Assembly: GCA_026391715.1 (NCBI GenBank) | Contig: JAPLDO010000228.1 | Location: 1 to 48,686, forward strand | Length of the DNA: 48,686 nucleotides | Direction of reading: 5' to 3' | Source of the DNA: Bacteroidota bacterium | GTDB lineage: Bacteria; Bacteroidota; Bacteroidia; Bacteroidales; FEN-979 | Part shown: piece after piece, positions 1-48,686 of the stretch | Position numbering within the stretch: position 1 is the stretch's first letter | Layout: each line of letters opens with the position of its first letter | The notes under the pieces: model-generated | The model's database searches: none | What the model saw: the letters and a program-made list of their open reading frames with translations, nothing else | Told to the model about the DNA's origin: nothing | Position numbers and translations under genes: made by a program

Positions 1-42
1 TTATCGTTCTTAAATACAGATAAAATATTGCGGCGCTTCCGT

Positions 43-140
43 GGACGAAGGACGAAGGACGAAGGACGAAGGACGAAGGACGAAGGACGAAGGACGAAGG
101 ACGAAGGACGAAGGACGAAGGACGAAGGACGAATGACGAA
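43..140. repeat. Heptanucleotide tandem repeat, 13 perfect GGACGAA units plus one variant
   Basis: Thirteen uninterrupted copies of GGACGAA occupy 43-133, followed by one variant unit TGACGAA at 134-140. The tract lies directly before the first in-frame ATG of the histidine kinase, and that ATG (133-135) is created by the variant unit. The plus-strand frame is open through the tract and back to base 1, where it would encode a repeating RRTKDEG heptapeptide. Seven is not a multiple of three, so gain or loss of one unit would shift any upstream frame, or change promoter-to-start spacing if translation starts at 133 or 154. Perfect copies suggest recent or ongoing slippage, which is an inference. 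Confidence 0.95.
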
Positions 141-2376
141 GATTGAAAAAGGGATGAAAAAAATCAGGTTATTAGAATTGCTTTTGTTTTCTAATCCTAA
201 TTTCCAAAATAACTGGAAGTCACTTGTTATTCTGCTTGGCGCCCTGTCCCTTACGCTTGCGGCAGTTTTTTATGCCTATCGCGAAGAGGCGGCAAAAGAA
301 CAAAATGAATTGCTATTGACTGGGAATGAATTAAAAGCAAAAATATCGGCTCGGCTTCATGATCATGCCCTGCTTTTGCGGTCGGGTTCTGCTTTGTTTG
401 CCTCATCAGACACCGTAACACGCAAACAATGGAAGGCATTTGTTGAAGCCATGAAAGTTGAAAAGAATTTACAAGGTATTCAGGGTCTTGGATTTGCCAT
501 GATTATTCCTGAAAATCAATTGCAACAATATACTCGGCGCATTCGTGGGGAAGGATTTCCCGATTTTACTGTAAAACCTATGGGATACAGGCCTGTTTAT
601 ACCTCCATCACATATCTTGAACCATTTTCGGGAAGGAATCTCCGCGCTTTTGGCTATGATATGTTAACAGAGTCAACCCGACGAAAAGCAATGGAGTCAG
701 CGCGTGATTACGATCTTGCAATCCTTTCGGGGAAAGTAATTCTGGTGCAGGAAACCAATGAAAATGTTCAACCTGGCACTTTGATGTATGTTCCGGTTTA
801 TAGAAATGGCATGCCAGTAAACACAGTAGAACAGCGCCGGGCAGCTATTAAAGGCTGGGTTTACAGTCCTCACCGTATGATAGATTTGATGCAGGGCATT
901 TTAGGACGCTGGGATACAATAATACAGAGCCGGATTCATTTCCAGGTATATGACAGCGTCATTTCGGCTAATTCATTATTATACGACAGCCAGATAAATG
1001 ACAGGATGAAACACACCGACAACTATTCAGTTACGCTTCATGTTGATTTTCACAACAAAAATTTGATATTGTATTTTACAAAATCACAGGAACAAACTAT
1101 TGTGAGCGGCAAAGTTATTATCATCTTAGCAAGCGGTATCGTTATAAGTCTGTTATTATTTATGTTATCATTATCCTTGTTTAGCGCCTATTACCGGGTG
1201 CAGCATATAGCCGGTAGATTAGCGTCGGAGATTAAAATAAGCGAAGAACGTTTCGAGATTATACTCAACTCAACAGCCGAAGGTATTTACGGTCTCGACC
1301 ATCAGGGCAAATGTACCTTTTCCAATACGGCAGGCATCCAACTATTAGGTTACGAAAAAGCCGATCAGTTAGTAGGCAAAGATATGCACCGGCTTGTTCA
1401 TCATAGTAAAGCCGACGGTACTGTTTTAATTAGTGAAAATTGCCGGATTCATCTGTCGCTTTGTCCGAATGAAAAAATACATGTCGAAGATGAAATATTC
1501 TGGCGGGCGGATGGCTCCTGCTTTCCGGTTGAATATTGGTCGTATCCTGTTTTTTTTAACGGGGAAATACAAGGGTCAGTTGTTACATTTTTCGATATTA
1601 CCGAGCGCAAACGGGCAGACCATGAAATGTTGAAAGCCAGAAACGAAGCCGAAAAAGCCAATCGCGACAAAACTGCATTCCTTTCGCGAATGAGCCACGA
1701 ACTGCGCACACCCATGAATTCAATACTTGGCTTTGCCCAGCTCATGGAGATGGGCGAACTAAAAACATCGCACAAAAAGTGGGTAAACCATATTCTGAAC
1801 AACGGCAGGCGTCTGCTCAGTTTAATAAACGAAGTTCTCGACATTTCCGATATCGAATCAGGCGCGGTTGCGCTCACGATTGAACCTGTTAAGATTAATC
1901 ATGCTATTCAGGAAATGCTTGATGTTGTTAGTCATGCCGCAGGTAAACGTGAGCAAACACTCTCGCTGGTTGATTCGCCTGCCAACCAACTTTTTGTATT
2001 GGCAGATAAGCCCCGTTTGAAGCAGGTTTTGGTTAATTTAACCGACAACGCCATCAAATACAACAGCACAAGTGGAACGGTAACGATTAAAACCGAAATC
2101 GCGCAAACAGAAGAACCGGAAACTTCGCGTATCAGAATTTCAATCAGCGACACAGGAATGGGGATAGCTGCCGGGGAAATCACCAGACTTTTTCAGCCAT
2201 TCGAGCGTATTGGCGCCGAGAAAACCGAAATCGAGGGTACCGGACTTGGCCTTGTTGTCGTTAAAAAACTTGTGGACGCCATGGGCGGAAATGTCGGGGT
2301 TGAGAGTGTGCCGGGTAAGGGAAGCTCCTTCTGGATTGAACTGCCGCAAACGACTCGCGACGAGTCGAGAGGTTAA
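133..2376 (+). CDS. Membrane-bound hybrid-less sensor histidine kinase (CHASE-PAS-HisKA-HATPase)
   Basis: This is a sensor kinase that probably autophosphorylates on His in response to an extracytoplasmic ligand. From the ATG at 133 it has 747 residues: a transmembrane helix at about 30-49, an extracytoplasmic CHASE-type domain to about 325, a second helix at about 328-353, a PAS domain at about 370-495, the H-box SHELRTP with His522, and a HATPase domain with N-box Asn639, G1 box DTGMG at 673, and GTGLGL at about 702. No receiver or output domain follows, and no response regulator is adjacent, so its partner is unknown. The start is uncertain. ATG 133 lies at the edge of the heptamer tract, ATG 154 begins a cleaner MKKIRLL sequence, and the only upstream option in the window is a TTG at 28 that would translate the repeat. 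Domain assignments are by motif recognition. Confidence 0.9.
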   Translation: MTKIEKGMKKIRLLELLLFSNPNFQNNWKSLVILLGALSLTLAAVFYAYREEAAKEQNELLLTGNELKAKISARLHDHALLLRSGSALFASSDTVTRKQWKAFVEAMKVEKNLQGIQGLGFAMIIPENQLQQYTRRIRGEGFPDFTVKPMGYRPVYTSITYLEPFSGRNLRAFGYDMLTESTRRKAMESARDYDLAILSGKVILVQETNENVQPGTLMYVPVYRNGMPVNTVEQRRAAIKGWVYSPHRMIDLMQGILGRWDTIIQSRIHFQVYDSVISANSLLYDSQINDRMKHTDNYSVTLHVDFHNKNLILYFTKSQEQTIVSGKVIIILASGIVISLLLFMLSLSLFSAYYRVQHIAGRLASEIKISEERFEIILNSTAEGIYGLDHQGKCTFSNTAGIQLLGYEKADQLVGKDMHRLVHHSKADGTVLISENCRIHLSLCPNEKIHVEDEIFWRADGSCFPVEYWSYPVFFNGEIQGSVVTFFDITERKRADHEMLKARNEAEKANRDKTAFLSRMSHELRTPMNSILGFAQLMEMGELKTSHKKWVNHILNNGRRLLSLINEVLDISDIESGAVALTIEPVKINHAIQEMLDVVSHAAGKREQTLSLVDSPANQLFVLADKPRLKQVLVNLTDNAIKYNSTSGTVTIKTEIAQTEEPETSRIRISISDTGMGIAAGEITRLFQPFERIGAEKTEIEGTGLGLVVVKKLVDAMGGNVGVESVPGKGSSFWIELPQTTRDESRG

Positions 2377-2537
2377 TATGATTCGGGTTAGCGTATTACG
2401 ATTAACTCTACACATTTTATGAAACACGATGATTTACGTTTTTTTCCGAGAAACTGAACTGAGAAAAACAAAGGAAAATACCATGAATAATGGAGTTTAG
2501 ACAAACAACCTGATACTCATTTAAAAAATTACCAAAC

Positions 2538-3899
2538 ATGAAACAAACAATCTTCGTTATGATCGGGGTTATTCTGACCCTTGGGGCATGCTCCCCGAAA
2601 CCAACCGCTGAAAAAAGCGGACCATCTCCACATGCTGAATGGAGCCGAAATGCCACTATCTATGAGGTAAACATAAGGCAGTTCACTCCCGAAGGAACTT
2701 TTATGGCGCTTGAAAAGGAACTCCCGCGTTTACAAAAAATGGGAGTTGACATTCTCTGGCTTATGCCCATTAATCCACTTGGAAAGAAAAACAGGAAAGG
2801 AACTTTGGGAAGTTACTATTCCGTTAGCGATTATTATGGCGTGAACCCTGAGTACGGTACCAAAGCAGATTTTATCAACCTTGTAAAAAAAGCCCATGAG
2901 CTTGGCATGAAAGTGATCGTTGACTGGGTTGCCAATCATACTGCCTGGGACAATACTTTAATTGAAAAACATCCGGAATGGTATTCCAAGGATTCAGCCG
3001 GAAATATTATACCGCCGGTTGCCGATTGGACAGATGTTGCCGACCTTGACTATAGCCAGGCTGGTTTGAGGCAATATATGACCGAAGCGCTTTCTTACTG
3101 GATAAAGGAAGCCGACATTGACGGCTATCGCTGCGACGTTGCAGGAATGATGCCGGTTGATTACTGGAATGAGGCGGTACCTGTTCTCCGGAACATCAAA
3201 CAGATATTCATGCTTGCCGAAGAAGAAAAACCCATCATGCACTACACGGCTTTCGGTGCAACCTATTCATGGGGAATTCATCACATTCTTAATGATATTG
3301 CAAAGGGAAAGAAGAGCGCCGACAAAATAGATTCCGCCTATAAGTCGGAAAAAAGTCTTTACCCTGCCGATGCTTACCGTATGCGTTTTACCTCGAATCA
3401 TGACGAAAACTCATGGAACGGAACCGAGTACGAGCGAATGGGAAGCGGCGCCCGCGCCTTTGCGGTTTTTACATTTACCTTTCCGGGCATTCCGTTGGTG
3501 TACAGCGGTCAGGAATCGGCAATGAATAAACGGTTACGCTTTTTTGACAAAGACACTATCCCCTGGGGAAATTACCCACTCGAATCGTTCTATACAACCC
3601 TGATGCAATTGAAGAAAAAGAACGACCTGATAGCAAGCGGCGATAGCGGCGGACAGTTCATTAAAATATCAACAACCAATGATAATCAGGTTTATGCTTT
3701 CCTCAGAAAGAAGGATAACCGGAAATTATTCGTTCTGCTCAATTTTTCGGAAACAGACCAGTCTGTCCAACTGAAAGGCAACGATTTTGCCGGTCGTTAT
3801 AAAGAGGTCTTTACCGGGCAGTCAAAGGAATGGAAAGCCGGCGATAAAGTGACTTTGGCTCCTTGGCAATATTTGGTTTATGAAAACTCTCCGGAATAG
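2538..3899 (+). CDS. GH13 alpha-amylase-family glycoside hydrolase, predicted lipoprotein
   Basis: This is a 453-residue alpha-amylase-family enzyme, expected to cleave or rearrange alpha-glucosidic bonds in starch-like glucans. The N-terminus is a short hydrophobic signal ending in the lipobox LGAC (residues 13-16), so it should be an outer or periplasmic lipoprotein. Family landmarks are visible: GVDILWLMPINP in the first TIM-barrel strands, VDWVANHT (region I), YRCDVAG with the nucleophile Asp200 (region II), MLAEEEKP with the acid Glu228 (region III), and SNHDEN with Asp289 (region IV). A beta-rich C-terminal domain follows from about residue 370. No SusC/SusD-type transporter is adjacent, so this is not a classic polysaccharide utilisation locus. 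Exact specificity (amylase, glucosidase or transferase) cannot be told from motifs alone. Confidence 0.93.
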   Translation: MKQTIFVMIGVILTLGACSPKPTAEKSGPSPHAEWSRNATIYEVNIRQFTPEGTFMALEKELPRLQKMGVDILWLMPINPLGKKNRKGTLGSYYSVSDYYGVNPEYGTKADFINLVKKAHELGMKVIVDWVANHTAWDNTLIEKHPEWYSKDSAGNIIPPVADWTDVADLDYSQAGLRQYMTEALSYWIKEADIDGYRCDVAGMMPVDYWNEAVPVLRNIKQIFMLAEEEKPIMHYTAFGATYSWGIHHILNDIAKGKKSADKIDSAYKSEKSLYPADAYRMRFTSNHDENSWNGTEYERMGSGARAFAVFTFTFPGIPLVYSGQESAMNKRLRFFDKDTIPWGNYPLESFYTTLMQLKKKNDLIASGDSGGQFIKISTTNDNQVYAFLRKKDNRKLFVLLNFSETDQSVQLKGNDFAGRYKEVFTGQSKEWKAGDKVTLAPWQYLVYENSPE

Positions 3900-3956
3900 C
3901 TATTACATGACTTCCGGGCGTTTTAATCTTTGGCGGAGTTTATGTAAATATTTGAC

Positions 3957-5144
3957 ATGACCGAGCGTGAGTTATTCTACCGATATCTTGGTTTGCCTTC
4001 ATTTTATCCAATGGATATTGAAATAGTAAAGGCAGAAGGAGTTTACTTTTATGGCAGGAATGGCGAGCGTTATATTGACCTTGTTGCCGGGATTACGGTT
4101 AGCAATACCGGTCACCGCCATCCACAGGTTCTCGAAGCTATCAGGGAACAGCTTGACTGTTATCTTCATCTTAATGTTTACGGGGAATTTATTCAATCGC
4201 CGCAGGTTCGACTTGCAGAAAAACTGGCAGGGCTTCTCCCCCATCAACTTGATTCGGTTTACTTTGTTAATTCAGGCAGTGAAGCTATTGAGGGCGCTTT
4301 AAAACTCGCAAAGCGCTATACTGGAAGAACTGAGATAATTTCCTATAAAGACGCCTATCATGGAAGTACTCATGGGTGCTTGAGCATCATGGGAAATGAA
4401 TCGTTGAAATATGCTTTCAGGCCGCTTTTACCCGATATAAGGCATCTGCAATTCAACAACAGTGAGCAGTTGGAACAAATTACGCACCGAACAGCCTGTG
4501 TTGTTATCGAATTAATCCAGGCTGAAGCCGGAATCAAAGCCATTGATAAAAAATATCTTCAACAGCTTAAGGAAAGATGTTGTGAATTCGGGGTTCTGAT
4601 TATTTTGGATGATGTTCAGATGGGCATGGGACGAACCGGAAAACTTTTCAGTTTTGAACATTATGATTTTGTACCCGATATTCTCGTCCTTGCCAAGGCG
4701 CTTGGCGCCGGGATGCCGCTTGGAGCTTTTATTGCGCCAAAGAAAATGATGGAAACGCTGGCATTTAACCCTGAACTCGGACACATTACCACCTTTGGCG
4801 GTCACCCGGTTAGTTGTGCTGCGGCTCTTGCCGGACTTGACGTTTTACTAACCGAAAACCTAATCCGGGAGGTTGATCGGAAAGGTAAAATGTTCGAAGA
4901 TAGGCTTAGAGGCAATCGCGCCATCGCCAGTATCAGGCGTGCAGGACTGGCTCTTGGCGTGGATTTGCTTCAACCGGAAAAGAGAAATTTATTTATGCAG
5001 GCGGCTATAAAAAACGGGATAATAATTGACTGGTATATGTTCATGCCGGCAACATTCAGAATTGCTCCTCCGCTTACCATTACCACAGAAGAGATTGAAG
5101 TTTCCTGCCAGAAACTTCTCGCCGCGCTGGAGGAAAATATATGA
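3957..5144 (+). CDS. Class III PLP-dependent aminotransferase (acetylornithine/GABA aminotransferase-like)
   Basis: This 395-residue fold-type I PLP enzyme transfers an amino group, probably from an omega-amino acid or amino acid donor to a 2-oxo acid. The phosphate-binding motif FVNSGSEAIEGALKLAKRY, the cofactor Asp motif LIILDDVQMGMGRTGKLF and the Schiff-base lysine Lys247 in VLAKALGAGMPLGAF define the class III family. The usual D-E-x-Q of the cofactor motif reads D-D-V-Q here. The gene lies 57 bp after the amylase gene on the same strand, and its stop codon overlaps the start of aat (ATGA), so the two downstream genes are probably co-translated. Argininosuccinate or lysine pathway genes are absent from the neighbourhood, so the substrate cannot be assigned. 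Confidence 0.9.
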   Translation: MTERELFYRYLGLPSFYPMDIEIVKAEGVYFYGRNGERYIDLVAGITVSNTGHRHPQVLEAIREQLDCYLHLNVYGEFIQSPQVRLAEKLAGLLPHQLDSVYFVNSGSEAIEGALKLAKRYTGRTEIISYKDAYHGSTHGCLSIMGNESLKYAFRPLLPDIRHLQFNNSEQLEQITHRTACVVIELIQAEAGIKAIDKKYLQQLKERCCEFGVLIILDDVQMGMGRTGKLFSFEHYDFVPDILVLAKALGAGMPLGAFIAPKKMMETLAFNPELGHITTFGGHPVSCAAALAGLDVLLTENLIREVDRKGKMFEDRLRGNRAIASIRRAGLALGVDLLQPEKRNLFMQAAIKNGIIIDWYMFMPATFRIAPPLTITTEEIEVSCQKLLAALEENI

Positions 5145-5791
5145 CCGTTTACCTCCTTCACAAAGAACCCTTGTTCCCGCCGGTTGAAGATGCAGAACCC
5201 GACGGACTGATCGCCATTGGCGGTGATCTTTCAGTTGAACGTATAATCCTTGCATATTCACAGGGAATATTTCCATGGTTTATGGAAGAAGGCGATGTTT
5301 ACTGGTATTCGCCAGATCCCAGGATGGTCCTTTTTCCTGAAAAATTCCATAAATCTGAATCGCTTGATCGAATTTTAAAAAGTGGAAAGTTCTCAGTCAG
5401 GATTGATTCGGGATTCGAAGATGTAATCAGGGCTTGCGCTTCAACAAAAAGAGCTGATGAGGCTGGCACCTGGATCAATGAAAGTTTTACCGAGGCTTAC
5501 CATGAACTGTATCGCCGGGGATTAGCTCATTCTGTTGAAACCTATTACGGGAATGAACTTGTTGGCGGACTTTACGGAGTTTCGCTCGGCGCCGCCTTTT
5601 TTGGCGAAAGTATGTTTTTCAAAATGCCCAACGCTTCGAAGGTTGCATTCGCCGCGCTTGTGGAATTCTGCCTTCATCATGGTTTGACTTTTATTGACTG
5701 TCAGGTGGAAACATCCCATCTTCGCAGCCTCGGAGCCTCAACAGTGTCGAGGACTGAATACCTGAAATTGCTGGAAAAGGCTCTGACTTAA
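5141..5791 (+). CDS. aat: Leucyl/phenylalanyl-tRNA-protein transferase
   Basis: Aat adds Leu or Phe from aminoacyl-tRNA to proteins with N-terminal Lys or Arg, marking them for ClpS/ClpAP degradation in the N-end rule pathway. The 216-residue product carries the family signature: FPPVEDAEPDGLIAIGGDL near the N-terminus, then the AYSQGIFPWF segment and WYSPDPRMVL. The later part has GTWINESFTEAYHELYRRG and the core motif GGLYGVSLGAAFFGESMF, ending in FIDCQVETSHLRSLGA. The ATG lies inside the stop region of the preceding aminotransferase gene (four-base overlap), which fixes the start and suggests translational coupling. The gene converges on the exosortase-family gene, with only 7 bp between stop codons and no obvious terminator between them. 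Confidence 0.96.
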   Translation: MTVYLLHKEPLFPPVEDAEPDGLIAIGGDLSVERIILAYSQGIFPWFMEEGDVYWYSPDPRMVLFPEKFHKSESLDRILKSGKFSVRIDSGFEDVIRACASTKRADEAGTWINESFTEAYHELYRRGLAHSVETYYGNELVGGLYGVSLGAAFFGESMFFKMPNASKVAFAALVEFCLHHGLTFIDCQVETSHLRSLGASTVSRTEYLKLLEKALT

Positions 5792-5798
5792 CGCTGAA

Positions 5799-6383
5799 TC
5801 ACTTTACGCTTCTCACACTAATCCGCTTCACCCAAAATAACCAGAGTCCGCAAATAACAAGGTAAAACATCCATCTGAGAACATTATCGTGGGCAAATTT
5901 CATCCATTCGGGATGATTCATTGACAACACCCCTGCCAGGAAAATTCTGAGAAGGTTGGTAATGTGAACGAGCAATGCGCCCAAAGGGATAAACCACAGT
6001 TTTTTGAGCCAGGGTCCACGGTAAATCAGCATTAGCAGAACGAACTGCATTATTTGTTTCATTCCTGAACAACTGCTATTTATAGAGATGTCATAACCCG
6101 AAGGAAACTCCATGAGATTACCGGTGATTGTAACCTTGTACCCCATAAATGTATTGAGCGCCCAGGTACTTTGATACAATACTTCGTTGGCAAGCCAGTT
6201 CATAATCGTTGTCATGAAATTATGAATGGGAAATAAGCCTAACTTATTTTCCCAGAAACGCCAGCCGAAATGAATCAGAAGAGTAAGAAAAAGGAATGTC
6301 AAAATGTCCTTCATCCCATACATACGGCGTTCAATGAAAAACTTGTCAATCCTGTCGGTCACTGTTAATCTTTCCGTTACCAT
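5799..6383 (-). CDS. Exosortase/archaeosortase-family integral membrane protein
   Basis: This 194-residue protein is mostly hydrophobic and carries the exosortase catalytic triad in the expected order: Cys105 in INSSCSGMKQ, Arg146 in NLLRIF and His165 in FAHDNVLRW. Exosortases are membrane transpeptidases or proteases thought to process proteins with a C-terminal sorting signal (short motif, hydrophobic helix, basic cluster). The small size resembles the compact Bacteroidota forms such as XrtF, but I cannot assign the subtype. The ATG at 6383 comes one base after the tyrS stop codon, which supports this start and implies co-transcription; MKDILTF at residue 24 is a possible alternative. No protein in the window has a matching C-terminal sorting signal, so the substrate must lie elsewhere. 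Confidence 0.85.
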   Translation of the reverse strand: MVTERLTVTDRIDKFFIERRMYGMKDILTFLFLTLLIHFGWRFWENKLGLFPIHNFMTTIMNWLANEVLYQSTWALNTFMGYKVTITGNLMEFPSGYDISINSSCSGMKQIMQFVLLMLIYRGPWLKKLWFIPLGALLVHITNLLRIFLAGVLSMNHPEWMKFAHDNVLRWMFYLVICGLWLFWVKRISVRSVK

Positions 6384-6384
6384 T

Positions 6385-7668
6385 TCACACTTTGAGTTTT
6401 ACAAGCTGATTGTTCTTTTGTCCTCTCCTCAAAATCAAATAGTTTCCCAAAACAAAATTATCTTTAGAAATTATTGCTTCTATCTCTTTAATTTTTTCGC
6501 TGTTCAAATAGATAGCGCCGTTCTCAATATCTTGTCTTGCTTCTCTTTTTGATTTGCACAAATTGGTTTTAATGAGTAAGTCAACAAGTCCAATATTCTC
6601 ATTCAGTTCCAATTCTGTATGCTCCATTGATTTGAACAGAGTAACGATGGTTTCTTTGTTTGCCTCCTTTATGCTGCTACCTTCAAACAAAATTTTAGAA
6701 GCGGCAATAGCTTTTTCATACTCGCTTTCACCGTGAGCCATAATAGTCATTTCTTTTCCTAATGCTTTTTGCGCTTCTCTTAATTGTGGCTGCTTTTTGG
6801 TTTTGGTTTCAAATTCATCAATTTTTTCTTTAGTTAAGAAGGTAAAATATTTCAAAAACCTTGTTACATCTTCATCAGTAGTATTAAGCCAAAATTGATA
6901 AAACTGATATGGCGTTGTTCTCTCGGCATCAAGCCAAATTGTTCCCTTTTCAGTTTTGCCGAATTTTTTTCCAGAACTTGTAAGTATCAGTGGAAAAGTC
7001 ATGCAATATGAATCCGCGCTAAGCTTTCTTTTAATCAATTCCATTCCTGCGGTCATGTTGCCCCACTGGTCGCTCCCTCCAATTTGCAATTCACAATTGT
7101 ATTTCTTTTTCAAGTGAAGAAAATCTATTGCCTGAATTATCATGTAGCTAAACTCTGTGTATGATATTCCCACATCTTCTCTGTCAACTCTCACCTTCAC
7201 AGAATCTTTTGCAAGCATCCAGTTTACAGTAAAATACTTTCCAATGTCTCTCAGATATTCAATAAGATTATATTCCGAAATCCAGTCATAATTATTTACA
7301 AGCTTTGCAGGGTTTACATTTGAATTGAAATCTAAAAAGTGCTCAAGTTGTCCTTTGATTCTATTTGTCCAGTCGGCAACAATTTCACTTTGGCTAAGTT
7401 TTCTTTCTTCTTCTTTACCGCTAGGGTCGCCAATCAAACCGGTTCCACCGCCTGCAACCGCAATAGCGTGGTGTCCTAATTTTTGAAACCTCATTAGTGC
7501 AACAAGTGGAATAAGATTGCCGATGTGCAAACTGTCTGCTGTTGGGTCAAACCCTGCGTAGGTAGTAATTGGTGAGTTTACTCTTTGTTTTAACCCTGTT
7601 GCGTCAGAAGATTGATTTATCAATCCTCTCCAATTTAATTCATCAAAAATGTTCGTTACGCTTTCCAT
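6385..7668 (-). CDS. tyrS: Tyrosyl-tRNA synthetase
   Basis: TyrS charges tRNA-Tyr with tyrosine in the cytoplasm. The 427-residue product has the class I signature HIGN at 48-51, the tyrosine-pocket segment YAGFDPTADSLH just before it, GGSDQWGNM at about 198-205 and the KMSKS-type loop KFGKT at 235-239. A C-terminal S4-like RNA-binding domain starts at about residue 360 (LVDLLIKTNLCKSKREARQ). Length and layout match bacterial TyrS of the TyrRS-S4 type. The gene is followed after one base by the exosortase-family gene. Upstream lies a 451-bp non-coding region with a terminator for the giant gene, so tyrS probably has its own promoter in the AT-rich stretch 7669-7780, though I see no clear consensus. 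Confidence 0.97.
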   Translation of the reverse strand: MESVTNIFDELNWRGLINQSSDATGLKQRVNSPITTYAGFDPTADSLHIGNLIPLVALMRFQKLGHHAIAVAGGGTGLIGDPSGKEEERKLSQSEIVADWTNRIKGQLEHFLDFNSNVNPAKLVNNYDWISEYNLIEYLRDIGKYFTVNWMLAKDSVKVRVDREDVGISYTEFSYMIIQAIDFLHLKKKYNCELQIGGSDQWGNMTAGMELIKRKLSADSYCMTFPLILTSSGKKFGKTEKGTIWLDAERTTPYQFYQFWLNTTDEDVTRFLKYFTFLTKEKIDEFETKTKKQPQLREAQKALGKEMTIMAHGESEYEKAIAASKILFEGSSIKEANKETIVTLFKSMEHTELELNENIGLVDLLIKTNLCKSKREARQDIENGAIYLNSEKIKEIEAIISKDNFVLGNYLILRRGQKNNQLVKLKV

Positions 7669-8119
7669 ATCTGATATTTCTTCTGATTAATTTTCTTTTC
7701 GGTTTAATAATATTTGACTTTGCTCTTTAAGCATTTTGTATTCTTTTATTCATTTTTTGTTGATTTTTTTAACTTCTTTAAATTAAAAAGGCGTCCTTGA
7801 TACAAGGACACCTTTCAAATTATTCTTGAAAGTATGTCAAGATTATTAACTCAAATATCGTGATGAAATACTTGTTGTTTTAATCTTAACTTGTTTGTCA
7901 TTTCTAAAGATGCTCCTGAAAATTTTTATTACAGTTTTCATCTTATTTATATTTTCGGAAGCGAAGGTAAATATTTCTTTCATTCCAAAAGTAAATTTTT
8001 ATAAAATCTTATTCCCTCTCAGGCAATCCGTTGGGAAATTTCGCTCTTTTAACCATGCCTTTGGGTAGGCTTTTGGAGGGGCGGATGGGTCGTTGTTCAG
8101 CATTGCAGATAACAATTAA
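7669..8119. other. Intergenic region between tyrS and the first giant gene
   Basis: This 451-bp region holds no convincing gene. Going leftwards in the minus-strand direction of transcription it contains the 3' untranslated region of the giant gene, then a terminator-like hairpin at 7781-7815, then an AT-rich stretch that should hold the tyrS promoter. A plus-strand frame of 52 codons (7910-8068) with a hydrophobic N-terminus is the only small open frame that caught attention, and nothing supports it. Confidence 0.7.
7781..7815 (-). terminator. Probable rho-independent terminator after the first giant gene
   Basis: There is a stem of about 12 bp with one mismatch (plus-strand arms AAAGG-C-GTCCTTG at 7787-7799 and CAAGGAC-A-CCTTT at 7803-7815) closed by a three-base ATA loop. 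Read on the minus strand it is followed by TTTTTAATTT. It lies about 300 bp past the stop codon of the first giant gene and upstream of tyrS, so it should separate the two transcripts. Confidence 0.7.
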
Positions 8120-8454
8120 TTACCTGATCAATGTTACCGTTCCCATGGTTGAAACGCCGCCGGTTCCCGATTCTGATCCTTCCCAAACCTTGCCGTTAGT
8201 AAAGGTGGCGTTAATCTTCCACATATAAACATCCTGCGGCATCGGCTCGCCATTAAATGTGCCGTCCCATCCATCTTTTGGCATTCCTTTATCGTCGCTG
8301 GTAAGTACCTGCGACTCCCATATCAGGTGTCCCCATTTGTCAAATACCATTACATGATAGTCGCGCAAATTCATCCCTTTGGGTTTAAATTCCCTGCATC
8401 CTAAACCATCGAGATTTGTTGGAGAAAAAGCATTGGGAACAAACAAATTATCAT
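8120..8454 (-). other. T9SS type B (gliding-motility-associated) C-terminal domain of the first giant protein
   Basis: The last about 110 residues match the CHU_C-type domain: YDNLFVPNAFSPT, REFKPKGMNL, YHVMVFDKWGHLIWES, DGWDGTFNGEPMPQDVYMWK, and a terminal GTVTLIR. In known systems this domain directs export across the outer membrane by the type IX secretion system. The second giant protein ends with a near-identical domain. Confidence 0.92.
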
Positions 8455-11400
8455 AAAGAAACTCATATTGCAGCGATGTTGTGTCGTAACAGCCATTTTT
8501 AAATCTGGCAACGAGCTGAATTATGTATTTTCCATCTTCAGTAAATTGATAAACCGGATTTTTTTCCTTGGAATTCTTTCCTGGTTCAAAGGTCCAGGCA
8601 AATGCAAAAGCGCTATCTGACGACTTGTTGTTAAGCCTGATTTGTCCTGTTCTTCCATCAAAGTTGTCGGTAATGGTAAATGCGGCTATTGGCGACGGCG
8701 CCACTTCAATGATTTTGGAAATTGTGTCGCTGCAACCGTTTATATCTTCAACTTTCATGTAAACATTGTACGCTCCGAACTGCTCATAACGGTTGATTAC
8801 ATCTTTACCGGAAATTGTATCGAAGAGGAATCCGGGAGCGCTGAAATTCCAAAACCATCCGGCAATTGAAGTATCGCCGGGAACCGAATGATCGCCGAAG
8901 GCGATGTCGTATCTTTCACAAGCCTTTCCATTGACGAATTGCGCATCTGGCAATCTGAAAACTATTGCCTGCTTTTGCAAGGCGTCGGAACAGCCTAGAT
9001 TATTTACCGAAAGCAGTTTAACAGTAAATTTCCCGGGATTTTTATATTTGTAAACCGGATTCAGCGCGGTTGAAGTATCGGTTGTTGATGTTGCGCCATC
9101 GCCGAATTTCCATTTTGAAGCGACGATGCTGGCGCCGGCGCTGTCGGAAAGATTGATGAACCTGGAGCTATCGCCAGCGCAAATGGAAGTAACGCTGAAA
9201 GCTGAAACGGGCGAAGATTTCACAAAAAGATTCAATCTTGTTGTGTCCCTAACAGTAAAACCATTATTCGTGGCTTCAACAATCAGCGTTACTATTTTAT
9301 TGCCGGAAAGATTCCAGGTGTGCGTTATCTCGTTGGTATATTTGGCGTATGTCGTATCGGGCGATCCGTCGCCGAATGACCATTTCCATGATTTGATAAG
9401 ATTTACCGGCGTTGAACTGTCGTACAAAACTACCTTCATCTTCTCACAAACAAGCGTATCGCGGTTAATAAATGAAGCCGAGATACAAGCGACATTAATC
9501 CGGGCAGTATCCACAGCCTCACAGCCGTTATGATTAAACGCCGTTACAACTGCTTCAAAAAATCCATAGCCGGAATATCGGTGGACAATATTTGCAGCGC
9601 ACGGCGGGATAAATGTAGTATCGCTTCCATCGCCAAATTGCCAGCGCAGACTGTCCAATGCAACGCCGTTTCCCGATGTCGTTTGATGGAAAGTAATAAC
9701 TGAATCGCAATGCGGTCCTGCATTGTAGGTTATGTCAACTGTTGGAAGCGGATTAACAATGATCTCCCTGAAAACGCTGTCGTAGCAGTTATCAGAGTTA
9801 TATGCCTTCAGCTTTACGATAAAAGTTTGCGCCGCGGAATATGTGTGCGCCGGAGTATAGGCGGTAGAAAAATTTCCGCTCCCCGATGATGATTCGCCAA
9901 ATGTCCAGTGAAGAGATGAAAGAGAATCTCCCGGCGCAAGATTTACCGGAGTAAACTGCGTAGGTAAACCAAAACAGGCTGAGGTTGCATCAAAGGTAAA
10001 GGCAAAAGCCGGTTTAATAAAAATTGTTGAGTCAATGGTGTCGTAACATTCATTATCATCGTGTACAATAAGTTGCACAGCCTGGTTTACGCCCGTAGCG
10101 GGGAAGGTGACAACCGGATTTTGCGCAGTATTAAAAGAGCCTGCTCCGAAAGTCCAGAGCCAACTGGTAATTGGCGCGCCAGCCGCTATTGTATGGTCGG
10201 TGAAGGTTACTTCGCCTGCGGGACAAAATTTGCTGAACGAGGTAAATGCCGCCACAGGCTTGTCAAAAATCACTAACGGAATAGTGATACTGTCGGCGCA
10301 TGCTGATGTATTCCACACAATCAGCTTAACAGTGTAGGCGCCCGGATTTGCATACAGATGAGTCGGATTCGGAAGAGTGGAAGTATCCCCGTCGCCAAAA
10401 TGCCATTCCCGTTGCGTAATCGCTCCGCCTGGGGTGGTTGAAAGGTCGGTAAAGTGAGTTAAACTTCCTTTGCAATGCCCTGCGATGCTGAAATTGGCGT
10501 CGGGCGGCGTTTTTACAACAGCCTGTTTTGCCGTATCGTGCAGGCATCCCGTAATGGTTGCCACTGATAAGGTTACATTGTAAGAACCACTGTTTACATA
10601 CAGGTGAGTTGGACTCTGTATGGTTGAAAGAGGGCTGCCATCGCCGAAATTCCAGCTCCATGAATTGATTGTTCCACCCATCGGCAATGAGGCGTCGGTA
10701 AAGTGCGTAGATAAGCCTTTGCAAACGGTATCCACTGTAAATTTCGCCACAGGATTGTCGCTGATGATAACGGTTTTGACGATAGTATTGGAACACTGAT
10801 TTACATTTTCAACAATCAGTTGAACATCATAACTTCCATTGGTTGAGAAAATATGTAGAGGATTCTGATTAGGCGAAAAGTTATTTACGCCCGATCCGGG
10901 ATCGTCAAAATTCCAGTTCCACGTCATGATCGCACCGCCGCCATTTGGCTGCGAAAGGTCGCTAAACTGGACCGGCGACTGCTCGCAATTCGTTGCAGGG
11001 TTTGAAAAGTTTGCAAAAGGATGCGATATTACATTTATTGCATTGGTTAGCGACGAAGTACAACTATCCGAAGTTTTTACAGTGAGGATTACATTGTACG
11101 TTCCTCCCGATGAATAGGTATGCAAAACTTCCTGAACTCCGGGAAAGTTGATCGTTGTATCGTGCCCATCGCCAAAATTCCAGAGCCATTGAAGGATATA
11201 TCCATGCGACGCCGTTGATTCATCGAAGAACGATACTGGCGACCCGGCGCAGGTTACATTGCTGTATGTAAAAAGCGGCACAGGGTTGGGATAAACAATC
11301 ACGGTGTGGGATACCGATTTTGTACACTGATTGGAATTTGTAACTGTCAGCGTTACGGTGTAAGAACCTGCATTGCTGTAAAGATGAACAGGATTATTCA

Positions 11401-14400
11401 CTGTTCCATGTGGCAGCCCATCGCCGAAATCCCAGTCCCAGCCAATGATTGAGGGAGCGTTGGCAATAGAATTGTCGGTAAAATGGGTCATATTTCCTTT
11501 ACAAACCATATCAAAGGAAAATGCCGCTGTTGGCTCCGGCTGAATAGTAACCGGTTTCGAAATGGTATTGGCGCAATTATTACCGTTTCTGACAATCAGA
11601 GAAACATTATAACTTGCGGCTCCTGTAAAGGTATGCGAAGGATTCTGAAGTACTGAAGTGTTGAAAAATCCCGATGTTGGATTTCCGAAATTCCAAAGCC
11701 AGGCTGTAACCGGACCGCCGCCGTTGGGTTGGCTTAAATCGGTGAAAAAAACATTCTGTTCGGGACACAGGTTGGGAGTATATGCGAAATTTGCCGCCGG
11801 CGCGGGTACGCTGTTTATAAGATGTTCGATAAACGAGACGCAACTGTCGCTGGTTTTAACCGTCAGTCGAACGGTGTGTTGCGACGCTGTGCCGGCAAAA
11901 GTGTGAGTTACATTCGGGTTTCCGGGAAACAGTATTGTTGTGTCGGGCGATCCGTCGCCGAAATTCCAAACCCATTTTACAATCTGTCCATGCAGCGTTG
12001 TGGAACTATTGGTATAGATAACCGCAGCGCCGCTACAAACCGGAGAATTGGTTATGAAAGCTGCCACAGGTAACGGAAGAACCTCCACATTCAACGTTGT
12101 GTCGCGACTACAGAAGTTGGAATTTTTTACCGTCAGCGTAACCGCAAAAATACCGGGATTGGCATAAGTATGGGTTGGATTCTGGATGGTTGAAGTCGGG
12201 CTGCCATCGCCGAAATTCCATATCCACTCAATGTTTGCAGTTGCATTTGGCACAGATGTATCAGTAAACTGGGTGATACTTCCGAGGCAGGCGGCGGTGG
12301 TTGTGAAATTCGCGCGAGGTCCGGCATGAACAGTCACTATTGTAAGGATAGTATCGGTGCAGCCTCCCGAATTCATCACTATCAGCCGCACTCTGTAAAT
12401 TCCAACCGTATCAAAAACATGGATGGGCGATTGTTGTATCGAAGTATTATTCCATCCCGACGAAGGATCGCCGAAATTCCAGCTCCATTCAACAATCGAA
12501 CCTCCGCCTTGTAGTTGCGAAATATCAGTAAAATGAACATTTTCGTCTTCACAGCTATTCGAGAAATCGAAATTTGCCATTGGCGCCGGCGAAATATCAA
12601 TGGTTCTGATCTTCTCAGCGAGACATCCCTGGTTTGTTTTAACTGTAAGTTTTACCTGATATGTTCCGGGAATGTTGTAGATGTGTGAAACATCAGGCAA
12701 ATCAGGCAAGAGGATTAAGGTATCCGATCCGTCGCCGAATTCCCAATGCCATTGAATCAGGAAATTATTGCCCGGCGCGTAGGAATAATCTGTTAAGAGA
12801 ACTTCATAGCCTGAACACATCGGCGCATTATGCGAAAACATGGCAACCGGCAATTCGTTTACAGTTATAGCATGAACGAGTGTTTTGCTGCAATTGTTTG
12901 TATCGGTAACGGTCAAGGTAACCTGAAAAATTCCGGTCGCCGGATAGAGATGCGAAGGCTCAACCGGGGCGGTGAATGACGATGAATTTCCATCGCCGAA
13001 ATTCCATTCCCATAAGGCAATACGGCTAATATCAAGTCCATTAAGATGAAATTGGGTTAACTGCTGATAACAGGTGGAGTCGCCGGTAAAATCAACCCTT
13101 GGCGTGGGAAATACGACTACCGCCACGCTGTCGCCAAACTGAACATCACATAAAGTTTGTGGATGAAAAGCCCTGACCTGGTAAATTCCGGGAATGGTTT
13201 TCATGCCGAAGCTGATTGGCGACCCGGTTCCCGGAATCGGGAAACCGCTTGGCATTCCGCCTGAAAGTAATTGGTAAAAGATTCCCACTTGCGAGCCGTC
13301 AATACCGATTTCAACGCCGACGCCGCCTTCGCAGTAACCGCCGCCATTGGCAACAGTCATGGTATAAGTATTGGGCTGCGGGATTACATTTATTGTAAAT
13401 GATGGTCCTGTGGAAGTAACAGAACAATTGCCGTCGCTGATGTTCAAAATGGTATAAGTTGTCGTAACTATCGGAGCTACCGTGAAGGTGAAAGGACTCG
13501 ATGGAATATTGGCGGCTGTGAAGTTGTTCATCCCATCGGAATAGACGATTGACCAGGGAGGTATGCCGCCTAAAGTTGCAATCAGATTTCCATTATAACC
13601 TTCGCAAATTGTGTCGGAGCCATTCAGAGTAACCGTGGGAAGCGGTTTGAAAATAAGACGGACTGTGTCGGAATCAATCGCCGGAGTGCATTTCGCTTCG
13701 CCATTCACGGTTAATTTCAAATCGGTATATCCGGTCAGAATATCGCTACTTCCGGGAAGATATGAGGGATTCATTATGGTTGGATTACTGAAAACGCCAT
13801 CGCCCAAAGCGCTCCAGAGAAGCGCTGTATAATGCGTGGCGGAACCATGAAGCGGAACAGGAACATTCGGGCAGGTAAGCGTATCGTTTCCGGCGTTTGC
13901 CAGCGGCATTGGGTATAGCGATAAAACGAGACTGTCGGAAACTGCATCAACGCTGCAATCCGACAAACCATGCGCAGTGAGTTTTAACATAACCGACCCT
14001 GCCAGACTATCAGCCGATCCTGGGGAATACAAAGGATTGGCGATATACCGGTCGCTGAAAATTCCATCGCCGGTTGTATTCCATTCAAGATTTGAATATC
14101 GTTGAGCCAAAGCAGCTAACTGATATGCCTGATTTGCGCAAAGCGTGGTATCGCGTCCTACATCAACAATTGGCAATCTGATCAGTGCGAGGTTCATTGT
14201 ATCATGGTCGCTTTCGGCAGTACATTGCGCAATCCCTAAGGCAGAAAAAACCAATGGCGCCGAACCAACAAGTCTGTCATTCGCGCCTGGGGTATAAAGG
14301 GCGTCGGGTTTTGTGGGATCGTCAAAACTGCCGTCACCGGCGGTTGTCCACAAAACAGAAGAATTGCGCTGTGGAATGCCGGTAAGCCGGTAAGTCTGGT

Positions 14401-17400
14401 TTTCGCATATTGTATCGTCAATTCCGGCATAAGCGCTTGGTAATTGATCAATAACCAGATTCAGGGAATCGGAAACCATATCATCAAGGCAGGTAAGTAT
14501 TCCATAGACTGATAATTTCAGTCGCGCCGCGCCCGACTGTTTATCCAAAGATCCGGGAGTATAAACCGGATTCAGCGTTATGGAATTATCGAAAATCCCG
14601 TCACCGGAAGTATGCCATTGGCAGATTGAATAATTTTGAGCAAATCCATGAAGCGAAACTGCGCCGGTGGCACAGATGGTATCGTTAAGTCCCGCTTCAA
14701 CAAGCGGAAATGGGTTGATGGTGACAACGAGGGTATCGGCGTCAGTTTTATCGAGACAGGCGGGAGAACCAAAAACCTTCATCGCCAGGCGAACCGAACC
14801 GCTTCCGTTATCAGTATTTCCGGGAGTATAAACAGGGTTGAGGATCGCCGGATCTGAGAAACTTCCATCACCCTGCGTTGACCATAGAACCGCGCTGTAA
14901 CCTGATGCTATTCCCGACAACTGTATCGTATTGGTTTCACAGATTGCCGCGTCATTTCCGGCATCTGCGTGCGGACCGTTGGTAATAATCACATCATTGG
15001 GCATTGTGTCGGCGCAGGAGGTTGCCGCAATCTGAGCTATGACAATATAATTTCCGGCAGGTTGCGAACCGAAAGTCAGTGGCAGCCCGGTTCCCTGTGC
15101 CGGAATTCCTGTTGGAAAACCATTGCGGTATAGTTGGTAGTTTACGCCAACCTGCGAACCCGACAATCCTACCTCGGCAGGGGAACAATTTCCGCCCTCC
15201 GGAGTTAAGTTGAAAGCGAGAGGTAAAGGGAGTACAGCGACGCTTCCGGTCATCATCGTATCGCACGCACTCCAGGTATCCACTGCATAAACGGAATAAA
15301 TTCCTTCGAGAAACTGTAGTCCGAAATGGAGCAGCAAACCTGTTCCGGGTTTGGTTATTACGCCAATACCATCGCGGCGCAATTCATATTCAATTCCAAT
15401 GTCGGAACCATTGAGATAGAGATCGGTTCCGGCACACACAGCATTCTGGGGATGAAGTATGTATGAAATTGGAAGTGGATTCAGAACGGTGGAGCCATTC
15501 ATGTCGGAATGGCATGAAGTAGCGCTGAAAACGCCTTCAACTTTGTAAACCCCCGAATAATACTGGTTGCCGAAAGATATTGGGTTTCCGGTACCTGCAA
15601 CCGGACCTGCTGCAAATATCCAGCCATCGCGAATCAACTTATAATTAACGCCGATCTCAGAATCTTCGAGTCCGATATTCGAATTGGCGCAATCAATGCC
15701 GTTTGGAATTATGTGATAAGGTATCGGCGATTGGAAGATCCGGAGGCTGTCACCCATCGCGTATTCGCAATGGGTAAGAGTATCAATGGCGATGATCCTG
15801 TAAACTCCCGCGGTTTGGTAGGTTCCGAAAATCAGGGGCTGACCGGTTCCGTACAAACTGTCGAGATAAACCGTGTTGTTGAAGGTCAAACGATAGGAAA
15901 TTCCCATCTGGGAGCCATTCAAACGGACAATGGCGGGGGCGCAGGTATCAAGCGAAGGCAAAATGTTAAATACAATGGGAGCGGGCTGGATTGTGGCGTC
16001 GAGGTTCATCCAGGAATAACAATGGGTAAGAGGGTTATAACCGATTGCCTGATATTTTCCGGGAATGTATTGTGCTCCGAAATCAAGCGGAAATCCCGTT
16101 CCTGAGATGGGTAACCCGACATTTGTAAGGCTGTCGCGGCGAAGTTGGTAATCAATACCGATCTGAGATCCGGTGAGCAGAACCGTTTGTCCGGGACACA
16201 AAATTCCGGGAGGAACAACATCGAACAATTCCGGCGCAGGATGCAGTGTGACCGTGCCGATCATATCATTTTTGCAGCCGGTTACCGGGTTGATTGCCAC
16301 CAAACGGAAGGTTCCGGTATCGAAAATATGTCCGAAGGTGAGAAGCCCGAAAAGTCCGGTTCCGGCAACCATCAAAATTGTATCGGCGCCATTTATAAGG
16401 TAGTAGTTTATTCCGGCTTCCGAACCGTTTAGTAATATTTCCGCGCCGTAACAGGTATCGCCCTGCGGAATCATCAGATAGGCAATTGGAAGTGGATTTA
16501 CCACAATTACGGCGCTCCCGGTCATTATTCTAATCAAACCTGTTGCAATTGTAACGCCTTTGATTGTATATGTTCCTGCGATATTGAAGATTCCGAAATG
16601 AAGCGAATCGCCGTTTCCGGGTAATTGAGCGATGCTGTCGTTGTTGCGGCGCAAGATATAACGTATTCCGGTTTCGGAACCATTGAGACCAATCTCTTTT
16701 CCCGCTTCGCCAAGGCAAATCTGACCGCCGCCGTAAACATTGAACAGGCTTGGGTAAGGGTTAATAACCACCGTTACGTTTCCTGCCATATCGGAAACGC
16801 AGCCGGTTATGGCATTTGTTGCCACAACTGTATAACTTCCGGCAAGCGTTTGATTTCCAAAATCAATAGGAGTATTGTCAATGCCTGGAATTCCCGGAGG
16901 CGTTGTAACAGGATCAACGCCATTGTAAAGCATGTAGTTGACGCCGGTTTCCGATTCAGACAATCCTACCGGCACACCCGATCCGCCGGCTGGGTAAGAA
17001 CCGCCTCCGGTTACGGTAAAGACGCCGGGCAGCGGAAGAATTGTAACTGCGGCGCTGCCGGTCATTAGGTTTTCGCATCCGGTAATGGTTCGCGTAGCCT
17101 TTACGGTATAGGTTCCTTCGATGGTGAAATATCCAAACGTAACCGGCGAACCTGTTGATCCGTCAATAGTTGGCGTGAGCGGTACCGAACCTCGGAAAAG
17201 CTGATAGTTCACTCCTGTTTCGGAATTTTCAAGGATAATCTCCACGCCGGTTCCTCCAAAACAATAGGATCCGCCGCCGGTTACATTATAAGAGATGGGC
17301 AATGGGTTCACAATCAAAGTAACCGAAGCTGAGGCAGCGTTAAATCCATCATTTACGGCGACAGTGTAGGATGTTGTTTCGGATGGCGAAACCATTGGAT

Positions 17401-20400
17401 TTTGCTGGGTTGAGGTAAATCCGGCAGGGTCGGAAACCCAGTTGTAACCAAACGCGCCGCTACCGCCGGAAGCAGTTGCCGTAAGCTGGGCGGTTTGTCC
17501 GTCGCAAATAGGCGTCGGGATTACTTCGGCTATAACATTCAGGGCGTTCCCGTTTACGATAACCCTCATGGAATCCTTGCTGACACAGGTTTTGGTATCG
17601 GTGACAGTCAATTTGAAATAACTTGTGGAATATCTGTTTTTTGTCTGAGGAGTTAGCGTTGTCCAACCTGAAAAGATTGAATCATAAGGCGTCCAGCCGG
17701 GCGACAATGTTCCTGTACCCCCGCTTGCTGCGCCGGCTAAGGTTGTCCATGTTCCATAAGAAACTATTTTATCGTTTCCGGCTTCAACCGATGGCAATGG
17801 ATTAACGCTGATGGAAACACTGTTGTTCATTGGGCTCACACAGCCGGTTGCAGGATTGGTACATTCTGCGGTATAAACGCCGGCAAGCGTTTTTAAACCG
17901 AATGAGATAACGCCGCCGTTACCAACCACCGGAACTCCGTCGTCGCTGCCGTTCCTTTTGCATTGATAGCTGAAGTTTTGCTCTGAACCGTCAAGGTCAA
18001 CGCTCTTTCCTATGCCTCCGGCGCAATATTCGCCGCCGCCGGTCATGCCGAAAGGAGTTGGCAATGGGTTTACCGTAACGGCGACAGAATTGGTTGCCGA
18101 GTTAAAACCATCATCAACGGTGACAGTAAATGTTGTTGTAACCGTAGGCGTTATTAACGGGTTTTGCAACATGGAGGTAAATCCGGGAGGAGATGAAGAC
18201 CAACTGTATGTATAGGTTCCGCTACCGCCTGCGCCGGATGATGAAAGCTGCACGGATGCGCCATTATTGCAAATTGCCGTTGGATTTGCGTTACACTGCG
18301 CGCTGATGGCATTGCCGGAAACAGTGATAATTACATTGCCGGATGAAGTGCAGTTTTTGGTATCATTTACCTGCAAGGTAAAGGTAGTCGTCTGTGTAAG
18401 GTTAGTGGTTTGAGGCGTCTGTGTATTTTGTCCGGTTGCGATACTTCCTGCGGGTTCCCATGAATAACCGAGTGTACCGGTTCCTCCTGTACCCTGACCA
18501 TTCAGAGAAGTAAAAGTATCGTAACCAATAGTCTGATTTGCGCCGGCATTAGCGATCGGCAAAGGGTTAATGGTAACGGGATAATTTATTATAGTTCCGG
18601 TACATCCATTTACTACTGATGAAATAGTGTATGTGACAACAGCCGCAGCCGAACTGGAAGCGTTGATTAAGGTCTGGGATATGGGCGAACCCGCTCCGGG
18701 AGTAAAACCGCTCGCCGTACCACTCGTCAATGAAGGAATCCAGGTAATTGATGTTCCTGTAATATTTGATGAAAGAGCGATACTTGTTCCTGTTCCGGAG
18801 CATATTTCCTGATTTGGCGACGGAACAGTTGTCACTACCGGCTTCGGATTAACGGTTACGACAATAGTCTTTGTCGAAGTGCAGCCATTTGCATCACAGG
18901 TTATGGTGTAAGTCACAGAACCTGCGGTTATTCCGGTATTTATTAAAACCTGTGCGATTGGAGAACCAATTCCATTTTGCATTCCGGTAACGGCTCCACT
19001 TGTAAGAGCTGCCGAATAAGAAATTGAAGCGGATGTAACATTTGATGAAATCTGAATGTTTGTTGGATTTCCCGAACAAATTGTTTGAATTGCCGATGGA
19101 ACGGTTGTTATTACCGGAACGGGATTTACCGTTACAACATTGGTAATCTGATTTCCATTGCAACCGTCGGCGGCAGAGGCAATGTAAAAAGTTACGGTTC
19201 CAGTTGTTGTTGAAGGATTAACTAATGTCATCGCCGGAATCGGATTTGCCGTTCCGCCCGACTGCGCGCCGGTAATACCGTTGGTTGGCGAGGCTGTCCA
19301 GGTGTAAGTCGTTCCTGAAAGAATTGAAGAATTAAATGTAATAGGTAGTGTTGGAATACCTGAGCACCATGCCTGGTTTGGAGGTGTGGATGATATTACC
19401 GGTATCGGCTTCACTGCAACAATATAATCTAACGGAACGCCGGGACAGTTTAATCCCGAACCTCCCGAAAAGGTTGGGATTATATGATATGTCACCGTTT
19501 CATTTACCGAACCGCTGTTAATAAGATTCTGCAAAGGAATATTTCCCGTTCCGCCGGTGGAATATCCGGTTACATTAGCCGACGATCCTGTTGCAGTCCA
19601 ATCGTAAGTAACCGCCCCGCCTACATTTGAACTCAAAGCGACTGACGTAGTTGGAACGCCCGAACAAACTGATTGCGGACCGGGGTTTGTAACAACGGAC
19701 GGAGCCGGATTCACTGTAATAATATGTGTTCCCGCCGTTCCATTGCAACCTCCAATGGATGGAGTGATGGTATAAGTCACCGTTCCTGGAACAACCAACG
19801 TACTGTTTACCGTCATCTGCGGGATCGAATTTCCGGTATTGGCTGAAACATAACCGCTCATTCCGCTTGTTGGGTTAGCAACCGGAGTCCAGGAAAAAGA
19901 AGCGCCGGCAACATTCGACGTGAGATTCACTGCCGTCGTAGAAGTTCCGGCACAGATTGTCTGCGTAGTCTGCGACTGTATTACATTTGCAACCGGCTGA
20001 ACGTTTACGGTATAAACAGCGGTTGGTCCGGCACATCCGTTGGCAGTTGGAGTTATTGAATATTGAACCGTTCCCAGGGTATTTCCGGCATTAATCAGAT
20101 AATCGTCAATATTGCCGTTTCCGCTGACTGTATTGCCGGTTACATTCCCGGCAGAAACTGAGGAAGACCAGATGTAAGTAGCGCCGGTCACGCCGGATGT
20201 TAATGTTACCCCGGCGTTTATCCCCGAACATATCGTTTTGCTTAACGGCGAATTGCTCACTTGTGGCAGCGGTTTGACGGTAATCACATAATTGGCAACC
20301 GTTCCATTGCAACCATTTGCCGTTGGCGTGATTGAGTATGTCACCGTTCCATTGGCGGTTGTTGGATTATTGATTGTCTGAACCGGTATCGTGTTTGTTC

Positions 20401-23400
20401 CGCCTGCCGTAAATCCTGTCAATGTTGCCGGCGATGGCGTCGCGCTCCAGATGAAGGTAGCTCCCGACACATTCGACGTTAATATTTCGACAGTAGTAGC
20501 AATACCTGAACATACCAATTGAGTTAATGGATTGTTCGACACAGAAGGCTTGGGATTTACCGTAATTATATGTGTAAACAGATTTCCGGGACAACCATTT
20601 ACAGTTGGCGTAATCGCGATAGTGACGGTTCCAGCGCTATTTGTTGAATTTGACAAAGTCCATGCAGGAATGGGATTGGTTGCGCCGTTGGCTGGCGCGC
20701 CGGTAATTCCTGAGGATGAGATTGTAGTCCAACTGAAAGTAGCGCCAGGGTTAATCGAAGAACTTAGCGCTATTGGCAAAGATGTTAGTCCTGAACAAAC
20801 TGCCTGGTTAAACGGAGCCGCAGATCCAGTGGGAAGCGGTTTCACTGTAATTATATAATCTAACGGAACGCCGGGACAGTTTAATCCCGAACCTCCCGAA
20901 AAGGTTGGTACTATGTGATATGTAACCGTTTCAATTACCGAACCGCTGTTAATGAGATTCTGCAAAGGAATATTTCCCGAACCGCCGGTTGAATATCCGG
21001 TTACATTAGGCGACGATCCTGTTGCAGTCCAATCGTAAGTAACCAAGCCGCCTACATTTGAACTCAACGCGACTGAAACGGTTGGAAAACCCGAACAAAC
21101 CGATTGCGGACCGGGTGTTGTAATAACGGAAGGCGCGGGATTTACTGTAATAGTATGTGTTCCCACCGTTCCATTGCAACCTCCGATGGATGGAGTTATG
21201 GTATAGGTCACTGTTCCGTTGATAATTAGTGTGCTGTTGATGGTCATTACCGGGATGGAATTTCCGGTGTTAGCTGAAGCATACCCGCTCATTCCGGTTG
21301 TTGGGTTTGCTGCCGGAATCCAGGAAAACAATGCGCCTGATACGCTCGATGTGAGACTTACCGGCGTTGTTGGAGTACCTGCGCAAATCGTCTGTTCGGT
21401 CGAAGAGAGCGTAACGTCGGCAACGGGCTGAACATTTACGGTATAGGTAGCCGGTAGTCCCGCACATCCGTTGGCTGTCGGCGTTATTGAATATTGAACC
21501 GTTCCCAGAGTAATCCCTGAATTGGTTAAAATATTAGTGATATTGCCTGTTCCGATAAGGCTATTACCGGTAACGCTCCCTGCCGTTACTACTGACGACC
21601 AGGAATATGTCGCGCCGGTTACGCCAGATGTTAATATAACGCCTGCGCTGATTCCCGAACAAATCGTCTTCTCCATCGGAGAATTACTCACGCCGGGAAT
21701 AGGTTTAACCGTAATCACATAATTGGCGCCCGTTCCATCGCAACCATTTGCCGTTGGCGTGATTGAGTATGTCACCGTTCCATTGGCGGTTGTTGGATTA
21801 TTGATTGTCTGAACAGGAATCACTGCGGTTCCTCCGGTAGTAAATCCGGTAAGGGTTGCCGGCGATGGCATCGCGCTCCATGCAAAAGTTGTTCCCGTAA
21901 CATTCGACGTCAGAATCACTTCCACCGTAGGTATTCCTGAACAGACAGATTGAGTTAACGGCAGGTTTGAAACTAATGGTTTCGGATTAACTGTAATTAT
22001 ATGCGTTATCGGAGTTCCGGTGCATCCGTTGGCAGTTGGCGTAATTGTAACTGTCACCGTGCCTGCCGTGTTGTTGGCATTCGTCAAAGTCCAGCCGGGA
22101 ATGGGGTTGGCAACGCCATTAACAGGCGCGCCCGTAATTCCCGGCGAGGAAATTGTTGACCAGCTATATGTTGTGCCTGTAATAGTTGTTGCAATTGTGA
22201 CTTCCTGAGAAGCGGAGCCTGAGCATATAGTCTGGTCGGGTAAACTAACGCTTACAACCGGCAGAGGCTTTACTGTTAACGGCGTCGTTCCCGTGCCAAC
22301 CCCACATTCATTGGTAGCGCTGGCGGTAATTGTGTAGTTTCCCGGAGAGTTATAAGTTATTATTCCTGGCGATGGGGTATTGGCAGAAGCGGGCAAGCCT
22401 CCCGTGAAGGTCCAGTTCCATGCGGTGATTGTTCCATAACATTCGGGAAAAGTTGCAGCGGGGCTCACTGTTCCTTCGGCGCAAAAAGCGGGTATCGGAT
22501 CAACCGTAATTTTCGGAACGCTCTTCACAGTAATTGTTTTCGTTGAAGTGATGGTAGTACAACTGTTCTGAACCGCCAGCGTAATTGTGTAGGTTCCGGG
22601 ATCGTTGAAGATGAAAGTGGCATTCTGTGAATGTAAATCTGTTCCTGATGCAAAAATCCAGTCGCCAGCCGATGGAATGCAGGTTCCCGATCCGTTGAAA
22701 ACAACACTCCATGTGTAACCAAGATCCCCACAGTTATTGGGCGTGGTTGACTGGTTTGTTGCATTTATCGTCAATGGTTTGCAGCCAATATCCTGATTTA
22801 CCGCAAAACTGGAATTGGGTTGGGGATTGATGCATATAGTTTTGGTGTGGGTAGATGCGTTTGGACACGGACCATTGCTTGAAACAAGCGTGATGGTATA
22901 GGTTCCGGGTTCTGTGTAAGTATGACAAGGGTTTGTTGCAGTTGATGTATTGTTTGTCCCTGACAATGGGTCGCCAAAATTCCAGGAATATACACTTGTT
23001 GGAATACAGTTTAGCCCATAACCATTGATTGTTGTATTCGAAAAGCAAACCTGGGAATTAACGCAGCCGATGTATATAGGATTTGAAGTGAAGTTCGCAA
23101 CCGGCGGCTTATACACCTTCACATTACTAACCAGCGCGTAAGTCGAATCGCAGGCATTTACCGCCGTAACCTTCACAATGAACTGGTTTCCCGTTAATCC
23201 CTGTCCACAGGATGATGTTATATATTCATGCGGAACAATACTGTCAATCAGCAATTCGTCATTAGTTTTGATAATACTGGCTCCATCGCCAAACTCAATT
23301 CTGTAATTTGTTCCCGGAGAGTTGTTCGCAGCTCCGCTGATAGTAAATGGCCAGGTTACAGGTAAACATCCCGAGGTACTTCCCGCCGCGCTTATCCCAA

Positions 23401-24796
23401 CGGCAGGATTACTTTGGTTTGCAACTATGTACGTAGTATCATTGCTGCATCCGTTTGAATTGACAGCGGTTATCTTCAGGTTGAACGCGCCCAGCTCGGT
23501 ATAGGTGTGACTTGTGGTTGTAAAACCCGCAGGAAAAGGAATATCGCCGCCGCCATCGCCCCAGTTGATAGTATAACCGGTAATACAAGATGAATTTGTG
23601 GAGGTATTATTCACGGTCAGTTCAAAATCATGATTGGCAGGAGTCGGATTATTGTCGCAGTTGCTAAACGGAGTATAAGGATCCGGGTCGGCAAGTCGTG
23701 GCTTGGGTTGCTGTTTTATTGAAACTACCTGTGGAGTTGAAGCGCTTGAGCACCCGCAGGATGTAGTAACGGTGAGTATTACATTGTAGTTAATTGTGCC
23801 GCAACCATAAGTTTTGAATATATGACCGGGATTCTGCAACGTACTGGCATTATTAACCCCGGAGGAAGGATCGCCAAAATTCCATAAATAGGTGTAACCG
23901 GTTCCTGCCGGAGCCTGGAAATTCATTGTCTCTTCGGAACAAATATTATTGTTTACAACCGTAAATGCTGAAGGTGGAAAAGTACTGCTGATGGATATAT
24001 TTAAAGAGGCGTCTTTATAACACCCCGTTGCGGTTATCGTCTCTCTCACCTCCACCGTACCCGAACCTGCCGCTCCCCATGTTACAATTATCTGGTTAGT
24101 ATTTTGCCCGCCGGTGATAGAACCGCCGGTTACAGTCCAAACCAAGGTATGACCGGAAACTAACGCCGTTGAATAGATCACGCCTGCAAGGTTCATGCAC
24201 ACACAAGTTTTTCCGGTAATAATTGGCGAAGGCAGCGGTTTTATTGAAACGCTTTTGGTAACCTCGGTAAAGCATCCGGTTGCGGTAGTTGTTTCCTTTA
24301 CTTTAACCAACCCTGAACCGGCTGCGCCCCAGGTAACAGTTATTTCATTGGTATTTGTTCCTGCCGTAATTGTGCCGCCTGTAACCGTCCACAGATAAGA
24401 ATCGCCTGCCACATCGGGCGTTGAAAAAACCGAGTTTATTGAGTTAGCGCAAACCTCAGCGGCTCCGGTAATCGCCGGAGTTGGCAAGGCGTTTATTGTT
24501 ACAGAAACAGAATTGTCATTGGTACATGAAATATCATCAGTGATGGTAACCGAATATGTGTTTGTTGCATTAACCGTAATTGTCTGGGTGGTTGCCGCAG
24601 TACTCCAAAGATAGGTATATGGCGGCGTTCCCAGCGCGCCTGGCGTTGCCGTCAATGAAACAGTTTGCGGCGCGCACACAGTTGCAGATGGCGGATTAGC
24701 GGCAATAGTTACTGTACACTGACCATTAGAAACTACCGGTAATTGAATGGCAATGAGAAAAACCAAACAGTACGGAATGGTGATAAAACGCTTCAT
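8120..24796 (-). CDS. Giant secreted PKD/Ig-like multidomain protein with T9SS type B sorting domain
   Basis: This is about 5,558 residues in one uninterrupted frame. The chosen ATG at 24796 starts a typical signal peptide (MKRFITIPYCLVFLIAIQLP, then VVSNGQ); upstream in-frame ATGs at 24802 and 24859 would place charged sequence before it, and the latter lies inside a low-complexity tract. The order is: an N-terminal PKD region (NFGDP, NWGDG, EFGDG segments) to about 22300; CSG-type Ig-like domains at about 18500-22300 including a 1,431-bp duplication; SprB-like GGSG-Y-W domains; nine SETG-type repeats (14969-17300); five 267-bp repeats (13634-14968); about 18 PKD domains with WxWNFGDG cores (8455-13107); and a gliding-motility-associated C-terminal domain from YDNLFVPNAFSPT (8454) to the end, the sorting signal for the type IX secretion system. 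It is likely an extracellular fibrous adhesin or surface polymer like SprB; function is inferred from architecture only. Confidence 0.93.
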   Translation of the reverse strand: MKRFITIPYCLVFLIAIQLPVVSNGQCTVTIAANPPSATVCAPQTVSLTATPGALGTPPYTYLWSTAATTQTITVNATNTYSVTITDDISCTNDNSVSVTINALPTPAITGAAEVCANSINSVFSTPDVAGDSYLWTVTGGTITAGTNTNEITVTWGAAGSGLVKVKETTTATGCFTEVTKSVSIKPLPSPIITGKTCVCMNLAGVIYSTALVSGHTLVWTVTGGSITGGQNTNQIIVTWGAAGSGTVEVRETITATGCYKDASLNISISSTFPPSAFTVVNNNICSEETMNFQAPAGTGYTYLWNFGDPSSGVNNASTLQNPGHIFKTYGCGTINYNVILTVTTSCGCSSASTPQVVSIKQQPKPRLADPDPYTPFSNCDNNPTPANHDFELTVNNTSTNSSCITGYTINWGDGGGDIPFPAGFTTTSHTYTELGAFNLKITAVNSNGCSNDTTYIVANQSNPAVGISAAGSTSGCLPVTWPFTISGAANNSPGTNYRIEFGDGASIIKTNDELLIDSIVPHEYITSSCGQGLTGNQFIVKVTAVNACDSTYALVSNVKVYKPPVANFTSNPIYIGCVNSQVCFSNTTINGYGLNCIPTSVYSWNFGDPLSGTNNTSTATNPCHTYTEPGTYTITLVSSNGPCPNASTHTKTICINPQPNSSFAVNQDIGCKPLTINATNQSTTPNNCGDLGYTWSVVFNGSGTCIPSAGDWIFASGTDLHSQNATFIFNDPGTYTITLAVQNSCTTITSTKTITVKSVPKITVDPIPAFCAEGTVSPAATFPECYGTITAWNWTFTGGLPASANTPSPGIITYNSPGNYTITASATNECGVGTGTTPLTVKPLPVVSVSLPDQTICSGSASQEVTIATTITGTTYSWSTISSPGITGAPVNGVANPIPGWTLTNANNTAGTVTVTITPTANGCTGTPITHIITVNPKPLVSNLPLTQSVCSGIPTVEVILTSNVTGTTFAWSAMPSPATLTGFTTGGTAVIPVQTINNPTTANGTVTYSITPTANGCDGTGANYVITVKPIPGVSNSPMEKTICSGISAGVILTSGVTGATYSWSSVVTAGSVTGNSLIGTGNITNILTNSGITLGTVQYSITPTANGCAGLPATYTVNVQPVADVTLSSTEQTICAGTPTTPVSLTSSVSGALFSWIPAANPTTGMSGYASANTGNSIPVMTINSTLIINGTVTYTITPSIGGCNGTVGTHTITVNPAPSVITTPGPQSVCSGFPTVSVALSSNVGGLVTYDWTATGSSPNVTGYSTGGSGNIPLQNLINSGSVIETVTYHIVPTFSGGSGLNCPGVPLDYIITVKPLPTGSAAPFNQAVCSGLTSLPIALSSSINPGATFSWTTISSSGITGAPANGATNPIPAWTLSNSTNSAGTVTIAITPTVNGCPGNLFTHIITVNPKPSVSNNPLTQLVCSGIATTVEILTSNVSGATFIWSATPSPATLTGFTAGGTNTIPVQTINNPTTANGTVTYSITPTANGCNGTVANYVITVKPLPQVSNSPLSKTICSGINAGVTLTSGVTGATYIWSSSVSAGNVTGNTVSGNGNIDDYLINAGNTLGTVQYSITPTANGCAGPTAVYTVNVQPVANVIQSQTTQTICAGTSTTAVNLTSNVAGASFSWTPVANPTSGMSGYVSANTGNSIPQMTVNSTLVVPGTVTYTITPSIGGCNGTAGTHIITVNPAPSVVTNPGPQSVCSGVPTTSVALSSNVGGAVTYDWTATGSSANVTGYSTGGTGNIPLQNLINSGSVNETVTYHIIPTFSGGSGLNCPGVPLDYIVAVKPIPVISSTPPNQAWCSGIPTLPITFNSSILSGTTYTWTASPTNGITGAQSGGTANPIPAMTLVNPSTTTGTVTFYIASAADGCNGNQITNVVTVNPVPVITTVPSAIQTICSGNPTNIQISSNVTSASISYSAALTSGAVTGMQNGIGSPIAQVLINTGITAGSVTYTITCDANGCTSTKTIVVTVNPKPVVTTVPSPNQEICSGTGTSIALSSNITGTSITWIPSLTSGTASGFTPGAGSPISQTLINASSSAAAVVTYTISSVVNGCTGTIINYPVTINPLPIANAGANQTIGYDTFTSLNGQGTGGTGTLGYSWEPAGSIATGQNTQTPQTTNLTQTTTFTLQVNDTKNCTSSGNVIITVSGNAISAQCNANPTAICNNGASVQLSSSGAGGSGTYTYSWSSSPPGFTSMLQNPLITPTVTTTFTVTVDDGFNSATNSVAVTVNPLPTPFGMTGGGEYCAGGIGKSVDLDGSEQNFSYQCKRNGSDDGVPVVGNGGVISFGLKTLAGVYTAECTNPATGCVSPMNNSVSISVNPLPSVEAGNDKIVSYGTWTTLAGAASGGTGTLSPGWTPYDSIFSGWTTLTPQTKNRYSTSYFKLTVTDTKTCVSKDSMRVIVNGNALNVIAEVIPTPICDGQTAQLTATASGGSGAFGYNWVSDPAGFTSTQQNPMVSPSETTSYTVAVNDGFNAASASVTLIVNPLPISYNVTGGGSYCFGGTGVEIILENSETGVNYQLFRGSVPLTPTIDGSTGSPVTFGYFTIEGTYTVKATRTITGCENLMTGSAAVTILPLPGVFTVTGGGSYPAGGSGVPVGLSESETGVNYMLYNGVDPVTTPPGIPGIDNTPIDFGNQTLAGSYTVVATNAITGCVSDMAGNVTVVINPYPSLFNVYGGGQICLGEAGKEIGLNGSETGIRYILRRNNDSIAQLPGNGDSLHFGIFNIAGTYTIKGVTIATGLIRIMTGSAVIVVNPLPIAYLMIPQGDTCYGAEILLNGSEAGINYYLINGADTILMVAGTGLFGLLTFGHIFDTGTFRLVAINPVTGCKNDMIGTVTLHPAPELFDVVPPGILCPGQTVLLTGSQIGIDYQLRRDSLTNVGLPISGTGFPLDFGAQYIPGKYQAIGYNPLTHCYSWMNLDATIQPAPIVFNILPSLDTCAPAIVRLNGSQMGISYRLTFNNTVYLDSLYGTGQPLIFGTYQTAGVYRIIAIDTLTHCEYAMGDSLRIFQSPIPYHIIPNGIDCANSNIGLEDSEIGVNYKLIRDGWIFAAGPVAGTGNPISFGNQYYSGVYKVEGVFSATSCHSDMNGSTVLNPLPISYILHPQNAVCAGTDLYLNGSDIGIEYELRRDGIGVITKPGTGLLLHFGLQFLEGIYSVYAVDTWSACDTMMTGSVAVLPLPLAFNLTPEGGNCSPAEVGLSGSQVGVNYQLYRNGFPTGIPAQGTGLPLTFGSQPAGNYIVIAQIAATSCADTMPNDVIITNGPHADAGNDAAICETNTIQLSGIASGYSAVLWSTQGDGSFSDPAILNPVYTPGNTDNGSGSVRLAMKVFGSPACLDKTDADTLVVTINPFPLVEAGLNDTICATGAVSLHGFAQNYSICQWHTSGDGIFDNSITLNPVYTPGSLDKQSGAARLKLSVYGILTCLDDMVSDSLNLVIDQLPSAYAGIDDTICENQTYRLTGIPQRNSSVLWTTAGDGSFDDPTKPDALYTPGANDRLVGSAPLVFSALGIAQCTAESDHDTMNLALIRLPIVDVGRDTTLCANQAYQLAALAQRYSNLEWNTTGDGIFSDRYIANPLYSPGSADSLAGSVMLKLTAHGLSDCSVDAVSDSLVLSLYPMPLANAGNDTLTCPNVPVPLHGSATHYTALLWSALGDGVFSNPTIMNPSYLPGSSDILTGYTDLKLTVNGEAKCTPAIDSDTVRLIFKPLPTVTLNGSDTICEGYNGNLIATLGGIPPWSIVYSDGMNNFTAANIPSSPFTFTVAPIVTTTYTILNISDGNCSVTSTGPSFTINVIPQPNTYTMTVANGGGYCEGGVGVEIGIDGSQVGIFYQLLSGGMPSGFPIPGTGSPISFGMKTIPGIYQVRAFHPQTLCDVQFGDSVAVVVFPTPRVDFTGDSTCYQQLTQFHLNGLDISRIALWEWNFGDGNSSSFTAPVEPSHLYPATGIFQVTLTVTDTNNCSKTLVHAITVNELPVAMFSHNAPMCSGYEVLLTDYSYAPGNNFLIQWHWEFGDGSDTLILLPDLPDVSHIYNIPGTYQVKLTVKTNQGCLAEKIRTIDISPAPMANFDFSNSCEDENVHFTDISQLQGGGSIVEWSWNFGDPSSGWNNTSIQQSPIHVFDTVGIYRVRLIVMNSGGCTDTILTIVTVHAGPRANFTTTAACLGSITQFTDTSVPNATANIEWIWNFGDGSPTSTIQNPTHTYANPGIFAVTLTVKNSNFCSRDTTLNVEVLPLPVAAFITNSPVCSGAAVIYTNSSTTLHGQIVKWVWNFGDGSPDTTILFPGNPNVTHTFAGTASQHTVRLTVKTSDSCVSFIEHLINSVPAPAANFAYTPNLCPEQNVFFTDLSQPNGGGPVTAWLWNFGNPTSGFFNTSVLQNPSHTFTGAASYNVSLIVRNGNNCANTISKPVTIQPEPTAAFSFDMVCKGNMTHFTDNSIANAPSIIGWDWDFGDGLPHGTVNNPVHLYSNAGSYTVTLTVTNSNQCTKSVSHTVIVYPNPVPLFTYSNVTCAGSPVSFFDESTASHGYILQWLWNFGDGHDTTINFPGVQEVLHTYSSGGTYNVILTVKTSDSCTSSLTNAINVISHPFANFSNPATNCEQSPVQFSDLSQPNGGGAIMTWNWNFDDPGSGVNNFSPNQNPLHIFSTNGSYDVQLIVENVNQCSNTIVKTVIISDNPVAKFTVDTVCKGLSTHFTDASLPMGGTINSWSWNFGDGSPLSTIQSPTHLYVNSGSYNVTLSVATITGCLHDTAKQAVVKTPPDANFSIAGHCKGSLTHFTDLSTTPGGAITQREWHFGDGDTSTLPNPTHLYANPGAYTVKLIVWNTSACADSITIPLVIFDKPVAAFTSFSKFCPAGEVTFTDHTIAAGAPITSWLWTFGAGSFNTAQNPVVTFPATGVNQAVQLIVHDDNECYDTIDSTIFIKPAFAFTFDATSACFGLPTQFTPVNLAPGDSLSSLHWTFGESSSGSGNFSTAYTPAHTYSAAQTFIVKLKAYNSDNCYDSVFREIIVNPLPTVDITYNAGPHCDSVITFHQTTSGNGVALDSLRWQFGDGSDTTFIPPCAANIVHRYSGYGFFEAVVTAFNHNGCEAVDTARINVACISASFINRDTLVCEKMKVVLYDSSTPVNLIKSWKWSFGDGSPDTTYAKYTNEITHTWNLSGNKIVTLIVEATNNGFTVRDTTRLNLFVKSSPVSAFSVTSICAGDSSRFINLSDSAGASIVASKWKFGDGATSTTDTSTALNPVYKYKNPGKFTVKLLSVNNLGCSDALQKQAIVFRLPDAQFVNGKACERYDIAFGDHSVPGDTSIAGWFWNFSAPGFLFDTISGKDVINRYEQFGAYNVYMKVEDINGCSDTISKIIEVAPSPIAAFTITDNFDGRTGQIRLNNKSSDSAFAFAWTFEPGKNSKEKNPVYQFTEDGKYIIQLVARFKNGCYDTTSLQYEFLYDNLFVPNAFSPTNLDGLGCREFKPKGMNLRDYHVMVFDKWGHLIWESQVLTSDDKGMPKDGWDGTFNGEPMPQDVYMWKINATFTNGKVWEGSESGTGGVSTMGTVTLIR
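10505..13107 (-). repeat. Higher-order PKD array: three A-B-C triads plus one A domain
   Basis: Ten consecutive PKD domains fall into three recurring types. Type A has a TQF or THF-TD segment and NFGDG-SPTSTIQNP. Type B has CSG or CAG followed by FGDG-DTTI-FPG-P-V-H. Type C has FTDLSQ-NGGG and NFGDP-SG-NN. The same landmark in successive A domains lies at 13054, 12271, 11485 and 10705, giving steps of 783, 786 and 780 bp. The unit of duplication therefore appears to be a three-domain block. Confidence 0.85.
13634..14968 (-). repeat. Five tandem 267-bp (89-residue) Ig-like repeats
   Basis: Each repeat runs from an A-AGNDT-C start through WSTxGDGxFSDPxxxNPxYxPG to a Cys about 20 residues later. 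The shared segment encoding YTPG recurs at 14821, 14554, 14287, 14020 and 13753, each step exactly 267 bp. The sequences have diverged, but the length has not. Each repeat keeps two cysteines (one near the start, one after the LKLTxxG strand), consistent with an internal disulphide. Confidence 0.9.
14969..17300 (-). repeat. Nine contiguous SETG-type repeats of about 86 residues
   Basis: Each unit has a Cys or GG-Y-C start, then L-GS-x-GxxYxLxR, a GTGxPLxFG turn, GxYxVxA, a Cys and a terminal M-G-x-V segment leading to PLPxxY. I cannot name a Pfam family. Two further isolated copies sit in the same protein (about 13110-13380 and 17820-18060), and the second giant protein has seven contiguous copies. 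A beta-sandwich fold is inferred from the strand pattern. Confidence 0.75.
19431..22292 (-). repeat. 1,431-bp tandem duplication of a five-domain Ig-like block
   Basis: Two successive blocks of five CSG-type Ig-like domains occur with corresponding landmarks at 20862/19431, 21161/19730, 21771/20340 and 22101/20670, all exactly 1,431 bp (477 codons) apart. The in-phase landmark also recurs at 19239, so a third copy begins but only its first domain follows the pattern. Several stretches are nearly identical at the DNA level, for example the one around 19420-19470 and 20851-20901, so the duplication is relatively recent. Confidence 0.92.
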
Positions 24797-25053
24797 ATAC
24801 ATTTTTTTATCAATTACTGCAAACGGGCAAGATTGTGACATTCTGATCGCAAATTTCAAATCTCAAATTCCAATCCTTAATTCCAAATCCTTGCTTTCAA
24901 TGTTTGCTAAACTATGGCTCTCTCTTGGTTCTCCTTTTGATAACCATCCCATCCATACAGGTCGGAATGCAATTTTCAACAGACGGCGGAAATCTCTGAT
25001 ATAACGGGTGCATATCAAACAATTAAATTGAAATAGGTAGAATTAACCGTTAG
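24797..25053. other. Spacer between the two giant genes
   Basis: This 257-bp non-coding spacer separates the stop codon of the second giant gene (25054) from the start of the first (24796). It holds the degenerate 7-bp-period tract at 24849-24890 and otherwise no recognisable gene or clear terminator hairpin. Whether the two genes are co-transcribed cannot be told. Confidence 0.65.
24849..24890. repeat. Degenerate AT-rich tract with a 7-bp period
   Basis: Read on the minus strand the tract divides into six heptamers, GGATTTG, GAATTAA, GGATTGG, AATTTGA, GATTTGA and AATTTGC. It lies 53 bp upstream of the chosen start of the first giant gene. Confidence 0.6.
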
Positions 25054-25380
25054 TTACCTTATTAATGTTACCGTTCCCATATTTGAAACGCTTCCGGTTC
25101 CCGATTCCGAACCTTCCCACACTTTGCCGTTTTTAAAGGTGGCGCTGATCTTCCAAATATAAACATCCTGCGGCATCAATTCACCGTTGAAAGCGCCATC
25201 CCAACCGGACACCGGTCGTCCTGATGTGTCAAGTTCGGTGTTTTCCCAGAGCAGATGACCCCATTTATCGAAAACAGTGACATGATAGGCGCTAAGATTC
25301 ACCCCTTTTGGTTTGAATTCCCTGACGTCGAGCGCCAGACTGGTCGGAGAAAAAGCATTCGGAACAAACAGATTATCGTA
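25054..25380 (-). other. T9SS type B C-terminal domain of the second giant protein
   Basis: The final about 108 residues contain YDNLFVPNAFSPTSL, REFKPKGVNL, YHVTVFDKWGHLLWEN, GWDGAFNGELMPQDVYIWK and a terminal GTVTLIR. They are nearly the same as in the first giant protein, consistent with export through the same type IX machinery. Confidence 0.92.
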
Positions 25381-28300
25381 ATGAAACTCATAAGATAACG
25401 AAGTAGTATCATAGCAATTCTCGTAATTCCAGGTTACCAGTTCAATTATATAAACCGTATTGTCGTCGGTATATGTAACAACAGGGTTCATTTCAACCGA
25501 TGTTCCGGTTTGGTAATCCCATTTATATGCCTTCTCTTTTGCGCCGGACGACTCGTTATTCAACCTGATTTTTCCGGGTTTTCCATCAAAATTTTCGGTA
25601 ATGGTAAAGGCTGCAACTGGCGATTGCTCAACATCGAAGCCGATATTTATGGTATCGTCAATACATCCGTTTTTATCCATTACTTTAAAATAAACCGGAT
25701 AAATGCCCGCTGAATCGAAGCGTTTTGTAACGAGCCGGGTTCGTAATGTATCATAAGGATTTTCCGGATTATTGAAATTCCACCACCATTTCATCATGGT
25801 AGTATCACCCATACCGGAGCCATCAGCGAATTTAATATCATACCTCTGACAAGCGGTGGAATTTGTAAATGAGGCGACAGGCAGTTTATGAACAATAACC
25901 GGTTTGATTATTGAATCGCGGCAACCGATATTGTTTTTTACAATGAATTTATTGTTATAAACTCCGCCATGAAGGTATTTATGAACGGGATTGACTATGA
26001 TATCGGAGAAGGCAACCGAGCTGCCATCGCCGAATTTCCACTCCCGGTAAGTAATCGGAACCTGGTTTTCCTGCGCCAGATCAGTAAAGCGCGTTGAATC
26101 GCCGTAACACACGGTATTCGTAGTAAAATTGGCAACGGGGGCGGCATGAACAATTATTGAAAGCTGATGATCCGCCGAAATTATAGCGCCTCCCGAACTG
26201 GTTTTGATGGTTAGAGTAACCTGATAAGTTCCGGGCGCGAATTTATGGCAGACAGTATCGCGATATGCTGTATAATCAAGTGTTTTTGTGTCGCCAAAGT
26301 TCCAATGCCAGGAGCTGATTCTGTTCACCGGCGACGAACCATCAAGGAATGAAATGGAATCGCTGGAGCAATTGAACGAATTGAGTTGCGTAAAGGCTGC
26401 GGCGATACACGCTACGCTCACCTCCTTTACAATAGAATCGGTGCATCCATGAGAATTAGTCGCAATAAGTTTAACAGGATAGTCGCCGGGATTTGCATAA
26501 ACATGCATTGTATCGCCTTTCGCAGGTGGCATAATTGTTATTGAAGGCGTTCCATCGCCCCAAATCCATTTCCACTTTGCAATAGTTCCGAAACCTGGTT
26601 TGGATTTATCCACAAATCTTACGGTATCAATACAAGTAAGCGTTTGGAAAGTAAAATCGGGTTCGGCAAGTTTGCGTACCTGAACAATCCTGAACAAACT
26701 GTCAACACAATTATTCGAATTCCATGCTTTCAGCGAAACCACAAAAGTACCGGTCTGGCTAAACTCATGTTCAGGTTCGTACATGGTTGAAAAGTTATTG
26801 GGACCAGAGTCGGGATCCCCGAAATCCCACCGAAGCGAATATAAGGTATCGCCGGCAGCGCGATTAATCGCCCGGAAATGGGTTGCAGCTCCTAAACATG
26901 CCGTATCATAATCAAAGGTAAGGTCATAACCGGGCTTAACATATACATTTTCAAAAGTAGTATCCTTACATCCGAAATTATCGGTTACCATCAGAGTAAC
27001 GGAATATGTAGTGTCGTTCGAACCGAAATGATGTTGCGGATTTATTCCGTTGAAAGTTGATCCGGGTTCAAATATCCAAATCCTTGAGCTAATAAAAGCG
27101 CCTCCATAAGCCTGGGAAGAATCCTGGAAATTAACTTCATTTGCAGGGCAGAAATAACTCTGCCAGTTGAAAGCCGAAAGTGGTTTATATCTCACAACCA
27201 TTGGCTTTGTAACCGTGTCGCTGCAATTATAAAGATTTGTAACTATCAGAGTAACGTTGAAGGTTCCGGCGGTCAGATAAGCGTGTTTTGGATTTTGGAT
27301 AGAGTCGGTTCCGTTATCGCCAAAGTTCCAACGCCATGATTTAATTGAGCTGTTTGGCGCTATTGATAAATCGGTGAACTGCGTTGTATCCTGCATACAT
27401 GGTACAGAATGTTGAAAATCGGCAATTGGTTTCGGATTGGCGGTAACCATTATTGCCGTATCCTTTCCACACTGATTTGAATTTGTAACATGAAGGGAAA
27501 CCCAATAATTTCCGGGGGTATTGAATATGTGGGTTGGGTTTTCCAGGGTAGAAATGTTATTGGCGCCGCTTGCAGGATCTCCGAAATTCCATGCCCAGGC
27601 GACTATCGTCCCGGCAACAGTTGTTGAACTATCGGTAAACTGGGTAGGGCTTTGGATGCAAGATGAGTCAACCGCAAATTTCGCCACCGGAGTTGCATTA
27701 ATGGTAACAGACTTTCTGATACTATCGAGACATCCGTTGGCATTGGTAACGATTAATTTGACAGAGTAAATTCCGCCACTCTGATAAACATGAACTGGAT
27801 TCTGTAACGGCGAAGTATTAGCTATACCCGAAATTGGTTCGCCAAAATTCCAGATCCATGAAGTTATTGGCAGTCCTCCGTTGAGTTGCGACAAATCGGT
27901 AAACTGCACCGGAAGCAATGCGCACGATGCTGTACTAAATGCAAAATTTGCCAGCGGACGGGGCGCTACCGAAACAGGATTTATCTTTTGGGAAATACAG
28001 TCATCACTGGTTGTTATTGTCAGCTTAACATTAAAAGTACCGCTGTTTAAAAATCTATGTTTCACGTTTGGATTGCCTTGCAACGGAATCACAACCGGCG
28101 CCGATCCATCTCCGAAATCCCATGTCCATTGATTAATATAACCATGAACAGTTGTGGAAAGATCGGTAAATTGTACCGAATCGCCGGCGCAGTTTGAAAC
28201 GCCGTATGAGAACAAGGCGTTTGGTTTACCCCATACATTTGCCTGCTTCGTTGTGTCCTTTACGCATCCGGCGGTATTTGTAACCGTAAGCTTTACGTTG

Positions 28301-31300
28301 TATAAACCTGCGTTCAGGTAAAGATGAACCGGATCTTCAGCCTGCGAGGTTTGTCCGTCGCCGAACTCCCATAGATAGGTTGTTATCGTTCCGAAGGCTG
28401 TTGTTGATTGGTTTGTAAATGTAGTGGGAGAACCTTTGCATACGTTATTTGCAATAAAATCTGTAAACGGACGATCATTCACGGAAACGTTAAAAAGCGT
28501 TGGATTCGTGGAATTACAGCCCGAAGCATTTGAATAATTTACCGAAACGGTTTGATTTCCGGTGGCAAACCAATTTACGCCGATGGTATTTGTTCCGGTT
28601 CCGTTCACAATCTGACCGCCAGCCGAAACTGTCCAGATATATCCCGACATTCCCGGCTGCGTTGAGTAAACCATGCTGTTTTCACTGCGGCAAACAGTAT
28701 CGGGACCGGCAATTGCCGGCGCCGGCGACGGGTTCACAAATACATTGATGGTAGTTGGGAATGTGGCTTCACAACCATTCACATCGGTATAGGAAACGCT
28801 TACCGACTGAAATCCGGAAGAATTCCATTGAATGGTAACGGTATAATCATTTACGCCGCCGCCGCCGGTTATAACGCCGCCAGCCGAAGTGGTCCACACA
28901 TAACCTGAATTTCCGGGAGCGGTGCTATAAATATTGTTCGCCGAGCCAATACAAACCGAAAGATTGCCAACAATCAGTGGAACCGGCAAAGGGGTAACGG
29001 AAACCTGATAAATTGTTGGCGTTACGGCTTCACAACCAAAATAATTGGTATATGTAACCGTAACGGTGTGGTTGCCGATTGTATTCCAGATTACTGTAAG
29101 ATGATTTGTACCCTGCCCTCCGGCAATTGTTCCTCCGGCAGGAATTGTCCATTGGTAACCTGTCATTCCGGGTTCTGTGAGATAAGTTGCAGTCAGACTT
29201 CCTTCGCAAACAAAATTAGGTCCGGTAATAGTCGGAGTTGGCGCGGGAATTATAGTAACAGGAAAAACTGTGGAAGTTGTTGCGGCGCACCCAGCCAATC
29301 CGGTATAGTTAACGCTAACCCAATGAAATCCGGCAGAAGTCCATTTCACCACTACTCGCCTGTCGGTACTCTGTCCGAGCGAACAAATCTGACCTCCTGT
29401 TGAGGTAAGCCACTGGTAATTTGTCATGCCCGGTTCTGTTTCAAAAGTTATACATTCATCAATACATCCCACCGACGTTCCCGCTGGAATAGTAGCGATA
29501 ACCGGAACAGGCGGTGAAACTACATTTACATGAATGACTGTGGGCGATGCAGCAGGACAGTTATGACTATTTTCATGGTAATTCACCGAAACCGTTCCCT
29601 GCCCTAAAGTTGTCCACTTAATAGTAACTGTGTTATCGTTGGTTCCCCCGCCCGCAGTGATTGTGCCACCGGTAACGTTCCAGGTATAATTGAGGTTGTC
29701 GGGTTCGGTTTGGTAAACATTACCTGTTGAATTGATACAAACCAGCGGGGCTCCGCTAATGGTTGGCACAGGCACAGGGGTTGCCGTAATTGTTACTTCG
29801 TTGGTAATTTTCTCCTGATCGGGATTGCACCAGGTATCGCTTTGCTTCAGCCTGAAAATTGTGGTTTCTGAAAGCGCCGGCGGCGAATATGATAAAGTAG
29901 TTGCATTAGGAATATCTGTCCAGGCTGACGTCAAAGTTTTCGATTGCCACCTGAATACGCGGTTTCCGCTGCCGCCGGCGGGAAGCGTGGCGGTAACAGG
30001 TTCGGGCGTTTCAAGCATACAAATTATCTGATCAACTCCTGCCACTCCTGCCACAAACTCATCATATACAGTTATTGTAACTGTTACGCTGTTTACCAAC
30101 TGTTCGGGACTACAGTGATTATCAGTTTGAACAATCCTGTATTGTGTTGTAGCAAAAAGCGACGGAGGCGCCCAAATCAATGTTGTGGCTCCGAAGATGT
30201 TATTCCATCCTCCGAAACCATCCTTTACCTGCCAGTTATACACAAAATTTCCACTGCCGCCGCCGGGAAGAACGGCTATCAAAGGATTTGGAGTTTCGCC
30301 GTAACAGATTGTCTGATCGACGCCAACATTCCCTGCAAAAAGCTGGTCATAAACGCTGATCGTTACTACATTGCTGTTAATCTGGTGAACGGGATCGCAA
30401 TCAATGTCGGACTGAACCACCCTGTAATGAGTTGTGGCTGTAAGCGCCTGAGGATTATACAAAAGATCGTTGGCGCCGGGAATGTCATTCCATGATCCAT
30501 CGACAGCCTGAATCTGCCATTGATAAGTAAAGTTTCCGCTTCCGCCTGAGGGAACCGAAATATTTAATGGATCAGGGGCTTCTGCGTAACAGATAGTCTG
30601 GTTAACGGTAACTGTACCCGACACCATTAGTTCGTGAACAGTAACTGTTACTTCATTACTTATTATTTCAGGAGATGGAACACACTGGTTGTCCTTTTGA
30701 ATTACCCTGTATTTTGTGGATTGCGTTAACGCCGGAGGCGCAAATTGAGAATTGGTAGCTCCCGGAATATTATTCCAGGCGCCGCCGCCAACCTGCAACT
30801 GCCAATGATATGAAAAAGCGCCGCTGCCTCCCGATGGAATTGATATTGCAACCGCAACCGGCGTTTCGCCCATACAAATTGTCTGGTCAGAGCTTGCCGT
30901 TCCTGAGCCCAACTGCCCGAAAACAGTAATGGTTACAATATTGCTCGTTACCGTTTGCAAAGGATTGCACCGGTTGTCGGACTGAACAACCCTGAACCTT
31001 GTTGTCGCAGTGAGCGGCGTTGGTGCGTACAATAAACTATATGCGTTGGCGATGTTATTCCATGCTCCGGCGCCAACCTGTTCCTGCCACTGATAAGTAA
31101 AATTTCCACTGCCGCCTGCCGGAATTGTTGCAGAGAGTGGAACCGGCGTTTCACCGTAACAGATGCTTTGATCGGCTGAGGTAACCCCGGCAAACAATTG
31201 ACCGGAAACCGTTATAGTCACTATATTACTGACTTCCTCCTGATCGGGATTACAATAATCATCGGTTTGAATCAAACGATATTGCGTTGTTTGAGTCAAT

Positions 31301-34300
31301 GCCGACGGCGCGAGAGTAAGACCGTTTGCCGAAGGTATATTGTACCATCCGCCATTGCCAACCTGCGATTGCCACTGATAAGCAAAATTTCCACTTCCGC
31401 CCGCCGGGATTGCCGAGGCAATCGGAACAGGAGTTTCGCCAAAACAAATTATCTGATCCATGCCCGCCGTTCCTGTAACCAACAGGTCGTAAACGGTTAT
31501 TGTCACAATATTGCTGGTAACGTCGCGGTCGGGATTACACCAGGAGTCGGTCTGAATTATCCGGTAGTTTGTAGTAGCCGTGAGGGCTATCGGCGAAAAA
31601 ATCAGATCCGTTGCGCCGGAAATGTTATTCCACCCACCAATGCCCGTCTGTGCCTGCCATTGAAAGGTAAACAATCCGCTGCCGCCTGAAGGCGCTGAAA
31701 CAACCAATGCAGCAGGCGTTTCCCCGTTACAAATTGTTTGATTATTTCCAGCCGATCCAACAACTAATTGGTTGTAAACGGTTATAGTAACAACATTACT
31801 AATCGCCTCCTGATGAGGCGCGCACCAGGCGTCGGTTTGTATCACCCGATATTGGATAGTTGTAGTAAGCGAAGGCGGCGAATAAATCAGGTTAGTGGCT
31901 CCCGGAATATCGTTCCACCCCGCGCCTGCAATTTCATTCTGCCACTGATAAGTAAAGTTGCCGCTTCCTCCCACTGGAAGTGAAATGTGCAGTGGATTCG
32001 GGATTTCTCCGTAACAGAGTGTCTGGTCGGTATCCGCCGCGCCCGACATAAGCTGGTTATAAACTGTCACCGTAACAACATTGCTGGTTGCCTGTTGATA
32101 AGGATCACAATATATATCGGTGTGAATTACGCGATACTGGGTTGTTTCAGAAAGCGCGGGCGGCGAGTAAGTTTGCCCGATGGCAGATGGAATATCAACC
32201 CAACTACCGCTATTAGCCTTCAATTGCCACTGGTATGAAAAAGTTCCGCTACCTCCCGAAGGCGGCGTAACCGAAAGCTGCGAAGGTATTGTTCCAAAGC
32301 AAACAAACTGATCATTCGCGGCGCTACCAGAAACCAGTGGCTGGTGAACAGTGATTGTTACCAGATTGCTGATTACATCCTGAGCGGGATTACACCAGAT
32401 ATCTGTTTGAATAAGTTGATAAGATGTTGTGGTTGTCAATGCCGATGGCGAATATGCCAGGTTGGTGGCTCCCTGAATATTTGTCCAGTTTCCGGTACCG
32501 GTTTTTGCCTGCCATTGGTAAGTATAGTTGGAACTTCCGCCGGCGGGAACTGTTGCAATCAGAGGATCCGGCGTTTGATTATAACAGATCGTCTGATTAT
32601 TTCCAACTGTGCCCGAAACGAATGGACTGAAAACGGTTATTAGAATTTCATTTGTTGTAACAATTTGATCGGGGTTGCAAAAATTATCAGCTTGCCGCAG
32701 CCTGTAATGCGACGTTGTTGTGAGTTGAGGAGGCGAATAAGAGAGGTTGGTTGCGCCGTAAATATCTGTCCAGTTAACGCCAATCAACTCTTGCCACTGA
32801 TAGGCAAACATTCCGCTGCCGCCTGCCGGTAAAGTTGCCGAGATTGGTTGAGAAATCTGACCGTTGCAAACGGACTGATCCGGGCTGGCGGCGCCTGCTA
32901 TCATCGGGTTGAAAGTGAAAATGGTCATCTGATCATTTAAATCAGGGCAGGGATCGGCATTGGTGGAAGTTAAAGTCAGCGTAATCGTTGATCCCGCTTC
33001 CGATGGATCGGGATCATAAATGGCATTCAATGCCTGCCGGTTCGGAGTAAAAGTACCCGTTCCACCCGACCATACGCCTGTTATTGTTCCTCCTGTAATT
33101 GTTCCGGAAAGTATTACCGTTTCATTATCGCATACGCTCTGATTCGGACCAGCGTCAACCAGCGGCGCGAGGATATTGATAGTAATTTGATCCTGGGCTT
33201 CGGCGTTTGCGCAACCATTGGCGCCAAAAGCCCTGAGTGTAAGAATAACCTGCTTATTTGATAAATCAGCGGCAGTAAATGTATAAGTAGTCGCTAAACT
33301 GTACTGGTCGCTGAAATTAGAACCCGAAGGATTTGTAGGACTCGACCATTTCACTGAACTAAAACCGGTTGCTGTTCCTGTTAAATCAACAGTATTGGGA
33401 GGAAGATTACAAACGGTTATATCAGCCGCGCCTGCGTCAACGGTTGGACGAGGATCAATAACCACCTGCCCGCTCATCAGCGTATCGCATCCTTTGGAGG
33501 TAGTAGCTTTTACTTTATAAATACCCGCAGGCTGTGGCTGGTTAAACCAGAAACTTCCTGCGGCGACGGTTGTAGTTTCAACCGGAACAGGTAATTGCGA
33601 GCCATCCTGATGAACGATTTCATAAGTGGTATTGGCTTCGGCATTTTCCATACCTATATCCTGCAATTCGCAGTTGATTCCTTGAGGTTTCACACCATAA
33701 ACACCCGGTCGCTGATTGATCGTTACAATTCCAGTCATAGTATCGTTACAGGAAGTTATGGCTGAATGTGCGGTAACATAATAGTTACCTGGTTGGTATT
33801 TTATTCCCCAATGCAACGGGTTTCCGTCGCCTGGCAATGAAATAACAGTACCTGCGGGAGGATGGAGTTTGTAGGTTACATTTTCTTCGGAACCGCTGAG
33901 CCAAATATCCACGCCGGCACATGATTCTATCTGGGGATTCAATGTAAAGCGAACCGGATCCAACTGAAGTAGAAGGCTGCCGGTCATCGTTTCGGTGCAA
34001 TTGTTTGCCACATTCCGCGCGCTAATGGTATAGGGTCCGGGAACGGTGATAAACCCAAAACTCAGCGGGTCTGCGCCTCCGATACCGGGTTTAGGAAGCG
34101 ACCAGGGGGCGCCACTAAGAAACAAGGTATATTCAATTCCGATATCCGAATGTTCAAGCAGGATTTCTTTTCCAACACCAGGGTCAAAACACACTATTCC
34201 TGTTGGTAACATCTGATATTTTGAAGGACTTGAAAGAACGATTACAGAGTCATTCATCTGAGAGTGACAGATGTTATTTGCATCATAAGTTATCACAACA

Positions 34301-37300
34301 TAAGTCCACGGAACGCTGGTTGATCCGAATACCAATGGCTGACCGTTTATCCCGGTTCTGGTAGAAAAATTCGGATCGGGCAAAATGTATGGAGTACCTG
34401 TTGAAGGATCAATTTTATGCACCCGGTATGTATAGCCAGTTTCGGAATTATCGAGACCAATTTCGGTAAGTCCGCAATGGGCTCCCGATGGCGTGATGTT
34501 ATATGGAACCGGATTTTGCCAGATCGCCTTTTCATCATCCATATACACATCGCATCCGGTTATGGGATTATATGCCAGAACCTTGTAAACGCCGGGAGTA
34601 AACTGATGCCCGAAATTTATGGCGCCTGTTCCGCCCAGCCACGGACCTTGTGTGAACTGAGAGCCGGTTGCAGGGGTGCAAACGAGGCTGTACCATATTC
34701 CTGGCTGAGAATTTTCGAGTGAAAATTCATCGCCGGCGCACAATGAACCTGCCGGAGAAAACAGGAACTGCAAAGGCAATGGTAAAATGATCGCTTCATC
34801 ATCAATCCATACCCAACATCCGGTTAGCGGATAGGTGGCTTTGATTTTATATGTTCCGGGGTTTATCTGAATACCAAAATCCAACGGACCAGGTCCGGTT
34901 CTGCTGATACCCGTATTCACATTTCCGTTGAAAAGCTCATATAAAACGCCAATCTGGCTTCCATTAAGGGTAATAATGTCGCCGGGACAATTTCCGGTAG
35001 AGCCGATCACGTAATTTGGCACAGGATTCGGGTTAATCGTCACAACGCATTGACCATTCATCAATATTGACTGTTGGTTGGTAATATTTGTGCCGAGAAT
35101 AGTATAGACGCCGCTTTCCGGAATCGTCCACTCAAGCGTATCGCCCGTGCCTGACTGCATTCCGCCGGGAACCGGCACACTGCTCTTCAGCAATTGGTAA
35201 TCAATACCAAAATCGGAACCGTCAAGGGTTATCGCTACCGGAGTGCCTGCGCATACCGGCGGAGGACAAATTAAATTGTACTTCTCCGGTTCGGTGTTAA
35301 TTATTATGCTGTAATAAAAAGGCGTTCCCAAACATTCAACGCCTCCTGGCAATGCAATCCAAGGCGTTACTTTATATTTGAGAGTACATGTTGCAGGTCC
35401 TCCCGTTGAAATCGAAAGCAATTGTGCTGGTAGCAGGGCGGCTGTTCCATTCATCAGGTATGGGCTGATAAATCCCGGACAGGTTACGTCGAAAAACTCC
35501 CAACGAAAATTTACTCCATCAACATTTGATGTAAAGGTAACCGGTACTGTCATCTGACCGGAAACCAAAACCTGGAAATTTACCGAATTGGATATCTGCG
35601 CCACCGGCATTACATTCACTACGAGTGTAACAGAATTTCCCGCGCAAAAATTCGGCGCCGGACCATGTGGAGTAATGTCGTAAGTAACCTGACAAGGCAC
35701 GCTTCCATAGTTGAATAAAATATCGCCAATGGTGATTCCCTGACCGCTGTTATTGCCAATACAGCTCCCCGCCGATGTAGTCCAGGTATAGGTTGAGCCG
35801 GATACTGATGAAACCGGCGAATAATTAACCGCATCGCCCGAACAAAGACTAACGGTCAACGCACTTGTAATTACCGGAACCGGATCAACGGCAATTGTAG
35901 TATTGGAAGTACAGGAAGCAAACCCGTCCCATATAACGCAAACATAGTTTGTTGAAGTGGTTGGACAAACGTCAATACATTGCAAAGAAGAGGTAAATCC
36001 GGGAGGAGTCGAAGTCCAGCTATAAGTATAATTTCCTGAACCTCCTGATGCAGTTGCACAGATGTGAGCTTGTCCGTTGAGGCAATCAGGACAAATACTG
36101 TTTGGGTTTGCTGCAATTGAACAAACCAAGGGATTTCCGGTGATGGAAATTACCGTATTATCGCTTCCCTCGCAACCATTTGAGTCAGTGACTTTATAGT
36201 TGAAAGTGGTGGTGGTGGTAAGTGCAACCGATGTGACCGTCTGTTGAAAGGGATCCCCGTTAATCTTATCCGACGGCGACCATTGATGATTAGTGTATGG
36301 TAGCGTTCCGCCGGTAGCCGACCCTGTAAGAGTGATTGTCCAGCCATTTGGAATAGGCGCGTATAGTCCTGCTTCAGCCACCGGATTGGGGTTTACATCA
36401 ATGATTACCACATTGCTTGTATCTGCATGGCATGAAGCTGATGACGATACAATTCTGCGGAAATGGGTTTTTACGATGAGTGGCGCTGGCTGGTATGTTG
36501 GTCCATCCGCGCCGGGAATATTGATAAATGTTGTATAAGGGGAAACTGTTGATTTCTGCCACTGAAATATATAAAGCCCACATGCCCCTACAGGGTCGGT
36601 TCCCATGAGTGGAGCGGGAGCCTTACCGGCGCATATTTCAGTGGAACTTACCGGAATTTGATTATTTGAAATAGGTTCGCAGAAGTTAATGATGATCGGT
36701 TGATAGGTAAGGCTGATGGCGCCGGCGATGATGGTCCAGATTGAACCGCCATCTGTGGATTGTTCCCAACTGAAGGTGAAAGGCGAGGAACCGCCAAAAG
36801 GCGCTGTCCCGGTGATTAGAGCTGGCTGAGCGGCGCCGCATACCGACTGATCACCCAAAATCAGATTATTCTGAACTGCGGGATGAATGGTAATCTCCAA
36901 AGAGGTTGAGAAATCTGAACAGTCTCCTGCATCATAAGCAGTTCGCCGGTACAGGGTTGACTCACATAGGGGTGAATTGATCTGGTAATTCTGACCGGTT
37001 CCACCTACCGCTATTGGTTCCCAGCCAGTACCCTGATTTTTATCCCACTGAAAAGTATAGGTTCCACTGCCTCCCTGCGGCATCGCGCCGGTAATGGTAA
37101 TTTGGGAAATACATCCGCAAAACTGTGCCGGCGATAATGAAATCACATTGTTTGACAGCAATTGAGTAATATGAACGGTCATGGTTTTATTATCGCTGCC
37201 ACATCCATTGTTGATGGTAACCTTGACAAGATAATCGCCAAAATCGGGAAAATTGATGACCGGATTATATGAAGAATCGGTGGTACCCTGTTCAAAAGTA

Positions 37301-39570
37301 ACTCCTGCAGAAGGTGTAACTTCCCACAAAATACTGATCGTTGATGAATCGCAGTTCAGATTATATGCCGGATTAAATAATCTTGGACCGGGCCCGCAGT
37401 AATAGACTTCATTTTGAGGAAAGGCAACCAGCGGAGGTTCACAAACCAGAACTGGCAGTTCCGTGAAACTCGTATCACAACTGTTTACCAACCTTAATTT
37501 GATGTTATACAAATAATCGGGGGGCTGTCCCATTGCGGTGAATTTAATCAATGGCTCCGAATAGGTGTTATCGCCTTCATGAAAGGGTGTTACAATCTGC
37601 CAACCAACCGGCGGTGTTATTGTCCACAGGTATTTCGGAATTCCCATACCGCCAACTTCACTTGTATCGTGGATTTGCACATACTTTGGAACACAAGCCT
37701 CGGTTGTGTCAAATACAAAGTTCGCTGTTGGATTGGTTTGAACGTAAAGATATTTGACAATGGTATCAAAACCGGAATTATTGGTCAAATTCTGTCCTGT
37801 ATAGGTGATAAGTGTAATAGTATAAATTTGGCCACTGTTTGTAAATGTGTGTATAGGGTTTGCCAGGATGGAGGTATTATTTGTTCCCGAAGCCGGATCT
37901 CCAAAATTCCAGTTGTAAAAGGTATTTGAAGTATATGCGCTTCCATTGGGAAAAATGTAGAACCCCGGATGAGTGAGATTTGAAAAAGGCACCGGATTGC
38001 ATCCAACTATATGGTCAGGAATAGTATCGCCAGTCCACCAGCCATTTCCACCTTCCCATCCGCCGCCAAAGTTACCTTGCGCCATACATGAAACATGAAT
38101 AGGAAAAACTGTGGTGATAATTTTCCCACAGGGGTTTTTAACAGTACAAATAGCTTTATATGCATAAAGTCCATCAATCATTGAATCGGAACATGTTGTA
38201 TAGATATGGGGTAAAATATGATCTGCGGGTAAATCTTCCTGATATATGGTATCCGTGATACCATCCCCGAAATTATAAACATATTCAGTTCCTGGCGTAC
38301 TCGAATAAGCCTGTTCGGGAATAATGAAATTAACGAGAAAAGGCGCAATGCCATAAGTGTTCGGAGGAGTAGTCAAGCCTCCTCCAGGGTTGCTGCCAAC
38401 AAAAACTCCATATTGCCGGCTGTTGTTACATCCGTTTTGTCCGTTAACTGAATAATTAATGGCTTGTTCGCCTAAACAGGTATAGGTTACAGGAATGTTT
38501 GCCGTAAAGGTCGCGCTATTAAAGGTTGGGGTTGTCGTACAATTACCCCACGTAATGTTGTATAAAGTATTTGAAGCGGATGTAGTTGTTGCATTATGAA
38601 ATTCAAAGTACCCCAGCGGATTCACATTGTTGGCGCCGCAGTATGCAAATGTATTCGGATAATTAGGATTTGTCGCGTTCAATACATCAGTTAGGGTGAC
38701 ATCGGGTTTCTGGGTAACTGTAACCGGCTGAATAATTGTATCCTTACAGCCATTGGCGTCGGTTACCCGAAAATTTACATGAAAGGTTTCCGAGCCATTA
38801 CCCCAGGCTTCAAAAACATGAGAGGGATTCTGTAGCGTTGATACATTCCTTGGCACGGAATTGACGTCGTCAAATTTCCAGAGATATGTAAGCCCGGCGC
38901 CTGGAGTTGTGCTTGTGAAAGTAACCGGAGTACTTGAACATGGATTCGTTATCAGATAGGTAAAACTGGCAACCGGAGGCGTATTCAGGATTATTGTAAC
39001 GTTTCCCATGTTTTTTAAGCAACCTGTAGAGATAATTTTCGCCTTAACTGTGTAAATACCAGGCGTAGTAAAATATCCAAAGGAATGACTATACCCATCG
39101 CCAGGCCAGGCAGTTCCCTGTGAAACAGCGCCGAGAAAAACTTCATATTCAGCGCCTGGCTGCGATCCGGCAATCATAATTACAACTCCCGAAGCATCAG
39201 GATAATTACAGAATTTCCCATTCGTGGGAAGCGTGCTTACTACAAATGACGATGGTTGAGGATCCATCCAAACCGTTATCTGATTTGTTGTAGGAACAGT
39301 AATGTATGTACCCGATTGGTAATCGCCCGGAAAAGTAACAGTTCCACCGTTGCCAACCACGGTTGCCAGGTCGCCCGGACCAGATAACGGTTTTCTGAGC
39401 CTATAGGTAATCCCGTTAACTGAATTATCAATTTTAAACTTCAAACCCGTTGTACCCTGGCAGTAATGGCTGTTGGGAGGATCAGTGACAAGAGTAGCAA
39501 CTGCGCCATAAACAAATTGACTAATCAAAATTGTTGTAGCGCAAAGCAGATAGCGTAAATATATTTTCAT
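25054..39570 (-). CDS. Second giant secreted PKD/Ig-like multidomain protein with T9SS type B sorting domain
   Basis: This protein has 4,838 residues in one frame. It starts with a signal peptide (MKIYLRYLLCATTILISQF, then VYGA). The order is: N-terminal region with SETG-like and PKD domains collinear with the first giant protein (about 37200-39490); three divergent GGSG-YQW domains (about 36400-37150); CSG-like and SprB-like domains; seven SETG-type repeats (33480-35290); a 285-bp repeat array of eleven units (29770-32901); five further Ig-like domains (28480-29770); about a dozen PKD domains (25381-28480); and a C-terminal type IX sorting domain from YDNLFVPNAFSPT (25380). The C-terminal third aligns domain by domain with the first giant protein, so the two are paralogues. 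It is likely a long extracellular fibre or adhesin. I see no enzymatic domain. The gene precedes the other giant gene and follows the eno terminator. Confidence 0.93.
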   Translation of the reverse strand: MKIYLRYLLCATTILISQFVYGAVATLVTDPPNSHYCQGTTGLKFKIDNSVNGITYRLRKPLSGPGDLATVVGNGGTVTFPGDYQSGTYITVPTTNQITVWMDPQPSSFVVSTLPTNGKFCNYPDASGVVIMIAGSQPGAEYEVFLGAVSQGTAWPGDGYSHSFGYFTTPGIYTVKAKIISTGCLKNMGNVTIILNTPPVASFTYLITNPCSSTPVTFTSTTPGAGLTYLWKFDDVNSVPRNVSTLQNPSHVFEAWGNGSETFHVNFRVTDANGCKDTIIQPVTVTQKPDVTLTDVLNATNPNYPNTFAYCGANNVNPLGYFEFHNATTTSASNTLYNITWGNCTTTPTFNSATFTANIPVTYTCLGEQAINYSVNGQNGCNNSRQYGVFVGSNPGGGLTTPPNTYGIAPFLVNFIIPEQAYSSTPGTEYVYNFGDGITDTIYQEDLPADHILPHIYTTCSDSMIDGLYAYKAICTVKNPCGKIITTVFPIHVSCMAQGNFGGGWEGGNGWWTGDTIPDHIVGCNPVPFSNLTHPGFYIFPNGSAYTSNTFYNWNFGDPASGTNNTSILANPIHTFTNSGQIYTITLITYTGQNLTNNSGFDTIVKYLYVQTNPTANFVFDTTEACVPKYVQIHDTSEVGGMGIPKYLWTITPPVGWQIVTPFHEGDNTYSEPLIKFTAMGQPPDYLYNIKLRLVNSCDTSFTELPVLVCEPPLVAFPQNEVYYCGPGPRLFNPAYNLNCDSSTISILWEVTPSAGVTFEQGTTDSSYNPVINFPDFGDYLVKVTINNGCGSDNKTMTVHITQLLSNNVISLSPAQFCGCISQITITGAMPQGGSGTYTFQWDKNQGTGWEPIAVGGTGQNYQINSPLCESTLYRRTAYDAGDCSDFSTSLEITIHPAVQNNLILGDQSVCGAAQPALITGTAPFGGSSPFTFSWEQSTDGGSIWTIIAGAISLTYQPIIINFCEPISNNQIPVSSTEICAGKAPAPLMGTDPVGACGLYIFQWQKSTVSPYTTFINIPGADGPTYQPAPLIVKTHFRRIVSSSASCHADTSNVVIIDVNPNPVAEAGLYAPIPNGWTITLTGSATGGTLPYTNHQWSPSDKINGDPFQQTVTSVALTTTTTFNYKVTDSNGCEGSDNTVISITGNPLVCSIAANPNSICPDCLNGQAHICATASGGSGNYTYSWTSTPPGFTSSLQCIDVCPTTSTNYVCVIWDGFASCTSNTTIAVDPVPVITSALTVSLCSGDAVNYSPVSSVSGSTYTWTTSAGSCIGNNSGQGITIGDILFNYGSVPCQVTYDITPHGPAPNFCAGNSVTLVVNVMPVAQISNSVNFQVLVSGQMTVPVTFTSNVDGVNFRWEFFDVTCPGFISPYLMNGTAALLPAQLLSISTGGPATCTLKYKVTPWIALPGGVECLGTPFYYSIIINTEPEKYNLICPPPVCAGTPVAITLDGSDFGIDYQLLKSSVPVPGGMQSGTGDTLEWTIPESGVYTILGTNITNQQSILMNGQCVVTINPNPVPNYVIGSTGNCPGDIITLNGSQIGVLYELFNGNVNTGISRTGPGPLDFGIQINPGTYKIKATYPLTGCWVWIDDEAIILPLPLQFLFSPAGSLCAGDEFSLENSQPGIWYSLVCTPATGSQFTQGPWLGGTGAINFGHQFTPGVYKVLAYNPITGCDVYMDDEKAIWQNPVPYNITPSGAHCGLTEIGLDNSETGYTYRVHKIDPSTGTPYILPDPNFSTRTGINGQPLVFGSTSVPWTYVVITYDANNICHSQMNDSVIVLSSPSKYQMLPTGIVCFDPGVGKEILLEHSDIGIEYTLFLSGAPWSLPKPGIGGADPLSFGFITVPGPYTISARNVANNCTETMTGSLLLQLDPVRFTLNPQIESCAGVDIWLSGSEENVTYKLHPPAGTVISLPGDGNPLHWGIKYQPGNYYVTAHSAITSCNDTMTGIVTINQRPGVYGVKPQGINCELQDIGMENAEANTTYEIVHQDGSQLPVPVETTTVAAGSFWFNQPQPAGIYKVKATTSKGCDTLMSGQVVIDPRPTVDAGAADITVCNLPPNTVDLTGTATGFSSVKWSSPTNPSGSNFSDQYSLATTYTFTAADLSNKQVILTLRAFGANGCANAEAQDQITINILAPLVDAGPNQSVCDNETVILSGTITGGTITGVWSGGTGTFTPNRQALNAIYDPDPSEAGSTITLTLTSTNADPCPDLNDQMTIFTFNPMIAGAASPDQSVCNGQISQPISATLPAGGSGMFAYQWQELIGVNWTDIYGATNLSYSPPQLTTTSHYRLRQADNFCNPDQIVTTNEILITVFSPFVSGTVGNNQTICYNQTPDPLIATVPAGGSSNYTYQWQAKTGTGNWTNIQGATNLAYSPSALTTTTSYQLIQTDIWCNPAQDVISNLVTITVHQPLVSGSAANDQFVCFGTIPSQLSVTPPSGGSGTFSYQWQLKANSGSWVDIPSAIGQTYSPPALSETTQYRVIHTDIYCDPYQQATSNVVTVTVYNQLMSGAADTDQTLCYGEIPNPLHISLPVGGSGNFTYQWQNEIAGAGWNDIPGATNLIYSPPSLTTTIQYRVIQTDAWCAPHQEAISNVVTITVYNQLVVGSAGNNQTICNGETPAALVVSAPSGGSGLFTFQWQAQTGIGGWNNISGATDLIFSPIALTATTNYRIIQTDSWCNPDRDVTSNIVTITVYDLLVTGTAGMDQIICFGETPVPIASAIPAGGSGNFAYQWQSQVGNGGWYNIPSANGLTLAPSALTQTTQYRLIQTDDYCNPDQEEVSNIVTITVSGQLFAGVTSADQSICYGETPVPLSATIPAGGSGNFTYQWQEQVGAGAWNNIANAYSLLYAPTPLTATTRFRVVQSDNRCNPLQTVTSNIVTITVFGQLGSGTASSDQTICMGETPVAVAISIPSGGSGAFSYHWQLQVGGGAWNNIPGATNSQFAPPALTQSTKYRVIQKDNQCVPSPEIISNEVTVTVHELMVSGTVTVNQTICYAEAPDPLNISVPSGGSGNFTYQWQIQAVDGSWNDIPGANDLLYNPQALTATTHYRVVQSDIDCDPVHQINSNVVTISVYDQLFAGNVGVDQTICYGETPNPLIAVLPGGGSGNFVYNWQVKDGFGGWNNIFGATTLIWAPPSLFATTQYRIVQTDNHCSPEQLVNSVTVTITVYDEFVAGVAGVDQIICMLETPEPVTATLPAGGSGNRVFRWQSKTLTSAWTDIPNATTLSYSPPALSETTIFRLKQSDTWCNPDQEKITNEVTITATPVPVPTISGAPLVCINSTGNVYQTEPDNLNYTWNVTGGTITAGGGTNDNTVTIKWTTLGQGTVSVNYHENSHNCPAASPTVIHVNVVSPPVPVIATIPAGTSVGCIDECITFETEPGMTNYQWLTSTGGQICSLGQSTDRRVVVKWTSAGFHWVSVNYTGLAGCAATTSTVFPVTIIPAPTPTITGPNFVCEGSLTATYLTEPGMTGYQWTIPAGGTIAGGQGTNHLTVIWNTIGNHTVTVTYTNYFGCEAVTPTIYQVSVTPLPVPLIVGNLSVCIGSANNIYSTAPGNSGYVWTTSAGGVITGGGGVNDYTVTIQWNSSGFQSVSVSYTDVNGCEATFPTTINVFVNPSPAPAIAGPDTVCRSENSMVYSTQPGMSGYIWTVSAGGQIVNGTGTNTIGVNWFATGNQTVSVNYSNASGCNSTNPTLFNVSVNDRPFTDFIANNVCKGSPTTFTNQSTTAFGTITTYLWEFGDGQTSQAEDPVHLYLNAGLYNVKLTVTNTAGCVKDTTKQANVWGKPNALFSYGVSNCAGDSVQFTDLSTTVHGYINQWTWDFGDGSAPVVIPLQGNPNVKHRFLNSGTFNVKLTITTSDDCISQKINPVSVAPRPLANFAFSTASCALLPVQFTDLSQLNGGLPITSWIWNFGEPISGIANTSPLQNPVHVYQSGGIYSVKLIVTNANGCLDSIRKSVTINATPVAKFAVDSSCIQSPTQFTDSSTTVAGTIVAWAWNFGDPASGANNISTLENPTHIFNTPGNYWVSLHVTNSNQCGKDTAIMVTANPKPIADFQHSVPCMQDTTQFTDLSIAPNSSIKSWRWNFGDNGTDSIQNPKHAYLTAGTFNVTLIVTNLYNCSDTVTKPMVVRYKPLSAFNWQSYFCPANEVNFQDSSQAYGGAFISSRIWIFEPGSTFNGINPQHHFGSNDTTYSVTLMVTDNFGCKDTTFENVYVKPGYDLTFDYDTACLGAATHFRAINRAAGDTLYSLRWDFGDPDSGPNNFSTMYEPEHEFSQTGTFVVSLKAWNSNNCVDSLFRIVQVRKLAEPDFTFQTLTCIDTVRFVDKSKPGFGTIAKWKWIWGDGTPSITIMPPAKGDTMHVYANPGDYPVKLIATNSHGCTDSIVKEVSVACIAAAFTQLNSFNCSSDSISFLDGSSPVNRISSWHWNFGDTKTLDYTAYRDTVCHKFAPGTYQVTLTIKTSSGGAIISADHQLSIIVHAAPVANFTTNTVCYGDSTRFTDLAQENQVPITYREWKFGDGSSVAFSDIIVNPVHKYLHGGVYNNKFIVKNNIGCRDSIIKPVIVHKLPVASFTNSTACQRYDIKFADGSGMGDTTMMKWWWNFNNPENPYDTLRTRLVTKRFDSAGIYPVYFKVMDKNGCIDDTINIGFDVEQSPVAAFTITENFDGKPGKIRLNNESSGAKEKAYKWDYQTGTSVEMNPVVTYTDDNTVYIIELVTWNYENCYDTTSLSYEFHYDNLFVPNAFSPTSLALDVREFKPKGVNLSAYHVTVFDKWGHLLWENTELDTSGRPVSGWDGAFNGELMPQDVYIWKISATFKNGKVWEGSESGTGSVSNMGTVTLIR
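28480..29770 (-). repeat. Five Ig-like repeats of about 85 residues
   Basis: Units share P-xIxGPxxVC at the start, then xYxTEPGMxGYxWTxSAGGxIxxG and a VSVNYTNxxGC end. Measured steps are 255 and 261 bp between the third, fourth and fifth copies, so spacing is less rigid than in the neighbouring 285-bp array. The pattern matches PKD-like or Ig-like domains of Bacteroidota surface proteins. Confidence 0.8.
29770..32901 (-). repeat. Eleven tandem 285-bp (95-residue) Ig-like repeats
   Basis: Each unit reads roughly V-x-G-xAGxDQTIC, GETPxPL, PAGGSGNFTYQWQ, GWNNIPGAT, YxPxxLTxTTxYR-xQTDxxCNP, SNxVTITVY. The D/N-Q-x-x-C codons lie at 32872, 32590, 32305, 32020, 31735, 31450, 31165, 30880, 30595, 30310 and 30025. 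The first step is 282 bp and the next nine are exactly 285 bp. Each repeat has two cysteines at fixed places. An Ig-like beta-sandwich is inferred. Confidence 0.93.
33480..35290 (-). repeat. Seven contiguous SETG-type repeats of about 86 residues
   Basis: These are the same unnamed repeat family as at 14969-17300: L-GSxxGxxYxL, a G-G-x-PLxFG turn, GxYxVxA, Cys, M-x-G. The copies start near PPPVCAG, STGNCPG, PAGSLCAG, PSGAHCGL, PTGIVC, PQIESCAG and PQGINC. One copy (PSGAHCGL) carries an insertion of about 15 residues. Confidence 0.75.
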
Positions 39571-39926
39571 AAAAGTGAATATTTATTATTTTCATTCAGC
39601 AAATTTAATAACTCTGCGTAACTATGTCTCTTTCAAATGTTTTTCATAACAAAATAAAATAAAATCAGAGAGATAAACTAATATATGTTTGCAAATATTC
39701 GCATATTTCAATTAATATAATTTAGAATAAATAAAGCCGTGATAAGGAAACTATAATGAATATGAGACTTTGCCGTGTTATATTCCATAGCATGACAGAT
39801 ATTGGTTAGGTAAAATTATCGGAGCGCTATTGATGCGTCAGCTTGGCAGGAATAACCAGAAAAAAAAATTTCCCAACCGTTAGGAAGGGAAATATTTTCA
39901 AAACCAAAAAATAAGTATCAGGTACT
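39571..39926. other. Intergenic region between eno and the second giant gene
   Basis: This 356-bp region is AT-rich and non-coding. It contains the eno terminator at 39860-39892 and should contain the promoter of the second giant gene in 39571-39850. I looked for the Bacteroidota TTTG / TAnnTTTG promoter pair on the minus strand and found only partial matches with wrong spacing. Confidence 0.7.
39860..39892 (-). terminator. Rho-independent terminator of the eno / ribosomal operon
   Basis: The hairpin has arms TTTCCCAACC (39869-39878) and GGAAGGGAAA (39883-39892); the AA opposite AA step is an internal mismatch. A GTTA loop closes it, and on the minus strand it is followed by nine T residues (plus-strand A run 39860-39868). 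It lies 34 bp past the eno stop codon. Confidence 0.88.
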
Positions 39927-41219
<1,293 letters not shown>

Positions 41220-41226
41220 TTATTTT

Positions 41227-41700
41227 TTAGGAAACTTCTGGTGCGGTTTCATTCCCAGGTTTTTCTTCTTTCTTTTTCGCGCCAGATCTTTTGCGACGGG
41301 TTGACTTAGCTTTGCCATCATCTTTTGGTAAAAGCATGGCTTCGTTATAATCTACCAGTTCGATCAGACACATTTCTGCATTATCTCCGAAACGGTTTCC
41401 GGTTTTCAGAATTCTTGTATAACCTCCCGGACGTTCCATAATCTTTTTCGAAATTTCACGGAATAGCTCGGTAACAGCTTCCTTGCTTTGCAGATAACTG
41501 AATACTGTACGACGTGAATGGGTTGTATCATCCTTTGATTTTGTAATCAGAGGCTCAACATAGATGCGAAGCGCTTTGGCTTTGGCAACCGTAGTATGTA
41601 TCTTTTTATGAATGATCAGCGAGGCCGCCATGTTCGACAACATAGCTTTCCGGTGGGCGCTTTTTCTACCCAGATGATTAAATTTCTTTTGGTGTCTCAT
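41227..41700 (-). CDS. rplQ: 50S ribosomal protein L17
   Basis: L17 is a large-subunit protein near the exit tunnel. The start [20 protein letters not shown] and the segment [20 protein letters not shown] are diagnostic. At 157 residues it exceeds the core bacterial form by about 35 residues, owing to a Lys/Arg/Glu-rich tail ([19 protein letters not shown]) common in Bacteroidota. It lies 5 bp downstream of rpoA, the usual partner order of the alpha operon. Confidence 0.98.
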
Positions 41701-41705
41701 CGCAA

Positions 41706-42698
41706 TTAATCCTTATCTAATTTATACTTCGTCGTATTCATACCAAATTCAAGCCCTTTGATTTTAACAAGCTCTTCAAGTTCGGTAAGTGATTTTTTCC
41801 CAAAGTTGCGGAATTTCAGGAGATCGTTTCTATTGAACGCTACCAGGTCGCCAAGATATTCTACATCAGCCGCTTTTAAACAATTAAGCGCTCGTACCGA
41901 CAGATCCATATCAACCAGTTTTGTTTTTAACAGTTGACGAATATGTAGCGAACTTTCATCAAATTCCTCTGTAACTGCTTTTTCTGCGGAATCGAGTGTG
42001 ATTTTCTCATCAGAAAAAAGCATAAAATGATGAATCAAAATTTTTGCCGCTTCCTTCAGTGCATTTTTAGGCTGAATGGAGCCATCAGTTAGAACTTCAA
42101 TTACAAGCTTTTCATAGTCAGTTTTTTGTTCAACCCTGAAATTCTCTACATTAAAGGTAACGTTTTTAATTGGAGTGTGAACAGAGTCAATAGCGATCCT
42201 TCCAAGCGATGAACTCAAAGTTTTGTTTTCTTCGGCAGGAACATAGCCCCTGCCTCTGTCAACGGATAGTTCAATAGATAATTTCACATTCGGCTCCATG
42301 CGACAAATTACCAATTCAGGATTCAAAACCGTGAAAACCGAAAGAAATTTGTTGATATCGCCAGCTTTGAACTCACTCTGTTGTGCAATAACAACATTAA
42401 CTTTTGCCGAGTTTTCCTGTTCAACCAGCTTTTTAAAGCGCACCTGTTTCAGATTCAGAATAAGTTCAGTTACATCCTCAATAACTCCCTTAATGGTGGA
42501 AAACTCCTGTTCCACACCTTCAATTTTCACGGAAGTGATAGCAAAACCCTCTAAGGAAGAAAGAAGAATTCTCCGCAGTGAATTTCCAATGGTCACACCA
42601 AAACCAGGCTCAAGTGGACGAAATTCAAAAACGCCTCGGCTTTCAGTGGTCTCCACCATAATCACCTTTTCAGGTTTCTGGAACGGTAATATTGCCAT
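41706..42698 (-). CDS. rpoA: DNA-directed RNA polymerase alpha subunit
   Basis: This is the alpha subunit, whose N-terminal domain dimerises to nucleate RNA polymerase assembly and whose C-terminal domain contacts upstream DNA and activators. The 330-residue product shows the N-terminal signature [32 protein letters not shown] and the [14 protein letters not shown] segment. The C-terminal domain has [19 protein letters not shown] with the final [16 protein letters not shown]. It sits between rpsD and rplQ as in the alpha operon. Confidence 0.98.
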
Positions 42699-42736
42699 AT
42701 TTTGATTTTTATTTGTTTATATACAATCCATTAATG

Positions 42737-43342
42737 TTATTTCGAATACAATTCGACGATCAACTGTTCCCTGATGTTTTCCGGGATTTGTTCACGCTCA
42801 GGATAGGTCATAAACTTTCCAACTTTCATTCCGCCATCCCATTCCAGCCAGGGGTATGGATTTCCACGACCGGAGAGGGAATTGATAATAACCTCCAGTG
42901 ATTTTGAACGTTCCCGAACCGCAACGATATCGCCCGGACGTAATTCCATGGATGGAATGTTGGCAATTTTTCCATTCACAAGAATATGCCGATGCCCAAT
43001 CAACTGACGAGCGCCGTCGCGTGTTGGAGAAATTCCAAGACGATAAACAACATTATCTAGTCGTGATTCGATCAACTGTAGCAATACTTCACCGGTGATA
43101 CCACCTTTACGCGAAGCTTTCAGAAAGATATTTTTAAATTGGCGTTCAAGAATGCCATAAGTATATTTTGCTTTCTGCTTCTCCATGAGCTGGGTGCCAT
43201 ACTCAGAAACCTTAGCTCTGCGCTTTGTCTGCCCATGCATCCCGGGAGGATAATTTTTCTTTTCATAACTTTTATCCGAACCGAAAATCGGATCTCTGAA
43301 CCTTCTTGCTATTCTTGTTTTCGGACCAATGTATCGTGCCAT
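42737..43342 (-). CDS. rpsD: 30S ribosomal protein S4
   Basis: S4 is a primary 16S rRNA-binding protein that nucleates 30S body assembly. The start at 43342 ([18 protein letters not shown]) fits the family; an in-frame ATG at 43399 would add 19 residues translated from the palindromic repeat region and is rejected. The 201-residue product contains the S4 domain [22 protein letters not shown] and ends [13 protein letters not shown]. The N-terminal zinc-binding cysteines of some S4 proteins are absent, so this is the cysteine-free form. Confidence 0.97.
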
Positions 43343-43361
43343 CGCTATTTGTTTTTTTGTT

Positions 43362-43441
43362 GAGTCGCATTGCAATGCGTGTTTATTTTTGAGACGCATT
43401 GCAATGCGTCTCTATTTTTGAGACGCATTACAATGCGTCTC
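43362..43441. repeat. Three 29-bp tandem units carrying a palindrome, between rpsK and rpsD
   Basis: Units begin at 43362, 43391 and 43420, exactly 29 bp apart. Each is a 22-bp palindrome with arms GAGACGCATTG / CAATGCGTCTC followed by the 7-bp spacer TATTTTT (the third lacks the spacer). The middle copy is a perfect palindrome, the third differs at one central base and the first at a few outer bases. Each could form a hairpin in the mRNA between rpsK and rpsD. The pattern resembles REP-like intergenic palindromes. Confidence 0.93.
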
Positions 43442-43448
43442 AACCATA

Positions 43449-43838
43449 TTATACCCGCCGGCGTTTTGGAGGGCGGCAACCGTTATGAGGCAATGGGGTT
43501 ATATCAACAATCTCGGTTACTTCGATCCCCGCTGTATGTAATGTTCTTATTGCCGACTCGCGACCAGCCCCAGGCCCTTTAATAAAGACCTTTACCTTGC
43601 GAAGACCGAGGTCATAAGCAACCTTCGATGCATCCTGGGCAGCCATCTGGGCAGCATAAGGAGTATTTTTCTTGGATCCCTTAAAACCCATTTTTCCCGC
43701 CGAAGACCAGCTTACAACCTGGCCTGCATTGTTTGTAAGTGTCACAATAAGGTTGTTGAATGAAGCATTAACGTATGCTTTACCGATTGTGTCAACCTTT
43801 ACAACCCTTTTCTTTGAACTTTTTTCAGTCTTTGCCAT
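43449..43838 (-). CDS. rpsK: 30S ribosomal protein S11
   Basis: S11 lies in the 30S platform near the mRNA exit. The 129-residue product has [60 protein letters not shown] and the terminal [15 protein letters not shown], which identify it clearly. It lies between rpsM (26 bp upstream) and rpsD (106 bp downstream, with the palindromic 29-bp units in the gap). Confidence 0.98.
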
Positions 43839-43864
43839 ATACCAAATTACTACGTTCTTAACGA

Positions 43865-44245
43865 TTAACCCTTCGTTGCTTTTTTCTTGTTGGCAACAGT
43901 TTTCTTCCTGCCTTTCCTGGTGCGGGCATTATTCTTGGTGCTTTGTCCACGCACAGGTAATCCCAATCGGTGGCGAATCCCCCGGTAAGAACCAATGTCC
44001 ATCAATCTCTTGATGTTCATCTGAACTTCGGAGCGCAGGGCGCCTTCAATTTTATAATTTTCGTTGATAACCGAACGGATTTTATTCTGCTCGTCATCAT
44101 TCCATTCCTGGACCTTTTTATTCCTGTCCACACCTGCCGTATCAAGGATTTTTTGAGCATTGCTTTTTCCAATACCAAAGATATAGGTAAGCCCGATTTC
44201 TCCCCGTTTATTCTTAGGTAAATCAATACCTGCAATTCTGGCCAT
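43865..44245 (-). CDS. rpsM: 30S ribosomal protein S13
   Basis: S13 contacts tRNA and the 50S subunit through intersubunit bridges. The 126-residue product opens [20 protein letters not shown] and carries the signature [20 protein letters not shown] followed by a basic tail ending KKKATKG. It is 28 bp downstream of rpmJ and precedes rpsK, the usual start of the alpha operon. Confidence 0.98.
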
Positions 44246-44273
44246 ATTAATCCGATTTTATGTTTATAAAGTC

Positions 44274-44390
44274 TTAACCTTGTCTTTGTTTGAACTTAGG
44301 ATTTTTTTTGTTTATGACATATAATTTGCCATTTCTGCGAACGATCTTGCAATCTGCCGATCTTTTCTTAATTGATGCTCTGACTTTCAT
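44274..44390 (-). CDS. rpmJ: 50S ribosomal protein L36
   Basis: This is a 38-codon gene translating as [38 protein letters not shown]. The start and end match L36, and the position between infA and rpsM is canonical. Three of the four zinc ligands of the classical form are replaced (Ser at 11, no Cys near 27, Phe in place of the His near 33), so this is a zinc-independent type. Confidence 0.97.
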
Positions 44391-44408
44391 TCTATGTTAA
44401 CTTTATTT

Positions 44409-44627
44409 CTATTGATACCTGAAAGTAATTCTGCCTTTTGTCAAGTCATAAGGCGACATTTCAATTCGTACCCTGTCGCCGGGAAGTATTTTAATGTAAT
44501 GCATCCGCATTTTCCCTGAAATGTGTGCGGTAATAGTATGCCCGTTTTCCAGTTCTACCCGGAACATTGCGTTCCCCAAAGATTCGATGACAGTGCCATC
44601 CTGTTGAATTGACGATTGTTTTGCCAT
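44409..44627 (-). CDS. infA: Translation initiation factor IF-1
   Basis: IF-1 binds the ribosomal A site during initiation. The 72-residue product (start at 44627, [13 protein letters not shown]) has the OB-fold signature [40 protein letters not shown] and [13 protein letters not shown]. The ATG is one base downstream of the map stop codon, supporting this start over a longer in-frame ATG at 44705 that would overlap map. Confidence 0.98.
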
Positions 44628-44628
44628 A

Positions 44629-45423
44629 TTATATACTACTTGATCCAAGAACTTCTTCGATATACCGGAAGGTAGATAAAATATCAGGTTTTTCCTTCTG
44701 CACAACCACCGTCAATTCAAAATGTGCCGATGGCATTCTGTCTGCTGTCCTGATAGTCCACTTATCTGGTTCCTGAACTACCGACTTCACACCCATGTTG
44801 ATCATTGGTTCGATACATATTGTCAGTCCCGCCGCCAGCTTCATACCCGATCCCCTTTTTCCGTAATTGGGAATATCCGGTTTTTCGTGCAACTGACTGC
44901 CAATTCCATGTCCAACCAATTCTCTCACCACCGAATACCCAAAACTCTCAACATATTCCTGAACAGTGCCGCTGATGTCGCCAACACGTCGTCCCGCTAC
45001 AGCGAAATCAAGCGCTTTAAATAACGATGCTTTTGTACGGGTAAGCAGGTTTTTTACTTCAGCGCTAACCTCGCCTACTGTAAAAGTGTAGGCTGAATCG
45101 CCATAATACCCATTCTTCAAACATCCACAGTCAATCGAAACTATATCACCATTTTTAAGAACTCTATCTCCGGGAATCCCATGAACCACCTCCTCATTAA
45201 TTGAAATGCAGAGTGTTGCAGGAAACCCCCTGTAACCTTTAAAACCCGGTATCGCTCCTTCCCCCAGGATAAACTCTTCAGCTATTTGATCAAGCATTAT
45301 CGTTTTAATGCCAGGTTGTATTACTTTCGCCACCTCAGCAAGTGTTTTGCTGACAATGATGGCATTTTCTCTCATTAATTCAATCTCCTCTGCCGATTTT
45401 ACCGACATCTGCTTGTTGAACAT
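44629..45423 (-). CDS. map: Methionine aminopeptidase, type I
   Basis: Map removes the initiator methionine from nascent proteins. The 264-residue product shows the dinuclear metal ligands of the pita-bread fold: Asp98 and Asp109 (DIVSIDCG and YYGDSAYT), His172 (VGHGIG), Glu205 (CIEPM) and Glu236 (AHFELTVV), plus substrate His81 and His179. It sits in the common secY-map-infA order, 3 bp after the secY stop. A start at Met6 ([11 protein letters not shown]) is also possible. Confidence 0.97.
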
Positions 45424-45426
45424 GTT

Positions 45427-46797
45427 TTATTGTCCGCCAACTGCAAAAGAGGAACGTCCTTTAATTCTTCCCGATTTTGTAAGTCCATCATAATGACGCA
45501 TCAGCAAATGACTTTCAATTTGTTGCAAAGTATCGAGTACAACGCCCACCAGAATCAAAAGCGAAGTGCCTCCATAAAACTGGGCAAATTGTGAGGTTAC
45601 ACCCACCATCCTAACCAGTGCAGGCATAATTGCAACGAATCCAAGAAAAATTGATCCTGGGAGAGTAATCCGCGACATGACATCATCAATAAAGTCTGCT
45701 GTTTTCCTGCCTGGTTTAACGCCCGGAATAAATCCACCGTTTTTCTTCATATCCTCCGCCATTTGATTAGGATTAACCGTGATGGCAGTGTAAAAATAGG
45801 TAAAAAGAATGATAAGAATGAAAAAAGTCAGGTTATATGCAAAACCGTTAATGTCGGTAAAAACTCTCGCGATACCAGTTAGCGTTTCGTTACTGGCAAA
45901 CCCGGCAAGCGTTAGCGGAAGAAACATTATGGCTTGAGCAAAAATGATTGGCATTACGCCTGCGGCATTCACTTTTAAAGGGATATATTGTCTAACTCCC
46001 CCATATTGTTTATTTCCAACAATTCTTTTTGCATATTGAACAGGAATTTTCCGCGTACCTTGCACAAGAAGTATAGTAACAAGGATAACAAATACCAGAA
46101 AAGCAATTTCAACAACAAAGAAAACAAGCCCGCCGCCCTTCTGTTCCATTCTCGAAACCAACTCGCCAATCAGAGCAAAAGGCAATCGCGCAATAATACC
46201 AATCATGATGATTAAAGATATACCATTACCAATTCCTTTGTCGGTAATTCGCTCACCAAGCCACATTACAAACATTGAACCTGCGGTTAGTAAAATAATC
46301 GAAGAAATCCCAAAGAAGGAAAAAACCGAATGGTGAGTCATTGCCGCGCTAAACGGATAAATAGCTTCGGCTGGCAACTGCGATGCAAGATTTGCAATGT
46401 AAGCCGGAGACTGGAAAATAAGAATAACTACAGTAAGATATCGGGTCATCTGATTGATCTTTTTACGACCGCTCTCTCCTTCCTTCTGTAATTTTTGGAA
46501 ATAAGGGATAGCCATCCCAAGGAGCTGCATCACGATGGATGCAGAGATATACGGCATAATACCCAGCGCAAATATCGAGGCATTTGAAAAAGCGCCTCCT
46601 GAAAACATATTTAACAACCCAAGTAAACCTGAACTGGTTTGGTTTTGCAAGTTGGCAAGCATACTTGGATCGACTCCCGGAAGGGCAACATAAGAACCAA
46701 AACGATAGACCAGGATGATACCGATGGTATAAAGAATCCTTTTGCGAAGATCCTCAATCTTCCAGATGTTTCGAATGGTTTGAATCAGTTTTTTCAT
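45427..46797 (-). CDS. secY: Preprotein translocase subunit SecY
   Basis: SecY forms the protein-conducting channel of the Sec translocon in the inner membrane. The 456-residue product has about ten hydrophobic helices and conserved segments FGSYVALPGVDPS, SGGAFSNASIFALGIMPYIS, the ITDKGIGNGISLIIMIGI motif and GTRKIPVQYAKRIVG, ending in a cytoplasmic tail. It lies between rplO (10 bp upstream) and map. The signal peptides of the giant proteins would be exported through this channel before type IX secretion. Confidence 0.98.
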   Translation of the reverse strand: MKKLIQTIRNIWKIEDLRKRILYTIGIILVYRFGSYVALPGVDPSMLANLQNQTSSGLLGLLNMFSGGAFSNASIFALGIMPYISASIVMQLLGMAIPYFQKLQKEGESGRKKINQMTRYLTVVILIFQSPAYIANLASQLPAEAIYPFSAAMTHHSVFSFFGISSIILLTAGSMFVMWLGERITDKGIGNGISLIIMIGIIARLPFALIGELVSRMEQKGGGLVFFVVEIAFLVFVILVTILLVQGTRKIPVQYAKRIVGNKQYGGVRQYIPLKVNAAGVMPIIFAQAIMFLPLTLAGFASNETLTGIARVFTDINGFAYNLTFFILIILFTYFYTAITVNPNQMAEDMKKNGGFIPGVKPGRKTADFIDDVMSRITLPGSIFLGFVAIMPALVRMVGVTSQFAQFYGGTSLLILVGVVLDTLQQIESHLLMRHYDGLTKSGRIKGRSSFAVGGQ

Positions 46798-46807
46798 TCA
46801 AACAAGT

Positions 46808-47254
46808 TTAAAGTGTGTTAGCGACTCCACCTAATTCTTCAATAGCTTTTTTGGCTGTGGCTGAATAACCATGTACGGTAACATCGAGCTTTGCTTTCAG
46901 TTCTCCGCGGCCAAGGATCTTAATTCTGTCATTCTTCGAAGAACAACCGTTTTCCCTGAGAACCTCCAGGGTAATAACCGACAATCCTTTCTTTTCAGCA
47001 AGTTGCTGCAAAATGTCAAGATTGATTCCTTTATACTCTACACGGTTAAAGTTCTTGAATCCGAATTTTGGAACGCGCCGTACAAGCGACATTTGCCCGC
47101 CTTCATATCCAAGTTTTTTGGAATAACCCGAGCGTGACTTTGCCCCTTTATGACCACGAGTGGATGTACCACCATGACCTGAGCCTTGTCCCCTGCCAAT
47201 ACGTTTTTCCCTTTTTGTCGAACCTTTTGCCGGTTTAAGATTGCTTAAATCCAT
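46808..47254 (-). CDS. rplO: 50S ribosomal protein L15
   Basis: L15 is a late-assembling large-subunit protein. The 148-residue product has the N-terminal MDLSNLKPAKGSTKREKRIG, the glycine-rich segment GSGHGGTSTRGHKGAKSRSG, and the C-terminal VTVHGYSATAKKAIEELGG. It sits between rpmD and secY as in the standard spc operon. Confidence 0.98.
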   Translation of the reverse strand: MDLSNLKPAKGSTKREKRIGRGQGSGHGGTSTRGHKGAKSRSGYSKKLGYEGGQMSLVRRVPKFGFKNFNRVEYKGINLDILQQLAEKKGLSVITLEVLRENGCSSKNDRIKILGRGELKAKLDVTVHGYSATAKKAIEELGGVANTL

Positions 47255-47272
47255 TTCAGTATCGTTTTTCTG

Positions 47273-47455
47273 TTATTTTACTTCTACTACTGTAACCAGG
47301 TGAAGAACCTTATTCACCATACCCAGAATTTGAGGTGTGGCGGTATGTTCTACTGTGTGCCGAATTCGTTTCAGACCCAATGCAACAAGTGTGCGTTTTT
47401 GACGCAACGGTCTTCCGATGCCACTGCGAACCTGTGTGATTTTTATTTTTTCCAT
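47273..47455 (-). CDS. rpmD: 50S ribosomal protein L30
   Basis: This is a 60-residue L30 with the typical opening IKITQVRSGIGRPLRQKRTL and the segment ALGLKRIRHTVEHTATPQIL-GMVNKV. It lies between rpsE and rplO, 27 bp after the former, in canonical order. Confidence 0.97.
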   Translation of the reverse strand: MEKIKITQVRSGIGRPLRQKRTLVALGLKRIRHTVEHTATPQILGMVNKVLHLVTVVEVK

Positions 47456-47482
47456 TACAATGTCTATCCTTAAATAATTCAG

Positions 47483-48001
47483 CTAACCATTAAATACCTG
47501 ACTCAATTCAATTCCTCTGAGTTGCGCTATCGTGAAAGGGTCTCTCATTTTCATAAGAGCATTGATGGTTGCTTTCACTACGCTATGAGGATTTGACGAA
47601 CCTTTTGATTTTGCAAGTACATCTTTCACGCCAACACTTTCAAGAACAGCGCGCATAGCCCCACCGGCGATAACGCCTGTTCCAGGAGCGGCGGGTTTCA
47701 GATAGATAAGCGCACCACTGTACTTTCCAAGTTGATCATGAGGGATTGTTCCTTTTAAAATCGGCACCTTAATCAGATTTTTCTTGGCGTCATCAACACC
47801 CTTTGCAATTGCAGCAGTAACTTCCTTAGCCTTTCCGAGGCCGTAGCCAACAACGCCGTTTTCATTTCCCACCACCACAATAGCAGAAAAACTGAAAGTA
47901 CGGCCGCCCTTGGTTACTTTGGTCACACGCTGTATGCTTACCAGGCGATCTTTAAATTCGATTTCACTCGACTTTACTCTTTTTACATTAACGTTTGTCA
48001 T
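47483..48001 (-). CDS. rpsE: 30S ribosomal protein S5
   Basis: S5 supports translational accuracy and mRNA unwinding at the 30S entry site. The 172-residue product has the double-stranded-RNA-binding segment [19 protein letters not shown] and the signature [20 protein letters not shown]. It starts 7 bp after rplR and precedes rpmD. Confidence 0.98.
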
Positions 48002-48008
48002 ATCTTAC

Positions 48009-48371
48009 TTAGAATTTAAGGCCGCCTTCCCTTGCAGCATCGGCAAGAGTTTTCACCCTGCCATGATATAAATAACCATTACGATCAAAAACAACCTTTT
48101 CGATACCGGCTTGTAACGCTTTTTCAGCAACATGTTTTCCAACCAGTTTTGCAATTTCAGTTTTGGCGCCTTTAATATCTTTCATCCCTTTTTCCATGGA
48201 TGAAACAGCAACAAGCGTCTTTCCTGCCTGATCGTCAATAAGCTGCACATAAATAGCCTTACAGCTACGAAATACTGTCATGCGAGGCCTGTCAGGTGTC
48301 CCTTCTACGATTTTTCGTATCCTTTTTTTGATCCTGAACCTGCGAAATTCTTTTCTACTCTTAATAGCCAT
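48009..48371 (-). CDS. rplR: 50S ribosomal protein L18
   Basis: L18 binds 5S rRNA in the central protuberance. The 120-residue product starts [20 protein letters not shown] at 48371 and ends [18 protein letters not shown], both typical. An in-frame ATG at 48404 would add 11 residues read from the palindromic sequence upstream and is rejected. Confidence 0.97.
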
Positions 48372-48392
48372 TTGATTTATTATTTGATTGTT

Positions 48393-48414
48393 GAGACGCG
48401 CCATGGCGCGCCTT
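48393..48414. repeat. Palindrome between rplF and rplR, related to the 29-bp units
   Basis: CGCG-CCATGG-CGCG at 48397-48410 is a perfect 14-bp palindrome. Its flank begins TTGAGACGCG, echoing the GAGACGC start of the palindromes at 43362-43441. It lies in the 53-bp gap between rplF and rplR. Confidence 0.75.
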
Positions 48415-48424
48415 TACGGTATTG

Positions 48425-48686
48425 TTATTGCCCTGCGGCTGACTTGCCAGCCTTCTTCTTAATCTCTTCGTTCTGGAAACGTATTCCTTTGCCCTTATAT
48501 GGCTCCGGGCGTCGGAAAGCGCGAATCTTGGCGGCAACCTGACCAAGAAGTTGTTTATCAATTGATTTCAAAATAATCGTATTGTTTTTTCCTTTCACGG
48601 CAGTCGTCTCAACCTTAACTTCATCCGGGAGGATCAACATAATATTATGCGAATATCCAAGTGCAAGCTCCAGTATCTGTCCGGTA
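48425..48686 (-). CDS. rplF: 50S ribosomal protein L6, C-terminal part only
   Basis: The C-terminal about 86 residues of L6 are present; the N-terminus lies beyond the right edge of the window. The visible sequence runs TGQILELALGYSHNIMLILP to the family signature IDKQLLGQVAAKIRAFRRPE followed by PYKGKGIRFQNEEIKKKAGK. The gene sits directly upstream of rplR, as expected for the spc operon. It is cut by the window, not by a mutation. Confidence 0.96.
   Translation of the reverse strand, partial: TGQILELALGYSHNIMLILPDEVKVETTAVKGKNNTIILKSIDKQLLGQVAAKIRAFRRPEPYKGKGIRFQNEEIKKKAGKSAAGQ

Follow-up and report, generated by a model that had tools for sequence, protein, structure and literature searches.

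The two giant genes described here, A and B, appear to be old paralogs of SprB-like giant filamentous type IX adhesins, probably served in trans by carriers encoded elsewhere in the genome and possibly moved along a track; we put the probability of this reading at roughly 0.7. They lie side by side in the window, the whole stretch of 48,686 nucleotides analysed, which is the entire contig C193 of a draft genome of an uncultured Bacteroidales bacterium (G000; 5.02 Mb in 256 contigs). A and B are ordinary in kind as SprB-like giant adhesins, and their interest lies in the contrast between a fixed stalk and a fluid array and in the unlinked carriers. An earlier note on this DNA had reported two adjacent giants on one strand; its coordinates and lengths are right, and both frames are intact (Table 1).

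Table 1. Features of the window, with coordinates counted from its first nucleotide.
Feature	Coordinates	Strand	Evidence
Right context: tyrS and exosortase-family gene; no PorP/SprF gene	5799..7668	-	
Gene A, giant PKD/Ig-repeat protein, 5579 aa, putatively secreted; 60 repeat domains parsed	8120..24859	-	
A sorting domain, C-terminal, type-B-like, CHU_C-like, residues 5470-5579	8123..8452	-	Pfam/TIGR scores, family alignment
A proximal stalk, PKD_4 x18, residues 3920-5469	8453..13102	-	In register with G020, G013, G002
A V and X domains, residues 3740-3916	13112..13642	-	Repeat profiles
A Y repeats x5, residues 3296-3743	13631..14974	-	Repeat profiles
A X repeats x9, residues 2521-3294	14978..17299	-	Repeat profiles; Ig-like model
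A W-V-X-W-V segment, residues 2101-2519	17303..18559	-	Repeat profiles
A PKD_5 x13, fluid array, residues 867-2100	18560..22261	-	Pfam, repeat profiles
A five-domain higher-order repeat, second copy; 78.7% DNA identity to first	19406..20734	-	
A five-domain higher-order repeat, first copy	20837..22165	-	
A N-terminal V, PKD_6 x2, PKD_4 x5 region, residues 46-869; partly aligns with B 171-804	22253..24724	-	
Gene B, giant PKD/Ig-repeat protein, 4838 aa, putatively secreted; 48 repeat domains parsed	25054..39570	-	
B sorting domain, C-terminal, residues 4731-4838	25057..25380	-	Pfam/TIGR scores, family alignment
B PKD_4 x12, residues 3701-4730	25381..28470	-	Repeat profiles, register
B PKD_6 x5, residues 3267-3699	28474..29772	-	Repeat profiles
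B Z (SprB-type) repeats x11, residues 2223-3266; 285-bp period	29773..32904	-	Repeat profiles, PF13573
B Y repeats x2	32896..33447	-	Repeat profiles
B X repeats x7	33451..35289	-	Repeat profiles
B W, V and PKD_5 x2	35290..36384	-	Repeat profiles
B Z repeats x3	36385..37155	-	Repeat profiles
B N-terminal X x2 and PKD_4-like region (two PKD_4 parsed)	37159..39489	-	BLASTP, repeat profiles
Left context: enolase, L17, rpoA, S4, S11, S13, peptidase M24, SecY, L15, S5, L18	39927..48404	-	

The frame of A is counted from a TTG, but translation probably begins at an ATG, residue 20 or 22, ahead of a stretch that resembles a signal peptide by eye; the predicted mass is 582 kDa and the pI 4.7. The frame of B starts at an ATG (predicted mass 518 kDa, pI 4.6). 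Domain counts come from repeat profiles built in this analysis, and V, W, X, Y and Z are labels coined here. The order in A is V, PKD_6 x2, PKD_4 x5, PKD_5 x13, W-V-X-W-V, X x9, Y x5, V-X, PKD_4 x18 and the sorting domain; in B it is X x2, PKD_4 x2, Z x3, W-V, PKD_5 x2, X x7, Y x2, Z x11, PKD_6 x5, PKD_4 x12 and the sorting domain. Pfam recognizes PKD_4, PKD and PKD_6 in the two proteins, PKD_5 in A only when the E threshold is 0.001, and a weak CHU_C sorting domain. The W-V-X-W-V segment of A matches Ig_7 (34.2 bits, cut-off 27.3) and falls slightly below the cut-off of 27 for a K319L-like PKD domain (26.4 bits), and the six repeats of A scanned singly, three X and three Y, have no Pfam match even with the E limit raised to 10. 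Three Z repeats of B score 39.9 bits against the SprB repeat (PF13573, cut-off 28), although the entire protein reaches only 23.3 bits; a protein scan finds no PF13573 match in A.

The sorting domains score close to the PF13585 cut-off of 27, with 31.4 bits for A and 27.1 for B in the genome search and 25.2 and 20.7 in the protein scan, and below the TIGR04131 cut-off of 35 (26.0 and 23.9 bits). Both C-terminal domains align strongly with those of carrier-linked relatives, and the earlier assignment of the giants to type IX secretion is supported.

Searching 41 genomes, G000 included, with the last 230 residues of A, we found the family in 34 of them, among which are 24 of the 25 genomes from the bacterium's own taxonomic family, where a genome has up to seven matches. 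Of 22 pattern matches in named genomes, seven encode a relative. These are in five metagenome-assembled Bacteroidales or Bacteroidetes (Loclat, Ja1, Lac Pavin and two Kiruna bins, which make up the set G013, G002, G016, G005 and G015), and the sample names suggest that the bacteria carrying such genes are probably freshwater or lake-dwelling. The family is undescribed in the literature consulted on giant PKD/type IX adhesins, repeat turnover and gliding genes in Bacteroidales, which is no proof of absence. The sorting-domain tree separates a core group, which includes the gene on C146 of G000, from a group II composed of A, B and six relatives' genes from G013, G002, G005 and G016 (100/98; the bootstrap is not fully settled). 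A third giant of G000, on C184 (5903 aa, its 3' end lost at the contig edge), joins group II in a quick tree (96). Giant frames of G000 also occur on C149 (5266 aa) and C167 (6196 aa), the C184 frame being at least 5903 aa, and the genome has at least 150 Por_Secre_tail matches.

For both A and B, long parts have their nearest counterparts in other species' genes and not in the neighbouring giant. A frame in G001 that runs off the contig at both ends parallels A between residues 541 and 4900 or so (about 4,300 residues), mostly at 55-80% identity per window, and the 9290-aa protein of G013:C111 has the second half of A in common. Among the 21 proteins compared, G016:C263 is the nearest to the terminal 870 or so residues of B in most windows, and G013:C99 alone matches B's main Z array strongly. 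The sorting domain of B also clusters with that of G016:C263 (99/98). Because the closest long matches lie in other species (G001, G013 and G016), the pair is old, and as far as sequence comparison can tell A and B are old paralogs, not recent duplicates. In G016:C263 (1-9128) the B-like giant is spread across three frames of 1272, 743 and 1028 aa, either a broken gene or an assembly error.

Compared directly by BLASTP, A and B give three collinear blocks among many overlapping repeat matches. The C-terminal portions align domain by domain, as previously proposed (A 4236-5579 with B 3499-4838, 41.7% identity, E 0), and the example peptides quoted for this in the earlier note are present in A and B. 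Seven of the 12 terminal PKD domains of B have their best match in A at the equal index from the C-terminus (naive binomial p 1e-6 against a chance of 1/18). The N-termini, said to be conserved as well, do align (A 267-866 with B 171-804, 29.9%), but no better than a middle block of twice that length (A 2115-3435 with B 839-2187, 28.9%, E 1.8e-110), so one end, not both, is specially conserved. The description of the middles as quite different holds for part of them. W, V, X and Y repeats are found in both, in a similar general order, whereas the 13 PKD_5 domains of A (B has two) and the Z arrays and five PKD_6 domains of B have no counterpart of similar size in the other gene. In windows of 120 residues, the main Z array of B scores just 27-49 bits against A, and the PKD_5 array of A scores 37-68 bits against B, mainly to the two PKD_5 domains and their surroundings.

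These comparisons bear on the origin first suggested for the pair, a duplicated gene with constant ends and exchanged cassettes between them, here taken as a recent tandem duplication whose ends selection or gene conversion kept alike. The adjacency and common orientation of A and B would fit it, as would the C-terminal register and the last 153 or so nucleotides, which are 83.7% identical, neither gene having a closer DNA match in that stretch among the loci compared. We nevertheless consider it very unlikely, given that the best block has just 42% protein identity, the N-termini are no closer than the middles, B sides with G016:C263 in the sorting-domain tree and A has its long relative in G001. 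The last 155 or so nucleotides of the G002 gene are also 80% identical to both A and B, nearly as close, so there is no clear conversion specific to the pair. Recent duplication and A-B gene conversion at the C-terminal end are thus disfavoured by the window comparisons, the sorting-domain tree and the G002 end, and the picture of a duplicated gene with constant ends does not hold, the C-terminal stalk itself seeming to be block-exchanged. An assembly duplication is rejected: DNA matches between A and B are 75-84% identical across 43-352 nt. The longest exact direct repeat within the two genes is 75 bp.

Within A, an almost invariant half adjoins a highly variable array. Of the 18 terminal PKD_4 domains, 17 find their best match at the equal index from the sorting domain in G020, which belongs to another genus, and 16 do so in G002; G013 keeps 17 of them in the order of A, with one missing. 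A, G001, G013, G020 and G002 all have five Y repeats, and a Y repeat of A is most like the repeat in the same place in 18 of 20 comparisons, both exceptions (the first and fourth Y) being against G020. Judged by these registers, what stays constant across two genera is the half of the A-type protein nearest the cell (X/Y5/V/X/PKD_4 x17-18 and the sorting domain); B differs from this stalk, with 12 PKD_4 and two Y. The constancy has limits, as the X array carries a four-repeat duplication in G001 and G013 that is absent from A, and about 350-400 residues within the A-like stalk of G002:C178 are B-like (59-69% identity to B, 29-47% to A), suggesting that the C-terminal stalk also exchanges blocks.

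The PKD_5 array, in contrast, holds 13 domains in A, 18 in G001 and 56 in G013, bearing out the expectation that repeat cassettes expand, here in steps of five domains. Position by position, units 1-5 of A match units 6-10 at 59-88%, versus 34-52% for other pairs among them, and at the DNA level the two five-domain copies are 78.7% identical over 1333 bp, including 300 nt at 90%. G001 has three copies of A's five-domain unit. The array of G013 repeats with a separate period of five domains, and its units are as much as 95% identical to those five places away. From these copies and this periodicity it follows that the array turns over by five-domain units. Two evolutionary regimes coexist inside one giant adhesin, a one-to-one register across genera beside five-domain turnover, and the 13, 18 and 56 PKD_5 domains form a natural series for asking whether reach is a selected trait. 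The G013:C111 gene (9522-37394), with 94 repeat domains in all, lies beside nusA/infB-like frames (by eye).

The genomic site of the pair is not conserved. An enolase/ribosomal-protein/rpoA/secY block adjoins A and B on one side, and the other flank holds tyrS and an exosortase-family gene. No giant gene lies beside enolase at any of 15 congener loci, each with at least 3.4 kb of downstream sequence; the count does not extend to a 16th locus with too little sequence (G004), to the locus of G002, or to G005, which has no enolase match. Although the enolase is 87-90% identical to that of 17 congeners, 0 of the 15 loci has a giant, so the location is not common to those congeners, and a conserved site for the A-B pair is rejected. 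The tyrS gene is just 42-47% identical to that of 18 congeners, in contrast to enolase, the GC content falls to 35% there, and the adjoining exosortase-family gene is nearest XrtX, below the cut-off; this tyrS looks like a foreign replacement. Two short arrays also occur in the window: a 29-bp repeat with a palindromic core, present three times between the rpsD and rpsK genes (43350-43441), and the 7-bp repeat GGACGAA, present 14 times where a CHASE/PAS histidine kinase frame begins (43-141).

Carriers of the PorP/SprF type usually accompany this family. We considered 39 other family loci, 37 of them with a 3' end, and 33 of the 37 (one being C146 of G000) have a PorP/SprF-like gene directly downstream, identified as such by Pfam in five of five neighbours tested. 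Seven loci above 160 bits were left out of this count (G012:C85, G007:C58, G022:C3, G021:C31, G009:C361, G015:C296 and G016:C223), as were the weaker family matches except G001:C162. The four loci that lack an adjacent carrier are G013:C111, G020:C22, G005:C128 and G019:C16. No carrier adjoins A or B either, as A follows B and tyrS follows A, and no PorP was found among the 17 other window genes scanned.

The G000 genome has five PorP/SprF matches. The one on C53 adjoins a GldK piece and the one on C146 adjoins the core giant. That on C49 has a tail cysteine and sits together with GldJ and a peptidase C25 gene, which we take to be PorU-like (C49, 4434-11026). The remaining two are solitary (C184:10400-11311 and C219:23700-24611). 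In the carrier tree, these two and the carriers beside five of the six group-II relatives' genes form one clade, with nothing else in it (100/100); the sixth relative's gene, G013:C111, is among those that lack an adjacent carrier. The clade held in a second tree made without the long-branch C53 and C49 sequences and three truncated rows. The matching subtype makes the solitary carriers on C184 and C219 the most likely partners of A and B, acting in trans, and the C184 giant may also use or compete for them. Such sharing has a precedent in F. johnsoniae, where, in the available text of PMC12618676, one orphan carrier serves three orphan type B substrates. A and B are thus testable cases of adhesins whose carriers are unlinked.

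The carriers also hint at how the adhesins might be anchored. Of 30 complete adjacent carriers, 29 have a single cysteine at position -4 to -6 from the end, within a tail that looks glycine-rich by eye; the exception (G017:C145) has a serine in its place. The C184 carrier has this cysteine and the C219 carrier lacks it. In the part of Liu et al. available to us (PMC12635249), a disulfide bond joins a tail cysteine of F. johnsoniae SprF to GldK, at a cysteine invariant among GldK/PorK proteins, and PorG of P. gingivalis has a single tail cysteine. The G000 genome encodes SprA (2609 bits), GldK in two contig-end pieces (385 bits on C37, 183 bits on C53), GldJ (483 bits, equivalog cut-off 458; 352 for the short form TIGR03530, below 382.9), GldB (262 bits, cut-off 190) and GldH (112 bits, cut-off 78.7). 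GldH is not specific to gliders, because its cut-off is also passed in the one Bacteroides among the control genomes. In an oral survey, as far as the available text of PMC11705866 goes, GldJ was found in only three genera and core T9SS components in seven. A GldK piece aligns to solved PorK chains and keeps the four PorK cysteines of the aligned stretch. As family carriers end in one conserved cysteine, the carrier anchor may, by analogy, form a disulfide with GldK and travel on a GldJ/GldK track. This suggests that uncultured Bacteroidales, like Flavobacterium, where it is known, dock adhesin carriers to a moving track by a cysteine.

A possible but somewhat doubtful alternative is that A and B are static anchored adhesins, or biofilm or S-layer-like filaments, exported by the type IX system on carriers that do not move. 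Some type B substrates of F. johnsoniae are thought to be static, held through PorP-PorE-like complexes, according to the available portions of PMC12618676 and PMC9143113, and the missing tail cysteine of the C219 carrier would agree with this. The near-universal tail cysteine of the adjacent carriers and a GldJ above its equivalog cut-off argue against it.

Another reading takes A and B as hooks for capturing prey or particles, comparable to Aureispira GhpA (ixotrophy). GhpA is the best solved relative of the first half of A by sequence (E 4.6e-33, 116.5 bits), and it supplies the seven best Foldseek matches of the X-repeat model, an all-beta chain predicted at pLDDT 90.6, ahead of Ig and FnIII domains (the Y-repeat model, at pLDDT 45, is too poor for use). 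However, the sequence match is limited to repeat domains with strong composition bias, the second half of A has no GhpA match at E 0.001, B reaches only 5e-4, and the TM-scores to GhpA are low (0.36-0.45). We regard hooks as improbable and read the likeness as a shared stock of repeats, not as membership.

An Ig/PKD-type domain is about 4 nm long. The parse gives 60 domains for A and 48 for B, and the earlier idea of estimating fibre length from about 60 domains is reasonable as an estimate. Using this length per domain, or scaling from the size of SprB, we estimate a reach of about 170-240 nm for A and about 150-200 nm for B; SprB measures about 200 nm in the available text of PMC12635249.

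For the preferred reading of SprB-like adhesins, the following mechanism may be envisaged. A and B would belong to an adhesin family conserved in an uncultured Bacteroidales genus and its family. Each of the two begins with a stretch resembling a signal peptide, continues with PKD/Ig-type domains (60 parsed in A, 48 in B) and ends in a sorting domain resembling type B. SprA would pass the chain through the outer membrane, and a PorP/SprF carrier would keep hold of its C-terminus, this carrier being most likely supplied to A and B in trans from C184 or C219. The tail cysteine of the carrier may link it to GldK, and the anchor would be moved on the GldJ/GldK track. In the A-type protein a stalk of nearly fixed domain number would stand by the cell, and the array behind it would grow or shrink by five domains, tuning the reach. 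The complete picture, a mobile-adhesin system of freshwater Bacteroidales with a fixed-length stalk, a distal array varying in five-domain steps, solitary carriers acting in trans and single-cysteine docking to GldK/GldJ, is tentative and, taken whole, rather unlikely.

Among known systems, GhpA (Aureispira sp. CCB-QB1) is likewise a giant type IX filament protein, and its repeats are related to the PKD_5/W/V/X part of A. Its likeness does not extend to the stalk and sorting domain of A, and the heptameric hook used in predation is a feature of GhpA. SprB/SprF of F. johnsoniae resembles the present system in having a giant adhesin with a type B sorting domain, to which the marginally scoring domains of A and B are similar; B has SprB-type repeats (PF13573), and the G000 genome has PorP/SprF carriers with a tail cysteine, SprA, GldK, GldJ and GldB. 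The differences are the PKD/X/Y array architecture of A and B, carrier genes that are not adjacent, a single tail cysteine in place of Cys-X-Cys, and a host that is an uncultured member of the Bacteroidales. The orphan substrates of the shuttle Fjoh_1677, as presented in the available text of PMC12618676, are of type B, which A and B resemble, and likewise have no adjacent carrier and solitary carriers elsewhere, but here the substrates are giants, the candidate carriers are two, and the pairing is proposed from trees only. The core-group gene of the same genome (C146; 2982 aa, 31 PKD_4 and one PKD_6, with an adjacent carrier) shares a related C-terminal domain and stalk with A and B. It differs in its nearly uniform PKD_4 array, which has no variable cassettes, and in having its own carrier of another subtype.
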